Of a DNA stretch of 64,000 bases, positions 1 to 64,000 are shown piece by piece. Under the pieces are notes generated by a model, which was not told the DNA's origin, searched no databases, and saw only the letters and a program-made list of their open reading frames with translations. Source of the DNA: Spartobacteria bacterium LR76 (GTDB lineage Bacteria; Verrucomicrobiota; Verrucomicrobiia; Chthoniobacterales; Terrimicrobiaceae); contig QAYZ01000010.1 in the NCBI GenBank assembly GCA_003054655.1, positions 62,001 through 126,000 of the forward strand, written 5' to 3'. Numbering within the stretch: the stretch's first letter is position 1; each line of letters starts with the position of its first letter. The position numbers were made by a program, and so were the translations under genes.

Positions 1-522
1 TTCCGTGAACCGCTGGCCGGAGCTTTTGACCTCGGTGGTCTCGGTGCGGATCTCGACGCCCCTGGCCGGGGGTTCCTCAGGAGCGAGGATCTTGGAGTAT
101 TCCACGGCGGATTTGACGAGGGCGCGCAACATCTCGCTGTAGTCCTCGCCATGGAGGACGGGGGCGTTTTTCTCGGTGGAGACCCATTTGACGATGCTGT
201 CGGCATCCATATAGAGGCGCTCCTCGACTTTCGCGCCGCCCTTGTCCCACTCGCGGTAGACAAAGGCGAGCTTGCCGTCGGGGCCGGTGTAGTATTCCTC
301 GAGCAGCCCGGGGCTTTTGGCGAGGATCTTCACGGGGATGTCGCCCTGGCCGATCCAGCCGGTGAGGGAGGTGCCGTCGGGGTCGCGGGCCTTGACCTTT
401 TTATAGGTATCGAGGTTTTTCTCGATCTGGGAATAGACCGCCTTTTGCGCGGACGTATCCTGCGCGCAGGCTGACGCGACGACGGCCAGGCAAACGGCCA
501 CTAAGGGCAAATACCTCTTCAT
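1..522 (-). CDS. Secreted or lipid-anchored protein, 3' end beyond the window edge
   Basis: The minus strand is open from an ATG at 522 to the left edge, 174 codons with no stop, so the C-terminus is missing. The N-terminus MKRYLPLVAVCLAVVASACA is a clear signal peptide. Cleavage could be of the lipoprotein type at the Cys of SAC or signal peptidase I just after CA. The mature part is charged and rich in Lys, Asp and Glu, with a YxGPDGKLAFVYREWD stretch typical of an exported beta-strand domain. I recognise no family. A strong intrinsic terminator lies upstream at 629-666, so the gene is probably transcribed from its own promoter in 523-628. Confidence 0.75.
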   Translation of the reverse strand, partial: MKRYLPLVAVCLAVVASACAQDTSAQKAVYSQIEKNLDTYKKVKARDPDGTSLTGWIGQGDIPVKILAKSPGLLEEYYTGPDGKLAFVYREWDKGGAKVEERLYMDADSIVKWVSTEKNAPVLHGEDYSEMLRALVKSAVEYSKILAPEEPPARGVEIRTETTEVKSSGQRFTE

Positions 523-628
523 GCGACCCGCTTACTTCCCCGATCCGCGGAAAAACGCAAGCGGAGACTGCGGGTTTTCGACGGGTCCGCTTTCCGGCCG
601 GGCGCGGCGGGAACCTCGGGAGCGGGGG

Positions 629-666
629 AAAAAAAAGACCGGGCGGGCTTTGGGGGCCCGTCCGGT
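629..666 (-). terminator. Intrinsic terminator, minus strand
   Basis: Read on the minus strand, an 11-bp stem (ACCGGACGGGC pairing with GCCCGCCCGGT, one mismatch that can be G-U in RNA) encloses a short loop and is followed at once by eight T residues. It lies after the nucleotidyltransferase gene (stop at 794) and before the 1-522 gene. It could end the upstream transcript or act as an attenuator for the gene at 522. Confidence 0.75.
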
Positions 667-703
667 GGCTTTGGTCATTGCTCGATGTGTCAGTCTGGTG
701 GCT

Positions 704-714
704 TCACCTCCTTT
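704..714 (-). promoter_or_regulatory. Isolated perfect Shine-Dalgarno-like sequence
   Basis: The minus strand reads AAAGGAGGTGA, fully complementary to the 16S rRNA 3' end, yet no normally spaced start codon follows. The nearest in-frame ATG is about 29 nt downstream and a CTG about 13 nt downstream. The terminator at 629-666 would fall inside any such short reading frame. It may mark a leader peptide or a ribosome-binding element in an attenuator. No known riboswitch is recognised. Confidence 0.35.
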
Positions 715-793
715 CCCTGGCGCGTCTCCGTGGCGGGGCGCGCTTTGATGAGTGTCGCGGGCGGTTGTCTCCTGGTTGGGCCCGCCAATAAAT

Positions 794-1117
794 TCAGATC
801 TCCTCGCCGACCTTGCTGATGCGGTCGCGCTGCTCGGGTGCGAGGTGCTCGGCCTGGACGTAGTCAATACGCTTGCGCCCCATGCTGTCGCGTTCGCCGA
901 AGTTGCGCCGGCAGTCGGCCATGGCCGAGGCGACGAGCTCCTCGCGGACGCCTTCAAAGTAGACGTCGATGTCGGAGAAGTCCGGGTTGTAGGCTCCCAG
1001 CGTGAGAGAGCCGAAGAGCAGGACCTTGGTGGCGCCGTAACGGTCCTTCAGGTAGCGGCCGATGGAATGGGCCAACCTCCGCGCATAGGCCACAGGGATG
1101 TGATCCTTGAGTTGCAT
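794..1117 (-). CDS. Minimal nucleotidyltransferase domain protein (MNT-type)
   Basis: This 107-residue protein is a stand-alone Pol-beta-superfamily nucleotidyltransferase domain. The hallmark motif is visible: FGS at residues 35-37, then the metal-binding pair in FSDIDVYF (Asp49 and Asp51). MNT proteins of this size usually act as antitoxins that AMPylate a HEPN ribonuclease toxin (type VII toxin-antitoxin), or are substrate-recruiting subunits. No HEPN gene is visible on either side, so the role is open. The start is well supported by AGGAGG on the minus strand about 10 nt upstream of the ATG. Confidence 0.8.
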   Translation of the reverse strand: MQLKDHIPVAYARRLAHSIGRYLKDRYGATKVLLFGSLTLGAYNPDFSDIDVYFEGVREELVASAMADCRRNFGERDSMGRKRIDYVQAEHLAPEQRDRISKVGEEI

Positions 1118-1361
1118 AAGGTGTTTCCTCCTTCACGTGATAGCGAGCATAAGGCGGGCCAAGTTTTTCCCGCCCCGGAGACGCGGACCGGGGGAGATCG
1201 TACTGCCTTGGCGGACAGGCACATCCCAGCCGCGCCGTGCGGAGGGGCGCTGGTGGCTGATTTTCGCCAAGGGTGGAAATTTCCGGCCACCCCGGGCAGG
1301 GACGAGAGGATTTTACATGGAGCCGCTTGCGGGAGGCGGCGGGTGATGCTAGGGGAGCGTG

Positions 1362-2627
1362 ATGGTCGGGAAGGTGATGCATGGAGGGTATTGGCTGATG
1401 GCGCTCGCGGTAGCGCTGGTGCTGGCGTGCGGAGTGGCGCGCGCGGCGGATGTGGAGCAGGTCTATACGATCCAGCTCGAGAAGTTTGACCTGCCTGCGA
1501 GCGGGGGCGGGACGTACAGCAAGTACGGGATCTGGCTGTCGCTGGGCGGGTCGACGACGCCGCAGGTCTTTGAGTTCGACACGGGGGGCGAGGGTCTGTA
1601 CGCCGCGCACTCGGCGGATGCGGCCTGGTGGGGGGCGGACGTGACGGAGGAAACCACGTCGATCGACAAAAACTTCGGCAGCGGGCTGGAGTACACGGGC
1701 AAGGTGGCCAAGACGAGCGTGGCCTTTTACAATCCCCACAGCACCACGCAGGTGCTGGCCACGACGGCGGCGGATTACAAGGTGGGCAAGTCCGAGCACA
1801 TCGTGAATACGGACACGAGCACGGATCTCTGGCCGCCCGAGACGGTGGGGGGAAACCCGGCGCCGCCGGTGGATGGCAAATTTTACGGCGACTTTGGCCT
1901 GAGCCTGAAGAAGGGGGATCACGGGATCGAGAATGTCTTTGCGCAGCTATCCTATGGCGGCGGGGTGACGGCGGGCTACATCGTGTCGCTGGGCGAGCGG
2001 GGTTCCAGCCAGCAGCCGGGCATCCAGGTCGGGCTGGCGGCGAGCGACCTAACGAATCCCGACACCGTGTGGTTCACCATGGCGGCGGGGCCGGCGGGCG
2101 ACACCTTTGAGCACTCGGGGCTGGAGACCTATGCAGCCGAGCTGATCTCGGCCTCGCTGTATCTCTCCGGTGCCGGGGGAAAATCGGCGACTTTGACCGG
2201 CCTGGGTCTGAATCTCGACACGGGCAATGGCAGCCCGGGCATCCTTTACCAGCAGGACTCGGCGGATGAGACGGCACTCACGCCCGTGAGCAATGTGGAT
2301 GTGGACGGCAACCTGACCGGCCTGCAGGACGGTCTCCAGCTCACGCTGGTGGGCACGGATGCCAATGGCAACAGCGTGACGCTGGACCAGTTCCTCACCG
2401 GGTCGACCTATGGGACGAATCTCGTATGGGAGGAGTACCGCGGCGACGGCCAGGAGACGTACATGAACATCGGCCAGCTCCTCTTTGAGAAATACGCTGT
2501 CACTTATGACCTCGCGAACGGTCAGCTCGGCCTGACGCCCTACGCGGTGCCGGAGCCGGGAACGGCGGGTCTGCTCCTCGGCGGTGCGGCGGCGCTGCTC
2601 GCGTGGCGCTTAAACAGACGAGGCTAA
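1362..2627 (+). CDS. PEP-CTERM sorting-domain protein
   Basis: A 421-residue exported protein. A signal peptide (MALAVALVLACGVARA) is followed by a large Thr/Gly/Ser-rich domain, ending in the sorting tail VPEPGTAGLLLGGAAALLAW plus a basic RLNRRG end. PEP-CTERM tails are processed by an exosortase and place proteins in the extracellular matrix or outer surface. GTG at 1359 and ATG at 1377 are alternative starts; ATG 1362 is preferred because AGGGGAG lies a few bases upstream. The central domain contains FEFDTGGEG, faintly recalling a retropepsin-like or beta-sandwich fold, but I cannot assign it. Confidence 0.8.
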   Translation: MVGKVMHGGYWLMALAVALVLACGVARAADVEQVYTIQLEKFDLPASGGGTYSKYGIWLSLGGSTTPQVFEFDTGGEGLYAAHSADAAWWGADVTEETTSIDKNFGSGLEYTGKVAKTSVAFYNPHSTTQVLATTAADYKVGKSEHIVNTDTSTDLWPPETVGGNPAPPVDGKFYGDFGLSLKKGDHGIENVFAQLSYGGGVTAGYIVSLGERGSSQQPGIQVGLAASDLTNPDTVWFTMAAGPAGDTFEHSGLETYAAELISASLYLSGAGGKSATLTGLGLNLDTGNGSPGILYQQDSADETALTPVSNVDVDGNLTGLQDGLQLTLVGTDANGNSVTLDQFLTGSTYGTNLVWEEYRGDGQETYMNIGQLLFEKYAVTYDLANGQLGLTPYAVPEPGTAGLLLGGAAALLAWRLNRRG

Positions 2628-2654
2628 CAGAAGGCAGCGAAGGAAACGAAGGGA
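2628..2654 (+). repeat. Dispersed repeat, T module
   Basis: Directly after the stop codon of the PEP-CTERM gene the sequence reads ACAGAAGGCAGCGAAGG followed by AAACGAAGGGA. This is one copy of the AAGG/GAAGG-rich module found repeatedly in intergenic DNA of this window. Confidence 0.6.
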
Positions 2655-2776
2655 CGGCCTGGTGCATGACTGCCGCCGTCCCGGTGCGCTGGGCGCATCG
2701 CGGAGGAGAGGGCTTTGCGGTATTGCGCAGAGGTGGGCGGAGTGTTATCTGGTGCTCACTAAGGATTCGTCGACTT

Positions 2777-3232
2777 ATGAAAACCTTGCTTTGTTGTCTT
2801 GGTCTGCTGACTGCGATGTGTCTGCCGGGGCTTTCTGCGGCGGAGACGGTCCGGACGCGCGGACAGTATCAGGCCGGGGTGTCGGACTATCTCCAGGCAC
2901 ATGTTGCGAAGGTGTCCCTATCGGGGAACCGGGTGGTGCTTCACGGGGACGGCGAGGTCTTTGCCTTGAAGGGTGACAAACAAAACATCACGGGCTTTTC
3001 CGAACTTATCGTACTCCATCAGGCAGGAGATTCCTTTGTGGCGAATTTCGGAGCGAGGGAAGGAGTCAATACCATACTGACGCTGATAAAGGCGGATGCG
3101 TCGCGGATCGAGCTGCGCTATCGGGTGATGGGCGCGCGCAGCGGTGCGCTGCGGATGGACGAGGGAACGATCATCCTCCCTGCGGCGAAAACCGACGGGA
3201 GCGCGTCGGGCTCTCCTGGCGGCCCGGGTTGA
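2777..3232 (+). CDS. Small secreted protein of unknown function
   Basis: A 151-residue protein. The ATG at 2777 opens a good signal peptide (MKTLLCCLGLLTAMCLPGLS, cleavage near AA-ET). The reading frame is open further upstream, but that part lacks protein-like composition. The mature domain alternates hydrophobic and charged residues (VSLSGNRVVLHGDGEVFALK), suggesting a beta-barrel or beta-sandwich. The C-terminus is Gly/Ser/Pro-rich and overlaps the convergent LacI gene by about 60 bp. No family recognised. Confidence 0.65.
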   Translation: MKTLLCCLGLLTAMCLPGLSAAETVRTRGQYQAGVSDYLQAHVAKVSLSGNRVVLHGDGEVFALKGDKQNITGFSELIVLHQAGDSFVANFGAREGVNTILTLIKADASRIELRYRVMGARSGALRMDEGTIILPAAKTDGSASGSPGGPG

Positions 3233-4265
3233 CAGGCGGGACGGTGTCGCCGTCGATCCAGCGGCCTGCGATGAGGGTGACCTTGGGGTGGGCGGGGAGG
3301 CCGAATTCGTTGCAGAAGATCTTGCCCGCCACGAGCTCGACGAGGGTCGCGCCGAGCAGGTCGGAGTCTTCCACCACGCCGCTGTAGGGCTCGCCGGGCA
3401 CGGAGGCGAGGCAGGCCACGGCGAGATCCTGCGGGATGCGCAGCCCCATGCGGCGAAACCAGATCATCTCATGCCCGGCGGGGCAGATGATGGCCTCGGG
3501 CCGCCATTTTTCGTACCACTTTTTAAACCTCGCGTAGGGTGCCTCGTCGGGATTGCCTGCCATGAGCGGGATGGCGGCGGCGGAGGGGTGGAGATGCTGG
3601 CGGCCGAGGTAGGCGTGGAGCCAGTAGCTGTTGCCTCCCGAGGCGGCGGCCTGCGGCAGGCACATGCCGATGCGGCGATAGCCCCGGCGGTGGAGTTCGT
3701 CCCAGACGATCTCGACATTGCGGAGGTGGTGATTGGCCACCACGTCGACCTTGGCCTGCTGCCAGGAAAAGCCATTGGCGACGCAGGCAAAGCGGGACCA
3801 GTCAAAACACGGCGTCTCGTCCCGGAGGCGGCGCGGCGCGGCGAGGATCATGCCCTCGATGCCGCGGGCGGAGAGGATGCGGTTTACCTTCTGGTCGCTC
3901 ATGCCGGTCTGCCGGAGGTAGAAGCACTCGGCGTGAAACCCGAGCCGTTCCGCGCGGGCGGTCATGCTCTGGTACTGGCGGCGATAGACTTCGTGAACCA
4001 GCCAGTCCTTTTCCGATTCGGCGTCGATGATGATGGCGATGCAGCCCTTGTCCTGGAGCGGCCGGCCGGAGCGGATGTGCTGCATGAGGGCGGAGACATA
4101 GGCATTGGACCGATAGCCAAGGCGCTCGGCCTCCTGCCTCACACGCTCGCGGGTCGCCTCCGGGATGCGCGGATGCCCTCTGAGGGCGAGCGATACAGTG
4201 GTCTGGTTAAGCCCCAAGGCTTCGGCGATGGCGCGTTGGTTGGGCATGGGGAAGGTGTTGGTCAT
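3171..4265 (-). CDS. LacI-family transcriptional regulator
   Basis: A 364-residue regulator. The N-terminal LacI helix-turn-helix is clear (QRAIAEALGLNQTTVSLALRG, then a hinge region PEATRERVRQEAERLGYRSN). A periplasmic-binding-protein-like ligand domain follows from about residue 70. It is divergent from the beta-strand-repeat gene at 4323, which starts a run of same-strand carbohydrate genes, so it probably controls that module in response to a sugar. Starts at 4265 (MTNTF) and 4247 (MPNQR) are both possible. The 3' end overlaps the convergent gene ending at 3232. Confidence 0.88.
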   Translation of the reverse strand: MTNTFPMPNQRAIAEALGLNQTTVSLALRGHPRIPEATRERVRQEAERLGYRSNAYVSALMQHIRSGRPLQDKGCIAIIIDAESEKDWLVHEVYRRQYQSMTARAERLGFHAECFYLRQTGMSDQKVNRILSARGIEGMILAAPRRLRDETPCFDWSRFACVANGFSWQQAKVDVVANHHLRNVEIVWDELHRRGYRRIGMCLPQAAASGGNSYWLHAYLGRQHLHPSAAAIPLMAGNPDEAPYARFKKWYEKWRPEAIICPAGHEMIWFRRMGLRIPQDLAVACLASVPGEPYSGVVEDSDLLGATLVELVAGKIFCNEFGLPAHPKVTLIAGRWIDGDTVPPVNPGRQESPTRSRRFSPQGG

Positions 4266-4275
4266 CGTGATGACC
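4260..4275. promoter_or_regulatory. Palindromic candidate LacI operator
   Basis: GGTCATCGTGATGACC has perfect 7-bp inverted arms around a 2-bp centre and overlaps the start codon of the LacI gene in the divergent intergenic region. Its size fits a LacI-family operator, and its position would allow both autorepression and control of the divergent operon. Confidence 0.5.
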
Positions 4276-4322
4276 GGACAAACAATTGCAAGGGAAAATG
4301 GCGATTTTAGAGTGGTTCCATC

Positions 4323-5921
4323 ATGAAGTCCCCCTATCGGAACTCCCCGTGCCTCGCCGTGATCCTGTGCGCAACCCTGACAACGTTGCTTTTGCCCAAG
4401 GATGCATTTTCCCAAACGACCTACACCTGGAGCGGCGGCGGCGCCGACCAGCTTTGGAGCAATAGCGCAAACTGGTCCGGGGGTACGGCGCCTGCCGGAG
4501 CCTCCGGGTCGACGGATGCCATCGTCCTCGGGCTCACCACGGGAGCCACTGCCCCGGTGGTAGATGCCCACAGCCCGTGGTATCTGCAGACGCTGTCCTT
4601 CCTGTCGGGCGCGGGCAATGTGACGCTCACGGGCAACGACCTGAACTTCACCTCGACCACCGTGGTTTCGACGACCGTGATCAATGCCAATGTCGCAGGG
4701 ACCTTTAGCCATTCCATCGCTAATAATATCACGCTGGCTAACTGGAACGTCATCCGGTCGGGGACGCAGTCGGGCGGCAACCTGACGTTGACGGGAAACA
4801 TCACATCCGGCTCGGGATCGAATACGATCGTGTTTCGCGGCGTGGGCAATGCGTCATCAGTCACGGGCGTGATCGGAGGCTCCAGCACGTCGAAGGTCAA
4901 TGTGCAGAAGTTTGACAGCGGTACGTGGACCTTTTCCAACGCGTCCAACCGCATCGCCAGTTTCATCGCCGGAGGCGGAAAGACCGTCATCGGCGGCAAC
5001 AACGCCCTGGGCGATGGAGTGGTGCTCTCGATCGGAAACACCAGCGGCATCGGGAACATCCAGGTCGACCTCAACGGCTACTCGCAGCGGCTCGGCGGCC
5101 TCACGGGCGTGACGAACGACAACGCGAGCAACCGCGAGATCGTCACCAACTCCTCCGCCACGCTCAGCACGCTGACCTATGAGCGCACGACAGCCACGGG
5201 CAACCAGACTTTCGGCGGGCAGATCACCGGCAACATCGCGCTGGTCAAGCGCGGGTCGAACACGCTCACGCTCACCGCCGATGGCATTCATGCCAACTCG
5301 GGTGAGAATACCTATACGGGATCGACCACCATCGCGGAGGGAACCCTGCTGCTCTCCGGCGGAGCGGTCCTGAGCAATACCTCGGCGATCACAGTGGACT
5401 CGGGAGCGGTCTTCGATGTGAGCCAGACCACGTCGGGCTTCACTGTGAAGGCCACCCAGTCGATCGGCGGTGCGGGCAAGGTGTTGAGCACCTCCAAAAC
5501 CCTCACGCTCAACGGCGCACTCAAGCCATCGGGCACGCTGACCGTGGATGGCGGTGCGTTGGCGCTGGGAAGCTCGGCCACGTTTACCTTCACACTGGGC
5601 ACGACGAGCGACTCGATCCTGCTCACCAACGGGGCGACGCTCGCCCTCGGATCGGGCACCCTTGGGTTCTCGGACTTTGCCTTCACGACGGGCGCGGGCT
5701 TTGCCAGTGGCACATACGTGCTGATCTCGGGCGCGTCCTCGCTGACGGGTTCGCTCGATGCGGCGAATCTCACCGGTTCCCTCGGCAGCTACACGGGGAC
5801 GCTCGCGATCGACGGGAGCAATCTCGTGCTGAACGTCGTGCCCGAGCCCGGCTCGACCGCCCTGGTTGCGCTGGGATCTTTGCTCGTTATTGTGATCCGT
5901 CGGCGTCATTCTGTAGCCTGA
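4323..5921 (+). CDS. Autotransporter-associated beta-strand-repeat protein with PEP-CTERM tail
   Basis: A 532-residue exported protein. A signal peptide (ending near DAFSQ) precedes the typical opening TYTWSGGGADQLWSNSANW. Gly/Thr/Ser-rich strands follow with the family phrases TLTGNDLNF, NTYTGSTTIAEGTLLLSGG and TLTLNGALKPSGTLTVDGG. The end is VPEPGSTALVALGSLLVIVI plus RRRHSVA, a PEP-CTERM sorting tail. Such proteins form long beta-helical surface fibres and are abundant in Verrucomicrobiota. It is the first gene of a same-strand run with short gaps extending to 11861, next to a divergent LacI gene, so it is probably expressed with carbohydrate genes. Confidence 0.88.
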   Translation: MKSPYRNSPCLAVILCATLTTLLLPKDAFSQTTYTWSGGGADQLWSNSANWSGGTAPAGASGSTDAIVLGLTTGATAPVVDAHSPWYLQTLSFLSGAGNVTLTGNDLNFTSTTVVSTTVINANVAGTFSHSIANNITLANWNVIRSGTQSGGNLTLTGNITSGSGSNTIVFRGVGNASSVTGVIGGSSTSKVNVQKFDSGTWTFSNASNRIASFIAGGGKTVIGGNNALGDGVVLSIGNTSGIGNIQVDLNGYSQRLGGLTGVTNDNASNREIVTNSSATLSTLTYERTTATGNQTFGGQITGNIALVKRGSNTLTLTADGIHANSGENTYTGSTTIAEGTLLLSGGAVLSNTSAITVDSGAVFDVSQTTSGFTVKATQSIGGAGKVLSTSKTLTLNGALKPSGTLTVDGGALALGSSATFTFTLGTTSDSILLTNGATLALGSGTLGFSDFAFTTGAGFASGTYVLISGASSLTGSLDAANLTGSLGSYTGTLAIDGSNLVLNVVPEPGSTALVALGSLLVIVIRRRHSVA

Positions 5922-5940
5922 ACCCTCCCCTCCTTCCCCC

Positions 5941-6621
5941 ATGACCACCTGCCGTCAACGCGGCTTTTCCCTGATGGAGACCCTGGTGTGCGTAGCGCTC
6001 ATCGGCGTATTGAGCGCGGTGCTGCTGAGCGCGACCCGGAACATCCAGGGAAAAGGCAACCTCGCCCGCTGTGCCAACAACCTGCGACAGATCGGAGCCG
6101 CGGCCAACCTGTACGCGGGAGAGCACAACGGGCGGTATCCCACACTCCCCGCCACCTCGAGCAACTGGGATGCCTACACCATCTGGAACAACCCGGGCGG
6201 AGCGAAGCAGTGGATGTACTTTGGCAAGCTGGTCGAGGAGGGGTACATCACCGACGGGCGCGTCTTTTATTGCCCGACGGCGCTGCCCGGGACCTTTGAC
6301 TACGCGAGCCAGTGGGGAGCCAGGGTGCAAGGCAATACAGTGAATGGGGGCTTCCGCATCGGCTATCTCCAGCGGGTGGCCGACACCGAGCCGATGCCGG
6401 GCCAGATCATGGCCACCGGGGGGCGCAACCGCATCCTGATGACGGATAACTTTCGTGCTGCCAACTACAGCGGGCATCCGTACGCCACCAAGAACACCAT
6501 CGGCCAGCGCTGGGTGAATGCCCTTTTCTCCGACGGGCATGTGGTCTGCGACAGCTCCGGCAACCGCTGGGCGCACACGCTGACCGGCTCGCTTTACGAC
6601 GAGTGGGAGAGGAATCCCTGA
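5941..6621 (+). CDS. Pseudopilin with prepilin-type N-terminal methylation motif
   Basis: A 226-residue protein. It starts with a short basic leader and the prepilin peptidase site RG/FSLMETL (Glu5 of the mature form present), then a hydrophobic helix, then a soluble domain beginning CANNLRQIGAAANLYAGEHN. The end carries NALFSDGHV, the H-X9-DG-type motif seen in large verrucomicrobial and planctomycetal pseudopilin families. These proteins resemble type II secretion minor pseudopilins, but most genomes encode dozens beside surface or sugar genes, so a specific function is unknown. It lies 19 nt after the beta-strand-repeat gene. Confidence 0.88.
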   Translation: MTTCRQRGFSLMETLVCVALIGVLSAVLLSATRNIQGKGNLARCANNLRQIGAAANLYAGEHNGRYPTLPATSSNWDAYTIWNNPGGAKQWMYFGKLVEEGYITDGRVFYCPTALPGTFDYASQWGARVQGNTVNGGFRIGYLQRVADTEPMPGQIMATGGRNRILMTDNFRAANYSGHPYATKNTIGQRWVNALFSDGHVVCDSSGNRWAHTLTGSLYDEWERNP

Positions 6622-6643
6622 TGCGTCCGGCACGACTTTTACC

Positions 6644-8719
6644 ATGACCCCGTATCATTTCAAACTTTCCGGTCTCCTTTGCGCGCTGGCGCTCACCGTG
6701 CAGGGTTGCTCGCGACCGCCCGAGGCGGAAAAGCCGGGGGAGCTGACCTTTTACAGTCGGGCCGTGCGGGATGCGAAACTGTCGGCGGAGGCGGACCCCG
6801 CCATCCAGAAGCGGCTGGACCGCATCCTGGCCGAGGCGCGCTCGATTCTCGCGCTGCCTCTCGTGCGGCGGGCGGGTTCCCTCGCGGAACTGCGCAGCGC
6901 CCGGGACAACCGAATCGGTTCCATCGACAGCCGCACGGATGTGGTGAGCCAGACCGACCCGGCGAAGGCAGAGATATTCGCGCTCTCCATGGCCGATACG
7001 AACACCGCCGGGCTGGTCGCCCGCGAACTGCCGCTGCTGGCCGCCGCGTATGAGATCACGGGTGACAAGGCGTTCCTCGACCGCGTCGTCAGCCAGCTCA
7101 GGGAGGTCGTTTCCTGGCAGCCCCTGCAGCGTCCCGGCTGGACTCTGTACACGGCGAAGAACTCGCTTCCCGCCGGGGGACGGGATGGAGTGTGGCTCTC
7201 CACCGGCCTCGGCATCGCTGCCATCGTACAGACGCTGCAAGTCCTGCCGGAGGGTGCGCTCCCGCCGGACCTCGTCGCCGCGCTGCGCCGCCAGCTCGCG
7301 ACCGAGATGGACCAGAGCGTGCAGGATTGGAAAGACCGCCTGCCATGGTTCGTGCGATCGGACAAGGTGGTGACGAATCAATGGGTCGTCCCGTCGAGCG
7401 GGATCGTGCTGGCCGCAGCGTATCTCGGCCGGGGCGAGCATGCGGAGGCCTACGATCTCGGGATGAAGAATCTCGAGGCGACTGTCCAGGCATTTGGCAC
7501 CGACGGGTCGTCCTCCGAGGGCGCGATCTATGCCGCGCACTGGACGGCTCCGTTTCTCTTTCTCGCCTCGCGGGCCGCGCAGGATGCGGGCGATGACCGG
7601 CTGGCGCAAAGCCCGTTCCTGAGGAATTTCCCCAACTGGCTGGCGGGAGCCTTTCAGCCGGGCGGCTATGTGGTGAACTGCTTCGACGGATACACGGCGC
7701 TCCGCGGCACGCAGCCGCTGCTGCTCCCCGATATCACGCTGCTCACGGTGCTCAGCCAGTCGCCCGCGCTCATCTGGCTGCTGCAAAATGAGTTTGGCCC
7801 GTCCATGTCGCCGCTGGATCTCTACGGCATCATGGCACTGAGCCTCAATGAGACCTCCGCGGAACCCCCGCCGCTCTACGGTGCCTATGAGCGCGCGGCC
7901 TGGGTGGTGTGGCGCAGCAGTTGGCAGCCGGATGCCTCGGGCGTGTGGATACGCGGCGGGCATCGCACAGACTTTCACGATCACAATGATCGCGGGCACG
8001 TGAACTTTATCGTCAATGGAAAGGCGGTCCTCATCGAGGCGGGAACGCCCACCTACAGCCTGCCCGAGAAGGAGGCGGAGTTTAACTCCGTGCGTGGCCA
8101 CAATGTCCTGCAGGTCGGCGACGAGATCCTCCCGCGCAAGCAGCCAGCGCCCATCACCGTGCACCGATTGGATGCCCAGGGCGGCGATATCACCGTGGAG
8201 GCCGGGGCGGGATACCTCAACGGTTCGTCCAAATGGGTCGACGGCGCGGGAGAGACGCCTCGCGGCTCCCTCAACCCCGTGCGCTGGACGCGCCGGGTGA
8301 CATGGGATTCGCAGCGCATGGAGGTGACGGACCAGGTGATGCTTCCCGAGGCCGAGCGGGTGACCTTCCGCTGGCATCTGGGGTCGGAGCAGCCGCTGGA
8401 GATCGCGGCGGGCGCGGATGCGCTTTCATTCCACGCGACCCTCCCGGCGGGAGTCATGAAATTCCCCGGCTGGATCTCCCGCGAGAACCAGCCCCTGGTC
8501 GAGGGTGTGGACTGGCAGGCTCCGGAGAAGGATATCGTCAATACGCCATCGGCGACATTTGCCATCACAGCGGACCAGCCGGTCGAGGCCCGCCAGGAGA
8601 AGGGGATGGATCACGCCTTCAAGTTCCGTCTCTGGAAACATCAGCACACGACGCTCGTGGTGCAGTCGCGGGAGAAGGTGCAGGCCATCACGATCAGGAC
8701 TGTCATCACAGCTCAATAA
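6644..8719 (+). CDS. Heparinase II/III-family polysaccharide lyase, lipoprotein
   Basis: A 691-residue protein. A lipoprotein signal (ALALTVQGCS) points to an outer-membrane or periplasmic anchor. The N-terminal half is an alpha/alpha toroid-like helical domain. From about residue 435 comes the heparinase II/III beta domain with DFHDHNDRGHVNFIVNGK and VLIEAGTPTY, where the His/Asp cluster matches the conserved metal/substrate region. Lyases of this group cleave uronic-acid polysaccharides by beta-elimination; the actual substrate cannot be read from sequence. The gene is tightly packed between a pseudopilin and an oxidoreductase gene. Confidence 0.82.
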   Translation: MTPYHFKLSGLLCALALTVQGCSRPPEAEKPGELTFYSRAVRDAKLSAEADPAIQKRLDRILAEARSILALPLVRRAGSLAELRSARDNRIGSIDSRTDVVSQTDPAKAEIFALSMADTNTAGLVARELPLLAAAYEITGDKAFLDRVVSQLREVVSWQPLQRPGWTLYTAKNSLPAGGRDGVWLSTGLGIAAIVQTLQVLPEGALPPDLVAALRRQLATEMDQSVQDWKDRLPWFVRSDKVVTNQWVVPSSGIVLAAAYLGRGEHAEAYDLGMKNLEATVQAFGTDGSSSEGAIYAAHWTAPFLFLASRAAQDAGDDRLAQSPFLRNFPNWLAGAFQPGGYVVNCFDGYTALRGTQPLLLPDITLLTVLSQSPALIWLLQNEFGPSMSPLDLYGIMALSLNETSAEPPPLYGAYERAAWVVWRSSWQPDASGVWIRGGHRTDFHDHNDRGHVNFIVNGKAVLIEAGTPTYSLPEKEAEFNSVRGHNVLQVGDEILPRKQPAPITVHRLDAQGGDITVEAGAGYLNGSSKWVDGAGETPRGSLNPVRWTRRVTWDSQRMEVTDQVMLPEAERVTFRWHLGSEQPLEIAAGADALSFHATLPAGVMKFPGWISRENQPLVEGVDWQAPEKDIVNTPSATFAITADQPVEARQEKGMDHAFKFRLWKHQHTTLVVQSREKVQAITIRTVITAQ

Positions 8720-8724
8720 AGAAA

Positions 8725-9732
8725 ATGGACCTAAGAATTGGTGTTATCGGATGCGGCGGCTTTGCGGGTTATGCCCACGGCCCGGCCCTGGCGGCCCTGG
8801 CCAGCCGGGACCGGGGAATCACGCTCGCCGCCTGTTGCGACCTCGACGGGGCGAGGGCCTCGGAGTACAGCCAGGACTTTGGGTTTGCCCGCGCGTACAC
8901 GAATCTCGACGAGATGCTGGACCAGGAAAGCCTCGATGCCGCGCTCGTCCTCGTGGCTCCGCGCCACACGGCCTCGGTCGTCGCGAGGGTCATCCCGCGC
9001 CGGGTGCCGGTCCTGCTGGAGAAGCCACCGGGCCTGACCCTGGGGGAACTCGATCACCTGATCCAACTCGCCGACGAGCACGGCGTGCCGACGCAGGTGG
9101 CCTTCAACCGGCGGTACATGCCGCTGCTGCGCGAGGCGAGGGCGATCCTCGACGGGGATTTTCCGCCCATCATGGAGATTCATTACGAGCTGATCCGCTT
9201 CGACCGGAGGGACCCGGATTTTTCCACCACGGCGATCCATGCCATCGACGCGGTGCGGTTTCTGGCGGGAAGGCCGTTTCAGGTCGCCACCATCCGGTTT
9301 GGCGACTCGGGAGAGGGGAGCGGTTCGGCGGACGCGACGATCTTTATCGAGGGCGAGGATGGTCTGTCGGCCATCATCCAGATCCAGCCGCGGGCGGGTC
9401 TGGTTTCCGAGGGCTTTAGGCTGCATGGCGTGGGTGCTTCGCTGGTCGGGCAGATCGTCGGGCCGGGCGGGGCGCACTCCAGCGGCAGGCTCGAGTATTG
9501 GAGAGACGATGCGTTGAAGTATTCCTATCAGGACGATCAACTGCCGTTTGTGGAAAAGCATGGCATTTACGGGGAACTCGCAGCGTTTTGCGAGGCCGTG
9601 ACGGCGGGAGTGCAGCCGTCTCCGACTCTCGCGGAGTGCAGGCAGCAGGTGGCCCTCATGCAGGCGCTGCGCGAGCGGGTTTCGCGACCGCTCGATCTCC
9701 GCGACCTCGCCGAATCCCTTTGTTCCGCCTAG
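8725..9732 (+). CDS. Gfo/Idh/MocA-family oxidoreductase
   Basis: A 335-residue NAD(P)-dependent oxidoreductase. The Rossmann nucleotide-binding loop is at the N-terminus (IGVIGCGGFAGYAHGPAL), with the family EKPPG motif near residue 97 and a C-terminal alpha/beta substrate domain containing TTAIHAIDAVRF. These enzymes oxidise or epimerise sugars and inositols. The ATG 5 nt after the upstream stop is chosen because the fold begins there. Context after a polysaccharide lyase suggests processing of the released, possibly unsaturated, uronate or sugar. Confidence 0.88.
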   Translation: MDLRIGVIGCGGFAGYAHGPALAALASRDRGITLAACCDLDGARASEYSQDFGFARAYTNLDEMLDQESLDAALVLVAPRHTASVVARVIPRRVPVLLEKPPGLTLGELDHLIQLADEHGVPTQVAFNRRYMPLLREARAILDGDFPPIMEIHYELIRFDRRDPDFSTTAIHAIDAVRFLAGRPFQVATIRFGDSGEGSGSADATIFIEGEDGLSAIIQIQPRAGLVSEGFRLHGVGASLVGQIVGPGGAHSSGRLEYWRDDALKYSYQDDQLPFVEKHGIYGELAAFCEAVTAGVQPSPTLAECRQQVALMQALRERVSRPLDLRDLAESLCSA

Positions 9733-9744
9733 ACTTTACTACTG

Positions 9745-10467
9745 ATGAAACTCCCCCTTTGCATCCTGCTCCCTGCCTGCCTGTGGTCTTTTCCGGTTCA
9801 TGCCGCCGAAAGCATCACGGAGAACTTTGAGTCCGTCACCTCCGGCAGCTCCGCCGCCGCCGCGGGCTGGCAGTTCTTCGCGGGCAAGGGAACGCTCGAC
9901 CAGCTCACCATCACCGAACCCGCGTCGCCGGATAATCACAGCACGCGGTGCCTCACGGGAGCGCCGGATGGCCCGGACATCCAGATTTACAAGGCCTTCC
10001 CCGATTCCTTCGATGCTCGCGATGTCTCCCGGGATATCGACTACTCGGTGAAGATCCTTCCGAGGGCGTCGGGGCAGAAGGTGCCCAGGCTGCTTTTCGG
10101 AATCCGCACGAACGAGGAGAAGCTGGCCTACCTGTTTGGCGTGGAGGGTAATGACTATTCCACGGCAAAGTTTGCCTTTCGCGTCGGGTCCAAGGTTTCC
10201 CAGGACTACTTCCCGGTCGGCCATCTTTATGAAGTGCGCCTGACCATCGGACTCGGGGCCGGGTTGAAGGAGGCTGCGGGCTCGCTGTCGGTCAGGGATC
10301 TCACCGCAGGCCAGTCGGACTGGACGCCGGTGGACGACCTGCAGAACGTACCGCTGGGCCTCACCGAGGCATTCCTTCCCGAGAAGTGGAGCGACTGGCT
10401 GATCCGGGGCGAGTATCGCCGTGAGATCGACGATCTCACGCTCTCGGTGCATACCGGGCAGAATTAA
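9745..10467 (+). CDS. Secreted protein, LamG/concanavalin-like, unknown function
   Basis: A 240-residue protein with signal peptide MKLPLCILLPACLWSFPVHA. It begins ESITENFESVTSGSSAAAAGW, the 'ENFES...GW' opening common in exported jelly-roll domains, and has no catalytic signature I can name. It resembles the 223-residue secreted protein at 15586 in size, signal peptide and place within its module. It may be a carbohydrate-binding accessory protein. Confidence 0.7.
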   Translation: MKLPLCILLPACLWSFPVHAAESITENFESVTSGSSAAAAGWQFFAGKGTLDQLTITEPASPDNHSTRCLTGAPDGPDIQIYKAFPDSFDARDVSRDIDYSVKILPRASGQKVPRLLFGIRTNEEKLAYLFGVEGNDYSTAKFAFRVGSKVSQDYFPVGHLYEVRLTIGLGAGLKEAAGSLSVRDLTAGQSDWTPVDDLQNVPLGLTEAFLPEKWSDWLIRGEYRREIDDLTLSVHTGQN

Positions 10468-10475
10468 TCCCCCCA

Positions 10476-11861
10476 GTGCCTCCCATCACGACATCCGCGC
10501 CGCCCGGGCACGAGAGCTCGACCGGCCGACGGTGGAGCGCGGGCACGCTTGTTTACACGGCGGGCGGCCTCGCCGGACTGTTTTGCCTGCTCCTTCTGGG
10601 GGACTTTGCCTGGTCGATGCGCGACCGGTCGGTCGGCCCGATGGCCGGGTGGTATCTCGACCACCTGGGAGTGCCGAATATCGTCTTCTCCCTCCTGCTC
10701 AGCTCATTTCCCGCGCTGGTGACGCTCATCGTCGGGCCGATCATCAGCGTAAAATCCGACCGTCATCGCGGGCGGCGCGGAAGGCGAATCCCGTTTCTTC
10801 TCGTCACCACGCCCATCGCGGGGTTTGGCATGGCGGGGCTGGCGGTCACGCCCTGGCTGTCGGCGTGGCTGCACCGGCAGTTCCCTCAGGAAAGCGAGTG
10901 GCTGATTGCGGTGGTGTGCTTCGGGATTTTCTGGGCGGCCTTTGAGGTGGCCACCGTGGCCGGGCAGGCGGTCTTCGGCGGGCTGATCAATGACGTCGTC
11001 CCGCGCGAGCTGCTGGGGCGTTTTTATGGACTGTTCCGCGCGGTCAGCCTGATCGACGGGATGATCTTCAACTTCTGGATCATGGGGCTCGTGCCCCGGC
11101 ACTTCACCCTCATCCTCGTGGTGATCGCGGTCTTTTACTGCGCGGCCTTCACCTGGGTGTGCCTGCGGGTGCGGGAGGGGCAGTATCCGCCACCGCCTCC
11201 GCCCGCGCGGCGGAAGGGAAGGGCGGGAGGGTTTCTTGCCGAGGTGAAAACCTACCTGCGGGAGTGCTTTGCCAGCCGGTATTATCTCTCGGTCTTTCTC
11301 ATGCTCATGACGGCGGGCATGACCTTCAGCCCGGTCAATGTCTTCAGTATTCCCTATGCCCGCAGCCTGGGGGTGGACATGGACATGTACGGGAAATCGC
11401 TGGCGCTGACGTATCTCATCTCGCTGTGCCTGTCGTATTTCCTGGGGTGGCTGGCGGATATCTTTCACCCGCTGCGGCTGGCGATGGTGACCCTGGCGGG
11501 ATACGGTGTCGTGACGTTATGCGGGGCGTTTCTCGCGACCACGCCGACCGCGTTTCTCATCCTCTGGGTGCTGCATGGCGTGCTGGCCGGGAGTTACTTC
11601 AGCGGTGCGGCCTCGCTGGCCCAGCGGTTGTTTCCGCACGAGAGGTTTGCGCAGTTTGCCTCGGCGGGCGGCATCGTGCTGTCGCTCGGCAACATGGTGC
11701 TATCGCCGCTGGCGGGCTTTGTCATCGACAGCCAGGGAAACGACTACCGGCAGACCTTTACCATCGCCTGCATGCTCGCCGTGACCGCCTTTTTCTCGAC
11801 GGTTCTCGTCTACCGCCAGTTCCTCAGGCTCGGTGGTCCGAAGGATTACGCCGCTCCGTAG
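10476..11861 (+). CDS. MFS sugar transporter (GPH/SUC-like)
   Basis: A 461-residue membrane protein with about 12 predicted transmembrane segments. It contains the MFS loop signature SVKSDRHRGRRGRRIPFLL between TM2 and TM3, the form typical of glycoside-pentoside-hexuronide and sucrose permeases, and GWLADIFHPLR in the second half. The start is GTG at 10476, 8 nt after the upstream stop. It is the last gene of the first carbohydrate module and probably imports the oligosaccharide or sugar acid released outside. Confidence 0.85.
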   Translation: MPPITTSAPPGHESSTGRRWSAGTLVYTAGGLAGLFCLLLLGDFAWSMRDRSVGPMAGWYLDHLGVPNIVFSLLLSSFPALVTLIVGPIISVKSDRHRGRRGRRIPFLLVTTPIAGFGMAGLAVTPWLSAWLHRQFPQESEWLIAVVCFGIFWAAFEVATVAGQAVFGGLINDVVPRELLGRFYGLFRAVSLIDGMIFNFWIMGLVPRHFTLILVVIAVFYCAAFTWVCLRVREGQYPPPPPPARRKGRAGGFLAEVKTYLRECFASRYYLSVFLMLMTAGMTFSPVNVFSIPYARSLGVDMDMYGKSLALTYLISLCLSYFLGWLADIFHPLRLAMVTLAGYGVVTLCGAFLATTPTAFLILWVLHGVLAGSYFSGAASLAQRLFPHERFAQFASAGGIVLSLGNMVLSPLAGFVIDSQGNDYRQTFTIACMLAVTAFFSTVLVYRQFLRLGGPKDYAAP

Positions 11862-11930
11862 GCCTGCGGTCGGTGCGGGAACGACCCGGCAGAGCTAGAT
11901 GAGGAGGGCGGCGCAGGCATTGGGCTGCGC

Positions 11931-13586
11931 TTATCCGTCCTGGCGGAAGGAGTCGACGAACTGGCCGATGCCGCCGCATTCCGGAAGGGCCATGAAGCCG
12001 TGGTCCTTGTACAGTGTGGGGCAAAGGGGCTGGCTCTCCTGCAACTCCCGCCACTCGCGCCAGAGGGCGTCGTACTCGGCGATGAGGGCGGGGATGGCGA
12101 CGGTATTGCCATATCCCTGGCGGATGGCGGCGAGATCGAAGCCGGTGCGGATGATCGTGTAAAGGATGCGGCCATAGTCGCAGGAGACCGTGGCAAACAC
12201 GGCGGTCTCCGGGTCGGGGAAGCGGATCTCGCGCACGAGCCGGGCGATTTCCTGCCAGATGGCGGCGGCCTCGTGCTTCTCGGCCAGGACGCGGGCCACG
12301 GCGGCGGGCGAGTCGGGCAGCGGCGGGGTGCCGAGGAAGTGGTCCCGGCACCACCAGCCCTCGATGTCGGCATGGGTGCCGCGCTTGCCGCGCACGACGG
12401 CGTCGGCGGAGAGCAAGCAGAGCTCGCGGAAGCGGGCGGCATCCTCGCCGGAGAGGCCGAGGCGCTCGCGGGCGTAGCGGGCAAAGACGGCCTCCTCGGA
12501 TTCCCCCGGGGATTGCAGCCACGTGCTGAGGACGTGGGTGTTGAGGTCGATCCAGAGTTCGTTCGCGATGTAGGGGCCCTGCCAGCCGCCGCCGCGGCTC
12601 CAGGTCCAGGCTCCGGCATAGAGCGGGTGGCGGACAAACTCGCGCAGGGAGCGCATCTCCCCCGGCTCCATGATGTGGCGGTACTCCTCAAAGCCCTCGA
12701 TGATGCCGTGGGCCACGTAGTGCGGGTACGCGCCCTTGCCCTCGTATTCACGCTGGCACTGGATCTCGACGATCTGGCGGTGGCGGCCGAGGCCGAGGAA
12801 GCGGCTGAAGCGGTTGCCGCGATGGAAGTCGTCCTCGCAGTGCTTGTCGGAGATGATGAGGTTGCGATGCGGCTCCACGGCGGCGCTGATGAGCTGGTAG
12901 TTTTCGCTCGTGGGCCGGTCAAAGCTCAGCCACGTGCGGAAGAAGACCTCCTTGTCCAGCTCCTCGCACACGACCTCGCGGAGGAGATTCATCAGCGGGA
13001 TGATGGTCTCGCGGGGATTTCCCTTTTCCCGGATATGGCCGACGTGATGCGGGGCGTCGTGCAAGTAGGTCTCGCCGACGCGCACGACGATGCCGTCGAG
13101 ATCGGGGAACTCGCGGAACATCTTGCGCAGTAGGATGGTCAGATAATGCCGCGTGCGTTCGTCGCGCACATCGCCAAAATGCTCCAGCCCCGCGCGCTCC
13201 ACCAGCCCGCGAGGGAAGAGCACCATGTCGCACTGGCAGTAAACCCGCAGCCCGGCCTCGCGCGCCTCGCGGTATTTCCTAAGCAGTTCCTCTCTCTTGC
13301 GCTCCACCCAGGCGGCAGCCTCGCTGCCCTCGGGGAAGATGCCGGGATCGACATCCGACCAGTCCACGGCGAGCTGCGCCGACTCAAAGATCATGAACAC
13401 CCTGCCGCCGTAGCCGAGCGCGGCCAGCGTGGAGGGCGAGGTGTAGGCGGAGACACACTCCGGCTCGCCGGGGTTGTGATGCACCATGTCGAGCAGGTGC
13501 TCCGGCTGCGCGGGCGATGGGAGTGGATGCGCCGGGGCGGCGGCGGGGCGATGAGGGTGGGTTTCGCGAGCGGTGAGGGTGGGCAT
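11931..13586 (-). CDS. Putative glycoside hydrolase (TIM-barrel type)
   Basis: A 551-residue protein with no signal peptide, so probably cytoplasmic. Near the N-terminus is MVHHNPGEP, followed by strand-helix units consistent with a TIM barrel, with acidic and aromatic residues at strand ends (LDGIVVRVGETYL, VEIQCQREYEG, WTWSRGGGW). Overall it resembles alpha-glucuronidase/GH20-like barrels of Verrucomicrobiota, but I cannot place it in a CAZy family. It is divergent from the LacI gene at 13714. The start is uncertain: the frame stays open to 13697, and 13586 precedes the conserved block. Confidence 0.6.
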   Translation of the reverse strand: MPTLTARETHPHRPAAAPAHPLPSPAQPEHLLDMVHHNPGEPECVSAYTSPSTLAALGYGGRVFMIFESAQLAVDWSDVDPGIFPEGSEAAAWVERKREELLRKYREAREAGLRVYCQCDMVLFPRGLVERAGLEHFGDVRDERTRHYLTILLRKMFREFPDLDGIVVRVGETYLHDAPHHVGHIREKGNPRETIIPLMNLLREVVCEELDKEVFFRTWLSFDRPTSENYQLISAAVEPHRNLIISDKHCEDDFHRGNRFSRFLGLGRHRQIVEIQCQREYEGKGAYPHYVAHGIIEGFEEYRHIMEPGEMRSLREFVRHPLYAGAWTWSRGGGWQGPYIANELWIDLNTHVLSTWLQSPGESEEAVFARYARERLGLSGEDAARFRELCLLSADAVVRGKRGTHADIEGWWCRDHFLGTPPLPDSPAAVARVLAEKHEAAAIWQEIARLVREIRFPDPETAVFATVSCDYGRILYTIIRTGFDLAAIRQGYGNTVAIPALIAEYDALWREWRELQESQPLCPTLYKDHGFMALPECGGIGQFVDSFRQDG

Positions 13587-13660
13587 GTTTGGAGGATGGG
13601 TTGCGCAGGGCAGGGAGCGCCTTCCAGCCGGGTGCCGGAAAGAAAGGCAGCCAATTCGCC

Positions 13661-13712
13661 TTGACATCTTTTCATCTATCAGTGAATTATCGTTCACGCA
13701 ATCGTTAATTCA
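13661..13712 (+). promoter_or_regulatory. Promoter and candidate operator of LacI gene
   Basis: A consensus TTGACA (13661-13666) is followed 17-18 bp later by GAATTAT as a -10-like element. Overlapping it, TGAATTA (13683-13689) and its exact complement TAATTCA (13706-13712) form an inverted repeat that also encloses two direct ATCGTT copies (13689-13694 and 13701-13706). The element lies just upstream of the LacI start, in the divergent region, so autoregulation is likely. Confidence 0.5.
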
Positions 13713-13713
13713 A

Positions 13714-14763
13714 ATGCTCGAATCCACCCCCGAGAAGCAAAAGATCACCATTCGCGAAGTCGCCGCCGCCGCAGGCGTCACGATGACGACGGTATCCTCC
13801 GCGCTGCATGCGAGGGGACGGGTGAGCGAGGAGCAGCGGCTCCGGATTCAAAGGATCGCGAGGGAGCTGGGCTATCAGCCCAAGGTGGCGGCCCAGATGC
13901 TGCGGGCGCGCACGACCTCCCAGATCGGGCTCATCCTGCCGATGGATGCCAATACGCACGAGGGGCTGGACGGTCATGCCACGCCGATCCTCCTGAATTT
14001 TGTGCGGGCCTGCGAATCGCGCGGGCTGCGCTATCACGTGGAGTTTTTCAGTCCCAACCAGCCCTTCTCTCCGCCGGTCCAGGTCTCCGGCGGGATGGTC
14101 GACGGCCTGCTGGTCGGGGGCTATGTGGGCAAGCCGCTGGAGGAATGGCTGAACGCCTCCGGGTGCAAGTGGGTCTCCGTGGATGAGCCGGCGGACTACT
14201 GTGTCGTCTCCGCCAGTGATGAAGGCATGTACCGTGCGGTCGAGCGCCTGGCCGCGCTGGGGCATCGCCGCCTCGCCTACACGGGCGGGCCGCTGCACTA
14301 CCATTCGCAGAAAGCGGCCTACGATGGGTTTTTGCGCGCCGTGCGGGACTTTGGCATGGATCTCTCCGGCGAGGGCCGGGTCGTCCACTTCGACGATGTC
14401 TCCCGCCCCAGCCTGCTGCAGAAGGCCTCGGAATGGGCGGCAGAGGTGCTGCGGCAGCCCGCGCCGCCGACAGCGGTGCTCTGCCACGATCTCGTGCATT
14501 CGCGCGGCATCGCCTACCGCGTGATGAAGATGGGTCTGTCCATACCGGAGGATCTCAGCATCATCGCCGTCGGGCCTGCCACCGTGGCGGAGCGCGATCT
14601 GCCCTGCATGAGCACGATCCAGGTGAATTTCCAGAGCCTCGTCGAGAATGCCATGAGCCTGCTGGAGGGCGCCATGCGGGGAAAGAAAAACCTCCGCAAG
14701 GTCGTCCGGGTGACTCCCGAGCTCGTCATGCGCCAGACCGTGGCCCGCCCCCGCCCGGCGTAG
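13714..14763 (+). CDS. LacI-family transcriptional regulator
   Basis: A 349-residue regulator. Its N-terminal DNA-binding domain (ITIREVAAAAGVTMTTVSSA, then RIQRIARELGYQPKVAA) and its ligand-binding core from about residue 60 (QIGLILPMDANT) are standard for the family. The C-terminus ends with VRVTPELVMRQTV. The longer frame from 13573 is rejected because the upstream part is non-protein-like and contains the promoter. It probably controls the divergent putative hydrolase and the downstream run to 19815. Confidence 0.9.
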   Translation: MLESTPEKQKITIREVAAAAGVTMTTVSSALHARGRVSEEQRLRIQRIARELGYQPKVAAQMLRARTTSQIGLILPMDANTHEGLDGHATPILLNFVRACESRGLRYHVEFFSPNQPFSPPVQVSGGMVDGLLVGGYVGKPLEEWLNASGCKWVSVDEPADYCVVSASDEGMYRAVERLAALGHRRLAYTGGPLHYHSQKAAYDGFLRAVRDFGMDLSGEGRVVHFDDVSRPSLLQKASEWAAEVLRQPAPPTAVLCHDLVHSRGIAYRVMKMGLSIPEDLSIIAVGPATVAERDLPCMSTIQVNFQSLVENAMSLLEGAMRGKKNLRKVVRVTPELVMRQTVARPRPA

Positions 14764-14819
14764 CAGGCCGCCCCAGGCTCCCCCTTTCCCAAACACCAAC
14801 CCCACCTCCCGAAACCCCC

Positions 14820-15584
14820 ATGAAAATCATGCAGACCAAAAACGCACTGTTCAGCATCCTTGGTGCCGCCGCCATCGGCTGGGCCGCCCCTCAAACCCAG
14901 GCCGCCGTGGTCATCAGCACCGGGTCCCAGCCGACGACCGATGTGCAGGTGAGCCAGGCCTCCCATGACGTGGGAATCTCGATCGGCTGGCGGTACGATG
15001 TCACCAGCGGCCTCCGCGATGTCGGGCAGTCCTTCCTCGCGACATCGGCCTTCTCGCTTGAGGCGCTCAGCATTTTCGTCAATCAAACTCAAGCGACTAC
15101 GAACGCAGCCCTCCAGAATGCCGTGATGACGCTGACGATTTTCTCGGTGGCGAGCAGCACCTCCTCCGGCACGCAGGGCAACCCGGCCAACGGCACCGTG
15201 GTCTCCACCCAGACCGGCACGTTTGCCTCCGACTTCACCGTCACAGGCAATACAGCCAACAGTTGGATCACCTTTTCCCTGGATACGCCGGTGAGCCTGG
15301 CGGCAGGCGGCTCGTACGTGTGGATGCTCAGCTTTGAGAATCAGGCGGCCAACCGCGTGGTCACGATGGCCTTTCTCAATGGCAACACCTATGCCAATGG
15401 TTTCGCCTGGGTCTCGACCGACGGCTCGACCTACTCGCTGCTCAATGGCGTGAATGCCGATACCACCTTCATCCTGCAAGGCACCGCCGTGCCGGAGCCT
15501 GCCACCGCCACGCTCATGGCCGCCGCCGTGGCGCTCGGCCTCATCTGCCACCGCCGCCGCACCGCGGCCCGCCGTATTGCCTGA
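14820..15584 (+). CDS. PEP-CTERM sorting-domain protein
   Basis: A 254-residue exported protein with a signal peptide ending near PQTQAA. It has a Thr/Ser/Asn-rich single domain (DVGQSFLATSAFSLEALSIF, ITFSLDTPVSLAAGGSYVWM) of the choice-of-anchor/jelly-roll type, and a PEP-CTERM tail VPEPATATLMAAAVALGLIC followed by HRRRTAARR. The domain looks like the 'fibronectin-like, discoidin-like' surface domains found beside sugar enzymes. It is the first gene after the LacI regulator, the same order as in the first module. Confidence 0.82.
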   Translation: MKIMQTKNALFSILGAAAIGWAAPQTQAAVVISTGSQPTTDVQVSQASHDVGISIGWRYDVTSGLRDVGQSFLATSAFSLEALSIFVNQTQATTNAALQNAVMTLTIFSVASSTSSGTQGNPANGTVVSTQTGTFASDFTVTGNTANSWITFSLDTPVSLAAGGSYVWMLSFENQAANRVVTMAFLNGNTYANGFAWVSTDGSTYSLLNGVNADTTFILQGTAVPEPATATLMAAAVALGLICHRRRTAARRIA

Positions 15585-15585
15585 T

Positions 15586-16257
15586 ATGAAACGCTCCCCC
15601 CTCATGGCCTGCCTGGCGCTCGGGCTGGGCTTGCTCGCGCCGAAAGCCGCCCTCGCCGACGGGCAGGCGCTGCTGACCGAGAGTTTTGACTCATCCGAGC
15701 AGGCGGCCATCCGCTGGACGCCCTTGAAATCCAGCCAGCCCTGGCAGGTGGCCGGGGGCGAGGCGGTCCCGGGCGGAGCCGTCATCTTTGACCTGCTGCG
15801 CACGAAGGATTTCACGCCGGTGACGGGTGGGGCCTTTGACCTCACGGTCATGGTGCGGTTTGAGTCGGCCCTGGCCGATGGCAACAACCGCCTCATCCTC
15901 CAGATGCGCGACAGCGCGAACGGCGACGGCTACGAGGTCGTCCTCTCCCAGGGCACTGCCAACAACACCCAGATCGCCGCCATCGCCGGCTCGTCCACGA
16001 GCACCCTCACGAAGGGGCTGATGGCCAAGCCCTTCACCTTCCCGGTCGATGCACTGACGACCATCCGCTGGACCCGCGCGCCCGGAGGCGAGATGAAGGT
16101 CTATATCGACGGGCAGGAGTACCTCAGCGGATTCGACGAAAGGTTCCACCGCTTTGACGTGCTCGCGATCGGCTCGCGAGCCTACGCGCCCCAGGGCGAA
16201 CCCGGTCCCTCGGCGATGCGCCATTTCTTTGGCAGCGTCGAACTCAAAGGCGACTAG
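15586..16257 (+). CDS. Secreted LamG-like protein, unknown function
   Basis: A 223-residue protein starting 1 nt after the previous stop, with signal peptide MKRSPLMACLALGLGLLA. The mature part reads like a concanavalin-type jelly roll: LLTESFDSSEQAAIRWTPL near the start, NNRLILQMRDSANGDGYEV in the middle, EMKVYIDGQEYLSGFDE near the end. It may bind carbohydrate. It is the positional counterpart of the secreted protein at 9745. Confidence 0.72.
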   Translation: MKRSPLMACLALGLGLLAPKAALADGQALLTESFDSSEQAAIRWTPLKSSQPWQVAGGEAVPGGAVIFDLLRTKDFTPVTGGAFDLTVMVRFESALADGNNRLILQMRDSANGDGYEVVLSQGTANNTQIAAIAGSSTSTLTKGLMAKPFTFPVDALTTIRWTRAPGGEMKVYIDGQEYLSGFDERFHRFDVLAIGSRAYAPQGEPGPSAMRHFFGSVELKGD

Positions 16258-16269
16258 CCCCCTCATGCC

Positions 16270-16956
16270 ATGAAGCCACCCCTCCCCAGGACGAGCCGCG
16301 GATTCACCCTCATGGAGCTGCTGACCGCGATCCTCATCATCGGCGTGCTCGTCAGCCTCGCCGCCCCGGCTTTGAACAATGCCATCCGCAAGGCCCGGTC
16401 CGCCGCCTGCCAGTCGAACCTCCGCCAGCTCGGCCTCGCCACCCGGCTTTTCACCCAGGAGAGCAACGGCTACATGCCCGACATCGGCTGGTGGGCGCAG
16501 GAAATACTCCCCTACGCCGGGCCGGAGAAGCCGTATCGCGACATCTTCTGGTGCCCGGCGGCGACGCGGGCGGAGTGTCCCGTCATCGCAGGCCGCACGC
16601 TCTCGGTGTATCGGAACAATCAGCTCATCCCCCTCGGTTACGGGATCAACGCCAACTTCCCCAGCAACAACGGGCAGTACGCGTATGGCAACTACGGCAC
16701 GCGCGTCCCCGAGCGCCGCATGAACAACATCCCCAACCCCTCCAAGGTCGTCCTCTACCTCGACCAGGCGGGCGGATACGCCAATCTCTTTTACAACACC
16801 CAGGATCGTTTTTCGACCCGGCACGCGCCCTCGTCCGACCCGAACAGGATGGGGCTCAATGCGGTCTTTGTGGACGGGCATGTGGAAAGCCTCTCGATGA
16901 CCTACGACACGGCGGCGCGCTCCCCCTGGCGCAGCATGTTTGACGCCACCTGGTAG
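16270..16956 (+). CDS. Pseudopilin with prepilin-type N-terminal methylation motif
   Basis: A 228-residue protein. The prepilin peptidase site SRG/FTLMELL with Glu5 is followed by a hydrophobic helix, then a domain beginning CQSNLRQLGLATRLFTQESN. RHAPSSDPNRMGLNAVFVDG is the H-X9-DG-type C-terminal motif. It is homologous to the pseudopilin at 5941 and holds the corresponding place in the second LacI module. Confidence 0.88.
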   Translation: MKPPLPRTSRGFTLMELLTAILIIGVLVSLAAPALNNAIRKARSAACQSNLRQLGLATRLFTQESNGYMPDIGWWAQEILPYAGPEKPYRDIFWCPAATRAECPVIAGRTLSVYRNNQLIPLGYGINANFPSNNGQYAYGNYGTRVPERRMNNIPNPSKVVLYLDQAGGYANLFYNTQDRFSTRHAPSSDPNRMGLNAVFVDGHVESLSMTYDTAARSPWRSMFDATW

Positions 16957-16971
16957 TCCGCTCCTTCCCTG

Positions 16972-19815
16972 ATGAAATCCCTCCGCCTTTCCTCGATCCT
17001 CCCGGCGTTTCTCGGTTGCCTCCTCGTCGGCTGCGATGGCACGTCGCACCCCGCCTCGCCGATCCCCTCTCCGGCAGCCTCGCCGCAGGCCGCCGCCGTC
17101 ATCCCCGGCCCATGGTTTCATCCTGCGCCGTTTGCCTGGGCGCTCCAGGAGATCACTCCCGAGAGCCGTCTCGCGCCCTCCCAGCCCTGGCGCACCCTGG
17201 TTGCCTCGGGCGAGACCGACCCCATCGCGGTGGACTGGAGCGCACTCAAGCCGCGAGCAGGCTGGCAGCATGCCGTGGCCTCCCTCTCCGCCGGGCCGGG
17301 CGAGCCTTCCTTTTACGAGCAGGACTTTGCGGCCTCCGCGCCAGTGCTCACTCTGCCTGCGCTGCCCTCGGGCGGGTATTGGCTGAAAGTGAGTTTCGCA
17401 GGCGACGGCTGGGCCGCGGGAAAGAGCTGCTTCCTCAATATCCTCGAGTCCTCTGTCGCCGATCTCCCCCGGCGTCAACTGCCCGGCCCGCTGCTCCGGG
17501 TTCGCACGGCGGAGGGAGCCGTCGTCGTCTCCGGCGCGCCGCCCGCCGCCCTCCTGCGCGTGATCGTCTCGGAGCTGAATGGCCGCCGTATCGCCGCTTT
17601 TGAAGCACCCGCGCAGCGGAATGCCGGGGAGCAGGTCATACCGATTCCCCAGGCCGGGCCGGGAAAGACCGTCGACGTGGCCGTGCTGGCGGACGAGGGC
17701 GGGCGCATCACCGGGCGCGACAGCGTCTGGCTGACTGTTCCCGGGGATTCCTCCGCCCCGCCGACCTGGCCAGCACCGGCGGGTCCGGCTCCCTCCATCT
17801 TTGACTATCCCTCCGGGGAGACCGTCTCCAGCCAGGGGGTCTTCGCCGAGCAGCGCGCCGGGCTGGATCTCCAGGTGGCGGGCATGGCGGCCCGGGGAAG
17901 CAAGGCGATCCAGCTCTGGATCACCTGGGGCGCGATCGAGCCTGTGCTCGGCTCCCGCGACTGGAGCAACCTCGACGCCTACGTGAACTACCTCACCGAG
18001 CGCAACATCCCGTTCACGCTCGCGGCGGCGGGCAGCGTCCTCTTTGGCAACGGCCCTACCGCGATGTGGGGAGACTGGGCGATGAACCACGAGGGCCGCT
18101 ACAAAATCTGGCGCGACCAGCCGGTCGTGAGTCCGTCCTCCGCCGCCTATCGCCAGGCTGCCGCGGAGTTCACCCGCGCGCTCATCCAGCGCTATCGCGG
18201 CAACCCCTGCCTCGCCGGGTATGTCTTTCTCAATCAGGGCACGGATAGCGGCATCTTCCAGGAGCACTATGACTCCATCCTCGACTATTCCGCAGCGGCG
18301 CGCAGCGACTTCCGCGCGTTCCTGCAACGCCGCTACCCCTCGCTCGACGCCCTCAATGCCGCCTGGAGCACCACCTGGCCCTCATGGGAGGCCACCCAGC
18401 CGCCGCTCCCCCAGCTCGACCGCGAGGTCAACCTCTCCCCCGCCTGGCGGGACTGGACAGCCTGGAAGCTCGAGACCTATCGCCAGTGCTCGGTCGATCT
18501 CTTCGATCCAGTCGTCGCCGCGCTCGATCCCTCGCGGCCCGTCCTCCACTACAACGCAAAGACCGGCCCGTTTGAGTACAACTTTCACGACCTGAAGGTC
18601 CCCCACTGGGGCACCGCCGACGGCGCGGGCGAGGACTACCGCATGGCGCGCATCAACAGCATCACGAAAAACTGGAACCTCTGGCGGCAGACCGAGTCCC
18701 ACGACGTCCCGCCCGCCAACCTGCGCTACCTCTCCGACATGTGGGCGGAATCCCTCCGCAACGGCGGCAAGGACATCCGGTACAACCTCGTCTTCAACTC
18801 CATGGCGTCGAGCTTTGCCACCGCCTACCCAAAGAACGCGAAGCTCCAGGACGCCCTCGCCTGGTGGTCCCGCACGGCTCCGCTCCGCGCCGCCCTCACC
18901 GCGAGCACCACGACCCCGCCGCGCCTCGGCGTCTTTCTCTCCTGGGCCGACATGCTCTATCGCATCCGCGTCTTTCGCTGGTACACCATCCCCGGCAATC
19001 GCGCCGAGGAGCTGGTCCGCCATGAGGACTTTCTCCCCGTGACCTGGCTCTCCGAATGGACGCCGGAAAGCGCCTGGAAAGACGTGTCCGTGCTCCTCGT
19101 GCCCGAGGATGCCCGCGTCTGGAGCGCAGGCCTCGCCGAGCGCCTGGGCAAATACGTCAGCGAGGGCGGAACCCTCGTCCTCTGGGGCAGGAGCGGGCAA
19201 TACGACGCCGGTAACGACTCCTCCGCGCCACTCCCCTGGGCCGGGGCGCTCGGCCTCAGCGGGCTGCAAGCCCAGCCCGCCGCCCCCGGACCGGGAGGCT
19301 CGGAATCCCGGGTGGAACTTGGCGAGACGCGCGCGCTTTGCTCGCCCGCCGTGGAGGTGGCATCCGTCCCGCCCGGAGTCGAGCAGACTGTGGATGCGCG
19401 TGGCCGTCCCGCCGTCCTCTCCTGGGCGCATGGCCAGGGGCGCGTGTACTGGTGCCTGTCGGAGACGCCCGGGGAATCCGACCGCCTCGTGGCCCGGCTC
19501 CTCCAGGACGCAGGCGCTCCCCGCGAGACGCTCAGCTCCAACCCGCAGGTCGACGCCTTCAGCGTTTACCGCGACGGCGTGCGCTACGTGATCGTCAACC
19601 GCTTCCTCGGCTACGGGGCCAAGGCCGACGACATCCCGGTCACCACCCGCATTCGCGTGCCGGGGCTGCCCGCAGGCGACTGGACCATCGAGGCCCTGGT
19701 CCCTGAGGATCAGCCAAGACAAATGACCGCCGGGGAGCTGGCCGCCACCGGCTGGGAGGCCAGCCTCCTGCCCTCCGCCCTGCAAGTCTACGCCCTGCGC
19801 CCCGCCCGGGACTAA
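16972..19815 (+). CDS. GH42-like beta-galactosidase-type lipoprotein
   Basis: A 947-residue protein with lipobox FLGCLLVGC, so membrane-anchored outside the cytoplasm. An N-terminal beta domain (to about residue 280) precedes a TIM barrel whose opening resembles GH42 (GMAARGSKAIQLWITWGAIE, DWSNLDAYVNYLTERNIPF, then SDFRAFLQRRYPSLDALNAA). A trimerisation-like domain follows (LLVPEDARVWSAGLAERLGK, EGGTLVLWGRSGQYD). In GH42 the acid/base sits in an N-E pair; the aligned stretch here is LNQGTDSG, so the acid/base may be altered and activity should not be assumed. Confidence 0.72.
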   Translation: MKSLRLSSILPAFLGCLLVGCDGTSHPASPIPSPAASPQAAAVIPGPWFHPAPFAWALQEITPESRLAPSQPWRTLVASGETDPIAVDWSALKPRAGWQHAVASLSAGPGEPSFYEQDFAASAPVLTLPALPSGGYWLKVSFAGDGWAAGKSCFLNILESSVADLPRRQLPGPLLRVRTAEGAVVVSGAPPAALLRVIVSELNGRRIAAFEAPAQRNAGEQVIPIPQAGPGKTVDVAVLADEGGRITGRDSVWLTVPGDSSAPPTWPAPAGPAPSIFDYPSGETVSSQGVFAEQRAGLDLQVAGMAARGSKAIQLWITWGAIEPVLGSRDWSNLDAYVNYLTERNIPFTLAAAGSVLFGNGPTAMWGDWAMNHEGRYKIWRDQPVVSPSSAAYRQAAAEFTRALIQRYRGNPCLAGYVFLNQGTDSGIFQEHYDSILDYSAAARSDFRAFLQRRYPSLDALNAAWSTTWPSWEATQPPLPQLDREVNLSPAWRDWTAWKLETYRQCSVDLFDPVVAALDPSRPVLHYNAKTGPFEYNFHDLKVPHWGTADGAGEDYRMARINSITKNWNLWRQTESHDVPPANLRYLSDMWAESLRNGGKDIRYNLVFNSMASSFATAYPKNAKLQDALAWWSRTAPLRAALTASTTTPPRLGVFLSWADMLYRIRVFRWYTIPGNRAEELVRHEDFLPVTWLSEWTPESAWKDVSVLLVPEDARVWSAGLAERLGKYVSEGGTLVLWGRSGQYDAGNDSSAPLPWAGALGLSGLQAQPAAPGPGGSESRVELGETRALCSPAVEVASVPPGVEQTVDARGRPAVLSWAHGQGRVYWCLSETPGESDRLVARLLQDAGAPRETLSSNPQVDAFSVYRDGVRYVIVNRFLGYGAKADDIPVTTRIRVPGLPAGDWTIEALVPEDQPRQMTAGELAATGWEASLLPSALQVYALRPARD

Positions 19816-19832
19816 TCTCCAGGCCCGGGGCG

Positions 19833-19875
19833 CTCCGCCGCGGCGGAGTGGTGTTCGCAGCGCCCGCCCGGGCGG
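19833..19875. terminator. GC-rich tandem palindromes between convergent genes
   Basis: Two perfect palindromes, CTCCGCCGCGGCGGAG (19833-19848) and CCGCCCGGGCGG (19864-19875), lie in the gap between the convergent genes ending at 19815 and 19901. There is no T tract, so they would be factor-assisted or weak bidirectional terminators. Confidence 0.4.
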
Positions 19876-19900
19876 CTGCACGGTTTCGGAAGGCGTCGCC

Positions 19901-20281
19901 TTAGCTCAGGCTGTGGAGGCCGACGACATTGCCCTCGGTGTCGCGGAAGATGGCGATGAAGCCGTGCTCGCCGATGGAAAGGCGGGGCTGCAGCACGGTG
20001 CCGCCGGCGGCGGGGATGCGGGAGAGGACGCCGTCGAGGTCGCCCTCGACATTGAGGTAAATGAGGGTGCCGCCCGCGCCGGGGCCGAGGCCCTCTTTTT
20101 TGACGAGGGCTCCGCCGATGCCGTTTTCGTAGTCAAAGGGGAAGATGGCCATTTCCATCCCGCTATCCGGATTCTCGGGGGCGTCGAGCTCGGTTTCCAG
20201 GATGGAGGCGTAAAAGGCGCGGGCGCGGATGAGGTCGGCTACGTAGATGTCGAACCAGTTGAGGGCGTTTTTCTTGCTCAT
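19901..20281 (-). CDS. VOC-family (glyoxalase-like) protein
   Basis: A 126-residue single-domain VOC protein. It opens NALNWFDIYVADLIRARAFY, has GGALVKKEGLGPGAGGTLIY in the middle and closes GEHGFIAIFRDTEGNVVGLH, the usual paired beta-alpha-beta-beta-beta units. Relatives include glyoxalases, dioxygenases and antibiotic-binding proteins; most small ones are uncharacterised. It is preceded by the WYL regulator on the same strand, which may control it. Confidence 0.85.
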   Translation of the reverse strand: MSKKNALNWFDIYVADLIRARAFYASILETELDAPENPDSGMEMAIFPFDYENGIGGALVKKEGLGPGAGGTLIYLNVEGDLDGVLSRIPAAGGTVLQPRLSIGEHGFIAIFRDTEGNVVGLHSLS

Positions 20282-20379
20282 GATGTGATGTGTTTTTTGT
20301 GTGGAGTCCGCGCGGTTGTGCAGCGGACGGGGGGCATCATGGCAGGGGCTACTGACAACCCTATGTCAGCAGGGATTTT

Positions 20380-21336
20380 TCAGGCCGGGGGACGGCGGTG
20401 AAAATCCGCGAGGCGCTCGGCCTGGGCGGCGACGCGGTCGCGCAGCTCGGGCGGGGCGAGGATTTCCACCTCGGTGCCGTGGGAGAGCACCCAGGGGGTG
20501 ATCCAGTCGAGATTGCCGATCTGAAAGCGCAGGACGACGCCCTCGGGCGTGGCCGTCTCGGTGAAGCGGCCCTGCGTCCAGTGGCGGCGCACGCGATCCG
20601 CCGCGCGCGGGGTGAGGCGCAGTTCCACGTCGATGCCGTGCACCTGCTCGCTCCAGGAGGCGATGTGGTCGGCGAGGGAAAAGGTCTCATGCGGGGCGAA
20701 GGTCTCGTCGCGCACGGCGAGCGAGACGATGCGGTCGGTGCGAAAATCCCGGTAATCCTCGCGGAGTCGGCAATACGCGATGAGGTGCCACTGCGAGGAG
20801 TAGTACACGATGCCGAGCGGCTCGACGGTGCGCCGCGTGGCCTCCTCGCCGCCGCCGGTGCGGTAATCCAGCGCGACGACCTGGCAGCGGGCGATGGCGT
20901 GCTGCAACTGCGCGAGCGCGGGATGGTGCGGGCGCGGGCCGCGTTGCGAGGAGATGAAGAGCGCGGTGGATTTCTCCAGCCGGTCGAGGTCGCCCTGGTG
21001 TCCGGCGGGGAGGACGGAGCGGATCTTGGCCAGAGCCGAGCGCATCTGCTCGTACAGCGAGGCGTCAGCGAGATGGCTCACCAGCTCGGCCCCGAGGAAG
21101 AGCGCCCCCGCCTCGCCCGGGGTGAACGCCACGGGCGGCATGTGGTAGCCGCGTGCGATGCTGTAGCCCACTCCCGCCTCGGCCACGATGGGCACCCCGG
21201 CCTCGCCCAGCGCCGCGATGTCGCGATACACCGTGCGCAGGCTGATCTCAAAGTGATCGGCCACCTCCTGCGCCGTGATGACGCGACGGCCCTGCAGCAG
21301 CAGGATCATGCCGGTGAGACGGTCGATGCGGTTCAT
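20380..21336 (-). CDS. HTH-WYL transcriptional regulator (YafY-like)
   Basis: A 318-residue regulator. An N-terminal winged helix (MNRIDRLTGMILLLQGRRVI, then FEISLRTVYRDIAALGEAGV) is followed by a WYL domain with PLGIVYYSSQWHLIAYCRLR and FRTDRI, and a C-terminal WCX extension. WYL domains sense nucleic acid or nucleotide ligands. ATG 21336 begins the HTH directly. The longer frame to 21381 runs into the dispersed repeat and is rejected. Confidence 0.88.
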   Translation of the reverse strand: MNRIDRLTGMILLLQGRRVITAQEVADHFEISLRTVYRDIAALGEAGVPIVAEAGVGYSIARGYHMPPVAFTPGEAGALFLGAELVSHLADASLYEQMRSALAKIRSVLPAGHQGDLDRLEKSTALFISSQRGPRPHHPALAQLQHAIARCQVVALDYRTGGGEEATRRTVEPLGIVYYSSQWHLIAYCRLREDYRDFRTDRIVSLAVRDETFAPHETFSLADHIASWSEQVHGIDVELRLTPRAADRVRRHWTQGRFTETATPEGVVLRFQIGNLDWITPWVLSHGTEVEILAPPELRDRVAAQAERLADFHRRPPA

Positions 21337-21353
21337 GGGGCGGAGTGTGACAG

Positions 21354-21470
21354 ATTTTACAGAAGGTCGCAAAGGACACAAAGGAGAAGGCAGAAGGAAT
21401 AAACAGAAGGCAGCGAAGGGAGCGAAGGCAAAGACTGCAAGTTTTCAGCGGTTCCGTTTTCAGACTTGGC
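21354..21470 (+). repeat. Dispersed repeat cluster (T and F modules)
   Basis: Two T-type stretches (ACAGAAGGTCGCAAAGG plus ACACAAAGG, and ACAGAAGGCAGCGAAGG) are followed by the F module, AGTTTTCAGCGGTTCCG then TTTTCAGAC. The order T then F is the same as at 43680-43857. Apart from a possible 31-codon ORF, no gene is seen between 21337 and 21680. Confidence 0.7.
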
Positions 21471-21498
21471 GCCCTGGGGCGGGAAAACTCGGGCGGAG

Positions 21499-21594
21499 TT
21501 ATCCGACAGAGCCGATGGAAAGCCGGGAGGCGAGCCAAATGAGGAAGCCGAGGAGAAACAGGGCGGCGAACCATGGGACTGCCTTGATCAGCAT
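21499..21594 (-). CDS. Possible small single-span membrane protein
   Basis: A 31-codon frame on the minus strand encodes MLIKAVPWFAALFLLGFLIW followed by LASRLSIGSVG, a hydrophobic span with a charged N-terminal Lys. It has no Shine-Dalgarno sequence and sits in a repeat-bearing intergenic region, so it could be chance. Support is only its protein-like hydrophobic pattern and the free space around it. Confidence 0.28.
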   Translation of the reverse strand: MLIKAVPWFAALFLLGFLIWLASRLSIGSVG

Positions 21595-21680
21595 GGGGCT
21601 TGGCTTAGCAGGGTTCCCCGGGGCCATGCAATACTGGCGGGACTTTCCAATCGGGAAGATTCTCTCTAAGAAAAGCGCGC

Positions 21681-22184
21681 ATGGTGCGTTGTCTCGGTAT
21701 GAGGCGGATGATTTTTGCGCTGAGCGTGTGGCTCGGCTTGGGGCTGGCGGCGAGCCGGGCGGAGATTGCTGCGCCGGAGCTGGTGGAGCTGCCGTATCGC
21801 GTGGTGCATGATGAGATGATCTTCCTGCGCGACAAGGATGATCGCCGCTACAGCGTGTGGACGGATGATCCAGCGAAAGTCCCCGCGCTGCTCGCGGGCT
21901 TCAACCTGGGCTTTGACGACCTGCTCCTGAAAAAGGGCGAGGTGCTGGTGGTGTTCCTCCAGGACGACATCACCCAGGTGCTGACGGGGGTGTTTTATAA
22001 CAAGACGGCGCGGGAGTGCTTCGCCGACTATGCGTACGCGGACATCATGCTCAAGATCGGCCCAACGCCGGAGGGCAAAAAGCGCAGCCGGTTGACGGTG
22101 GTGATCTTCACCCCACCCGAGCGGCCGAGCCATATCGGGATGCGAGCCACGGTGCGGGGCGGGCTTTCGGAGGCGGTGCCTTAG
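21681..22184 (+). CDS. Secreted protein of unknown function
   Basis: A 167-residue protein. Starts at 21681 or 21699 are both compatible with a signal peptide (MRRMIFALSVWLGLGLAASR, cleavage near AEIAA). The mature domain is small, with LVVFLQDDITQVLTGVFYN and a Lys/Arg-rich SRLTVVIFTPPERPSHIG segment. No family recognised. It stands alone between repeats and a lipoprotein gene. Confidence 0.6.
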   Translation: MVRCLGMRRMIFALSVWLGLGLAASRAEIAAPELVELPYRVVHDEMIFLRDKDDRRYSVWTDDPAKVPALLAGFNLGFDDLLLKKGEVLVVFLQDDITQVLTGVFYNKTARECFADYAYADIMLKIGPTPEGKKRSRLTVVIFTPPERPSHIGMRATVRGGLSEAVP

Positions 22185-22281
22185 CGATGCGCGGATGAAG
22201 TGTCTGTCCGGCTGGGGCGAATAAGCCTCGCCGCACGGGAGCGAGCCGGCTAAGGTTTTCGACGAATTTTCCCCCGATGAT

Positions 22282-22755
22282 ATGAGAGTGATTTCCCTGA
22301 TAGCGGCTTTGGCTGTGGCGGTCCTGTGCGGCGGGTGCAAGGACGCGCAGAAGCGACATGAGCAGGGGGCGAAGGGCGTGGTGGAGTTTCACGAGCTCTA
22401 CAACGCCGGGAAATACGCGGAGATTTTCGCGGCGGCGGATGCGGGTTTTGGCAGGTCGATCACGCTGCCGGAATTCCAGCAATTCCTAAGCGCCCAGCAT
22501 GACAGGCTGGGGAAGGTGATTCGCTCGACGGAAAGCGGCTGGGGTGCGAGCAGCCAGAGCGGCAAGACCTTCGCGGTCTCAATGGAGGAGGGGTTGCAGG
22601 TGAGCGGCGGCAGTGACAAAGACTTCGTTACGCTAAGCCAAAAGACGACATTTGAGAAAGGCGAGGCGGCGGAGACTTTTATCTTCGTCATGCAGAATGG
22701 ACACGCGCTCCTTTACGACTACAGGGTCGAGTCACCCGACCTCATCGAAAAATAA
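22282..22755 (+). CDS. Small lipoprotein, unknown function
   Basis: A 157-residue protein with a lipobox (LAVAVLCGGC), followed by KDAQKRHEQGAKGVVEFHEL and a cystatin/NTF2-like small domain with KTFAVSMEEGLQVSGG and FVTLSQKTTFEKGEAAETFI. The pattern (helix, then curved sheet with a final LLYDYRV strand) resembles DUF4019-type NTF2-fold lipoproteins; this is inference from shape only. Confidence 0.68.
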   Translation: MRVISLIAALAVAVLCGGCKDAQKRHEQGAKGVVEFHELYNAGKYAEIFAAADAGFGRSITLPEFQQFLSAQHDRLGKVIRSTESGWGASSQSGKTFAVSMEEGLQVSGGSDKDFVTLSQKTTFEKGEAAETFIFVMQNGHALLYDYRVESPDLIEK

Positions 22756-22883
22756 GGCCCGGTCGAGGCTGCGCCGGTTTCGTGAGGCAGAGGTCGAGAT
22801 ACTCCGCTCCGTGGGAAATCGACCGCTCCACCCCCTCAGAAAAATCCTTCCCGCCAGCGGGGTGGCGGTGTAGTGGGAGGGGA

Positions 22884-23594
22884 ATGATCTCCCTTGGTAG
22901 GTTCGTGTCGGGCCGGGCGCTTTGCCTGGCGGGTGTGGCGGCTTTGACCCTGGGCGCGGCGCAGGCGGCGGAGCCGGTGATGAAGGAGCGCACAAACCTG
23001 CGCAATCAACGCTACGGCGAGATCCTCGTCGTGAAGGGCGGGCCATGGAACTTCACCGCCACGGTGTACAATACCGTCGGGCTCAACGATTGCCCCGAGG
23101 CCGCGTGGAAGAAGCTCGACGCCAAGGCGCTGAAAAAGGAACTCGGCGCAAAGATGGTCCTGCTCAACGGGCCGCGCTATTTCATGATGGACTCCAACGC
23201 GCTGAAAAACCCCGGCGGCGTCTCCACCTTTGACGGTCTGCAGGCCCGCCGCCTCGCGACGGTCGACATCACACTGCCCGACATGCTGCGCGGCCGAAGC
23301 AAGCCGTACACCGGCAACACCGTGAACCGCACCACCCGCTATGTCTACAAGGCCGGGCGGCCCGTGTATGAACTCGTCTCCCCCAAGGGCGACGTCTACG
23401 TGATGCAAAGCTATTCGCTCCAGGTCGACCCCACCCTCACCGCCGCCGACCTGCCGAACCTCGGCAAAAAGCTCAAGCTCCCGAAGGGCTGGCAGTACCG
23501 CACCGTGACGCCCAAGGAAGACCTCGTATTGACCACCTCCGGCACCGCCACCGTCCTGCAGGACGAGCTCTTGAATTCCTACCAAAAGAAGTAA
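22884..23594 (+). CDS. Secreted protein of unknown function
   Basis: A 236-residue exported protein. GGGAGGGGA immediately upstream supports ATG 22884, which opens a signal peptide ending near AQAA. The mature part (NLRNQRYGEILVVKGGPWNF, VYNTVGLNDCPEAAWKKLDA, YELVSPKGDVYVMQSYSLQV) is a small globular domain found as a hypothetical protein in several bacteria. No active-site pattern is evident. An F-module repeat begins within about 10 nt of the stop codon. Confidence 0.7.
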   Translation: MISLGRFVSGRALCLAGVAALTLGAAQAAEPVMKERTNLRNQRYGEILVVKGGPWNFTATVYNTVGLNDCPEAAWKKLDAKALKKELGAKMVLLNGPRYFMMDSNALKNPGGVSTFDGLQARRLATVDITLPDMLRGRSKPYTGNTVNRTTRYVYKAGRPVYELVSPKGDVYVMQSYSLQVDPTLTAADLPNLGKKLKLPKGWQYRTVTPKEDLVLTTSGTATVLQDELLNSYQKK

Positions 23595-23600
23595 CGGGGA

Positions 23601-23760
23601 GACGGCAAGTTTTCAGTGGTTCAGTTTTCAGACCTTGCGTGGAGGCGTGGCGTGGCGGGTTTGATGCGGACGGGTCGATGACGACGCGATCTGACTGAAG
23701 ATTGAACAGAAGGAAGCGAAGGGAAAGAAGGGCCAGGCCGGAAGGCATTTTTACAAAAGG
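23601..23760 (+). repeat. Dispersed repeat cluster (F module, then T-like)
   Basis: AAGTTTTCAGTGGTTCAG plus TTTTCAGAC starts about 10 nt after the stop at 23594, in the same sense as the gene. It is followed by ACAGAAGGAAGCGAAGGG and GGCATTTTTACAAAAGG. The rest of the 343-bp gap to 23937 shows only a drop in GC content towards the next gene. Confidence 0.65.
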
Positions 23761-23937
23761 CCGCATCTCTGCGAAGGGCGCGCGGCTTTTTGGGGCGGGA
23801 CTTTTCGCGCAGAGTGCAAACGTCGGTATTTTCACGGCGCTTTTCCGCTTGTATGATGAAATCGGGTATCGAGAGTGTGTTACCAGTCGCCCAAGCGCGG
23901 TAGATACAGAAAACAGCGCTCAAGGTGAAAACGGACC

Positions 23938-25347
23938 ATGGCAATCACATCTCACCAAATTGATCTCTGGCTAGCATCTCCTTCTGAGAACCAGACTTTG
24001 GAGTTCAAGGAAGCCAAGACGCAGTTCGATAACAAAAAGCTGTATGAGTATTGCGTGGCCTTGGCGAACGAGGGCGGCGGCCACTTGTTGCTCGGAGTTA
24101 CGGACAAGCGGCCGCGAAACGTGGTCGGTACCCTGGCTTTCAATGATCCGGTGGCGATGGCAGCGAAGCTGTTCGAAGCGGTAGGTTTCCGCGTGGACAT
24201 TGAGGAGGTGCGGCATCCTGACGGGAGAGTAGTGGTTTTCCATATCCCTTCTCGTCCGCGCGGAACAGCCTATCATCTGAATGGGAAGTATCTGATGCGT
24301 TCAGGTGAGGCGTTGGTCCCGATGTCGGAGGATAGATTACGCAGCATATTCGCTGAAGGCGGACCGGACTGGAGTGAGGAATATAGCAAGACCGGACTCG
24401 ATGGTCAGGAAGTTGTTGATCTACTCGACACACAGGCGTTCTTCGAATTGATGAGGCAGCCGTATCCGACGGATCGCGCGGGAGTATTGAATGCCTTGGC
24501 AAATGTGCGGTTGATTGACCAGGAGAATGGAGCCTTTTCAATCCGCCGTATCGGCGCGCTACTGCTGGCAAAAAGACTTCCTGATTTCGATGATCTGGCT
24601 CGGAAAGCGCTTCGTTTGGTAGTCTACAATGGGAACTCAAAGCTCGACACCAAGCTTGATGAGACGGTGGCGAAAGGCTACGCCGTTGGATTTCAGGAGA
24701 CAATACGTTTCATTATGGGGCAGTTACCGCAGAATGAACGGATCGTCGACGCGTTGCGCAAGGAGGTTACGCTGGTGCCGGAGGCAGCCATTCGCGAAGT
24801 GGTTGCTAATGCGATGATCCATCAGGATTTCTCCGCGAAGGGAGCCTCGATCATGGTTGAAGTCTATGCGAGTCGCGTGGAGATATCGAATCCCGGCCAG
24901 CCGTTGGTGCCCGTGGAGCGATTTATCGATGGATACGAGTCTCGCAACGAAAGTGTGGCTCGCATGATGCGGCGAATGCACATTTGTGAGGAGAAGAGCA
25001 GCGGTATCGACAGAGTGGTGCAGACGGCGGAAGTTTACCAATTGCCTGCACCTGTTTTTCGGACTGACTTTAGACGTACTAACGTAGTGATTTTTGGTCC
25101 CCGGTCTTTTGAGGAAATGGATCGTGATGATCGGGTGCGAGCCTGCTATCAGCATTGTTCGCTGAAATGGGTGATGTCGGAGCACATGACCAATCAAACT
25201 TTGCGAGAACGGTTTAGTCTGCCAGAAGCCAAGGCGGCCACTGTTTCTCAAGTTCTTTCGGCAGCTCTGGAGGCCGGGGTGATCAAACTCGATGAGACAA
25301 GCAAGGGGTCTCGAAAGTTTGCCCGGTACTTGCCATTTTGGGCCTGA
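23938..25347 (+). CDS. AlbA_2/Schlafen-type ATP-binding protein (COG2865-like)
   Basis: A 469-residue protein. The N-terminal AlbA_2 (Schlafen-like) domain is clear (NQTLEFKEAKTQFDNKKLYE, ALANEGGGHLLLGV). A GHKL-type ATP-binding domain follows from about residue 280 (AIREVVANAMIHQDFSAKGA, VEISNPGQP, EKSSGIDRV), then a winged-helix-like C-terminus. Such proteins are annotated as putative regulators or RecG-like and are often found in mobile or defence regions. GC content and codon use are clearly lower than in neighbours, and AT-rich DNA follows, so recent acquisition is likely. Confidence 0.82.
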   Translation: MAITSHQIDLWLASPSENQTLEFKEAKTQFDNKKLYEYCVALANEGGGHLLLGVTDKRPRNVVGTLAFNDPVAMAAKLFEAVGFRVDIEEVRHPDGRVVVFHIPSRPRGTAYHLNGKYLMRSGEALVPMSEDRLRSIFAEGGPDWSEEYSKTGLDGQEVVDLLDTQAFFELMRQPYPTDRAGVLNALANVRLIDQENGAFSIRRIGALLLAKRLPDFDDLARKALRLVVYNGNSKLDTKLDETVAKGYAVGFQETIRFIMGQLPQNERIVDALRKEVTLVPEAAIREVVANAMIHQDFSAKGASIMVEVYASRVEISNPGQPLVPVERFIDGYESRNESVARMMRRMHICEEKSSGIDRVVQTAEVYQLPAPVFRTDFRRTNVVIFGPRSFEEMDRDDRVRACYQHCSLKWVMSEHMTNQTLRERFSLPEAKAATVSQVLSAALEAGVIKLDETSKGSRKFARYLPFWA

Positions 25348-25440
25348 TTTTATTTAAGGACAAGACAGGTCTGCCAGACTTTTTTTATGTAACTATCTCA
25401 AAATCAATTATTTGTTTATTTAATCTCATTTTAAAATCCA
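25348..25440. other. AT-rich segment
   Basis: About 90 bp that are mostly A and T (runs such as ATTATTTGTTTATTTAATC) in an otherwise GC-rich chromosome, immediately after the low-GC AlbA gene. It probably came in with that gene. The rest of the gap to 25580 has a 7-bp hairpin (GAGGCTT with AAGCCTC, 25481-25501) and no gene. Confidence 0.6.
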
Positions 25441-25580
25441 ATGAACAGTCCGCTTGGCCGTAAATGCCTTTGACCGACAAGAGGCTTTCGGAAGAAGCCT
25501 CCAGGGAGAACCGTATGGAGCACGCCGGGCGAGGCTTTGCGCTGGGCGGCGGAGCGCGGGTTTGCTAAGGTTTGGGCGTC

Positions 25581-25967
25581 ATGAAGGCGTTTCGCCGGAA
25601 CGGGGTGACGACCGCTGGCAAGGGGGTGTTGGGCCTGGTTTTGGTCGTGGTGGCCGGGTGTGCGCTGCTGGTGGCTGCGGTCGAGGCCGGACAATGGTAC
25701 TCCTCGCAGGCGGCGCGGCGGGATATCGCGGAGATTCGCGGGATTTTTGACCGGGCCATTGCGGACGGGACGGCTCCGGCTATCGCGGCAGGGCGGTACG
25801 TGATCGGTGCGAATTGCGATGGAGGCTCCTACTGCATCCAGTATCGGAATGCGGCGGGCGAAAAGCAGGGGTACTTCGTGAGCCGGAGCGGGCGGGACAA
25901 ATGGGAGTTTCAGCAACTCGCGAACGGCTCCGCGCGGCAGGTCTTTGTCCGCGAGCGGGTGGAGTAG
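25581..25967 (+). CDS. Single-pass membrane protein, paralogue of the 28686 product
   Basis: A 128-residue protein with an N-terminal transmembrane segment (GVLGLVLVVVAGCALLVAAV) and a small exported domain: IFDRAIADGTAPAIAAGRYV, then SYCIQYRNAAGEKQGYFVSR. The same layout is found in the 134-residue protein at 28686. Function unknown. ATG 25581 is preferred to an upstream TTG. Confidence 0.65.
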   Translation: MKAFRRNGVTTAGKGVLGLVLVVVAGCALLVAAVEAGQWYSSQAARRDIAEIRGIFDRAIADGTAPAIAAGRYVIGANCDGGSYCIQYRNAAGEKQGYFVSRSGRDKWEFQQLANGSARQVFVRERVE

Positions 25968-26100
25968 TGCAGTCTGGCTCCGGGCCGTGATAACGCACCG
26001 TTTCTGCGATGTGTCGGAGGAGGTGCGGCGTACTTGGGTTACGCCATTCCTCAGGGGCGTGATGGAACGGAGTATTAGGCAGATTGCGTACTCATGCGTA

Positions 26101-26169
26101 GCCCTCCGCGCGATGCTGCGACTACGTCGGGATGGGGCCTTCGTTAAGCGCCGGAGGGCGGGGGTTTTT
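26101..26169 (+). terminator. Possible terminator-like stem in a 343-bp gap
   Basis: GCCCTCCG (26101-26108) pairs with CGGAGGGC (26152-26159) around a 43-nt interior and is followed by GGGGGTTTTT. The large interior makes it an uncertain terminator for the gene ending at 25967. Nothing else supportable is seen between 25968 and 26310. Confidence 0.3.
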
Positions 26170-26310
26170 GGGATTCTCTTTACGCGGGGGTGCGGGGGAA
26201 TTACAAACGGCGGCGATGGCGCGATCGTGGGTTGGCTCTGTCGACTCCCCGCTCTCCGCCGGCCTTGGTTTTTCTCACCCACACTCCCGCCCCTTACTCT
26301 CTCACCTCTC

Positions 26311-27369
26311 ATGAAAACCACCCGATTCGCCCTCGTCGCCGCTGCGGCCCTCGCCCTCGCGAGCACCAGCCACGCGCAGCAGAAAGCCGTCTCCGGTCCC
26401 GCCATCACGGGCACGATGGAGATCACCTTCAAGACACGCATGCCGGGGCATCAGGACTCCTCGGGCGCGCCGAGCAAGGATGTCTTTGACGAATACAAGG
26501 TCGACCTCGTGGCGGGCGCGATCGGCATCAAGGGCAAGATCGAGCGCACGCCGCGCCTCGTGAGTTCCGTGCTCGGGCGCGAGACGCAGAAGGGGAAGAT
26601 TTTCTACCAGCTCGCGTGGAACTTCAAAGGCACGTATCTCGGCGACTGGCTCGGCACGGTGGTGACGAACGACCGCGGCGAGTACCTGTGGAACGGCAGC
26701 GGCGATCCGGCGTCAAAGCCGCGCATCCAGATCCAGACGGTGGGCAACCAGGCGGGGTTCACGGATTACTTTGACGGTGTGATGATCGGCAAGGGCGCGC
26801 AGGCGGGCGGGTCGGCCAAGTTCTTCCGCAAGCTCGCGGGCGGCAAGGTGGCAGTCTATACGGCAACAAACACGGACCCGATGGATTTCCGCCAGCTCGT
26901 GCTGGCCAAGGGGCCGCTCGGCGCGTATGGCCGCGTGGCGGTCGACGGCAAGCTCATCTACGACCGCGAGAGCGGGAGCTGGATCACCGAAGGCATCAAC
27001 CTCACGCCGGAAGGCTCGAAGACGCCCGACAAGGTGACGGGATCGATCCGCTGGATCGAAGACCCGAACCGCGCATCGAATGGCAAGGGCCAGTACGTGC
27101 TCAATCTCCGCTGGAACGAGGACCGCGTGCAGCCCTCCGACGAGACCTTCACCGCCGGGCCGGTGGATGAGGAGTCGTTCTTCGCCGTGGACAAGTCGAA
27201 GCCCGGCCTCACCGGCACGATCGACTACGAGGACAAGCTGAACTCCGACGGCTCGCCGGTCTTCAGCAAGGTCACCTTCAACGTGGTGGCCAACAACCTC
27301 GAGCGCGGCCAGATCCTCGCCTTTATGAAGCTCTGGCTCGTCGGCGTGGGCCCGCTCAATGACGAATAA
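26311..27369 (+). CDS. Secreted protein of unknown function
   Basis: A 352-residue exported protein. The ATG at 26311 starts a clean signal peptide (MKTTRFALVAAAALALAST, cleavage near SHAQ). The domain is beta-rich with many Gly/Asp turns (GTYLGDWLGTVVTNDRGEYL, GSIRWIEDPNRASNGKGQYV, FNVVANNLERGQILAF) and no cysteine. The open frame from 25945 is longer, but its first part is not protein-like. It is well conserved in style but not assignable. Confidence 0.7.
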   Translation: MKTTRFALVAAAALALASTSHAQQKAVSGPAITGTMEITFKTRMPGHQDSSGAPSKDVFDEYKVDLVAGAIGIKGKIERTPRLVSSVLGRETQKGKIFYQLAWNFKGTYLGDWLGTVVTNDRGEYLWNGSGDPASKPRIQIQTVGNQAGFTDYFDGVMIGKGAQAGGSAKFFRKLAGGKVAVYTATNTDPMDFRQLVLAKGPLGAYGRVAVDGKLIYDRESGSWITEGINLTPEGSKTPDKVTGSIRWIEDPNRASNGKGQYVLNLRWNEDRVQPSDETFTAGPVDEESFFAVDKSKPGLTGTIDYEDKLNSDGSPVFSKVTFNVVANNLERGQILAFMKLWLVGVGPLNDE

Positions 27370-27418
27370 CCCGGCGGCGGTTCATCGAAAGGCTAACACT
27401 TTTTCCTTATACTGAAAC

Positions 27419-27739
27419 ATGGCTATCTTGCTCGCACTTCTCGCTTTCGCGGTCCAGGTCTTTGCCTTCAACATGGGGAGGCTGATCCCCAACGTGCCCG
27501 GCATCAAGGGGGTGCCCGGTCGGGTGCTCGACTGGATCGTGATCCTCATCGGCATCTTCTTTTCGCTCCCGACGCTGCTGCTCACCCGGGCGGACTTCGT
27601 TCCCGTGGCGATCTGGTCGGTTTCGTGGATCGGGGCATACTTCATCGGCAACATCCCGAACAAGGCCATCAACAAGATCATCTTCGTCCTGTGGTTCCTC
27701 GCCACGGTCGGCCTGATGATCTGGTTCATGCCGGAATAA
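27419..27739 (+). CDS. Small four-span membrane protein
   Basis: A 106-residue hydrophobic protein with four predicted membrane segments (AILLALLAFAVQVFAFNM, VLDWIVILIGIFFSLPTLLL, VAIWSVSWIGAYFIGNI, IIFVLWFLATVGLMIWFM). Positive residues lie in the loops. No family recognised. Downstream, GGCGAGG and CCTCGCC (27745-27768) could form a hairpin right after the stop codon, between convergent genes. Confidence 0.65.
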   Translation: MAILLALLAFAVQVFAFNMGRLIPNVPGIKGVPGRVLDWIVILIGIFFSLPTLLLTRADFVPVAIWSVSWIGAYFIGNIPNKAINKIIFVLWFLATVGLMIWFMPE

Positions 27740-27868
27740 GTCGCGGCGAGGGAGAACGCATCCTCGCCAGGATTCAAAACCGCGTGCCGGAAACTGGGGG
27801 AGGCTTTGGAGACGCCCGCTCCCCATTCCGGGCGTTCATTGCATCCTGCGGCACCGCTGCAAAACACG

Positions 27869-28303
27869 CTAGATAAACAGCGCCGGGCTGACCTTGAAGC
27901 GCTCGGCGAGGATGCGCAGATGCGGTACGGTGAGGTTGCGCTCGCCGCGAAGGATTTTTGCGCCGAGGGTGCGGTCAGTGCCCAGGAGGCGCGAGAGGTC
28001 GGCGGCGGTGAGGGCGTTTTCCGCGAGGAGGTACTTCAGCGCGTCGAGAGGAGGCAGGGGGTTCGATTCCCGCCCACCCGGCTTCGCAGCCTCGTAAGCT
28101 GCGACGAAATCGGCGATGACGCTGAAGTAGTCGGCCTGGTCCGGCGTGAACTCCTCCTCGTAACCCGCCATGGTCTCCAGAATCTCGAGGGCATTGGCAT
28201 AATGGCCGCGATCATGAATGGGCCGCGGGACGAGCAGGCGGCAAAGCCCCGTGTAGTCGGCAGGCAGATCGGCAAAGCGGAGTATGCGGGTCTTGGTTTT
28301 CAT
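27869..28303 (-). CDS. higA: HigA-type antitoxin
   Basis: A 144-residue antitoxin. Its C-terminal half is an HTH domain (LKYLLAENALTAADLSRLLG, TDRTLGAKILRGERNLTV, RILAERFKVSPALFI), and the N-terminal part binds the toxin. In the higBA arrangement the toxin gene comes first; here it overlaps by ATGA, so the two are translationally coupled. The longer open frame to 28534 covers the toxin in another frame and is rejected. HigA normally represses its own operon; a matching palindrome lies upstream. Confidence 0.85.
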   Translation of the reverse strand: MKTKTRILRFADLPADYTGLCRLLVPRPIHDRGHYANALEILETMAGYEEEFTPDQADYFSVIADFVAAYEAAKPGGRESNPLPPLDALKYLLAENALTAADLSRLLGTDRTLGAKILRGERNLTVPHLRILAERFKVSPALFI

Positions 28304-28608
28304 AGGTCGTCCTTCCAGGTGTCTTTGCTGTACTCGGCGTGGGTGAGAAAGCGCAGGGCAAATACGATGGCTGTCGTATAGTGTACGGCGGCGATGAGGC
28401 GAAAGCGGTTGCCAGCGATGTTGAATACGATCACAATGCGCCCGCTCGCGACTCTCACCTGATCCGCAGTCGAGAAAGTGTGACGGAGGTCGGCAAAGCT
28501 TTTCCACCTCGCCGCGAGGACCACCGTCCGCCAACTCGACAGCGAGGATCGCGCCGTCGCATGCGCTTTGATCCAGGCAGCAATAGTGGCTGGCTTGATC
28601 AGGCGCAT
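28300..28608 (-). CDS. higB: HigB-type mRNA interferase toxin
   Basis: A 102-residue RelE-superfamily toxin of the HigB type, opening MRLIKPATIAAWIKAHATA and with RWKSFADLRHTFSTADQVR, VVFNIAGNRFRLIAAVHY-like strands (VFNIAGNRFRLIAAVHYTTA) and a final FLTHAEYSKDTWKDDL. It cleaves mRNA in the ribosome until bound by HigA. ATG 28608 fits the family N-terminus; a longer frame to 28644 would run through the operator. Confidence 0.88.
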   Translation of the reverse strand: MRLIKPATIAAWIKAHATARSSLSSWRTVVLAARWKSFADLRHTFSTADQVRVASGRIVIVFNIAGNRFRLIAAVHYTTAIVFALRFLTHAEYSKDTWKDDL

Positions 28609-28609
28609 T

Positions 28610-28626
28610 GAGGACAAAATGTCCTC
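28610..28626. promoter_or_regulatory. higBA operator palindrome
   Basis: GAGGACA and its exact complement TGTCCTC flank a 3-bp AAA, immediately upstream of the higB start codon. Perfect 7-bp arms at this position are what a HigA dimer would bind for autoregulation. Confidence 0.65.
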
Positions 28627-28685
28627 TCTAGGGCCAGGCGTCAAGCGGGATTTGCCAGCGGGGCGGAATGTGCCAGAGTGGAGGC

Positions 28686-29090
28686 ATGACGACGGACGGT
28701 TTGCAACCGGGCGGAGATCGGTCTGCGGGGACGTGGTGGGTTGGGGCGGCTGTGCTCTGGGTGGTCGCGGTGGCGGGGTTTGTCGCCGTGCCGCTGATTT
28801 TTCACGACGAAATGCAGGCCCGGGAACGGGCGCATCGCAGCGAGGCCGAGGTGGCGCAGGTCTTTGGCGCGGCGATCGACGAGGGGCTGGCCCCGGCGGC
28901 GGTGCGGGGGAATTTCGCGGTGGCGGGGATGTTCAGCGGCCAGATCTGCCGGGTGGACTACACGCTCGCGAATGGCGAGTGGGCGGGCTTTCTCGCGAGG
29001 CGCAACGCGGCGGGCCAGTGGAGATTTGAGGACGTCTTTCTCACGGACGGCGTACGCCGGGGTTTCGTGCATGGCGGTGCGCGGAACTAA
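28686..29090 (+). CDS. Single-pass membrane protein, paralogue of the 25581 product
   Basis: A 134-residue protein with one N-terminal membrane segment (WWVGAAVLWVVAVAGFVAVP) and an exported domain VFGAAIDEGLAPAAVRGNFA followed by YTLANGEWAGFLARRNAAG. This parallels the protein at 25581 position by position (AI.DG.AP, Y..ANGE, GF, R). The two flank the higBA locus and the 26311 and 27419 genes. Function unknown. Confidence 0.65.
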   Translation: MTTDGLQPGGDRSAGTWWVGAAVLWVVAVAGFVAVPLIFHDEMQARERAHRSEAEVAQVFGAAIDEGLAPAAVRGNFAVAGMFSGQICRVDYTLANGEWAGFLARRNAAGQWRFEDVFLTDGVRRGFVHGGARN

Positions 29091-29136
29091 GCAAGGCTTT
29101 GCTTAGGCCGGAGAACTCTGGCAGGCTGCCGGGGTG

Positions 29137-29619
29137 ATGAATCTGGCTTCATTGACGATGCTCGCGGCGATGTGGTGCGCGGGGCTTTCGCTCACGGATG
29201 TGACGCTCCCCAGCGCGGAGGAGGCTGTCATGCGGGCGGTCGAGTGGCCGGACGCGGTGCGGGTGACGTCGCGGGAGAGTGATGATGTCACGATGAAAGG
29301 GGCGCGGGTCTTTGAGGTATCCGCCCGGGACGCGGGAGACGACGCTCCTGTCGGCCTGCAAATTCAGATGCGGGCGTGTCCGACGCTGGAGGAGGCGGCG
29401 ATGGCGATGCAATCGGCGACGCGCTTCATTGCTGCCGGCGGGCGTTCGCGGCAGATCACGGGAGCGGACGAGAGCATGGAACTTTCCGACGCGCTCCTCG
29501 TGCGCAAGGAACGTGTCGTTTTCGTCATCCAATACGGGCGCAAAGCCTCGCGGGAGTACGCGCAGGAAGCCGTGGCGGCCAGGGTGCTCGACGCCATCGC
29601 TCGCAGCGCAACCGAGTAG
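29137..29619 (+). CDS. Secreted protein of unknown function
   Basis: A 160-residue protein. MNLASLTMLAAMWCAGLSL is a probable signal peptide. The remainder has the pattern of a PsbP/DcrB-like alpha/beta domain (VRVTSRESDDVTMKGARVFE, TLEEAAMAMQSATRFIAAG, LLVRKERVVFVIQYGRKASR), suggested only by strand-helix order. GTG 29134 is an alternative start. Confidence 0.6.
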   Translation: MNLASLTMLAAMWCAGLSLTDVTLPSAEEAVMRAVEWPDAVRVTSRESDDVTMKGARVFEVSARDAGDDAPVGLQIQMRACPTLEEAAMAMQSATRFIAAGGRSRQITGADESMELSDALLVRKERVVFVIQYGRKASREYAQEAVAARVLDAIARSATE

Positions 29620-29633
29620 TCCGGCGCGATGGT

Positions 29634-30932
29634 TTACGGGTTCTCCCTGCGGGCAAGTTTTTCCTGGGCGGCCCAGAGGCCTGCGGACGGGGTGCTGATG
29701 TAAAAGACCTCCTCGCCATCGGGCAGGATGTTCCAGCCTTCTTTCATCGTGCCGGGGGAGTACCGCTCCAGCATTTCATCGAGCGGAGCGTAGGCGTAGT
29801 TCACCCCCTCGATGTCCTGTCGGCTCAAGCTCCTGGTCGCATAGCGGATGGTGAAGCGCCCCTCGGATGAACCGTGCAGCAAATGCGCGGTGCCGTGGGC
29901 GATGTCGCGCAGGTCGGCCTCGGTGCGGTAGAGGCCGAGCACGCGTTCGGTGCCGGAGTAGCCGTATTTGCGGATGAGGGCGTCGACCTCAGGCTGTTCG
30001 CCGAAGCGCTCGACGCCGGGGGCGATGATGAGGAGCTCGCCGCCGTCGGCCATGGCCATGCGGGTGCGGTAGACGGCTTTGTTGGCGACCCAGGTGGCGC
30101 GGAATTCGTCGGCCTGCATCACGGCGACGATCTTTTTCACGGGTCGGTCAAAGGTGGTGATATTCTGGGCGCGGCTGCGGCGGGCGGCCATGAGGTAGGT
30201 GTCGAGATCGTCGCCGACATAGACGCCGGAGTGCACGAGTTGGTTCTGCTCATCTCTTTGCATCACTACCTGCATAAAAACGTCGGGCAGATGTCCGAGG
30301 AACTGCTCCTCCGCCCAGTTGTAGCAGGCCCGAAGGGGCGTGATGAGACTGCCGAGATTGTTTTCGATGCCGTAGACGGCGGCGGCGATGTGGGAGGCGC
30401 AGATGGTTTCCTTGCCGCCGAGGCCGATGAAGTAGTTCTTGTTGTGATTGGCAAAGCCGAGGACTTCATGCGGCACGACGTGGCCGACGTTGATGATGAG
30501 GTCCCATTTTTCCGCGACCAGCATGGAGTTCAGGTCGATCGGGATTTCCCAGTCGGCCTTGCCCCCGGTGGTTTCGGCTACCTTCGATGCGGGAATGACG
30601 CCGACGCGGGTGACGCCGTTGCGCCAGTCGTGGGCATGGATGCGATGGTTGGGGATGCTGCCAAACATCCAGCGGTTCTCCGCCTCGGTATGCGGCACGT
30701 GCTGGCCGAGGGTCGGTATGACGTGCGTGTCGCAGGATCGGGGGAGAAGGTGGTAGAGCGTCTCGGTGATCCACCCTGCGCCGCTGTGGGCGCGGGTGAG
30801 GTCGGGAGGAAGGAGCAGGACGCGGCGGAAATCGCACTTCAGGCGGTCGCGGGCTTCATCCAGCAGGAGCTGGCAGAGGGACTCGACTTCCGCCCGGGAA
30901 ATGGACGGGGCTTCGTGATGGAACCAGGGCAT
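29634..30932 (-). CDS. larA: LarA-family nickel-pincer racemase/epimerase (DUF2088)
   Basis: A 432-residue protein of the lactate racemase family. LLPPDLTRAHSGAGWITETL opens the fold. The two His-bearing motifs expected near the active site are LGQHVPH (residues 75-81) and GHVVPHEVLGFANHNKNYFI (from residue 150); the Lys in HNKNYF (about 165) is a plausible pincer-cofactor attachment residue. Family members racemise or epimerise 2-hydroxy acids using nickel-pyridinium dithiocarboxylate, and the natural substrate may not be lactate. A HupE/UreJ nickel permease gene lies just upstream on the same strand, which fits the metal need. larB/larE cofactor genes are not in the window. Confidence 0.85.
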   Translation of the reverse strand: MPWFHHEAPSISRAEVESLCQLLLDEARDRLKCDFRRVLLLPPDLTRAHSGAGWITETLYHLLPRSCDTHVIPTLGQHVPHTEAENRWMFGSIPNHRIHAHDWRNGVTRVGVIPASKVAETTGGKADWEIPIDLNSMLVAEKWDLIINVGHVVPHEVLGFANHNKNYFIGLGGKETICASHIAAAVYGIENNLGSLITPLRACYNWAEEQFLGHLPDVFMQVVMQRDEQNQLVHSGVYVGDDLDTYLMAARRSRAQNITTFDRPVKKIVAVMQADEFRATWVANKAVYRTRMAMADGGELLIIAPGVERFGEQPEVDALIRKYGYSGTERVLGLYRTEADLRDIAHGTAHLLHGSSEGRFTIRYATRSLSRQDIEGVNYAYAPLDEMLERYSPGTMKEGWNILPDGEEVFYISTPSAGLWAAQEKLARRENP

Positions 30933-31024
30933 GGCGGGATCAGGTGGCGGGCGGCGGCGGCGCGCAGGGAAACGCGACACCGCACCCAGGCGATGAATGG
31001 TTGCCGGGCTTGAGAAAAGACCGG

Positions 31025-31627
31025 TTAGCTAACCCAGATGTAGATGCCGCAAAGGACGATGGCGACTCCGGCGAGGCGCACCACGAGAGGCTTGGAGAGC
31101 TTCTGGATGGCGATGCCGATCCCGATGCCGACGCCATGCAGGAGAGCCGTGGCGAGGATGAACCCGGCGGCAAAGGCAATACCGGAGGCGGACTCAGGCA
31201 TCTCCTCGCCATGGGCGTGGCCGTGGCAGATCGCGAACAAGCCGACGATGAGGATGCTGGCGGCCAGGGGCAGCCGCACGGCGGCGGCGATCAAGACCCC
31301 GAGCGTGAGCACGGAAATGACGATGCCTGTTTCGATAAAGGGTATCTGGATATGCATCATGCCCAGCAGCCCGCCAAAGGCCATGACCGAGACAAAGGTG
31401 AGCGGCACGGCCCAGATGGCGCGGCCTCCCATCTGCGCGGCCCAGAGACCCACCGCGATCATGGCGCAGATGTGATCCAGCCCGCTCAGGGGATGGGTGA
31501 AGCCATGGTCGAAGCCATAGGTCTGCCCGACTCCCACGTGAGCGTGGGCGAGCGATGGAATCAGCAGCGCGGCAGCCAGGAACAACGCGCCGCGTGGTAC
31601 TACCGTGAACGTCTTTTTCATCTTCAT
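31025..31627 (-). CDS. hupE: HupE/UreJ-family nickel permease
   Basis: A 200-residue membrane protein with a signal peptide ending SLAHA, after which the HupE signature HVGVGQTYGFDHGFTHPLSG with LDHICAMIAVGLWAAQMGG is plain. Six further hydrophobic spans follow, with ICHGHAHGEEMP in the middle. His-rich motifs at the first helix and the HAHG loop bind nickel. It is 92 bp upstream of larA on the same strand; TTGACC and TATGTG 16 bp apart lie further upstream as a possible promoter. Confidence 0.88.
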   Translation of the reverse strand: MKMKKTFTVVPRGALFLAAALLIPSLAHAHVGVGQTYGFDHGFTHPLSGLDHICAMIAVGLWAAQMGGRAIWAVPLTFVSVMAFGGLLGMMHIQIPFIETGIVISVLTLGVLIAAAVRLPLAASILIVGLFAICHGHAHGEEMPESASGIAFAAGFILATALLHGVGIGIGIAIQKLSKPLVVRLAGVAIVLCGIYIWVS

Positions 31628-31784
31628 TCTCAGTCATTGGCCGGACTGATGACGGATGGTCTGATGTTGCCGGCTACGAGATCGCTCCCGCCATCGCCGT
31701 GGTAGGTGGCTGGCTCAAGCACATAACTTTTGCGGCGATTTGGTCAATGAAGAACTCTCTCCACCGAGGCAGAGGCGGGGGAAA

Positions 31785-31820
31785 AGACGCGAGTTTTCAG
31801 TGGTTCAGCTTTCAGGCTTC
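31785..31820 (+). repeat. Dispersed repeat, F module
   Basis: GCGAGTTTTCAGTGGTTC plus AGCTTTCAGGC, a slightly diverged F copy, in a 392-bp gap between divergent genes (31628-32019). Other than this and the putative hupE promoter, nothing supportable is seen in the gap. Confidence 0.6.
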
Positions 31821-32019
31821 ACGCGGAGGCGGTGCGGCGGGACTTCGTTAGTGCGGCCCTGCCGGGGAGACCTTTCCGATACAGGGCAGAATAATGAGGA
31901 AGCAAAGGGAGCGAGGGGTATCCCTGTTCCCGAACCGGGTTCCGCGACGCGGGCGGAGCCAGCCTTGCGATGGTCGCAAATGGGCTGGGCATTTGCCCGG
32001 CGGGGACTAAGCTTGCGCG

Positions 32020-32622
32020 ATGAAGTTTCCCCTGGTGCTTGGTCTCCTGTGTGTCGTGGCTGCGAGTGTGTGGGCGGATCAGCCGCGGAAGGTGGTGAAG
32101 CCGCCGCCAGTGGTGAAGGTGTTGATCATGTCGGGAAAGACCAAGGTTGCCGATTTTAAGGTGAGGGCGGACGGTTTGAATGCGACGGCGGGGTGTGCTT
32201 CTTTTTCCGCGCTGCGGAATCGTATGGTGCCGACGGAGTGGGATCTGCCGATGAAAGTGCGCGGCAGCGATGGAGCAGTCGGTTATGTTCCGGCGACGCC
32301 CTCAGTCTTTGAGCTCCGCCCGCTCGGCCTCACGGTGCGCGCCGTTGCGGAGCTGAAAAAGGGACTCGTGGTGCTCAACTGTGAAATCACGCAGGCGGAG
32401 GGCCGGAAGCTGCCGACCCTCTACGGCGAGGGTGTCGATCAGGTGGATACCGGGGATGGCCGGGTGGTAAAGTTTCGCAAGCGGGAGGGTGACGCGGGCA
32501 CGGTGACGAGCGAGACGAGTTTCCAGCTCTATGCGAAGCCGGGCAAGACCTACACGATCCCCGTGCTCTTCGGCGGCAAGACGGTGAACTGGCGGGTGAC
32601 GTGCACGGTGGAGCAGCCGTGA
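32020..32622 (+). CDS. Secreted protein of unknown function
   Basis: A 200-residue protein with signal peptide MKFPLVLGLLCVVAASVWA. A proline-rich linker (QPRKVVKPPPVVKVLIM) precedes a beta-rich domain (LGLTVRAVAELKKGLVVLNC, TVTSETSFQLYAKPGKTYTI). No family recognised. It is transcribed away from the hupE-larA pair and converges with the operon ending at 32654. Confidence 0.65.
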   Translation: MKFPLVLGLLCVVAASVWADQPRKVVKPPPVVKVLIMSGKTKVADFKVRADGLNATAGCASFSALRNRMVPTEWDLPMKVRGSDGAVGYVPATPSVFELRPLGLTVRAVAELKKGLVVLNCEITQAEGRKLPTLYGEGVDQVDTGDGRVVKFRKREGDAGTVTSETSFQLYAKPGKTYTIPVLFGGKTVNWRVTCTVEQP

Positions 32623-32653
32623 GCCGCCTCGCCGGGCGCAGGCGGCAGCTTGC

Positions 32654-33916
32654 TCAGGGGGCCGGTTTTTCCTTTTCCGCGATGCGCTTGAGGATGTTGT
32701 CGGCGGAGAAGTAGCCCTCCCCGGCGGGATTGTAGCGGCGGACGTAGGCGGTGAGATCGAGGACGGGGATGGCCGTCTTTTCGAGGCGGATTTCCTGATG
32801 GGTCGCGACCTTCGCGGTGGTGAAGGTGATGAGGCCGGTCACGACGATCTCCTTTTCGCTGCTGGAGAGGATTTCCAGGTGGCCGGAGATCCGGGTCGGG
32901 TTGTCGTTCTTGTCATTCCGGGCAAAGTTATTGATCAGTCGGAAGCGCTGTGAGTCGGCCTCGGTGAAGTCGATGGTCCGGGGGGCGAGCGAGTCGAGGA
33001 TCAGGACAAACTGGAGAGCTCCGCCGGTGAAGTTGCTCCACGGGCCCTTGGGGACATCGGTCGAGCCCATTTCGAGGAAGAGGATGTTGCGATCCTTGGT
33101 TGGCGCAAGATCGTCATCGGCCATCCAGCTCGTCTCGCCGGGTTTGAAGGCGACATCTTTTACCGCGATGAACTTGGTGAGAGGGATCTTCACCGGAGTC
33201 GTGATGTAGCGGGTGAGAAACACGGAGTAGTCCGCCTCGGATTTCGCAGGGCCAGTGGGTTCGATCGAGCCAAAATTTTGCCAGTCCGGGGAGTGCTGGT
33301 TAAGGAAGGCGATGTGTTCGGAAATGGCGGATTTCTCCTCGGGCTTGAGCGCCTCGTAGGCGGCGACGGTTTCAAACTTCTGCCAATACTCGTCGAAGGG
33401 AAACATGGTCTCGCGCTTCACAGAGCCCTTGTCGATCTGGAGGAGGTTGACCGTGGTGAAGACGGTATCGTCATATCCCTTGGCGTCTCCGGGGCTCTGG
33501 TAGTGGCGCTTCTCGGGCTTTCCGAAAATGCGGATGTTTCCCGTGAACCAATCGACAGGCACCTTGCCATGGGAGTCCAAGGCTTGAGGGAAGATCTCCT
33601 TCACCAGCTTACCGGGGGGATCGGTAGGTTTCTCGCCGGGGAGAACTGCTTTCTGGATATCGACCAGATAGAGCCGCCCGTCGGAAATCTCGTAGGTGGC
33701 GATGTGGCCACGGTAGTTTGCCGTGCTGGTGGATTCGAAGGGGTACTTCTTTTCCGGGTGCTGACGGAAATACATCTCCACCGGACTCGGAAACAGGAAG
33801 TGGGTCTCCAGATCGCAAGGGTCGCCCTGATAGATGATCTTGTCACTCTGCTGCTGGGTGGCCTGGGCTCCCAGGAGCGGGAAGAAGAGTGCGGCGAGGA
33901 TGGCGGCTTTTTTCAT
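32654..33916 (-). CDS. Secreted protein, last gene of an eight-gene cluster
   Basis: A 420-residue exported protein (signal peptide MKKAAILAALFFPLLGAQA). It opens KIIYQGDPCDLETHFLFPSP and contains paired beta segments (VDWFTGNIRIFGKPEKRHYQ, FTGGALQFVLILDSLAP, EKEIVVTGLITFTTAKV), ending in charged helices. Its ATG overlaps the preceding stop codon (ATGA), showing coupling with the DUF5063 gene. No enzyme signature is visible. Confidence 0.7.
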   Translation of the reverse strand: MKKAAILAALFFPLLGAQATQQQSDKIIYQGDPCDLETHFLFPSPVEMYFRQHPEKKYPFESTSTANYRGHIATYEISDGRLYLVDIQKAVLPGEKPTDPPGKLVKEIFPQALDSHGKVPVDWFTGNIRIFGKPEKRHYQSPGDAKGYDDTVFTTVNLLQIDKGSVKRETMFPFDEYWQKFETVAAYEALKPEEKSAISEHIAFLNQHSPDWQNFGSIEPTGPAKSEADYSVFLTRYITTPVKIPLTKFIAVKDVAFKPGETSWMADDDLAPTKDRNILFLEMGSTDVPKGPWSNFTGGALQFVLILDSLAPRTIDFTEADSQRFRLINNFARNDKNDNPTRISGHLEILSSSEKEIVVTGLITFTTAKVATHQEIRLEKTAIPVLDLTAYVRRYNPAGEGYFSADNILKRIAEKEKPAP

Positions 33917-34404
33917 TCGGCGGATTCGCATCGGTCGGTGCGGTGAATCTCGATGGCGGCCAGCGCGCTCACGGCGTGGCGGGCCCAGTGGGAGCGGTAG
34001 GTCAGCGCCCAGTGGAAGCAGGCGTCGTCGATGTGGCCGTCCCGGGCGAGAGCCATTCCTTCGGCGAGGTCGCGATAGATGTCGGCGAGGTCGTCGCTGA
34101 GGCTTCCCGTCACAGGTTCGGCTTTCTCCTCGAAATCATGCGGATCGAAGACGACTCGATAATAGTCGAAAGGGAGGGCTTTAAGCTTCTTTACTGCTCG
34201 GGCGAATTCCTCATTGCTGGGTCCGTCATTTTCGTGCTCGCCGGCCTGCTGGTGGCTCTCCACGGCGGTGATGTGAAAGATGAGCCGCAGAAGGAGGTCG
34301 CGGAAGGTCCAGATGTCGGATGCCTGGATCGGCTCCTCGCGAGTGAAGAGGCCGCAGTATCGCTCCGCGGTCGCCTGGAATTCCTCGACGGAGGGCGTGG
34401 TCAT
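33913..34404 (-). CDS. DUF5063-like cytoplasmic protein
   Basis: A 163-residue soluble protein (MTTPSVEEFQATAERYCGLF, RDLLLRLIFHITAVESHQ, FDYYRVVFDPHDFEEKAEPV, SDDLADIYRDLAEGMALA, HWALTYRSHWARHAVSALAA), matching the DUF5063 layout as I know it. Function unknown. It is the only clearly soluble, non-exported member in the second half of the cluster. Confidence 0.7.
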   Translation of the reverse strand: MTTPSVEEFQATAERYCGLFTREEPIQASDIWTFRDLLLRLIFHITAVESHQQAGEHENDGPSNEEFARAVKKLKALPFDYYRVVFDPHDFEEKAEPVTGSLSDDLADIYRDLAEGMALARDGHIDDACFHWALTYRSHWARHAVSALAAIEIHRTDRCESAE

Positions 34405-34423
34405 CGGGAGCGATGGTGAGCGT

Positions 34424-34771
34424 CTATTGCCAAAGGAGCGAGGCGAGAGTGAGCAGGATGGCTCCGACGATACCGGCAAGGCTCAGCGCGATGCCGATAC
34501 GGTAGATGGTCGCTTCGGTAGCGGGCAGGCCCTTTGCGCCGAGGGAGAAAAAGATGCGCCTGCGATAGAGGGGGAGCTTGGCGCGGAAAAGCGCGGCGGT
34601 CCCGAGCAAGGAGAGTAGCAGAGCAAAGGCGTAACAGCCGAGCCATGCATATCCATCCAGGGAGAAGATCGCGGCGGCGGCCAGTCCGGCGGCAATGAAG
34701 GGCAGACCGGAGGCGAGGATCAGGTCTGCGGGAAACTTTCGGAACGGTGTGGGGTCGATACCAGTCTTCAT
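34424..34771 (-). CDS. Small membrane protein
   Basis: A 115-residue protein with three or four hydrophobic spans (LILASGLPFIAAGLAAAAIF, YAWLGCYAFALLLSLLGTAA, IGIALSLAGIVGAILLTLA) and a basic loop YRRRIFF. Its start overlaps the stop of the gene at 34768 (ATGA). Unknown family. Confidence 0.62.
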   Translation of the reverse strand: MKTGIDPTPFRKFPADLILASGLPFIAAGLAAAAIFSLDGYAWLGCYAFALLLSLLGTAALFRAKLPLYRRRIFFSLGAKGLPATEATIYRIGIALSLAGIVGAILLTLASLLWQ

Positions 34772-35214
34772 GGCGTTGGGTGGGCGATGGTGTTCCGTTC
34801 CGTGAGATCCGATTTGGCGACGAGGATGGAACAAATCAGCGGGATGCTGAACCAGAAGAGGCTGACGACGAGAAAGCTGACGAGGGCGACGGGATGAATG
34901 AGTGCGTCGTCAAGGAAGTCGGGGCGGGTGTCAGCTCCTTTTACGAGCACCGTCGTCAATGCCGCGAGACAGGTGATGAGGGGAAATACCCATATGGTGA
35001 TGCTGGCGATGTGTTCACCGCGAGCCATGGAGCCTTTATCGATCGAGCGTTTCCAATGCTGGCAAAGGAGAGAACTGAAGATGCCGTAACCAAGGAGCGA
35101 CAGAGAAATGGCCGGAGCCGTCATGGCGGGGAGCGCAAGAATGATCGCCGTCCCTCCTGATGCGTAGGCGAAGTAAACCTGCGCTTTCAGAAGAGTGGAG
35201 CGAGAGGGAAGCAT
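34768..35214 (-). CDS. Small four-span membrane protein
   Basis: A 148-residue protein with four spans (YASGGTAIILALPAMTAPAI, LSLLGYGIFSSLLC, ITIWVFPLITCLAALTTVLV, PVALVSFLVVSLFWFSIPLI) and a basic cytoplasmic loop HWKRSIDKGS. No family recognised. Confidence 0.62.
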   Translation of the reverse strand: MLPSRSTLLKAQVYFAYASGGTAIILALPAMTAPAISLSLLGYGIFSSLLCQHWKRSIDKGSMARGEHIASITIWVFPLITCLAALTTVLVKGADTRPDFLDDALIHPVALVSFLVVSLFWFSIPLICSILVAKSDLTERNTIAHPTP

Positions 35215-35267
35215 GGCGTTCCAGTTTTGAGGATCAGCTTAGCGGTGGATTTGTTTGCTGGCGATCC

Positions 35268-35699
35268 TTAGTTTGCCAGTTGATCGATGGGCTTCGCAGC
35301 GGAGAGGGCGCGGGGGTATCGGGCGGCGGCTTCCGCCTGGGAGAGCGGAGTCATGCCTGCGCTCGCGAGCTGGCCGGAGGCGTCGACGTGCCCGACGGCG
35401 TAGTGGATGTCGGCGGGCGGGATGTTTTTGAAGTCGGAGATATCGTATCCGAACAGAACATAGCCGACGAGGAGGAGCCCGTCGTTTTTCTGGTAATGAA
35501 GCATGACGACGTTCCCGTCGAGGAGACCGAAGCCGTCGCGGTCGCAAAGCGTGTAGGTCGTGCCGCTGGTCTGGTGAATTATCACCCCTGGGGCGATGCG
35601 CAGAGTGGATGAGTCATTGAACCCATCAAGGTTCAGGCGGGGCTTGCAGCCCGCGATGATGATGCAGGCGAGGAGAGCGATGAATTTTGTTACCCTCAT
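35268..35699 (-). CDS. Small lipoprotein
   Basis: A 143-residue protein with lipobox ACIIIAGC. The mature part shows TLRIAPGVIIHQTSGTTYTL, GNVVMLHYQKNDGLLLVGYV, a compact beta domain, then a helical tail (SQAEAAARYPRALSAAKPID). ATG 35699 gives a correct lipoprotein signal; the upstream open frame is rejected. Confidence 0.68.
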   Translation of the reverse strand: MRVTKFIALLACIIIAGCKPRLNLDGFNDSSTLRIAPGVIIHQTSGTTYTLCDRDGFGLLDGNVVMLHYQKNDGLLLVGYVLFGYDISDFKNIPPADIHYAVGHVDASGQLASAGMTPLSQAEAAARYPRALSAAKPIDQLAN

Positions 35700-35704
35700 G
35701 CGGG

Positions 35705-36091
35705 TTAGCCGCCGCTCAATCCTGCGACGGTTTGCTGAAGCGGTGCATAGAGGCCGGAAAGCGTGAGGATCAGTTGGACTCCGATGACGAGCAGGATCGC
35801 GGAGAGGGAGAGGAGGGCGATGAGGTGATTGCGAACGAAAATCGCGATGCAAACAGCTCCGGCGAGAAAGGCGAGAGCGAGGGTGACGAAGAGAAGTTCA
35901 TTGGCCACGATGAACTGCGTGAGTGCCGGAAGCGGTTTTCCGCCTAGCATGTCGTTAAAGATCCTTCCGAAGGAGTTGATCATCAGGGCGAGACGGAGGT
36001 TGAGATAATCCAGCACCACGATGAAGACAACGGCGAGGGTGCGGACGCCGATCGAGATCTGGCGGATTTCTTTCTGGGGATCAACGCTCAT
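35705..36091 (-). CDS. Small three-span membrane protein
   Basis: A 128-residue protein with hydrophobic segments ISIGVRTLAVVFIVVLDYLN, LLFVTLALAFLAGAVCIAIF, LIALLSLSAILLVIGVQLIL. It is spaced 5 nt from the lipoprotein gene, so likely co-transcribed. No family recognised. Confidence 0.62.
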   Translation of the reverse strand: MSVDPQKEIRQISIGVRTLAVVFIVVLDYLNLRLALMINSFGRIFNDMLGGKPLPALTQFIVANELLFVTLALAFLAGAVCIAIFVRNHLIALLSLSAILLVIGVQLILTLSGLYAPLQQTVAGLSGG

Positions 36092-36122
36092 GGTTGGAGA
36101 GATTATGCGCCCCGGAGCATAC

Positions 36123-36482
36123 TCAGCTTCCACTTCGTTGACTAAGCTTTTGTGCGATGAAGGCGATGCCGAGTTTCAAAAGATAAAGGCTGAGGGTGAT
36201 CAGCGTCCAGAAGGCGAGCATGTTGATCTGGTGGATCTCCATGGCGGGGCGGCCGTGGAGGTCGATCTGCTCGGTCTGGATGAGCTGGCGCGCAGTCAGG
36301 GTGTATGCGGCAAAGATGAGCGGTGTGCCGATGAGGATAACGAGCCAGTGCGCGGCGGGCTTGCCAAAGAAGATCAGCCGGATGGCGCAGGCGAGCAGGA
36401 TGAGCGCCGCGACAAGGAACAGCCAGTCGCCAGAGCCGAGGAGGAGCTGTCGGTAGATGGACAGGTCGCGGAAGTCTTGCAT
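36123..36482 (-). CDS. Small membrane protein
   Basis: A 119-residue protein with three spans (GDWLFLVAALILLACAIRLI, WLVILIGTPLIFAAYTLTAR, MLAFWTLITLSLYLLKLGIA). It starts 10 nt after the first gene of the cluster. Unknown family. Confidence 0.6.
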   Translation of the reverse strand: MQDFRDLSIYRQLLLGSGDWLFLVAALILLACAIRLIFFGKPAAHWLVILIGTPLIFAAYTLTARQLIQTEQIDLHGRPAMEIHQINMLAFWTLITLSLYLLKLGIAFIAQKLSQRSGS

Positions 36483-36492
36483 GGCGTGGCGG

Positions 36493-36858
36493 TCAGAAGG
36501 TGTAGAGGAGGATTTCGTCGTGGTGGGACCAGTACATCATCAGCCTGCCGCGATCGGGGATGAGGTAGAGGTCTTCATCGGTGCCAAAGGCGGCGGGCCG
36601 CCACTCGGCGAAATGGGTGGGGAGTTCTTCTCGGGCCAGGATGAGTGGCGGGTGCCGTCCGGCCTTTGACCCTCTCGGTACTATGCGGAATTCGGCGGCA
36701 TCGCCGAGCAGCGGCAGGACATCTCTCTGAAAGTCGAAATCCGCGTTAAGCGGTATTTCGGTGAGGGTGAATTTCCCCACGGGCGAAATGACGGCAGTGG
36801 TTTCGATTTCCTCGTACGCCAGACCGATGAGGGAGCAATGTTCTTGGATGGGAATCAT
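36493..36858 (-). CDS. Small soluble protein, first gene of the cluster
   Basis: A 121-residue protein without signal or membrane segments (ISPVGKFTLTEIPLNADFDF, LLGDAAEFRIVPRGSKAGR, EDLYLIPDRGRLMMYWSHHD). The pattern resembles small immunity/knr4-like or SMI1-like cytoplasmic proteins only loosely. It begins an eight-gene minus-strand run ending at 32654. Confidence 0.55.
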   Translation of the reverse strand: MIPIQEHCSLIGLAYEEIETTAVISPVGKFTLTEIPLNADFDFQRDVLPLLGDAAEFRIVPRGSKAGRHPPLILAREELPTHFAEWRPAAFGTDEDLYLIPDRGRLMMYWSHHDEILLYTF

Positions 36859-36885
36859 TATTTCGAGAGGTTCCCACGCATCGCG

Positions 36886-37188
36886 CTACTGGCTCGACCG
36901 TCCCAGCTTTTGTGCGATCCATGCGGGATCGCGGCGAAGGTCGAGGACGGCCCGAATGAGCACGATGTCACCAGCGATGTCGTAATAGACGGCAAAGGGA
37001 AAACGGGAGGAGAGCAGGCGGAATTTTCCGAAGTGAACCGAGTGTATCCCGGCGTAAAGCTGCAGGGAGTCGATGTCGGAATAGAGGGTGTCGAGGAAGT
37101 ACGCGCCGAGCCCCTCGGACTGGCTCTCGTAGAACCTGTATCCGCGCTTCAGGTCGTCGAGCGCGGAGGGCTGGATGGAGATGGTCAC
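36886..37188 (-). CDS. ParE/RelE-superfamily toxin
   Basis: A 100-residue toxin: ISIQPSALDDLKRGYRFYES, GAYFLDTLYSDIDSLQLYA, FRLLSSRFPFAVYYDIAGDI, VLIRAVLDLRRDPAWIAQKL. This is the usual ParE-like order, ending in a helical region. It is co-directional with and overlaps the antitoxin gene (GTGA: GTG start of the toxin with the antitoxin TGA). A GTG start at 37188 is required by this coupling. Confidence 0.85.
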   Translation of the reverse strand: MTISIQPSALDDLKRGYRFYESQSEGLGAYFLDTLYSDIDSLQLYAGIHSVHFGKFRLLSSRFPFAVYYDIAGDIVLIRAVLDLRRDPAWIAQKLGRSSQ

Positions 37189-37397
37189 CTCAGCTCTTGG
37201 CGGAGCTGCTTCCTGGCGGTTTCCCAGTCGATGAACTGCTCCTCGCCGGATGCGGTGAGGCGGTCGCGCTCGGCGAGGATTTCTCCATGCCATGCAGGGG
37301 AGGCGAGGTTTTCGCGGGAGAGGTCGCGCCAAAGGGCCTCCATGAGCCGGAGCTTTTCATCTACGGTCATTTGCTGGAGATCGACAGTCGCGAACAT
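37185..37397 (-). CDS. Addiction-module antitoxin (TIGR02574-like)
   Basis: A 70-residue protein with the family pattern VDLQQMTVDEKLRLMEALWR, LSRENLASPAWHGEILAERD, ending in WETARKQLRQELR. This is the short all-helical antitoxin paired with ParE/RelE-type toxins. It precedes the toxin and is translationally coupled to it. Confidence 0.85.
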   Translation of the reverse strand: MFATVDLQQMTVDEKLRLMEALWRDLSRENLASPAWHGEILAERDRLTASGEEQFIDWETARKQLRQELR

Positions 37398-37474
37398 GGC
37401 TTACTGGTAGCAGGTTTTCGCGAGGTCACAACCCCGGAGCGCTTCGGCGATCGAGGCTTCCGGAGGGCGCTTTC

Positions 37475-37750
37475 CTAATATGTAAACTCCACGCCTTTGC
37501 GGGGCGGGGTGGAGGAGATGGTCTGGTTCTGGGTGAAGAAGTACTCCACGGGCCAGAAAACGACGTCGATCGGGATGACGAGGGGGACGAGGGCGTAGGC
37601 CAGGGGCTGCGGCGGACGCGGGGGCATGTCGGGCGGGTCCATCGGGCCGGGGGAACCCTGCGCGGTGGCGATCACGCTCTGCGTGACGCAGGAGGAAAGA
37701 AGAGTCGCGGTGACACCGGCGGCGGCAACGTGGAGCAGGAGCCTTTTCAT
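37475..37750 (-). CDS. Small lipoprotein
   Basis: A 91-residue protein with a lipobox (VTATLLSSC), a Pro-rich segment (GPMDPPDMPPRPPQPLAYAL), then a hydrophobic stretch VPLVIPIDVVFWPVEYFF and a short polar end. YceK-like small lipoproteins share this layout. ATG 37750 fits; the longer frame runs into dispersed repeats. Confidence 0.62.
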   Translation of the reverse strand: MKRLLLHVAAAGVTATLLSSCVTQSVIATAQGSPGPMDPPDMPPRPPQPLAYALVPLVIPIDVVFWPVEYFFTQNQTISSTPPRKGVEFTY

Positions 37751-37810
37751 GGGTTGGTGAGCGCGACTATAGCCGACCAGTTGCGGGGGCGAAAGTGCGG
37801 ATTTTTTGAA

Positions 37811-38316
37811 CAGAGCCGAGTCTGCGAAACAGGCGGAGCCAACGTCGCGAAGGACACCAAGGACAAGGCAGATGGGATAAACAGAGCCCAGGCTTTGCGA
37901 GACAGGCGGAGCCAACGAAGCAAAGGAAACGAAGGTGGGGCGTGGCGTGCGGCGGTAGGCCGTCGCGGAGTAGGAAAGCGCGGTCGAGTTGTCGGGAGGT
38001 GGACAGGGGATTCTACAGAGCCGAGTCTGCGAGACAGGCGGAGCCAACATCGCGAAGGGCAGACCGCAAAGGCTGGGACGAACAAAGCCGAGTCTGCGAG
38101 ACAGGCGAAGCAACGAAGGGAAGGAAACGAAGGGAAAGACTGAAGGCATTTTTACCAAGCCGGGTCTGCGAGACGGGAGGAGCCAACGTCGCAAAGGTCG
38201 CGAAGGGTTGGGCCTGTGGCTGTCCGGGCGCTGCGGTCTGGTGGCGCGCTGGATGAGCGCGGACACGGAAAAGGCATTTTACAGAGCCGAGCCTTGCGAG
38301 ACGAGCGGAGGGAGCC
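37811..38316 (+). repeat. Six tandem-dispersed copies of the S repeat module
   Basis: The module reads CAGAGCCGAGTCTGCGAGAC, then AGGCGGAGCCAACGTCGC, then AAGGACACAAAGG. Copies begin near 37811, 37882, 38016, 38083, 38155 and 38282, with 70-130 bp between them. A seventh lies at 43412-43465 and two inverted copies at about 52751-52797 and 53050-53102. No convincing coding sequence overlaps them. Confidence 0.75.
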
Positions 38317-38363
38317 ACCCGCCAGCTCCCCTCCTCCGCTCAGCGCCCCCCATCATGCACTAC

Positions 38364-39760
38364 GCAACCCGTCGACTATGCGTTTACTTACCCCAGCCAT
38401 TTTCCCCGCTGTGGAATCGCCGGGGGAAAGGATCACCCGGTTGGAAAATCCCCCGCAACCGATTGACTAGGCATTCGCTTACCCTGCTCTTTGTTCCGCC
38501 ACCGCCGCCACCGCCGCCACCCCCTCGCCGCCCCGCAACCTGCCGCGCAGGCGTTTACTTACTCCCCACCCCTCTGCGAACACCTTCTTCCGGCACCGCC
38601 TCGCGCAGCGTCTGGACAGCTCAGGTCAACCCTTCGCGCAGGCGTTCACTTACTCCTCATCGATTCGCCGCTCCGGCCTCCCGCTCCAGCGAGGAAACCC
38701 GCCCCAGGCAACCAGCCGCCCAGGTATTCACTTACCCGCCGCCGCTGCCACCCCCTCGCCGCCATGCGCTCTCCCATCACACGCTGCGCAACCTGCTGCA
38801 CAGGTGTTTACTTACTTCGGCTTCGACCCATCCTTCCCGCTGCGGAGTCGCCAGGGGAAAACCGGCCGCTTTCGCAAATCCTCGCCACCTGTTGCGCAGG
38901 TATTCACTTACCCCCGCTCCCCAGCGCCAGGCGCTCCGTCCCTCTCCGACGCCAGGCCACAGGTCCGACGCCTCGGGAGCAAAATGCACGCCCCGCAACC
39001 TGCTGCGCAGGCGTTTACCTACTCCCACTCTTCCCCTCAAGTAGCGCCCGTGTGCTGCGTCTCCTCGCCCAGCACTCTGGCAAACCCCAGACAACCCTTC
39101 GCGCAGGCGTTCACTTACTCCTCATCGACTCGCCGCTCCGGCCTCCCGCTCCCGCGAGGAAACCCGCCCCAGGCAACCTGCCGCCCAGGTATTCACTTAC
39201 CCGCCGCCGCTGCCACCCCCTCGCCGCCATGCGCTCTCCCATCACACGCTGCGCAACCTGCTGCACAGGCGTTTACTTACTTCGGCGCTGGCGATCCTCC
39301 CCGCTGCGGAGTCGCCAGGGGAAAATCCGTCCGCTTTCGTAAATCCTCGCCACCTGTTGCGCAGGTATTCACTTACCCCCGCTCCCCAACGCCGGGCGCT
39401 CCGTCCCTCTCCGACGCCAGGCCAGAGGTCCGACGCCTCGGGAGCAAAATGCACGCTACGCAACCTGCTGCGCAGGCGTTTACTTACCTCGCTCCTCTGT
39501 CGTTCATCCCGATGCCAGGCCACCAGGGAAACCGCAGTCCCGTAGCGAACATTCTCGCAACCCGGCGCGCAGGCGTTTACTTACCTCGGCCTTCTTGCGA
39601 GCGAGCGCCTGTCCGCCGCGTCTCCCCGCCCAGCGCCCTGGCAACTCCAGGCAACCCCTCGCGCAGGCATTCACTTACTCCTCATCACCTAGCCCCTCCG
39701 GCCTTCCGCTCCAGCGAGGATACCCACCCCCGAGCAACCAGCCACCTAGGCATTCACTAC
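38364..39760 (+). repeat. Array of sixteen 28-bp hairpin-bearing repeats
   Basis: Copies start at 38364, 38455, 38535, 38626, 38708, 38788, 38884, 38995, 39091, 39173, 39253, 39349, 39460, 39557, 39651 and 39734; all are 28 bp except the last (27). Each begins GCAACC or a close variant. The best-conserved copies contain the inverted core CCTGCTGCGCAGG (5-bp stem, 3-nt loop) and end CGTTTACTTAC; the tail TT(T/C)ACTTAC is the most constant part. Start-to-start spacing is 80-111 bp. Copies are degenerate and in different reading frames, so the array is probably not protein-coding. Confidence 0.85.
38626..39487 (+). repeat. 465-bp higher-order tandem duplication within the array
   Basis: The segment 38627-39022 recurs at 39092-39487 with few changes, an offset of 465 bp covering five repeat-plus-spacer units. 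Repeat starts 4-8 and 9-13 have identical spacings (82, 80, 96, 111). A third, more diverged copy begins near 39651. Confidence 0.85.
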
Positions 39761-39816
39761 ACCCTCCCGCCGCCGAACAGCCGCCCACCCCATTCCAGTG
39801 AGTAACTCCGATGAGG

Positions 39817-39861
39817 GTGTTACCTATGTTCTGAACCTGATGTGTTACCCATGTTCTGACT
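39817..39861. mobile_element. Insertion-sequence terminus remnant (IS21/IS481-like)
   Basis: Two imperfect direct copies 25 bp apart, GTGTTACCTATGTTCTGAAC and GTGTTACCCATGTTCTGACT. They resemble the repeated transposase-binding sites at the ends of IS21- or IS481-type elements as I remember them. No transposase gene is present. The site lies immediately after the 28-bp repeat array. Confidence 0.4.
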
Positions 39862-39864
39862 GCG

Positions 39865-39990
39865 CCCTGCGCCAACTTCCCACTTCCGCCCTCCCACTTC
39901 CGACTTCCGAAATCCCACTTCCGACTTCGTCCCTGTCTGAAAACTGAACCACTGAAAACTTGCAGTCTTTCCCTTCGCTCCCTCCTGTTT
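39865..39990 (-). repeat. Dispersed repeat cluster (F module plus CTTCC(C/G)AC(T)-type tract)
   Basis: Read on the minus strand, TGCAAGTTTTCAGTGG plus TTCAGTTTTCAGAC is followed by a run of GAAGTCGGAAGTGGG-type units. The same order is seen at 44100-44172 and 47340-47420. Confidence 0.7.
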
Positions 39991-40042
39991 AGTCCGGCCT
40001 TGGGAACCTTGTCCGTCCCGCGATCTGCGGTAATGGTATCCC

Positions 40043-40738
40043 ATGGCCGCAAAAGACCCCGCACAGTTCTTCACCCAGGCCCACGCCGAGCAGTACGACC
40101 AGCGCTTTGCCAAGCTCGCCGCGATGCGCGACGCCGCGCACCTCCTCATCGCCGCCACCCTCTCCGACCTCCCCGCCGACGCCCGCATCCTCTGCGTCGG
40201 CGCGGGCACCGGGGCTGAGATCCTGCCCCTCGCCCAGCGCTTCCCCGGCTGGACGTTTACCGCCGTCGACCCCTCCGGCCCCATGCTCGACGTCTGCCGC
40301 ACCCGCACCGCCGCCTTCGCCGACCGCTGCGCCTACCACCACGGCTACCTCGACACCCTGCCCGCCGCGCGCGAATACCACGCCGCCACCTCCATCCTCG
40401 TCTCGCAATTCGTCACCGACCCGGCGGCGCGAATTGACTACTTCCGCACCATCGCCTCGCACCTCCGCCCCGGCGGCACCCTCATCGTCTCCGACCTCTC
40501 CACCGGCCCCGGCGGCGCAATCGGCGAGGCCCTCATCGACGACTGGATGCGCCTCATGCTATTAGCCGACCAGACCCCCGAGCAAATCGCCAACCTCCGC
40601 ACCGCCTACCAGACCATGGTCGCCATCCTCCCCGCCGCCGAAATCGCCACCCTCCTCACCCGCGCCGGATTCCAGGAACCAGTGCCCTTCCTCCAAACCA
40701 GCCTCATCCACGCCTGGCACACCCGCGTCGCGGAGTAG
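40043..40738 (+). CDS. Class I SAM-dependent methyltransferase
   Basis: A 231-residue enzyme. The SAM-binding loop is ILCVGAGTGAEILPLAQRF, followed by FTAVDPSGPMLDVCR (acidic end of strand 2) and LRPGGTLIVSDLS (motif IV/V region). Substrate unknown. A preceding helix-rich N-terminus (FFTQAHAEQYDQRFAKLAAM) is usual for small-molecule methyltransferases of the SAM-binding superfamily. No linked biosynthetic genes are visible. Confidence 0.87.
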   Translation: MAAKDPAQFFTQAHAEQYDQRFAKLAAMRDAAHLLIAATLSDLPADARILCVGAGTGAEILPLAQRFPGWTFTAVDPSGPMLDVCRTRTAAFADRCAYHHGYLDTLPAAREYHAATSILVSQFVTDPAARIDYFRTIASHLRPGGTLIVSDLSTGPGGAIGEALIDDWMRLMLLADQTPEQIANLRTAYQTMVAILPAAEIATLLTRAGFQEPVPFLQTSLIHAWHTRVAE

Positions 40739-40772
40739 ATTCGAGCAGAGATAAAAAGACTCAGGCCAAAGC

Positions 40773-41672
40773 CTACAGTTCCGAGGGGGAGCGGCCTTGC
40801 TTGATGCACCGGAAGTTCAGCGCAAACCGCGACTCGTGGAGCCCTGCTTTCCACAGCGAAACATGAGCAAACTTTTCATCAGAGAGAATCGCCCGCACCT
40901 CATTTTCAAGCTCCGCCGGAGTCCGTAGCCCGAGGATCACGCATTTGACCACAGCTGCAGGAATCGGCAGATAGTAGCACTCCTCCGTTTTTCCCGACTC
41001 TTTTTGCAGACACTTCAATTCGAATAGCTGTCGGAATTCCCGCTCGTAAGCCCAATCATCGTTTTTGCTAAAGATGATCTTCTCAAAGATTCGAAGTCCC
41101 TGCTCACCCTTCAGAGGCGCGACTGAATCCCATTCTGGGCGCTCTCGAACATACTGAATCTCTCTCAGTCCCTTTGTTGGTTCCCTGAAGAACTCCCAAT
41201 CCGAGGCAAGGCCAAACACGAGCCCTTTTTGAGAACAACTGTAATGCCCCCACATGAGCAAAGAATCCGCGCGTCCAGACAAACAAAGCACCCCATGCCT
41301 TTCGCTGTAGGCTTTCAGCGCTCTCTCCTGCAAATCCCTATTTGCTTGAGGGACTGCACAAATTCCTTTGGAAATTAACTCAGCACGAGATTTTCTCCAT
41401 ATCCGGCGAAAATCGCGCATCGTCCCTGAAAACCCACGCCTCTTTTCTTGCTTAAAGACCTCCCTCTGATTTTCTTTGTCCCTAAGAATCGCCTTAATCT
41501 TCCGACTCGGAGAGCTGCAAAACACATACGGCGTAAACTCAAAGGGGTCATTAAAATACAGCGGCGGAGTCACCTTCAGCCGTAGATTACGAAGAATATC
41601 AACTCCCCGGTCATCGCAATACTTGAAGGCAACCGGCGCGAGCGCCTCATGCAAATCAATCGGAGTCTCCAT
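40773..41672 (-). CDS. DUF2971-family protein
   Basis: A 299-residue protein with the DUF2971 layout: early ILRNLRLKVTPPLYFNDPFE, then VLCLSGRADSLLMWGHYSCS, where the W-(S/G)-H-Y motif is followed by QKGLVFGLASDW, and later EREFRQLFEL. It is lower in GC than its neighbours and rich in Lys. Function is unknown; members occur in variable regions and are sometimes near defence genes. Convergent with the methyltransferase gene, 34 bp apart. Confidence 0.72.
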   Translation of the reverse strand: METPIDLHEALAPVAFKYCDDRGVDILRNLRLKVTPPLYFNDPFEFTPYVFCSSPSRKIKAILRDKENQREVFKQEKRRGFSGTMRDFRRIWRKSRAELISKGICAVPQANRDLQERALKAYSERHGVLCLSGRADSLLMWGHYSCSQKGLVFGLASDWEFFREPTKGLREIQYVRERPEWDSVAPLKGEQGLRIFEKIIFSKNDDWAYEREFRQLFELKCLQKESGKTEECYYLPIPAAVVKCVILGLRTPAELENEVRAILSDEKFAHVSLWKAGLHESRFALNFRCIKQGRSPSEL

Positions 41673-41754
41673 CCTCTTGAGCCTTATCAAATCCGCAAAA
41701 CAAAGTCACGCCGCCAGCCTCCGCTCACCTCGCCCCGCCGCCCGCGCCAAGAGC

Positions 41755-42008
41755 CAGCCCCTTTGCTTCCTTCGTTTCCTTCCGTTCGATTCTGCCTTGG
41801 AAAACCGTCGCCACCCAGCCGCCCACCTGAGCGCGACAGCCGTCCTGCGACCGAAGCAGCACGCCCAACCCTTTGTGTCCTTTGCGACCTTCTGTTAAAA
41901 ACTGTCTTCCCTTCCCATTACCCCGGCGCGCCAGCCAGTTCGCAGCGTCCCGTCATCGCCGCGCCCAGCCAGCCCTTAGCTTCCTTCGCTTCCTTCTGTA
42001 AAAATCTG
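41755..42008 (-). repeat. Dispersed repeat cluster (T modules)
   Basis: On the minus strand there are ACAGAAGGAAGCGAAGGAAG directly after the antiporter stop, ACAGAAGGTCGCAAAGGAC with ACAAAGG, and GGAAACGAAGGAAGC. The remainder of the 338-bp gap (41673-42010) shows no gene. Confidence 0.7.
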
Positions 42009-42010
42009 CC

Positions 42011-43261
42011 TTAGTCCTCCGCCCGGATCAGCCGGGTCGGGTACACGCGTTCCAGGATGATCGGGCTGAAGAAGGTCGTGGCCAGCGCCATGAGGACAAA
42101 CATCGTGAAGACCGCCGGCGAGATCACGCCGAGCTGCAGGCCCACGTTGAGGATCACCAGCTCCGTCAGGCCGCGCGTATTCATCAGCCAGCCCAGCGCC
42201 GAGGCCTCGCGCGGCGGCATGCCGCCCAGAGTCCGCGCCGCCACGAGGACGCCGCCGTATTTGCCCAGCGTCGCCACCAGAATCACCAGCGCACACACCC
42301 CCGCCGCCTGCCAGCTCCCCAGCAGGCCGATATTCGTATTCAGGCCGCTGTAGGCGAAGAAAATCGGCAGCAGGAAGAGCGAGACAAAGTCGTGCGTCTT
42401 CTCGCGCAGGCTCGCCACCAACGCCTCATTGTCGCGCGGCACGATCACGCCCACCAGGAACCCACCAAAGATCACATCGATCCCGATCCGCTGCGTCGCA
42501 TAGGCCGAGAGCAGCACGGTCACAAACACCGCCGTGAAGACCCCCGGCGTCACGCTCGCCGCCGAGCCTGCAAATCTCGCCATCAGCCGCCCCGCCAGCC
42601 AGCGGCCCACTGTTAGCATCGCCGCCGCGAAGAGCACGATCCCCGCAAAGGTCGGGATGGCCGAGTCAATATTATGAAGCTTCACCACCGCGATCGCCAC
42701 CGCCAGCAGCGACCACGCGCAGATGTCATCCACCGACGCGCACGCGATCGCCATGCTCCCCAGCCGCGTCAGCGCGATCCCGAGATCCGACAGCATCCGC
42801 GCCAGTACGGGAAACGCCGTCACCGACAGCGCCGCGCCGATGAAGACCGCCAGCGAAACATAGCTCACCCCGCGCTCGGCATTGAACGGCATCACGACCA
42901 GGCATAGCGCGAAGCTGAGCAGGAACGGCACGACCACGCCCGAGAGCGAAATCCCCAGCGCCCGCGACATCTTCCCGCGCAGCACCTTGAGATTCACATC
43001 CAGCCCGACGAGAAACATGAAGTAGATCAGCCCGATCTCGGCCAGCACGTAGAGAAATGGCTTCACCGTCGCGGGAATGACTCCCGCCGCCACCTGCGGG
43101 GCCACCCAGCCCAGGAACGACGGCCCGAGCAGGATGCCCGCCACCATTTCGCCCACCACCGCCGGCTGCCCGCACCGCACAAAGAGCGCCCCCACAAGTC
43201 GCGCCAGCCCCAGGATGACGCTAATAGCCAGCAGCAGTTGCAACAAAAGCTCGGGTGTCAT
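42011..43261 (-). CDS. CPA2-family cation:proton antiporter
   Basis: A 416-residue membrane protein with 11-13 spans. The family hallmarks are GEMVAGILLGPSFLGWV, FMFLVGLDVNLKVLR, ARMLSDLGIALTRLGSMAIA with CASVDDICAWSLLAV (the Asp pair in the ion path), and GWLMNTRGLTELVILNVGLQ near the end. It exchanges Na+ or K+ for protons. It is a single-gene unit followed by a T-module repeat. Confidence 0.88.
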   Translation of the reverse strand: MTPELLLQLLLAISVILGLARLVGALFVRCGQPAVVGEMVAGILLGPSFLGWVAPQVAAGVIPATVKPFLYVLAEIGLIYFMFLVGLDVNLKVLRGKMSRALGISLSGVVVPFLLSFALCLVVMPFNAERGVSYVSLAVFIGAALSVTAFPVLARMLSDLGIALTRLGSMAIACASVDDICAWSLLAVAIAVVKLHNIDSAIPTFAGIVLFAAAMLTVGRWLAGRLMARFAGSAASVTPGVFTAVFVTVLLSAYATQRIGIDVIFGGFLVGVIVPRDNEALVASLREKTHDFVSLFLLPIFFAYSGLNTNIGLLGSWQAAGVCALVILVATLGKYGGVLVAARTLGGMPPREASALGWLMNTRGLTELVILNVGLQLGVISPAVFTMFVLMALATTFFSPIILERVYPTRLIRAED

Positions 43262-43411
43262 GAAAGATTGATAGGATAAGTGTTAAGGTCGGACCTCCAC
43301 GGGAACACTCCAGGCCTGCACGGACCACTCCCGCACCCCGCCCAAAAGCCCCATCCCCCCGCCCGCGTCAAGCCGCATTTCCCGGACAAGGCGGAAGAAA
43401 GGAAGTTTTTA

Positions 43412-43860
43412 CAGAGCCGAGTCTGCGAGACAGGCGGAGCCAACGTCGCAAAGGACACAAAGGTTCGGGCCATCCGGCTACCGTCGAGGGCCGCCGTCAT
43501 CCTCAACCGCACGCCTGCGCCAACACGGTTTTCCAAGACAGGGTCAAACAAAAGGAAACGAAGGAAGCAAAGAACCCCGAGTTTTCAGTTTCCAGTGATT
43601 CAGTTTTCAGACTGCGCGCGAAGACACCGCATGCCGCCACCAGCCCGCGCGTCTCACGAAACCAGAACGGAAGACACTTTCACAGAAGGTCGCAAAGGAC
43701 ACAAAGGTCCACGCCTCACCACTCCGCTCCCGCCCCGCCATCACCCTCAAGCGCACGCCTGCGCCAATTCGGTTTTTCAAGACAGGGTTGAACAAAAGGA
43801 AACGAAGGAAGCAAAGGAAAGACCGCGAGTTTTCAGTGGTTCCGTTTTCAGACTGCGCGC
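43412..43860 (+). repeat. Composite dispersed repeat, tandemly duplicated
   Basis: Two successive copies of the composite: S/T module (CGCAAAGGACACAAAGG), a 70-80 bp middle with CGCACGCCTGCGCCAA and GGAAACGAAGGAAGCAAAG, then the F module and CAGACTGCGCGC. The two units are about 245 bp apart. No gene is seen between 43262 and 44185 apart from the fragment at 43917-44023. Confidence 0.75.
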
Positions 43861-43916
43861 GGAGATGCTTTAGGTCGGGAAAGGCACTTTTTTTGAGCTG
43901 AGTCCGCGAGGCCGGA

Positions 43917-44023
43917 GCACCACCGTCCCGCACGAGACTCTCGAGCACGTGCGCCGGATCGCGGAGTCGTTCATCCGCGCCAAGGTATCGCGTTTCAATA
44001 GGCAGGGCAAGCCGGTGCGGCAT
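43917..44023 (-). pseudogene. Fragment of the polyvalent-kinase gene (N-terminal part)
   Basis: The minus strand from ATG 44023 reads MPHRLALPIETRYLGADERL with RDPAHVLESLVRDGGA. This is nearly identical to the start of the gene at 46567-47259, then diverges into repeat DNA. The 5' flank (44024-44165) is duplicated as well. It is a truncated segmental duplicate. Confidence 0.8.
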
Positions 44024-44185
44024 GCCCGGTACCTTAGCCACCCCGCCCGCCAGCGGCAACGCTAAGACTGTTCCAAAAGACAGCAGGCACCATCTCAAAA
44101 AAACTTCCGACTTCCGCGATCCTACTTCCGACTTCGCCCGGTCTGAAAACGGAATCACGGAAAGCTCGCCGTCTCCCGCCGCCCT

Positions 44186-46441
44186 TCAGAGCGTCTGAAA
44201 GATGGCGACTTCCGCCGACGTGGCCGTCCCGTTGCGCACCCGTTCGTGTATGGAGTCGAGCTGCTTGCGGATCATCACAAAGACTTCGACGTCGTCGAGG
44301 GTCGTGAGCTGGTTGCCCAGGTACTGCTCGGCATACCGGCGCCGAGCCTCGCGATAGCTGACCGTCGTCGGCAGCCCGCAAAGGACGCGAATGATGGTCA
44401 GGTTGGAAACGGTGAAATAGAGTGCATCATCAAAGCCCGGCCCCTGGCTCGCCTCCAGCAGAGGGTACTGTATCCTGCCGCGGTAATCCTTGTTCAGATA
44501 GGCTGCGACCGCCGTCCGCACGAGCAAGAGATCACGATCGGAGAGGTTCTCCGGGACCTTCAGCGGCGACGGTTGCAAGCTCGCGAGGGCGACCTCCACG
44601 CTGTCGAGCTTTGCCTCCAGTTTCTGCACCCGCTCGGGTACAGGAGCGGCGATCAAATTGAGCTTCGAGGAGAGCTTGAACTTGTCCCGCGTCTGCGGCG
44701 GCAGCGCACGCCACAGAGCATCCGCCCGCTCAAACTGCATCTGGATCAGAGCAAACAGCTTCAGGTCCGACCATACCCCCTCGCCGCCGTAGTACGTGCT
44801 GAAGTACCGCCGCTTCTGAGAGATCAGTTCCGTCGCATCCGCAGCCTCGCCGACATACATCTCCAGGAACACCCTGTTACACGCCCGAACCTGCATACCC
44901 ACGGGATCTTTCGACTTCAGCATCTTCTTCGCGCCGTTGACCATGGCAAACTCGTTCCTGTCCTCCGAACGAAGGAAAAGCCCCTCTGCAAAGATGAAAT
45001 CCTCCTCCGACGGCTCGCGGTAAAACGCATCCGTGGATAGCGGCTTGACCTTCGCAGGATCAAGCTCGCTCCGCGCCCGCGCCACCGCTGCGTCTGTCTC
45101 CATAAATATCTCGTACAGTTTCGGAGTATCGAGACCCGGGAGTTTTTCCCCGGCGTCTTTCTTTCCCGCATCCGCCCCGATCTGATCGACGCCCATATCG
45201 ATCTGCCGCTCGATCACCGCAAAAAGCTCCGCCTCTGTCAGAGTGCGGTCGCTCCCGGTGAACTCCCTGATGTAGCGATTTCGCAACGGCTGCACCGATC
45301 CGCGCACCTCATCCACGTCGTACACTGCGCCGATCATCGCGAGGTTCGCCTGTTCAAAATACGCCTGCTCGGCCGTCATCCTGGCAAAATCTCCCGCCCC
45401 CTCGCCTCGGAAAAAATCATCCCGGTAGGTTCGGTCCTGGTAATACCCGACCAGCTTGCCGGAATCCTTCCCTTCCAGGATCTTTCTCATGGCCGCCTGG
45501 GGGAGCGGCTGTATTGGCATATCCTCCACCCGCGCCCGCGCCGCCTCCAGCCGGGCATTCATCTCCACGAGGGTCTTTTCCACCCGGGCCTGCGCGGCGG
45601 CCTTGGCCTCGGCAGCACTCGCTTTCCCCGCCGCCGGGGACGCCCCCGGCGAAGCCGTCGGCTTTCCCCCCGCCTGCGGCGTCGATTGCGCACCGGGCGG
45701 ATTTTTCCTCCCCCGCTCCGCCGCAAAACCCGTCCAATCGCCTTCCGAGTCAGCCGCAGAGCCTTTTCCGTTGGCCTCGGGCGCGACCGTCGCCGGGCCA
45801 GCCCGCTTGACTATCGCAGCCGCCGCGTCTCGGATCTGCCCAGCTTTCTTCTGCCCAAACTCGCCCCAGTACATGCTCATCACCTCCAGCGCCTCGCTAT
45901 CGGTGATCCGGCGCATCCTTTCCCACACCGCAGCCTCCGCCGGAGTCCGGGCCTCCCCAAGGGGCGGCACCAATATCGTGGCATACTGATACACGCAGAC
46001 CGCCAGCACCTCTCGATTTCCAAACTCCCCTTCCTTCCCCGTGTACTCCTGCATGAACCTCCGCCGATATTTCGCCATCTCGTCCGGCGCGATCTCCCGC
46101 CCATACAGCACCTCAAGGCAAGACTGGACGATCCATCCATAATAGTCATCCGCCGTGAGGTCACGCCCCACGAACCGCGCCACCATCGGCGCATACACCT
46201 TGCAGCGATAGGGCTTCATGCACGTCAGCATCACCGCCTGCACCCTCTCCAGATCGCCCTCGCGGCGAAAGTCCGGCAGGCGCGGTATCTTGACATCATA
46301 GCGCGCCACCTCGTGTTTCATATCCTCCAACTGACGCTCAAACTCCGCCACCCGCTCCTCATACCACTCGGCAGCCCCGGCACCCATCGCCATCACCCCC
46401 AGCCAAAGCACCATAGCCCAACGCAAAGCCGCACCATTCAT
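44186..46441 (-). CDS. Large secreted protein with four degenerate tandem repeats
   Basis: A 751-residue exported protein. The ATG at 46441 has AGGAG 9 nt upstream and opens a signal peptide (cleavage near AGAAEW). Four copies of a roughly 50-residue pattern are visible: VLYGREIAPDEMAKYRRRF (about 103-153), VRGSVQPLRNRYIREFTG, MYVGEAADATELISQKRRYF, and TIIRVLCGLPTTVSYREARR near the C-terminus. Each has an R-R-(Y/F) helix, an E-(Y/F) and G turn and a second helix with a terminal Q. A 100-residue Ala/Lys/Pro-rich linker separates copies 1 and 2. No known family. Confidence 0.72.
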   Translation of the reverse strand: MNGAALRWAMVLWLGVMAMGAGAAEWYEERVAEFERQLEDMKHEVARYDVKIPRLPDFRREGDLERVQAVMLTCMKPYRCKVYAPMVARFVGRDLTADDYYGWIVQSCLEVLYGREIAPDEMAKYRRRFMQEYTGKEGEFGNREVLAVCVYQYATILVPPLGEARTPAEAAVWERMRRITDSEALEVMSMYWGEFGQKKAGQIRDAAAAIVKRAGPATVAPEANGKGSAADSEGDWTGFAAERGRKNPPGAQSTPQAGGKPTASPGASPAAGKASAAEAKAAAQARVEKTLVEMNARLEAARARVEDMPIQPLPQAAMRKILEGKDSGKLVGYYQDRTYRDDFFRGEGAGDFARMTAEQAYFEQANLAMIGAVYDVDEVRGSVQPLRNRYIREFTGSDRTLTEAELFAVIERQIDMGVDQIGADAGKKDAGEKLPGLDTPKLYEIFMETDAAVARARSELDPAKVKPLSTDAFYREPSEEDFIFAEGLFLRSEDRNEFAMVNGAKKMLKSKDPVGMQVRACNRVFLEMYVGEAADATELISQKRRYFSTYYGGEGVWSDLKLFALIQMQFERADALWRALPPQTRDKFKLSSKLNLIAAPVPERVQKLEAKLDSVEVALASLQPSPLKVPENLSDRDLLLVRTAVAAYLNKDYRGRIQYPLLEASQGPGFDDALYFTVSNLTIIRVLCGLPTTVSYREARRRYAEQYLGNQLTTLDDVEVFVMIRKQLDSIHERVRNGTATSAEVAIFQTL

Positions 46442-46566
46442 CTCCCCGACTCCTCTCAAACCCATCCCGCTAAGCCAAGCCGCAAAATCTTAGCGATGCT
46501 CGAAAAACGCCCACGTTCACCGACAAGCCCTCACCCGTTTCCACCTCGCCCGGTCTGAAAACAGAA

Positions 46567-47259
46567 TCACGAAAACCCAAACACCCGCCGCCCCTGTACG
46601 GCACGCAGTTCCTCCGGACGCGCGGGCTCGATTTGCAAATCCACCGCCCACATCGCGCCATCCGGCTGCACGATCACATTGCCCGGCGTGAGCGTGTCCC
46701 ACACCGCCACGGCCAGCACGGGATGCACCCAGCGACCGTCGTATTCCACGAATCCCCGGCTCCGCAAATAATCCGCCTGCTCCTCCATCGTCGCATCGCG
46801 CCCCTCCACGAAGGACTGCGAGATCACCACGCGCGGCTCATCCTCGCCCGGCATCCGCACCACGCCCTCAAAGCGCACATCGTCGCCAAACACGCGATTC
46901 GCCAGCGCCCAGCGCTCCAGGTACGCCCCGGCATCCTCCGCCTGCGCGCCCAGCATTCCCGGCTTCGTTATCTTGACGAGTCGTCCGGTGTCGCGGTCAA
47001 GGAAGACGGCATGCTCACCGCCCGCGAATTCCGGTCGGGTAAACTCTTCAGGATCGAGATCGAGGCTTCCCCGCTGTTCATCCGCCCACGCAACGAGGCG
47101 GGCAAAACGGGCGAGGCATCGCCCATGTTTCCCTTGCTCGCCTTGGCCTGGCGCACCACCGTCTCGTAAGAGACTTTCGAGCACGTGCGCCGGATCGCGG
47201 AGTCGTTCATCCACGCCAAGGTATCGCGTTTCTATAGGCAGGGCAAGCCGGTGCCGCAT
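46567..47259 (-). CDS. Stand-alone polyvalent-protein-type kinase domain
   Basis: A 230-residue protein matching the S/T/Y-kinase-like domain of phage and mobile-element polyvalent proteins: HAVFLDRDTGRLVKITKPGM, YLERWALANRVFGDDVRFEG, RVVISQSFVEGRDATMEEQA, YLRSRGFVEYDGRWVHPVLA, VWDTLTPGNVIVQPDGAMWA, VDLQIEPARP. The Lys in VKIT and the N-V...D-L pair (catalytic loop and metal site) are in the expected order. Normally this domain is part of very large injected proteins; here it is alone. The C-terminus runs into an F-module repeat, so the stop lies within repeat DNA. Confidence 0.75.
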   Translation of the reverse strand: MRHRLALPIETRYLGVDERLRDPAHVLESLLRDGGAPGQGEQGKHGRCLARFARLVAWADEQRGSLDLDPEEFTRPEFAGGEHAVFLDRDTGRLVKITKPGMLGAQAEDAGAYLERWALANRVFGDDVRFEGVVRMPGEDEPRVVISQSFVEGRDATMEEQADYLRSRGFVEYDGRWVHPVLAVAVWDTLTPGNVIVQPDGAMWAVDLQIEPARPEELRAVQGRRVFGFS

Positions 47260-47420
47260 GCCCCGCACCTTAGCCACCCCGCCCGCCAGCGGCAACGCAA
47301 AGACATCTCCCAAAAAAGCAACAGGCTCCGCCTCAAAAAACCTTCCGACTTCCGCGATCCCACTTCCGACTTCGCCTCGGCCCGTCTGAAAACTGAACCA
47401 CTGAAAACTCACAGTCTTTT

Positions 47421-48608
47421 CTAATACTTCTTCCAGTAATCGGGATTTTGCAAAGGGGAGTCCGGGGGATTGCCGGGACCGGACGAACCGGAGTCGCCGG
47501 GAAAGCCCGACATGACGCGCGGATTGCCCGGGGCGAAGCGGTCGCCAAAGCCCATCCGGGAGCGCACCATCTCCTGCTGCCGCGTCGCCGCGAGCTGATC
47601 CACCACCTCGGGGTGCGTCTCGATGATCTGCCGGGCGTGCTCGCCGCTCACCGCCACCTGGGCCGGGATGCCCGCCTGCTGCAACGCCTCGAGGTAATCT
47701 CCCAGCGCGCCCATCAGCTGCGAATCGCCCTCCTTCTTCAATCCCGAGAGGGTCTTGTCCAGCGCCGTCAGCCGCGCCGTCGTCCACGCCGGGCAATCCC
47801 GGAGCACGCCCGCGCGGTAGGCCAGGACGCGCCAATACACCACCATCTCGCCCTTTTTTGCCGCCAGGTCGAGGAGGCGCTGCAGGTAGGCAAATGTCAC
47901 CTCGCCCTTTTTCGGCGGCAGGCGAAAACCCTCCGGCAGGTCGAGATACGTCGCGGCCACGAGCGGCAGGAGCATCATCTTGTACGTGGTCACGTCGGGG
48001 TCATCCTCCAGCTCGGGCCGACACGCCGCCTCCACCTGCGCGGCGGGCAGATCCGCCATCCTGCGCCGTATTCCCTGCAACCTCTCCAGCCTCTTCGCCT
48101 TTTCCACGCCATCGCGACTCAGGCCGTATTTGCTTTGGAAATCCCGCAGCTTCACGATGGCGACGTCAAAGTCCTCGAGGGAATCCAGCGGGTAGTCCAC
48201 CCAGCGCGTTTCCGTCGCCTGCTGGTAACGCTCCAGCACGGGCGAGCGCGGCATGAGCGAGAGCCAGTCGGTATTCTCGATGAGGTCCTCCAGCGCCTTG
48301 ACCGTCGCGGCATTGTCCTCGGCGCGCAGGGCCGTGAGGTAGTCGCTCCACCGCGAAACGAGAAAGATCGCGCCGCGCTGGCGGGCCTGGGAGGCGGGGT
48401 CGGTCGCGGGCGGCAGTTGCTCCAGCTTCAGCGCCAGCGTTTCCAGGTCGCCGGGCGTCTTGGCCGCGAGGCAGGCCGGGCCGACCTTGGCCAGCAGCAT
48501 GGCGCGCACGTTTTCGACCGCCGCCCCATCGGCGGCCCAGGCCGGCGCCGCCGCCAGCATCCACGCTGCGCCGAGGAGGACAGACCGGACCATGCGGAAA
48601 CTACGCAT
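47421..48608 (-). CDS. Secreted helical protein, paralogue of the 48621 product
   Basis: A 395-residue exported protein (signal peptide ending PAWAADG) made mostly of helices. It shares spaced motifs with the upstream gene: SRWSDYLTALRAEDNAATVK, then MPRSPVLERYQQA, and FAYLQRLLDLAAKKGEMVVY. The C-terminus is Gly/Ser/Pro-rich and low complexity. It is just 12 nt downstream of its paralogue, so probably co-transcribed. Alternative starts at 48617 (GTG) and 48593. Confidence 0.7.
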   Translation of the reverse strand: MRSFRMVRSVLLGAAWMLAAAPAWAADGAAVENVRAMLLAKVGPACLAAKTPGDLETLALKLEQLPPATDPASQARQRGAIFLVSRWSDYLTALRAEDNAATVKALEDLIENTDWLSLMPRSPVLERYQQATETRWVDYPLDSLEDFDVAIVKLRDFQSKYGLSRDGVEKAKRLERLQGIRRRMADLPAAQVEAACRPELEDDPDVTTYKMMLLPLVAATYLDLPEGFRLPPKKGEVTFAYLQRLLDLAAKKGEMVVYWRVLAYRAGVLRDCPAWTTARLTALDKTLSGLKKEGDSQLMGALGDYLEALQQAGIPAQVAVSGEHARQIIETHPEVVDQLAATRQQEMVRSRMGFGDRFAPGNPRVMSGFPGDSGSSGPGNPPDSPLQNPDYWKKY

Positions 48609-48620
48609 TCCGCCCACGGG

Positions 48621-50054
48621 TTAGCGGACTACGGGATACGGCACCGCGACCGGATAGGGGCGCGTCTCCGGCGTCTTTTCCGCCGCCTCGGCATCCTGCG
48701 GATGCTCTTTGCGGATGGTCTCCAGGCGCTTCTTTGCCTCCTCGATCGGGATGTTGTCGCCGGTCTGGGCGATGACGCGCTTGTACGCCGCGACGGCCTC
48801 GCGATACATGCCGGCCGACTCGTAGTTCTGCCCCTGGATGAAGGCCATGATGGCCTGGGCGTCGCCGGTGATCCAGGCAGGCGTCTGCCCGTTGCCAAAG
48901 GCCACCTGCCGGTAGGCCTCGAGCGCCTTGGACGTCGTCTTCCAGTCTCCCTTGGCGCGGGACTCGGTATTCACCCGCTGGAGATAAACCACCGGCGTCT
49001 CGTCCGGCTTTGTGGGGTACGCCGCCTCGATCTCGAGGTACTGCGGCAGGAAGGTCATGAGCAGCTCCATCGTGAGCGGCAGCATGTCCTGCTGCGCCTC
49101 CATCCCGCCATAGCGGTTCGCGTTTGTGCAGTAGGAGAAGGCCTGTCCGTACAACCCCGCCGCCACCTGCTGCTGCGCGTCGGCGAGCTGCTGCAGCGCC
49201 CGCAGCCGCGACTCGATCTGCTGGTTGCTGGTGTTCTTGTATTTCAGCTCCACCGTCTCGCGCCGCAAGGCCTCCACATCGGCGAGCTTTTTGCCCTTCA
49301 GGCTCGGGAGCTGATCGGTGACGCTCGACTTGTCCACCCCCAGAGCATCGATGCGCTGGAGGATCTCCGAGCGCGGGACAAAGGGGTATGACGAGGTATC
49401 CTGCGAGAGCCTTTGCAGCACGGTGCGGGCCGCGTCGATGTTGCCGTTGTTCTTGTTCGCGAGGTAATCCTGCCACCGGCACATGAAGGTCACCGCCGAG
49501 CGCGCCTGCTCGACCTTGCGCTGCACGGCCTGGGAGTTGTTATAGTCGCGGGATAGGCTGAGATTGCTCAACTGGATGATCTGGTCGTCGAGGTCCTTCG
49601 GCTCCTTCGCCGCAAAGGTCGCCTTCATCGCTGCGTCGACCTGCGCCGTCGCCTGGTCGATCACCGCCTTGTCCCGCGCCTCCGCCTGGGCCTGCGCCGT
49701 GGCGAGGATCTTGGCGCAGAGCTTTTGCACATCCTCCGAGGGCGCCACGGACTGCACCTGATTCAGCGCATCCTGCAGATTGCTCACCCCGCCGCCCGAG
49801 CTCAATGCCCGCCGCACCGTCGCCCCGGCCTGCGTCACGTAATATTGCATTTCGCGCGCACGATCCGGCGAGGCACCCGTGCCAGCGTCCTTTTGCTGCT
49901 GCTTCACCGCGGCCCGCACCGCCGCATCGAGCTGAGCCACCAGGTCATCCGTCGTCTCCGTCGCCGCCGCGGTCGTCTTTTCATCAGCCGCCCGCGCAAC
50001 CGGGACCGAAACAGCCAGCGCCGCCACCAGCGCCCAGGGGAATAAGGCTTTCAT
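48621..50054 (-). CDS. Secreted helical protein, paralogue of the 47421 product
   Basis: A 477-residue exported protein (signal peptide ending PVARAADE), mainly helical with Gln/Ala-rich coiled-coil-like regions. Shared blocks with the downstream paralogue are CRWQDYLANKNNGNIDAART, FVPRSEILQRIDAL and VYLQRVNTESRAKGDWKTTS. The pattern suggests a tetratricopeptide-like or spectrin-like repeat fold. No known family; first gene of a minus-strand group. Confidence 0.7.
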   Translation of the reverse strand: MKALFPWALVAALAVSVPVARAADEKTTAAATETTDDLVAQLDAAVRAAVKQQQKDAGTGASPDRAREMQYYVTQAGATVRRALSSGGGVSNLQDALNQVQSVAPSEDVQKLCAKILATAQAQAEARDKAVIDQATAQVDAAMKATFAAKEPKDLDDQIIQLSNLSLSRDYNNSQAVQRKVEQARSAVTFMCRWQDYLANKNNGNIDAARTVLQRLSQDTSSYPFVPRSEILQRIDALGVDKSSVTDQLPSLKGKKLADVEALRRETVELKYKNTSNQQIESRLRALQQLADAQQQVAAGLYGQAFSYCTNANRYGGMEAQQDMLPLTMELLMTFLPQYLEIEAAYPTKPDETPVVYLQRVNTESRAKGDWKTTSKALEAYRQVAFGNGQTPAWITGDAQAIMAFIQGQNYESAGMYREAVAAYKRVIAQTGDNIPIEEAKKRLETIRKEHPQDAEAAEKTPETRPYPVAVPYPVVR

Positions 50055-50129
50055 ATAAACAGAGCGCGATCTCTAAGCCATCCCCGCCCGGAAGTCGAGA
50101 AATCCCGCCCGCCTCCCTCGGCAAAGGGA

Positions 50130-50176
50130 GACGGAGACAGCGAGTTTTCTGTCGTCCCGTTTTTCGACTTTGCGCA
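50130..50176 (+). repeat. Diverged F module
   Basis: ACAGCGAGTTTTCTGTCG plus TCCCGTTTTTCGACTTTGCGC retains the F layout with several changes. The rest of the 353-bp gap (50055-50407) has lower GC towards 50408 and no supported gene. Confidence 0.45.
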
Positions 50177-50407
50177 AAGGAAGGGCCGCCCACGTCCCCA
50201 CCCCGGGCGAGAAAACAGGATTCAGCGCGCCAGATCTCTCATGGATGAGTTGACCGAGTAAATAACAGATGGCAGGAGAAACGTATGGCGAGGAAAACAG
50301 GCGACTTGAGCAGTTCGTTGAAATGAAAACACACAAGCATACTGGCTCCTTTTTCATCACTTTCGGCCCCCGCTTTGGCAGACAATACCAGCAAATGCCG
50401 CAGCGCC

Positions 50408-50839
50408 ATGAGTGACATCGCCACGTTGGAAAAACGAATCGACCTGGCCTTTCCGGGTCGAGAGAAGCATATCGACGAAGAAGACTGCGGAGAATTACGA
50501 CATGCTATTTCCCGTCTGGATGACGCCTCGGTGAAGAAGTTTCTTCCTGCCTTGCTCGTTGATATCCTCACGGCGTCTCAGTCGGGAGGCTCCCGTGACG
50601 GCGACTTCGTGATTTATTTCCTGGATGGCCTGAAATTGCATGAAGCGAACCCGGAAGAGCGAAGATTTCGTCAGAAGCTTGCAGACCGGACCTTTCAATC
50701 ATTCACAAAAGAACAGGCATCCGTCATTTCGGAGTGGCTGAATGCAATGGCTGATTACGAGTTCATCAAGATCTGCGAAGAAGACTATCGGTCTGCGGTT
50801 TTGTACTGGGAAAGGGCCCGATCGGAGACACGCCAATGA
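50408..50839 (+). CDS. Small soluble protein, DUF6714-like
   Basis: A 143-residue acidic protein (ATLEKRIDLAFPGREKHIDE, FLPALLVDILTASQSGGSRD, ADRTFQSFTKEQASVISEWL, YEFIKICEEDYRSAVLYWER), mainly helical and without signal peptide. The 'I..AF......DC.E....I' opening is like DUF6714 proteins. It lies on the opposite strand to its neighbours and has lower GC, so may be part of an acquired set. Function unknown. Confidence 0.6.
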   Translation: MSDIATLEKRIDLAFPGREKHIDEEDCGELRHAISRLDDASVKKFLPALLVDILTASQSGGSRDGDFVIYFLDGLKLHEANPEERRFRQKLADRTFQSFTKEQASVISEWLNAMADYEFIKICEEDYRSAVLYWERARSETRQ

Positions 50840-50899
50840 AATGCTTAAAGGCCGCATCCGCGAAATCATCGCGCCCAATTTGAAAACTCACCGTCTTCC

Positions 50900-52198
50900 C
50901 TAAATCTTCCCGAGCCGGTCCCGTATGCCGCGCTGCACCGACTCGTGAACGTCGCCCGGGAATCCTCGCGGCAGGCCTCCCGCCACAGTCTCACTCGCCT
51001 TCCCCGCTCTCGCGGCCACGTCGTCCAGCACATCGCGCGCCAGGGATGCGGGCACGCCAGCCTTTTCCGCCGTCTGCACAAAATGCCGCCCCTCGATGTA
51101 GCCCATCGCATAGTGTTGACGCCCGACCGCCATCGCGAGCTTCATCTCCTTTTTCAAAATCTGCCCGGCGTCCCGCGCAGGCTGCGCCGAGAGCACGTCG
51201 TAGAAAGGCGTAAGCTGAAACTGCCCTCCGGCTCCGAGGAAAATGCTGAAGTTCTTCGCATGTCCATCCGTCGCCCCCAGCAGCCAGAAAAGCACCTGCG
51301 CCTTGAGAAAGAGCCGTATGTCCTGCTCCGGCGTATTGCTCGCCTTCAGGAGCTTGAGGATGTCCACCATCCCCGGCCCGCCTTCGCTTTGATACTTGAG
51401 CGTCGGCGGGACGGAAAGCGCCTGGCACATATCCTCCTGGGGCAGCCGGAGCAGCCGCCCGTCAGCCGTCCAGCGCCGGTCGAACCTCCTCACCACCAGC
51501 GCCCGAGTCTTCCCAAAGGCCTGCATCTTCGCCTCATTCACCGGCAGCCCGTAGGCGGCCAGCACCCGCAGGCAGTAAAACTCGATTTCAATGCTCCGCG
51601 ACAGGTCGATGCCATTTTGCAGCTTTCCCATCGCCTTTTTCAGGATGTGCGTCGTCGGCGTGGTCCCCCGCGGCCTCCACCACCGGTCCTCATGAAAGAG
51701 CAGCGCCGTCTTTTCCTGCGCCCCCGCCACGGAAATGCGAAAGTCCCGGTCCCGGTCCAGCCCCAGCGGAGCCTCCGCAAGATTTTGCAGCATCGCCTCG
51801 ATCTCCCGCCCCGTCACCGGCTCGCCCTCGATGCGCGTCGTGTCCGTATCGACTGATTCCTCCTCGGGAACAAATTGCAGCGCTCCCACGCAATCCCGCC
51901 CGATTTTCGACAGCATGCTGTAGGCATCCGTGCCCCGCGCCCCCACACGCTCCGCGACCCTCCGCCGCAGCGGCTCAGAATCCGGCAGCAGATTTTCAAA
52001 GACCGCCGCCACCACCGCCCCGCGATAAACCTCCTCACGCAGCGGCATGGAGAGCGAAACAGGTATTGCCCGCTCCCACTCCAGCCAGCTCTCCCCGTAG
52101 CGAAACTCCACCGCCCCGCCCGGTTCCCTCCGCAACAAACCCACCGGTAGGTTGTTCAGCAGCACCCGCAAAGGCGGATATGTGTGATGACGCGGCAT
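50900..52198 (-). CDS. hipA: HipA-type serine/threonine kinase toxin
   Basis: A 432-residue kinase of the HipA family. Motifs in order: FENLLPDSEPLRRRVAERV (about 67-85), the P-loop-like SVAGAQEKTALLF (156-168), HILKKA (184-189), LVVRRFDRR (234-242), LPQEDMCQALSV (252-263), catalytic ATDGHAKNFSIF (Asp311) and metal-binding TPFYDVLSA (Asp334). All key residues are intact, so the kinase should be active. HipA phosphorylates a translation factor or tRNA synthetase and causes dormancy unless held by HipB. The start overlaps the hipB stop (TGATG). Confidence 0.92.
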   Translation of the reverse strand: MPRHHTYPPLRVLLNNLPVGLLRREPGGAVEFRYGESWLEWERAIPVSLSMPLREEVYRGAVVAAVFENLLPDSEPLRRRVAERVGARGTDAYSMLSKIGRDCVGALQFVPEEESVDTDTTRIEGEPVTGREIEAMLQNLAEAPLGLDRDRDFRISVAGAQEKTALLFHEDRWWRPRGTTPTTHILKKAMGKLQNGIDLSRSIEIEFYCLRVLAAYGLPVNEAKMQAFGKTRALVVRRFDRRWTADGRLLRLPQEDMCQALSVPPTLKYQSEGGPGMVDILKLLKASNTPEQDIRLFLKAQVLFWLLGATDGHAKNFSIFLGAGGQFQLTPFYDVLSAQPARDAGQILKKEMKLAMAVGRQHYAMGYIEGRHFVQTAEKAGVPASLARDVLDDVAARAGKASETVAGGLPRGFPGDVHESVQRGIRDRLGKI

Positions 52199-52449
52199 CA
52201 AAAGTCCCGTTCGATGTCCGCCAGCGAGTCGCCCGACCGTGCCGTCACCTGGAGTTCCAATCCCAGCACCGCGAGCAACGCCAGCACCGTTTCCAACTGC
52301 CCGCCACGCGTCCCGTTTTCGATCTCAGAGATCGTCCCCTGGCGCACACCCGCCCGCTCGCCCAGCTCCCCCTGGCTCATCCCCAGCCGCCTGCGCGCGC
52401 GCCGGATCGCATTGCCCAACTGCTTCGCATTTCGTACCAGATCGGCCAT
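52198..52449 (-). CDS. hipB: HipB-type antitoxin/repressor
   Basis: An 83-residue protein with an Xre-type HTH: LGNAIRRARRRLGMSQGELG, ERAGVRQGTISEIENGTR, then LETVLALLAVLGLELQVTAR. This is the standard HipB layout. It heads the operon with hipA overlapping by one nucleotide. Three operators upstream match its likely autoregulation. Confidence 0.92.
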   Translation of the reverse strand: MADLVRNAKQLGNAIRRARRRLGMSQGELGERAGVRQGTISEIENGTRGGQLETVLALLAVLGLELQVTARSGDSLADIERDF

Positions 52450-52456
52450 TCCCCAT

Positions 52457-52529
52457 ATATACGAAAAACCGTATATTCCGTCAATATACGAAAAACCGTA
52501 TAAATTGATTTTATACGGAAAATCGTATA
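52457..52529. promoter_or_regulatory. Three evenly spaced hipBA operators
   Basis: Inverted repeats TATACG-(N6)-CGTATA occur at 52458-52475 (7-bp arms with the flanking bases), 52485-52502 and 52512-52529. The spacers AAAAAC, AAAAAC and GAAAAT are A-rich, and the centres are exactly 27 bp apart. The cluster lies within 10-80 bp upstream of hipB, and its AT-rich character means it also contains the promoter. Confidence 0.85.
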
Positions 52530-52599
52530 TCCTGCTTTAATGACAAAGCGGCCTTTCGCTCCCGCAATGACGTCCCCAGCCCGAGGAAAGAGCCATCCT

Positions 52600-53148
52600 T
52601 ATGTTTTTAAGTCGTTTCCTTCCATTCACTCCTCGTCCCCGCAAAGCGAGATGGCAGACCTCCACGCCCGAGTGCAGCGGCCGGTCGACGGAGCCACCGG
52701 CCAAAACCTTTGTGTTCTTTGCGCCCTTCTGTAAAAATGCCATTCCGCCTTCCTTCGATTCGTTGGCTTCGCCTGTCCCGCAAAGCCTCGGCTCTGTGAA
52801 AACAGCCTTCCGTTCCGTGCCAGCCAGCCCGCACGCGCCCACATTTCCGCAGCGCCCCGCCTCCGCGCAAAGTCTGAAACTGAACCACTGAAAACTTGCA
52901 ATCTTTGCCTTCGTTTCCTTCGCTTCCTTCTGTTCTAAACCTGTCTTGAGAAATCGCCCTGGCTCAGCCGCCCGCCTGGTTGCAGCGGCAGGTCGCCGAA
53001 GCCACTGGTCCGAACCTTCGTTTCCTTCTGTTTATTCCTTCTGCCTTGTCCTTTGTGTCCCTTGCGACGTTGGCTCCGCCTGTCTCGCAGACTCGGCTCT
53101 GTAAAAAGCCTTCTGTCTTTCCCCTTGGTCTCCTTCGCTTCCTTCTGT
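52600..53148 (-). repeat. Dispersed repeat cluster (T, S and F modules)
   Basis: Minus-strand S copies at about 52751-52797 and 53050-53102, T copies at about 52700-52740 and 53010-53045, and an F copy at 52870-52905 fill most of this 600-bp gap. The last S/T block abuts the stop of the replisome-organiser gene. No gene is supported. Confidence 0.75.
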
Positions 53149-54564
53149 TCAACCTGTCTTCTGTAAGGCCCGGCGGAATTCCCCCTGCACCGACTCCGGC
53201 GCGTCGGCGTAGTCAATGCCCGCGCGATCCGGGTACTCCTCCGCCAGCCACTCCGGCCAGCCCTCGGGATTCGGCGCGCGCCCCTTCGCCGCCGCTGGCT
53301 GCTGCGAGCGCCTCGCCCGCGGCGCGTCGTCCCAGATGAGGTTCTTCGCCCCCTTCGTGATGCTGTAGGAGATCACCTCCACCGCCCGCGCCGGACCCCG
53401 CCGCGCGCACTCCCTCAGCAGCGCCCGCTCCTGGCCGCGCGACATCAGAGGCCGCCCCAGATCCGCCAGATGCAGCCGCCACCCTCGCCACGCCTCGCGA
53501 AACGCCGCATCCTGCCGCAACGCCTCCCGCGCCTCCTCCCCCATCGGCGGCGCATTCCCACCCTCAGCACCCCCGGCGAAATCTTCCCCGCCCGGCAAAG
53601 CTTCGCCCGACGAAGCCCCGCCGACCGCCGCCCCGCCCGCTGGCGAAAAATCCTCCCCCTCCACGCGCAAAGCCGCCACCTTGGGCCGCGAACCCCCGCC
53701 CTCTGCAGACGGCTCCCCGACATCAGGCGCCGAATCCGCGCCAGACGGTAACACCTTCACGCCCTGGTCCACCTCCTCACGCCCCTCGCTTACGCGTTCC
53801 ACGTCACCCGCCAAAGCCCCGGCTTCAGATGGCAACGCTCCATTCTCGCGCTCCGGCTCACGCCTTTCCCGCAAGTCTCCCGAGTTCGGAGGTAAGGCAT
53901 TACCTACTCCGCCTGAGTGCTCCCCGCCGACAGGCGCAGGTTCCCCATCCGAAACCAACTCGCGAGAGCGAGAGAGCGAGGGCACCCCGGCGCTCCGCTC
54001 CGCAGGCCCGCCCGCGCGCCCACGCGCAACTCTCTCTCGGTTGGGTTGGGTCCGGTTCTGTTCGGTCTGGTTCTGTACTGTACTGTTCTGTGTACCGTGA
54101 CGTAACGGTGACGTCACTGTGACATCCGCGTGACATAACTGTGACATCGGCGTGACGTCACCGTGACATGGGCGTGACATCTGCGTGACATCGTCATTTT
54201 GCGGAGGCACAGCATCGCGTTTCTTTTCCCGGCAACGCCGCTGTCGCTCGCGAATTCCCTCCCGCGCCGTCACCAGCCGCCCCGCGTAATCCTCCCAATT
54301 ATGCACCCGCCGCCCCTCATCCAGCCACCCGGTATCGAGCAAGGCCTGCAGGAACTGCTCCGCATCCCCCTCCCACTCCGCCACGGCAGCCACCTCCTCG
54401 GCATCGAACCCCGACAAATCCCCATCCGGCGCAAAATCCAGCGTCCACCACCACAGTAGGTGCAGATGCCCGATCACCGCCGCCTTCGAAATCCCCAGCC
54501 GCAACGCCACCCGCCGAGTCTTCGGATGCCGTGCCATCTCCTGATGTGATTCGATCCAAGCCAT
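53149..54564 (-). CDS. Phage replisome-organiser-like protein with in-gene iterons
   Basis: A 471-residue protein. The N-terminal 110 residues form a replisome-organiser/primosome-type winged helix (AWIESHQEMARHPKTRRVAL, LGISKAAVIGHLHLLWWWTL, ALLDTGWLDEGRRVHNWEDY). A long, low-complexity Gly/Glu/Pro linker follows, then a C-terminal helical segment (WRGWRLHLADLGRPLMSRGQ, EVISYSITKGAKNLIWDD) typical of helicase-loader binding parts. It resembles phage replication initiators such as those with origins inside the gene. ATG 54564 is preferred because an operator-like palindrome lies just upstream; 54621 is an alternative. Confidence 0.75.
   Translation of the reverse strand: MAWIESHQEMARHPKTRRVALRLGISKAAVIGHLHLLWWWTLDFAPDGDLSGFDAEEVAAVAEWEGDAEQFLQALLDTGWLDEGRRVHNWEDYAGRLVTAREGIRERQRRCREKKRDAVPPQNDDVTQMSRPCHGDVTPMSQLCHADVTVTSPLRHGTQNSTVQNQTEQNRTQPNRERVARGRAGGPAERSAGVPSLSRSRELVSDGEPAPVGGEHSGGVGNALPPNSGDLRERREPERENGALPSEAGALAGDVERVSEGREEVDQGVKVLPSGADSAPDVGEPSAEGGGSRPKVAALRVEGEDFSPAGGAAVGGASSGEALPGGEDFAGGAEGGNAPPMGEEAREALRQDAAFREAWRGWRLHLADLGRPLMSRGQERALLRECARRGPARAVEVISYSITKGAKNLIWDDAPRARRSQQPAAAKGRAPNPEGWPEWLAEEYPDRAGIDYADAPESVQGEFRRALQKTG
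54097..54195 (+). repeat. Nine tandem 11-bp iterons inside the replisome-organiser gene
   Basis: Nine consecutive 11-bp units on the plus strand all begin GTGAC: GTGACGTAACG, GTGACGTCACT, GTGACATCCGC, GTGACATAACT, GTGACATCGGC, GTGACGTCACC, GTGACATGGGC, GTGACATCTGC, GTGACATCGTC. The 11-bp period equals about one DNA turn and is not a multiple of three. In protein it appears as three 11-residue repeats. Adjacent DNA at 54050-54096 is a strongly strand-asymmetric (T/G versus A/C) run of CTGT-type units. An origin function is inferred by analogy with lambda O. Confidence 0.7.
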
Positions 54565-54575
54565 ACTCCCCCATC

Positions 54576-54596
54576 TTAAAGTGTATACACCCTTAA
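54576..54596. promoter_or_regulatory. Palindromic operator-like sequence
   Basis: A 21-bp inverted repeat: TTAA, then perfect GTGTATACAC, ending CTTAA. It lies 12 bp upstream of the preferred start of the replisome-organiser gene and looks like the operator of a phage or plasmid repressor. No repressor gene is visible nearby except hipB, whose operators differ. Confidence 0.45.
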
Positions 54597-54856
54597 TGTC
54601 CACTCTGGATTTTTTTGCCATTTGGGCACGCCGGCAAACTCTTGGGAGGGAATCGAGAAAGCCCCATCCATCTGCGGAGCAATCTCTTTCCCGCCGCCGC
54701 CCGGTGCGCTAGGCTTGACCGATGTGACGATCGACCCGCAGCAAGATGCGGGAACTCCCCATCACCAAAGACACCTCGGCCCTCCCTCGATCTGCGAAAC
54801 GCCCACGGAGAGCCGAGTCAGGTCATTCCTTTAATCTCCGCCCGATACTTAAAATC

Positions 54857-55309
54857 ATGAAACCCGCCATCGCCCTTCTCGTCCTGTTACTTTGCGCCCT
54901 CGCTCCAGCTTTTGCCGGAGGCCCCGAGGCGGAGTTTCGCGACGCGCGGATAGATGCCGTGGAGCGCACGCCCGGCGGGTGGGTTTTGGTCGTGACCGGA
55001 GAGGTCAATATTTCGGCACCCGTGCCGTCGGATGAGAAGCAGCACTTCGTAACCCTGTACGCGGACAAGGCGACCTTGCAGGTTCCCATCGGCAACCAGC
55101 TTTACGCCTTGAGAGACCCCCGCGCATATGAGGCCCGCCTGCGCGCCGCAGTCGGCACCACCGATACGATCCAGATCTGGGGGGCCGTCGTGACCCTGCG
55201 CGGCGGCGTGGTAAAGGACATCACCGCTGGCGACATCTCCCTCCTCCGCCCGCGAGGCAAGGAAGCCGCCTTCGATCTCGGAAGACTCGGCGAGATCAGC
55301 ACGAAATAG
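54857..55309 (+). CDS. Small secreted protein of unknown function
   Basis: A 150-residue protein with signal peptide MKPAIALLVLLLCALAPAFA. The mature domain (DAVERTPGGWVLVVTGEVNI, TIQIWGAVVTLRGGVVKDIT) is a small beta structure. No family recognised; divergent from the replisome-organiser gene. The open frame from 54746 is too long for the signal peptide. Confidence 0.65.
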   Translation: MKPAIALLVLLLCALAPAFAGGPEAEFRDARIDAVERTPGGWVLVVTGEVNISAPVPSDEKQHFVTLYADKATLQVPIGNQLYALRDPRAYEARLRAAVGTTDTIQIWGAVVTLRGGVVKDITAGDISLLRPRGKEAAFDLGRLGEISTK

Positions 55310-55427
55310 CCCGCTTCCAGCGGGCCGCCTGGGGAAGGATGAAACCCTTGCGCCGTCCATGACCGGACCCGGTCGCGACTGGCCGGCAGGGCACTTCCTC
55401 CCAAAACGGGAGGATTGTTTTCCGAAG

Positions 55428-56129
55428 CTACACCCCATCCGGGTCCGACATCCCAAAGGCCCTGCGGGTGGAGGGGGTGAAAAATTTGCGCACGATCTCG
55501 TCAGCGCTGCTCTGGTGAATATGGCGGATTCTCTTAGGGTTGATACAGCAATGCTGGCATTTCCCGATGAGCCAAGCGGTTGCCGCAGAGATAAATGCGT
55601 CTGCGCAGTAAGCTTTGAGAACGTCTTCGCTGGCAAAGGTGGCTGGGGAAATGGCAGAAACAGCACGCGAACCAGCGAGGGAGGTGCCTGCTGCAAACGA
55701 CTGAATACACTGGATGAAAAGGCTTTGAGCGAGGAAGTCCTGGTCGACCCGGCCTGCGATATGCGCCGCCACCATCTCCTCGATTTCGCGCGATGAAAAT
55801 GCGCCAGTGGTGTCGGTCTCGCTCGCCTCTGGCGCCACCTCGACACCGTTGATGAGCAAAAAGGTCACAGCAGATATCCAGCCGGCGCGCTTATTCCCGT
55901 CGGTAAAGGGATGATTCCGAACAAGATGGGAGCAGTAACATGCCGCCAGATCGAATATATCGATCTCCTCTGATCCGTAGAGATAGAAGTTTTGCGGGGC
56001 TAGAACAGCCGACTCCAGCGCGCCCGCATCTCTGAGGCCAGGAGGCCCGCCAAACAAATCAACCTGCTCCCGATGAATCTCCACCACGTGGCAGACATCC
56101 AGAAATTCGGGCTCCTTGGTCGACTCCAC
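55428..56129 (-). CDS. doc: Doc/Fic-family toxin with unusual C-terminal extension
   Basis: A 233-residue protein. The first 135 residues are a death-on-curing domain (VCHVVEIHREQVDLFGGPPG, DLAACYCSHLVRNHPFTDGN), with the intact Fic core HPFTDGNKRAG at residues 73-83 and the final EEMVAAHIAG. Doc phosphorylates elongation factor Tu. Typical Doc proteins end near 126 residues; here about 100 more residues follow without stop, Ser/Ala/Phe-rich and containing GKCQHCCINPKRIRHIHQSS. That tail may be a real new domain or the result of a lost stop codon. GTG start. Confidence 0.75.
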   Translation of the reverse strand: MESTKEPEFLDVCHVVEIHREQVDLFGGPPGLRDAGALESAVLAPQNFYLYGSEEIDIFDLAACYCSHLVRNHPFTDGNKRAGWISAVTFLLINGVEVAPEASETDTTGAFSSREIEEMVAAHIAGRVDQDFLAQSLFIQCIQSFAAGTSLAGSRAVSAISPATFASEDVLKAYCADAFISAATAWLIGKCQHCCINPKRIRHIHQSSADEIVRKFFTPSTRRAFGMSDPDGV

Positions 56130-56144
56130 CCTGCTCTGCTACGG

Positions 56145-56339
56145 CTAGGAGGCCAGCCGCTTGAGGGTGTCGCGGAAAAGGCCAACAGCCTTTTGGTGAG
56201 CACCTTTCACCTTCGCCATGGAGGCAACCTTGATGGTCCTCTGTTGGCGGGGGAGGATGTGGTCGGCATGGAACTCACCTCGCGCGGCAACACGATCCAG
56301 GATCTCTTTTTCGTGGGCGGCAGAGGTTTGTGCAGACAT
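56145..56339 (-). CDS. Putative antitoxin partner of the Doc toxin
   Basis: A 64-residue protein, MSAQTSAAHEKEILDRVAAR followed by HILPRQQRTIKVASMAKVKG and AHQKAVGLFRDTLKRLAS. It is a small, highly basic and helical protein directly upstream of and co-directional with the toxin (15-bp gap), as expected for the antitoxin. It does not clearly match Phd, so may be a new antitoxin type. The longer frame to 56501 runs across a tRNA fragment and is rejected. Confidence 0.6.
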   Translation of the reverse strand: MSAQTSAAHEKEILDRVAARGEFHADHILPRQQRTIKVASMAKVKGAHQKAVGLFRDTLKRLAS

Positions 56340-56410
56340 TTCAAGAAGTGCGAGGTTTTGTCCTTCGCTCCCGGAAGGTAGGCAGATTCTGCCTGGGTTG
56401 TCAAATGAGC

Positions 56411-56434
56411 GATGGGGGTGGGATTCGAACCCAC
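56411..56434 (-). other. tRNA 3'-end fragment, possible attachment-site remnant
   Basis: On the minus strand, GTGGGTTCGAATCCCAC forms a perfect T arm (5-bp stem, 7-nt loop), followed by CCCCATC as a 3' acceptor strand. The matching 5' strand (GATGGGG) and the D and anticodon arms are missing upstream, so no complete tRNA is present. Integrative elements leave such tRNA 3' ends at their boundary. No integrase gene is in the window. Confidence 0.45.
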
Positions 56435-56623
56435 GGTGACTTGTGCAATGCTCGCATCCCGTCACAAAAGGGGCAAATCCATGATTCTCCCCCCCGAACA
56501 AGCTTAGCGTTCTTCACAAGTTGCCAAAGGGCCGGAGATTGAGAGGATGCTGCGCTAAGGTAGGCTCTTGATGTATGCACTCTCCACTGGACGAAAGTTC
56601 CCCGTCCGGCGCACCATCTCCCC

Positions 56624-56884
56624 ATGATCCCCGCCGCCTTCGGCTTTCTGCTTTTTGTCATCGGAGTGCTGCTGGCTTCGGTCAGTGCGCCGCATTATGA
56701 GATGCTGCTCCTCTTGTCGACTCTCGCGATGGCGGGGGCACTGGGCTGCTTTGTCTTCGCGTTCCGGCGGAGGCCTCTTTTTCTCAAGGTGCTGCTGGTC
56801 GTCCTCGCGCTCATCGCCTTGCAAACCATCGCCGTGAACATGCTGCGCCTGTTTCCCGGCCTGAGGATGCTCGATATCCTGTAG
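56624..56884 (+). CDS. Small membrane protein
   Basis: An 86-residue protein with two or three spans (AFGFLLFVIGVLLASV, LLLLSTLAMAGALGCFVFAF, VLLVVLALIALQTIAVNML) separated by FRRRP. Unknown family. Confidence 0.55.
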   Translation: MIPAAFGFLLFVIGVLLASVSAPHYEMLLLLSTLAMAGALGCFVFAFRRRPLFLKVLLVVLALIALQTIAVNMLRLFPGLRMLDIL

Positions 56885-56918
56885 CGCCGATCACCAGACG
56901 CGATCCTTCTCCATCACA

Positions 56919-57257
56919 GTGAACCAGCCCCATCTTTCGGAATCCGCTGGGATTACCACCTTTCGCGGAGGCCTCCGCCATGGGAGCAGCCATCTCCTCG
57001 CGGTCAACTTCACGTGGCCCTTTGCCACGTTGGAGATCGGGCCGCGTGAGCTGACCCTGCGCGGGCCGGGAGTCCATTACGTATTCAGCCGCGAGGGCGT
57101 GGCCATCGAGGACTTCCGTGGCATCTTTTCGCCCGGCCTGCGCTTCCTCCCCACCGACCCCGCCGTGCCGCCGCAGGTCGTCTTCTGGACCTTCCAGCCC
57201 CGCGCGGTGAAAGCCGCGCTCGCCGCGCACGGTTATGCCGTCGCCGCCGCCGGCTAA
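56919..57257 (+). CDS. Small soluble protein of unknown function
   Basis: A 112-residue protein starting at GTG 56919. A small beta-rich domain is seen (HLLAVNFTWPFATLEIGPRE, VHYVFSREGVAIEDFRGIFS, VVFWTFQPRAVKAALAAHGY), resembling small PH-like bacterial domains. No signal peptide. Function unknown. Confidence 0.55.
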   Translation: MNQPHLSESAGITTFRGGLRHGSSHLLAVNFTWPFATLEIGPRELTLRGPGVHYVFSREGVAIEDFRGIFSPGLRFLPTDPAVPPQVVFWTFQPRAVKAALAAHGYAVAAAG

Positions 57258-57382
57258 CCCCTCCGGCAGCGCGCGCATCCACTGCCCCGCCACCCGCCAG
57301 GGAATCTCTTTTACACCCCCCGCCCCGCGCGTCAAAATTCCCGCTCCATCGATCGGGTTAACCAACTCATGCCGCACACACG

Positions 57383-57823
57383 ATGAAGACGTTCCTACTC
57401 CTCTGCGCCCTCCTCGCGGCGGGCCTGCCGGACACCTGGATGCCCGACACCGATAAAGTCCCGCTGAAGTTCCCCGGGCAATTCCCCGTGCATCCTGTCA
57501 CCGAGTTTTTCCTCAAGCATCTCTCGAACGGCCAGGAAGCGGTCGCCCGGCCCACCCCGAGCTTTTTCTCCAAAAAGTCATGGCCGATTTTCTTCGGCCA
57601 GTACATGAGCTACGACCCGCCGTTTCCCACCGCCGAGCTGGTTTTCATCGGCAGCGACGCCGAGGGCGATCACTACGCCGTCTCGTTCCAGGCCGAGGCC
57701 GCCTCGCCCGTGATCAAGAAGGAGATCGTCTACACCGGCTCCCCGCTGGAGGTCTGCAAGGACGAACGCTATACCCTCGGCATCCGCCCCCAGGCGGAGG
57801 AGAAGGCAAAGGAATCGAAATAA
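57383..57823 (+). CDS. Secreted protein of unknown function
   Basis: A 146-residue protein with a short signal peptide (MKTFLLLCALLAAGLPD). The domain has FPVHPVTEFFLKHLSNGQEA, FVSKK-like Lys pairs (FFSKKSWPIFFGQYM), AELVFIGSDAEGDHYAVSFQ and a Lys/Glu tail. No family recognised. It is 12 nt upstream of the next gene and co-directional, so likely an operon. Confidence 0.62.
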   Translation: MKTFLLLCALLAAGLPDTWMPDTDKVPLKFPGQFPVHPVTEFFLKHLSNGQEAVARPTPSFFSKKSWPIFFGQYMSYDPPFPTAELVFIGSDAEGDHYAVSFQAEAASPVIKKEIVYTGSPLEVCKDERYTLGIRPQAEEKAKESK

Positions 57824-57835
57824 ACCCCCACCGCC

Positions 57836-58588
57836 ATGCATTTCCTGCTCCTGCCGATTCTTCTCCTCCTCGCCTGGATGCCCTCGTCAAAGCTCGGCAA
57901 ACAGGTCGACCTCCGCTCCACCCTTTTCTCCACCTACCCGCAGCTCGCTCATCCTGCCGCGCCTTCGCGGTATTTTCGCTACGCCGGGTCGATCACGGAA
58001 AACTTCCGACTGGACCTCGCGCAGCCCGACTTCGCCGCCATCCTCTCCAGCGCGGAAACCATCGAGCCCCCTCCCGCCGGGGAGGGTTATGTCGAGGTCG
58101 TCACCATCTCCGACCGCGAGTATTTCATCCTCCAGCACTATCCCGCGACATCTGCGCTTCCCGATCCCGGAGTAACCGCCTACCGCATACTGCCCGGTCG
58201 GGTCGAAAAGGTTTATACATTCGGAAAAAGCCAGCGTCTGACCTTCACCCAGATCGGAGCATCTATGTGGTGCTACGATTATGACGAAATGGGCCGCACG
58301 CATCGCGCCACCACATGGTGCACGATGTTTGACCGGCAGGCCGCACGTCAGCAAGCCGCCCGAGAGTTCGCCGCCAGCTATGCCGACGCCGTCGCCACGC
58401 GACTGCTCCGCCGGCCGTCGCCGCCTTTCACCATGGTCGACGTCGAGCCCCTCACCGAGGAGATTTATGATTACTGGCCCGCCACCGGCAACCTGCGCAC
58501 GATCACATCCCAATCCCGCTGGGGAAACCTTCCAATCCACATCCGCCACTTCGACGAAAGTGGCAATGAATTAAAGCAACAGCCGTAA
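57836..58588 (+). CDS. Secreted protein of unknown function
   Basis: A 250-residue exported protein (hydrophobic start MHFLLLPILLLLAWMPS). A beta domain (YVEVVTISDREYFILQHYPA, VTAYRILPGRVEKVYTFGKS), a helix RQAARQQAAREFAASYADAV and a C-terminal IHIRHFDESGNELKQQP follow. A degraded copy of the last 16 codons is found at 59955-60002, so the gene was duplicated in the past. Confidence 0.62.
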   Translation: MHFLLLPILLLLAWMPSSKLGKQVDLRSTLFSTYPQLAHPAAPSRYFRYAGSITENFRLDLAQPDFAAILSSAETIEPPPAGEGYVEVVTISDREYFILQHYPATSALPDPGVTAYRILPGRVEKVYTFGKSQRLTFTQIGASMWCYDYDEMGRTHRATTWCTMFDRQAARQQAAREFAASYADAVATRLLRRPSPPFTMVDVEPLTEEIYDYWPATGNLRTITSQSRWGNLPIHIRHFDESGNELKQQP

Positions 58589-58758
58589 CCGGGACCTCTC
58601 GGTCGTTATCCGGCAGCAACAAAGCGAAGCCCCATTCCCTTAGCACGAACCCTCCGGGACCTGGAGTACCCTTGCCAAGCCTAAGCATTCTGGCTAGGTA
58701 GATACCCGGCAAGGGCCGCCTTGGATTTGTCGTCCCGCACGCCATCCGACACGCCACC

Positions 58759-59901
58759 ATGAACACTGCCCTCCTGCGCCCATTCCTCCTTCCCGTTCTT
58801 GCTCTCCTGACGGTCGCACCGCAGGCCGTACGCGCCAGTGCGTGGGAAATCACCACCGTCGACAGCAACGGCGATACGGGCTACATGCCCTCGCTCGCCC
58901 TCAACTCCTCCGGGCTTCCCTCCATCAGCTACTACGACCTGTCCAACGGCAACCTCAAATACGCTTCTTTCGACGGTTCCTCCTGGTCCATTTCCACTAT
59001 CGACACTTCCGGCGACGTGGGCCTTCACACCTCCCTTGCCCTCAACTCCTCCGGACTCCCATCGATCAGCTACTTCGATCAAACCAACAGCGCGCTCAAA
59101 TACGCTTCCTTCAATGGCTCGTCCTGGACGACTTCCACCGTCGACAACTCGGGCTGGGTGGGGGAGTACACCTCGCTCGCGCTCAACTCCTCCGGCCTCC
59201 CCTCCATCAGCTACTACGACCGGACCAACGACCATCTGAAGTACGCCTCTTTCAACGGCTCCTCCTGGTCCGTTTCCACCGTCGACAGCTCCCCAGGCAC
59301 GGGCGCCGACACCTCCCTCAAGCTCAACTCCGCAGGTCTTCCCTCCATCAGCTATGGCGACTACTACCGCCATCTCAAGTACGCCTCCTTCGACGGATCT
59401 ACTTGGTCCATTTCCACTGTCGACAGCTCCGAGGATGTCGGCCTATTCACCTCGCTCGCGCTCAACTCCTCCGGCCTCCCCTCCATCAGCTACTACGACC
59501 TGAACAATGGCGATCTCAAGTACGCCTCCTTCGATGGCTCCACCTGGTCGATTTCCGCTCCCGACCAGGAGGGTGACGTCGGCCTCTACACCTCCCTCGC
59601 CCTCGACTCCTCAGGCAACCCCTCCATCAGCTACTACGACGCGAGCAATGACAACCTCAAGTACGCCTCCTTCGACGGCACCACCTGGTCCGTTTCCACC
59701 GTCGACGATACCTACAACGACGCTGGGTTTTTCTCCTCGCTCGCCCTCGATGCGTCCGGTCATCCCTCCATCGCCTACCTCGAGTACAGCACCGGGGCCC
59801 TCAAATACGCCACCATTCCCGAGCCCCATGCCTTTTCCCTTCTCACCCTCTGCGGTCTCGCCGGAGTCCTGCTCCGCCGACGCGCCTGTGCCATGCGATA
59901 G
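58759..59901 (+). CDS. Seven-repeat beta-propeller-like protein with PEP-CTERM tail
   Basis: A 380-residue exported protein. After the signal peptide, seven copies of a 47-residue unit follow (SISYYDLSNGNLKYASFDGS, WSISTIDTSGDVGLHTSLAL, NSSGLP), the sequence pattern of BNR/Asp-box-like propeller blades. The ending IPEPHAFSLLTLCGLAGVLL plus RRRACAMR is a PEP-CTERM sorting tail. Repeats are near-identical, suggesting recent internal expansion. Surface-attached adhesion or binding is likely. Confidence 0.82.
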   Translation: MNTALLRPFLLPVLALLTVAPQAVRASAWEITTVDSNGDTGYMPSLALNSSGLPSISYYDLSNGNLKYASFDGSSWSISTIDTSGDVGLHTSLALNSSGLPSISYFDQTNSALKYASFNGSSWTTSTVDNSGWVGEYTSLALNSSGLPSISYYDRTNDHLKYASFNGSSWSVSTVDSSPGTGADTSLKLNSAGLPSISYGDYYRHLKYASFDGSTWSISTVDSSEDVGLFTSLALNSSGLPSISYYDLNNGDLKYASFDGSTWSISAPDQEGDVGLYTSLALDSSGNPSISYYDASNDNLKYASFDGTTWSVSTVDDTYNDAGFFSSLALDASGHPSIAYLEYSTGALKYATIPEPHAFSLLTLCGLAGVLLRRRACAMR

Positions 59902-59954
59902 CCTCACGCCGTCCATGTCAGAGCAGGGGCTCTGCCTCACCACCCCCGTTTCCC

Positions 59955-60002
59955 ATCCGCCGCTTCAACGAAAGCGGCAAGGAAGTGAAGGAGCCGCCAT
60001 AA
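59955..60002 (+). pseudogene. Remnant of a copy of the 57836 gene's 3' end
   Basis: Sixteen codons IRRFNESGKEVKEPP and stop match the end of the 57836 product (IRHFDESGNELKQQP and stop) with only conservative changes, but no upstream frame is preserved. It shows that a duplicate existed here and has been lost apart from its tail. Confidence 0.7.
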
Positions 60003-60020
60003 CCCCATGCCGCTTCACCC

Positions 60021-60323
60021 ATGACCCTCCACGACAGAATCGCCGCCAGAAATCCGCTTGGGATCACGCTGGATGACGCACATCAGCTTTGCCTCTGGAC
60101 CTTCTGCACCCTCGATGTGCTCCCGCCGGAGCTTCGCGCGGAACCTCTGGACCGGGCTACGCTGGCGGAGACATTCAGCCGCCTCGCCCGGCAGGGACAT
60201 GTCAATTCCCCCGATCCCGCCATCACCGCCCCCGCCTACTGGGATGCCCTGATCGACCAACTCCTCAATGGAGGCCGCGAGCTGGACCGCGATTTCCGCA
60301 CGCGCATCCCCTCCCTGCTATAG
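60021..60323 (+). CDS. Small soluble protein of unknown function
   Basis: A 100-residue helical protein (MTLHDRIAARNPLGITLDDA, HQLCLWTFCTLDVLPPELRA, TLAETFSRLARQGHVNSPDP) without a signal peptide. No family recognised. It lies between the remnant of a duplicated gene and a secreted-protein gene. Confidence 0.5.
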   Translation: MTLHDRIAARNPLGITLDDAHQLCLWTFCTLDVLPPELRAEPLDRATLAETFSRLARQGHVNSPDPAITAPAYWDALIDQLLNGGRELDRDFRTRIPSLL

Positions 60324-60359
60324 CCCCTCCGCGTTCACACCCATCGCCTCTTCTCTTTG

Positions 60360-61298
60360 ATGCCCCACCGACGCCTTCTCCTCCCGCTCGCCCTGTCTTT
60401 CCTGCTCCTCCTCGCCAGCGCCCCGCTCCGCGCGGCTGATCCGCTCGACAAGCCGGTGCTGTTGACTTATTCCGCCAGGAACTTCCGGGAGGTGGTTTCG
60501 TCGATCCAGGCCGGAACGGGGTTCGCCGTGCAATGCCCGAAGGATGTCGCCGATTTCCTGGCCGCGCGCGTCTTTCGCGGCTGGTCGTATCCCTATAATC
60601 CCGGCTCGACACCATCCCGGCCCGCCCGCGACTTTCTCAATGACATTTGCCGTGACGCGGCGCTGTCGTGGACCTTCGACCCGGCGACCAACACCGTCAC
60701 GCTCGACCATCAATGGCACCGGAGCGATCCGCGCTCTGCGCGCGAGATTCTCGCCAAGATCAAGGAACGCTCCGCATTTGGGAAACCTCCTGCCGACAGC
60801 CTCCCCGACATCCTCGCGCTCATCGGGAACCCGGAGAATGTCGCCCTGGGCTGGCGGCCGCTCCAGATTTCCTGCCTGCAGGTCGTATTTCACTGGCCCG
60901 AGCGGCTCAAGCCCCTCCTCGTTGGCTCCGTCACCACCGCCGATCTCACGCCCGCCACGCTCATCCTGCTGAAAAACTCCATCGACATGTACCCCGGTCA
61001 CGGGAATGCCTGCTATTTCCTCTTCCGCGAGGACGGCACGCTCACCCTCGCAGGTGTGATGAATACCGGCTGGCGTTGCGAACTCACCGCCGCCCTCGTC
61101 GCGAACCCTCCCGGCTACCGCTCACCCGACGAACCCTCCAAGATCCAGATGGTCCTGAAACGGAATCTCCGCGACTTCCTCATCGCCCATTTCCGCCTCG
61201 AGAAAAACGGCCTCCAGCTCACCTCGGTCATCGATTCCGAAGGTCAGCCTGTCAACACTGACGGCAACAACATCGGCAATTCCCTCCTGCCGAAGTGA
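60360..61298 (+). CDS. Secreted STN-domain-like protein
   Basis: A 312-residue exported protein (signal peptide ending SAPLRAAD). The first part (VLLTYSARNFREVVSSIQAG, TGFAVQCPKDV, DFLNDICRDAALSWTFDPAT) resembles the STN (secretin/TonB N-terminal short) domain, followed by a domain of unknown type. An STN-like domain would suggest a role near the outer membrane; the assignment is from strand-helix pattern only. Start is ATG 60360 (TTG 60357 alternative). Confidence 0.62.
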   Translation: MPHRRLLLPLALSFLLLLASAPLRAADPLDKPVLLTYSARNFREVVSSIQAGTGFAVQCPKDVADFLAARVFRGWSYPYNPGSTPSRPARDFLNDICRDAALSWTFDPATNTVTLDHQWHRSDPRSAREILAKIKERSAFGKPPADSLPDILALIGNPENVALGWRPLQISCLQVVFHWPERLKPLLVGSVTTADLTPATLILLKNSIDMYPGHGNACYFLFREDGTLTLAGVMNTGWRCELTAALVANPPGYRSPDEPSKIQMVLKRNLRDFLIAHFRLEKNGLQLTSVIDSEGQPVNTDGNNIGNSLLPK

Positions 61299-61361
61299 GC
61301 GGGAGCGAAAGGCGGTAGATCATCCCGGCGCGGGGTGGGTTCTCCTCCGGTGAGGCGATGC

Positions 61362-61396
61362 CCGGTGGCCCGTCTCGGCCACGGGACGGCACTTTT
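61362..61396 (+). terminator. Possible intrinsic terminator after the 60360 gene
   Basis: CCGGTGGCC pairs with GGCCACGGG (one mismatch) around CGTCTC, with TTTT 8 nt after. It lies 64 nt after the stop codon. The weak T tract limits confidence. Confidence 0.35.
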
Positions 61397-61430
61397 CCGC
61401 GAGGGCAACTGGTCGCTTGCGGCGGGTCGA

Positions 61431-61462
61431 TTGACAACGGGCGGGGAGGTTATAGCTAATAC
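61431..61462 (+). promoter_or_regulatory. Candidate promoter of the sensor kinase gene
   Basis: TTGACA (61431-61436) is followed 14-20 bp later by TATAGC and TAATAC in TATAGCTAATAC. The start codon at 61468 comes a few bases after, so the mRNA may be leaderless or have a very short leader. Spacing is not ideal. Confidence 0.35.
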
Positions 61463-61467
61463 GGGGC

Positions 61468-63066
61468 ATGACGTTGCGCCGCGCTCTTTGGAATCTCGCC
61501 CTGGCGGCGGCGGCGTTCGTGCTGGCCTGGGTGCCCGCGACGTTTTCCATTCCCTCCGGCGCGCTGACGGATGTGATCTGGCCGTTCGCGGGGTTCGTGC
61601 TCGGGAGCGTGCTGCTGTGGGGGCCGCGCGCGATCCCTCCGCTGATGGCGGGCGAGTTCCTGGTGTCGCTGGCGGTGGGTGCGCCGTGGTGGCAATCCCT
61701 GTGGGTCGCGACCTGGGAGGTGGCGCTGTGGGGAGGCGCGAGCGCGTGGCTCATGCGGCGGGTGGGAGGATACCGTGCGGGGCTGGACAGCCTCGGCGCG
61801 GTGCTGGGGTTTTTCCTGATCCCGGTCGGGCTCTGCATGTTTCTGCGGATCGCCCTGGGCACGTATTTCCGGGTGGCTTTTGGGTGGACGACGTGGGATC
61901 GCTTCGGCAGCGACCTGCTCTCGATCTGGCTGAGCGTGGCGGCGGGCATCCTGATCGTCGCGCCCGCGATGCTGGCGGGGGTGGAACACCGGTGCGCGCT
62001 GCGCTCCGTGCGCCCGGCACGCTACGGCGAAGCCGCTCTGCTCTGGGCGGGGCTGCTCGCCACGGCTTACGTGCTGGTGCCGGCGGTGCGGCAGGCCGCG
62101 TCGCTCTCGGTGCTGCCGTTCCTCGTCTTCCCCTTTTTCATCTGGGCGGCGCTGCGGTTCGGCATCTTTGGGGTGGGCATGAGCTCGCTGGTCTTTGGCG
62201 TGGCGAGCTTTGAGCGGTTCTTCTTTTCCGGCTCCTTCCCGGAGGCGCCAGTGCTGCGCGAGGCGATGTTGTTTTACCAGACCCTGCTCATCGTGGCCTC
62301 GGCGACGGGCCTGCTGGTGGCGGGTGCGCTGGCCGACCGTCGGAGGGCGGTCGAGGGGCTGGAGGAAACCGTCGCCGGGCGCACCGCCGAGCTGCGCATC
62401 GCGAATGACGGCAAGGACCGCCTCCTTTCCATCATCGGGCACGACCTGCGCGCCCCGCTCTACGGCCTCGTGCGGCTCTCGGAGTACCTCATGGAATCCG
62501 CCGCCCGCATCACGCCGGACCGCCTGGCGGATTACGCGGGCGAGATGCACCAGTCGGCCAAGGGCCAGATCGAGGCGCTGGAGAATCTCCTGAGCTGGGC
62601 GCGCCTGCGCACGGGCCAGGTGACGTACCGCCCGGAAACCCTGCCCATCGGCGCCCTGCTCGGCCCGGTGGTGAATCTCTTCCGCCTCCGCGCCCACCTG
62701 CGCGGCATCACCCTCGATCTCGCCCTCCCGGAGGAAGGTGCCCGCGTCTCCGCCGATCCCGAGATGACCCGCACCATCGTGCGCAATCTCCTCTCCAACG
62801 CCCTCCCCGCCTGCCCGGAGCAGGGTTGCGTGACCGTCGAGGCGCGGGCCGACGGGGATGATCTCGTCGTGGCGGTGAACAACGACGGGCCAGGACTGAC
62901 GGAGGAGGAGATACGCCATCACTTCGACGGCGAGGCGGATTCCCCGCGCGGCCTGGGGCTCGTGCTGGTGCGGGAGTTCTGCGCCGTGCAGGGCGCCCGG
63001 CTGCGGGTCGAGAGCGCACCGGGGCGCGGCACGCGCGTTTCCTTCCGCCTGCCGGTGGCTCAGTGA
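61468..63066 (+). CDS. MASE1-type membrane sensor histidine kinase
   Basis: A 532-residue sensor kinase. Eight or nine hydrophobic spans with GALTDVIWPFAGFVLGSVLL at the start form a MASE1-like sensor region (to about 290). A short coiled coil (RRAVEGLEETVAGRTAELRI) leads to the H box IIGHDLRAPLYGLVRLSE. The N box RTIVRNLLSNALPACPEQG and G boxes NNDGPGLTEEE and RGLGLVLVREF are present, so the kinase should be active. Convergent and 7 bp overlapping with the response regulator, an unusual arrangement for a pair. Confidence 0.88.
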   Translation: MTLRRALWNLALAAAAFVLAWVPATFSIPSGALTDVIWPFAGFVLGSVLLWGPRAIPPLMAGEFLVSLAVGAPWWQSLWVATWEVALWGGASAWLMRRVGGYRAGLDSLGAVLGFFLIPVGLCMFLRIALGTYFRVAFGWTTWDRFGSDLLSIWLSVAAGILIVAPAMLAGVEHRCALRSVRPARYGEAALLWAGLLATAYVLVPAVRQAASLSVLPFLVFPFFIWAALRFGIFGVGMSSLVFGVASFERFFFSGSFPEAPVLREAMLFYQTLLIVASATGLLVAGALADRRRAVEGLEETVAGRTAELRIANDGKDRLLSIIGHDLRAPLYGLVRLSEYLMESAARITPDRLADYAGEMHQSAKGQIEALENLLSWARLRTGQVTYRPETLPIGALLGPVVNLFRLRAHLRGITLDLALPEEGARVSADPEMTRTIVRNLLSNALPACPEQGCVTVEARADGDDLVVAVNNDGPGLTEEEIRHHFDGEADSPRGLGLVLVREFCAVQGARLRVESAPGRGTRVSFRLPVAQ

Positions 63067-63719
63067 GGCTTCACGCCCAGGGTCTGGGCAAAGCGGAGGA
63101 GCCCGGCGAGGTTTTTCACCCCGAGCTTTTGCATGATCGCGGCGCGATGCCCCTCGACCGTGCGTACGCTCAGCCCGAGCCGATCCGCGATCTCGCGGCT
63201 GCGCAGTCCGCCTGCGACGAGAGCGAGTATCTCCTGCTCCCGGCTGCTGAGCACCTTGGCAAAGGAGTGGGGGTCGCCCTGCTGCCGCCGCCGGGTCTCG
63301 GCCACGATGCGGGTGTGGAACGTCCCCCCTCCGGCGAGGGCCTCCAGCGCCTGGCGCAGGGTCTCGAGCGGCTGGTCCTTTTCCACGTACCCGGCCACGC
63401 CGAGGTCCTGCAGCCGCGTGAGGGTGAGGGCATCGGTGTACGACGTGACGGCGAGCACGCGCGTGGCGGGCAGTTCCTCCCGCAGCCGCCCGCACAGCGC
63501 GAGGCCGTCGGGTTCGGGGATGTTCAGGTCGAGGATGACGAGGTCGGGCCGCGTGCGCAGGCACAGCTCCCAGCCTTCGCGTCCATCGGCAGCCTCGCCC
63601 ACCACGGTGAAGCGCGGGTCCGACCGCACCACCTCGACCGTGAGCTGGCGAAAGAGCGCCTGGTCCTCGATGACGACGAGGCGGAGCGGAGCGCGGCGGG
63701 CGGGTGACTCGTCCCTCAT
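63060..63719 (-). CDS. NarL/LuxR-family response regulator
   Basis: A 219-residue regulator. The receiver domain has LRLVVIEDQALFRQL with acidic residues, phospho-acceptor Asp64 in DLVILDLNIPEPDG, the conserved Thr/Ser in AVTSYTD, and the Lys of YVEKDQP. The C-terminal LuxR HTH (LSSREQEILALVAGGLRSRE, IADRLGLSVRTVEGHRAAIM) is intact. It shares its 3' end with the convergent sensor kinase, its likely partner. Confidence 0.9.
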   Translation of the reverse strand: MRDESPARRAPLRLVVIEDQALFRQLTVEVVRSDPRFTVVGEAADGREGWELCLRTRPDLVILDLNIPEPDGLALCGRLREELPATRVLAVTSYTDALTLTRLQDLGVAGYVEKDQPLETLRQALEALAGGGTFHTRIVAETRRRQQGDPHSFAKVLSSREQEILALVAGGLRSREIADRLGLSVRTVEGHRAAIMQKLGVKNLAGLLRFAQTLGVKPH

Positions 63720-63826
63720 GGCCGTTCAGAATGGCAGGCGATCGACCCGTTGCACTTTCGAAATCCACGTAGTTCTACCTGAAAACGCCATTCGACGCCG
63801 GGCGGCGGAGCGGGGAAAACGCGCCC

Positions 63827-64000
63827 ATGAAAACGTGGCGGCGCGGTGTTTTTCAGGTCCTCGCATATTCGGCATTATGCTTCTCTCTCCTTCGCGGGGA
63901 AACGCTTTATTGGACAGGCCCCTCCACGACATGGAGCACGGGGACGGCAGCGTGGGCGGACGATATCGGCGGCGCGGGCCCGGCCCAGGCATGGCACGAC
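63827..64000 (+). CDS. Beta-strand-repeat surface protein, 3' part beyond the window
   Basis: An open frame of 58 codons from ATG 63827 to the right edge. A signal peptide (MKTWRRGVFQVLAYSALCFS, ending near LLRG) is followed by ETLYWTGPSTTWSTGTAAWA, the typical opening of autotransporter-associated beta-strand-repeat proteins, as in the protein at 4323. The gap from 63720 shows no other feature. Confidence 0.7.
   Translation, partial: MKTWRRGVFQVLAYSALCFSLLRGETLYWTGPSTTWSTGTAAWADDIGGAGPAQAWHD

Follow-up and report, generated by a model that had tools for sequence, protein, structure and literature searches.

Pilin and PEP-CTERM genes in two LacI-led carbohydrate modules of Spartobacteria bacterium LR76

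Verrucomicrobiota are degraders of many complex polysaccharides. Their genomes encode many divergent pilins for which we know of no assigned role. In Bacteroidota, SusC/SusD loci are regulated clusters of surface binding proteins and enzymes and occur many times per genome. Substrate acquisition in aquatic Akkermansiaceae has been called largely understudied (PMC13174399). In the Verrucomicrobiota isolate Verruconatronum alginivorum, a pseudopilin is over-expressed on alginate, and the cluster pgaptmp_000046-60 appeared up-regulated on this polymer, as judged by one proteome per treatment; the genome encodes 67 homologous proteins, and over-expression extended to another pseudopilin located outside the clusters (PMC13274419, in the part of that report drawn on here). 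A first-pass annotation of the DNA studied here regarded its type of locus as poorly described, which is fair, yet related cases have been published (PMC13274419, PMC13174399 and PMC12078418, as far as the parts of these reports drawn on here go).

Gene content of the two modules

The window—the whole stretch of DNA that was analyzed, 64 kb of Spartobacteria bacterium LR76 on contig QAYZ01000010.1—carries modules A and B with 13 genes. Module A features a LacI-family regulator on the minus strand (3171-4265; PF13377 at 49.2 bits with a cut-off of 26.5, PF00356 at 28 with a cut-off of 27) and, on the plus strand, a PEP-CTERM protein with a beta-strand (PATR) repeat (4323-5921; PF12951, 30.6 bits); the type IV pilin-like solo pilin A (5941-6621; PF07963 at 28.0 bits with a cut-off of 21.2, TIGR02532 at 25.5 with a cut-off of 16.3); a heparinase II/III-like enzyme with a lipobox-like start (6644-8719; PF07940, 50.4 bits, cut-off 24); a Gfo/Idh/MocA oxidoreductase (8725-9732; PF01408, 70.3 bits); a small protein of unplaced family with a signal-peptide-like start (9745-10467); and an MFS sugar transporter-like permease (10476-11861; PF07690 at 82.2 and PF13347 at 50.8 bits). 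The PEP-CTERM signal scores 17.1 for TIGR02595 (cut-off 16); for PF07589 (cut-off 20.7), it lies above the cut-off in the genome search (25.8) and just under it by hmmscan (20.2). The enzyme matches heparinases in the PDB, down to 3e-7. No promoter-like site was found within 3900-12000. A perfect 7-2-7 inverted repeat is located at 4260-4275, at the start of the LacI gene, and module B has none as strong; support for this repeat as a LacI operator is too weak for a claim.

Module B is a co-directional run on the plus strand with its LacI-family regulator as first gene (13714-14763; PF00356 at 54.3 and PF13377 at 80.3 bits; 96% identity in locus L095). Upstream of it lies a candidate sigma-70-like promoter, TTGACA-18-AATTAT (13661-13690, plus strand)—a consensus match only, in a stretch that is nearly identical in L095. 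Divergent from the regulator runs a minus-strand gene for a protein without assigned family (11931-13586), which has no Pfam match and no credible PDB match and whose counterpart beside module B in L095 is 87% identical. The PEP-CTERM protein of module B (14820-15584) scores 23.5 for PF07589 in the genome search, over the cut-off of 20.7, and 19.1, just under it, by hmmscan; TIGR02595 is not among its matches. Its AF2 model (pLDDT 67.3) finds fold matches that point to a jelly-roll-like beta-sandwich. Next come a LamG-like protein with a weak match (15586-16257; 77% over 197 of 223 residues in L095); the type IV pilin-like solo pilin B (16270-16956; PF07963 at 27.5 and TIGR02532 at 27.1 bits; 93% in L095); and a GH42-like glycoside hydrolase with a lipobox-like start (16972-19815; PF02449, 55.3 bits, cut-off 21; 89% in L095), which matches GH42 beta-galactosidases in the PDB, down to 7e-7. 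Module B is kept as a whole in L095, and module A does not adjoin it within the 5 kb covered there.

The LacI regulator, PEP-CTERM protein and pilin-like protein that the first-pass annotation had read in each module are borne out by these profile matches, as are the polysaccharide-active enzymes, here predicted to be heparinase II/III-like in module A and GH42-like in module B, with substrates resolved at the family level only. The starts of both enzymes were called with a pattern that we take to describe a lipobox. A LamG-like protein in both modules, also proposed there, does not hold: The match in module B stays under the cut-off (PF13385, 19.4 of 27.6 bits), and the product of 9745-10467 in module A matches nothing in Pfam even at E ≤ 1, has no credible PDB relative and shows no similarity to the LamG-like protein of module B, so that this label was rejected. 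Both regulators exceed the cut-offs of PF00356 and PF13377 and adjoin sugar genes, which are features of a LacI-regulated sugar locus, and each module is very probably a regulated polysaccharide module. The two are not one duplicated unit, since their LacI proteins are 19% and their pilins 26% identical (median of module pairs, 23% for either). Between module A and the fusion module on C10, by contrast, LacI is 44% and Gfo 46% identical, and the PEP-CTERM protein is shared in part (34%).

The two pilins carry the prepilin cleavage/methylation motif by both PF07963 and TIGR02532. They had been annotated as H-X9-DG pseudopilins; the pilin-like character stands, and the strict motif is present in neither, as read from the alignment: Pilin A lacks the H before DG, and the spacing in pilin B is longer. 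TIGR04294 gives 15.8 of 19 bits for pilin B and does not list pilin A, and PF07596 (DUF1559) gives 13.3 bits for pilin A and 16.6 for pilin B (cut-off 23.3), so that H-X9-DG was rejected as a strict label. TIGR04294 is over its cut-off in two sister-module pilins (21.3 and 25.0), and pilins A and B both align within one wider pilin group. Pilins combine a long N-terminal helix with a beta head. For pilin B, an AF2 model (pLDDT 73.8) predicts a helix at residues 14-64; by VIA-align, 11 of 13 rows are type IV pilins with a middling best Z of 5.6 (rmsd 3.7, 117 aligned), and Foldseek returned nothing under E 0.74. Among the rows listed, no carbohydrate-binding fold matched this model above chance, which does not argue against carbohydrate binding; a few lectin-domain Foldseek rows appeared at E 5.7 or worse.

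Linkage of regulators, pilins and PEP-CTERM proteins

The genome yields 96 prepilin-motif matches, 96 PEP-CTERM matches (92 over the cut-off) and 50 LacI matches. LacI genes within 5 kb of motif genes were counted and compared with 2000 shifted positions, with four unassigned prepilin motifs counted as solo. A solo pilin lies near 22 of the 50 LacI genes (5.7 expected), a number reached by none of the 2000 shifts. The first-pass annotation had proposed, as a check, to count LacI–PEP-CTERM–pseudopilin–enzyme linkage across the genome; for solo pilin and PEP-CTERM gene together, the count is 15 of 50 LacI genes near both (2.8 expected; 0 of 2000 shifts), and the linkage thus holds. As an internal control, the pilins of Verru_Chthon-type cassettes are near four of 50 LacI genes against 2.15 expected, which is not beyond chance. 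Clustering of sugar genes as such is not represented in this shift test; hence, part of the linkage may reflect shared location.

Genes were mapped, and pilins assigned to classes, in the 1.12 Mb around pilins and LacI genes rather than genome-wide. The genome holds 23 LacI-pilin modules. The run of the pilin contains a PEP-CTERM gene in 15 of them (13 by Pfam, two by regular expression only) and none in eight; in at least 16 of the 23, it contains a carbohydrate-active domain, a LamG domain or a beta-helix cluster member. No Pfam match at E ≤ 0.01 was found for eight of 30 further module proteins. Distances of LacI and pilin across the 23 modules correlate with r = −0.17, a value reached by 4845 of 5000 permutations. 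Solo pilins are also followed by genes of UvrA-like, ABC and TPP-enzyme families (among 25 listed of 69 families); in this comparison, control genes are shorter than test genes, and control families are the 25 listed of 70. PEP-CTERM protein and pilin are joined within a single open frame at three places, one of them beside a LacI gene; in one example, RRFRRMA is followed by FTLPE.

The genome has one exosortase match (PF09721; C10:566938-567723, E 1.1e-44). It also has eight matches to T2SSE-type ATPases and five secretins, and none of these 14 machinery matches comes closer than 66 kb to one of the 23 modules. Since the modules have no secretin, T2SS ATPase or exosortase match inside 60 kb, the better reading is dedicated subunits that draw on shared machinery; the dedicated surface structure per module that had been suggested first is not supported in this form, with 14 machinery matches facing 96 prepilin-motif and 96 PEP-CTERM matches. 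The pilins and PEP-CTERM proteins of the modules are probably such subunits.

The linkage recurs in another family of the class, is weaker elsewhere and is absent in G202. In the former (G144), 19 of 54 LacI genes are linked to a pilin (4.3 expected), and six LacI-pilin pairs lie within 500 bp (0.5 expected); the count comprises 54 of 55 LacI genes, with one on a second small contig left out and one below the cut-off kept. Heparinase II/III occurs in five of six nearby proteins scanned. PEP-CTERM signals were found there in three of nine loci by regular expression and in one of five proteins scanned by TIGR02595, the others resembling them by eye only, and the full triad is not claimed for this genome. 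G202, from outside the class and picked like G144 for few contigs, shows no LacI-pilin linkage (2 of 23 vs 2.1). In L187, from another class, LacI, pilin and a GH42-like gene stand in a row. Across four adjacency-picked LacI-pilin loci outside the class, the next enzyme-size gene matches GH42 over the cut-off in one, GH5 and CBM_4_9 below the cut-off in two and nothing in one. In sister genera, a pilin within 5 kb is missing from 26 of 36 LacI loci, which are the best-scoring among the matches listed and several of which adjoin contig ends; four more LacI genes of G014 and the listed G016 LacI (2 pilins) are left out of this number. For loci with a pilin, the expectation is 3.1 from Pfam totals, and about 3.8 is fairer because the regular expression finds more sites (in our own loci, 91 of 96 Pfam matches and 26 others). 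Over the phylum, 31 of 40 top pilin matches of chosen genomes, hence not a random sample, have no LacI within 5 kb; at most the best 10 pilin candidates per genome were scored, which may include ordinary pilus subunits. A lack of linkage across Verrucomicrobiota had been named as what would refute the proposal: Linkage is present in the genome itself and in part of the phylum, so that the proposal was not refuted on this count, though G202 has none.

Proposed role of the pilins and rival explanations

The arrangement suggests that a different subunit is fitted to shared pilus or secretion machinery for each food polymer. An oligosaccharide of the target polymer would bind LacI and switch the locus on, yielding an exported lyase or glycosidase, a jelly-roll-like or beta-strand PEP-CTERM surface protein and one pilin. 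A shared prepilin peptidase would cut the pilin, which would then join a type IV pilus or T2SS pseudopilus that is likewise shared, and the single exosortase would sort the PEP-CTERM protein. Such subunits, each specific for a substrate, may then hold the polymer at the envelope near their own enzyme, and smaller products would enter the cell, in some modules via an MFS transporter encoded in the locus. The observed part of this account comprises gene content, linkage, recurrence, distance to the machinery and the in-frame PEP-CTERM/pilin joins; substrate induction, fiber assembly, polymer binding and the location of the enzyme are inferred. Polymer capture by the pilin is roughly a coin toss, and the same even chance is given to the account as a whole—LacI-controlled loci with substrate-specific subunits on shared machinery and capture near the enzyme.

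The pilin may instead be a T2SS cargo adaptor, a module-specific pseudopilin that brings its own enzyme to the surface without binding polysaccharide; we hold this to be a substantial, if minority, possibility. The enzyme gene lies directly 3' of the pilin gene in both modules, after 22 bp in A and 15 bp in B; both enzymes have lipobox-like starts; and the genome has the five secretins. The pullulanase T2SS, which secretes a surface lipoprotein, is in line with such an adaptor; a T2SS normally uses one pseudopilin set for many cargos, which counts against it. In some modules, moreover, the pilin is adjacent to LacI, with no identified enzyme directly after it, and an adaptor leaves the PEP-CTERM linkage and the in-frame joins unexplained. 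T2SS export of alginate lyases has been proposed for V. alginivorum (PMC13274419, in the part drawn on here).

That numerous pilins, PEP-CTERM proteins and LacI regulators co-occur in sugar-gene regions without joint action is unlikely, even though their abundance, functional islands outside the shift model, the missing linkage in G202, the lack of a positive correlation of LacI and pilin distances and the UvrA-like, ABC and TPP-enzyme families after solo pilins all agree with it: The cassette pilins of the same genome are unlinked to LacI, the divergent pairs in G144 are tight, PEP-CTERM proteins and pilins are joined in frame and the run of module B is conserved in L095. Very improbable is that the modules build a surface polysaccharide or coat, with PEP-CTERM proteins and pilins as envelope parts, rather than consume one. 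PEP-CTERM sorting has been described as exopolysaccharide-associated (PMC1569441, in the part drawn on here), but the enzymes are of lyase and hydrolase families, accompanied by MFS permeases as well as Gfo/Idh oxidoreductases, and scans of 17 window proteins and 30 module proteins gave no glycosyltransferase family.

Should the solo pilins be substrate-specific components of loci under LacI control, any LacI-pilin-enzyme run could be tested as a unit and would indicate the polymer that it serves; the PEP-CTERM/pilin joins offer a direct way to ask whether the two sorting systems act on the same complex. A more speculative and rather doubtful extension is a distinct locus architecture under LacI control in which a substrate-specific pilin pairs functionally with an exosortase-sorted, lectin-like protein, one of each per locus and sometimes both made as one precursor; the basic tail of the PEP-CTERM helix would double as prepilin leader, as in the RRFRRMA/FTLPE join, the prepilin peptidase would split the pair and fishing subunits would be swapped on one shared fiber per polymer.

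Comparison with known systems

In the alginate cluster of V. alginivorum, also a member of the Verrucomicrobiota, a pulG-like pseudopilin (000050) is likewise encoded alongside polysaccharide lyases; as a difference from the modules here, LacI and PEP-CTERM are absent from the main text of PMC13274419, and the part drawn on here gives no genome-wide linkage and suggests T2SS export as the role. The MUL2 locus of Akkermansiaceae, likewise Verrucomicrobiota, is comparable in that it links a type-IV-pilus-like system to the attachment and uptake of glycans. However, MUL2 is one locus, with the PilM-like MUL2B next to the pilin-like MUL2A (PMC13174399), whereas LR76 has about twenty loci, each with a pilin and a regulator and most with a carbohydrate-active gene, and no PilM-like protein was matched by Pfam among the 13 genes of modules A and B. 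The dextran-binding pili-like fibers of planctomycetes share with the proposal made here the notion of pilin-like proteins that would fish polysaccharide into the periplasm; a gene-level tie to LacI, PEP-CTERM or enzyme operons, as seen here, was not found in the parts of these reports drawn on (PMC5394234, PMC12078418). The Verru_Chthon cassettes (TIGR02596, TIGR02598-TIGR02600) are, like the solo pilins, expanded pilin-like proteins of the same genome, but they are multi-gene and their LacI linkage is not beyond chance; pilins A and B stay far under TIGR02596, with 14.6 and 22.3 of 70 bits. SusC/SusD loci are, like the modules, regulated clusters with enzymes. Modules A and B differ in having no Pfam match to SusC/SusD or a TonB receptor among their 13 genes, and the pilin and PEP-CTERM proteins may take the place of SusC/SusD.

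Gene content of the two modules

Modules A (~3171–11861) and B (~11931–19815) lie in the window C16:62001–126000 of the Spartobacteria bacterium LR76 genome (4.75 Mb, 16 contigs). Both feature a LacI regulator, a PEP-CTERM protein, a pilin-like protein and a predicted polysaccharide enzyme; the first-pass annotation is upheld here by gene calls and by Pfam and NCBIfam scans. Its LamG label for a module A protein fails by Pfam scan and sequence comparison, and the strict H-X9-DG motif it described is in neither pilin as judged by NCBIfam scan and pilin alignment. Module A consists of LacI on the minus strand, followed on the plus strand by PEP-CTERM, pilin, heparinase II/III-like, Gfo/Idh/MocA, a small protein and MFS. 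Where LacI A starts (4260–4275), GGTCATC-GT-GATGACC forms a perfect inverted repeat, a possible operator. Module B consists of an unknown protein on the minus strand and, on the plus strand, LacI, PEP-CTERM, a weakly LamG-like protein, pilin and a GH42-like protein.

Module B is conserved in L095, a locus of a near relative (MAG labelled Verrucomicrobia bacterium SCN18_30_10_14_R3_B_61_17): unknown protein 87%, LacI 96%, PEP-CTERM 80%, LamG-like 77%, pilin 93% and GH42-like 89%. No module A gene was found in this locus, save for pilin A cross-matching pilin B. Hence, module B is a unit, and its adjacency to module A seems incidental. A sigma-70-like promoter at 13661–13690 lies within a stretch nearly identical in L095, unlike the LacI/PEP-CTERM spacer of module B, which has diverged. 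LacI B probably heads a single operon.

Elsewhere, the window carries a tandem array of ~141-bp units (58889–59706; 5.8 copies, 74% matches), short GTGACATCAGC-like tandem repeats of 11, 22 and 33 bp (54094–54193), and an SLFN_AlbA_2 plus HATPase_c_4 protein (23938–25347) in a stretch of lower G+C content (0.553 vs 0.606 and 0.628 in the adjoining bins).

Linkage of LacI, pilin and PEP-CTERM genes

Searches of the LR76 genome returned 96 prepilin motifs, 50 LacI matches and 96 PEP-CTERM matches (92 over cut-off). Against a null of gene positions shifted around the genome, and with a distance limit of 5 kb, 26 of the 50 LacI genes have a pilin nearby (8.0 expected; reached in 0/1000 shifts). 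Sequence clustering separates two kinds of pilin: solo pilins and members of multi-gene Verru_Chthon-type cassettes. The former occur near 22/50 LacI genes (5.7 expected; 0/2000 shifts). Cassette pilins occur near 4/50 (2.15 expected; reached in 354/2000 shifts), show no linkage beyond chance and, hence, serve as an internal negative control: the signal is borne by solo pilins. The three-way linkage of LacI, solo pilin and PEP-CTERM is present genome-wide (15/50 vs 2.8 expected; 0/2000 shifts), and the original observation of two such modules is mostly right and wider in extent than stated.

Approximately 19 cassettes, in two gene orders (e.g. L055:10198–16080 and L050:4259–9720), occur in the fetched part of this genome. 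NCBIfam scans of two cassettes yielded, for one, proteins D and A over cut-off with B and C just under and, for the other, none; the latter features a last gene of 1200 aa with a weak N-terminal GspK match and further genes with weak GspH, XpsI and GspJ matches. On these matches, the cassettes are possible minor-pseudopilin tip complexes (H-I-J-K) in which K is giant.

When each solo pilin is paired with a single LacI at most 7 kb away (48 called LacI genes), 23 modules result: 15 divergent, 6 with LacI upstream on the same strand and 2 otherwise. The co-directional run of the pilin contains a PEP-CTERM gene in 15 of the 23 (13 by Pfam, 2 by regex) and a carbohydrate-active or LamG domain in at least 16—a count that takes in the window modules and beta-helix cluster members and scores unscanned genes as misses. 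Among 30 further module proteins scanned, many match carbohydrate-active families (right-handed beta-helix, GH71, DUF5696, GH39 + CBM9, GHL6, GH2, GH5, GH13, heparinase II/III, PcRGLX, CBM11 and GH42), some of the remainder are MFS or Gfo/Idh, and 8 have no family match. A co-directional next gene lies within 250 bp of 35/61 solo pilins. The families listed for these 35 include Beta_helix (5), LamG (3), heparinase II/III (2) and BNR_2 (2) besides unrelated ones. The list of 25 families for 35 control genes, overall shorter than the test genes, contains none of the four.

Duplication of one unit as the origin of A and B is rejected: across the 23 modules, LacI distance shows no positive correlation with pilin distance (r −0.17), and the divergence between A and B is much like that of other module pairs. 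This argues against recent block copying; the association looks, from these distances, to have been assembled or kept many times, or to be very old.

Across Verrucomicrobiota, the linkage holds in part. The profile of these pilins matches 280/288 genomes of the phylum, LR76 counted, and 9 of 40 top pilin hits, one per chosen genome, have a LacI within 5 kb (2.3 expected). In other genera of the family, a pilin lies within 5 kb in 10/36 LacI loci, the best-scoring listed (about 3.1 expected, or ~3.8 once a more sensitive regex is allowed for). The linkage is also present in G144, a genome from another family of the class, with LacI near pilin in 19/54 cases (4.3 expected) and six pairs less than 500 bp apart (0.5 expected), each reached in 0/1000 shifts, and absent from G202, a genome outside the class (2/23 vs 2.1 expected). 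In loci chosen for LacI–pilin adjacency, heparinase II/III was found in 5/6 nearby proteins scanned from G144, and L187, a locus from outside the class, carries LacI, pilin and a GH42-like gene in succession.

Predicted folds, in-frame joins and probable shared machinery

The model of the module B pilin (pLDDT 73.8) matches PilA4 best (Z 5.6, rmsd 3.7, 117 aligned), and type IV pilins make up 11/13 rows of structural matches. Two cysteines occur together in 24 of 28 pilins (both absent in 3, single in 1), which suggests a disulphide in the pilin head. For the PEP-CTERM family, a model built from 13 sequences (pLDDT 67.3) features a beta-sandwich. Its structural matches are fibre and baseplate proteins of phages (Z of at most 15.2, rmsd 2.9, 154 aligned), Cwp84 structures (Z 11.4), which have a lectin-like domain, and carbohydrate esterases (Z 9.0, or 7.2 for one esterase's CBM domain alone). 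Polysaccharide binding by either protein is putative at most, as judged by these fold models.

The genome holds 1 exosortase, 5 secretins and 8 T2SSE-type ATPase matches, the nearest of which is 66 kb from any module. Hence, the modules probably supply subunits rather than whole structures, and the proposed dedicated structure per polysaccharide is to be replaced by dedicated subunits on shared machinery. The pilin may serve in polymer capture or in secretion.

On the same strand, ten PEP-CTERM ends precede a pilin motif by no more than 170 bp, and three of these continue in-frame without a stop—the most unusual observation of this analysis. The join at C10:458528–461086 spans 852 aa, with a LacI gene 196 bp away, and features a beta-strand PEP-CTERM part and then a full pilin; that at C13:152451–153977 spans 508 aa; on C15, a 443-aa frame precedes a cassette-D type pilin. 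In locus coordinates, the three lie at L049:5383–7938 (−), L025 ~5926 (+) and L092 ~4735 (−). A join would fit the membrane topology: the tail at the end of the PEP-CTERM helix is basic and cytoplasmic, and a prepilin leader requires basic residues at that place. Chance is unlikely because three joins were found. The joins might still reflect assembly error, and the one on C13 an internal start; a regex search of loci fetched from other genomes found none.

Comparison with known systems

The portion of the open-licence literature covered held no description of LacI–PEP-CTERM–pilin modules or PEP-CTERM–pilin fusions. Akkermansia is credited with 23 predicted PEP-CTERM proteins (PMC4960237), and MUL2 of Akkermansiaceae is pilus-like and associated with glycan attachment (PMC13174399). 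For Planctomycetes, published work describes pili-like fibres carrying dextran (PMC5394234) and a fishing-rod hypothesis (PMC12078418). In V. alginivorum, one more pseudopilin is reported as over-expressed besides that of a lyase cluster, and the genome holds 67 homologues (PMC13274419). This cluster resembles modules A and B in combining polysaccharide enzymes, here lyases, with a pilin-type gene, here a pulG-like pseudopilin, and appeared up-regulated on alginate in a single proteome per treatment (PMC13274419).
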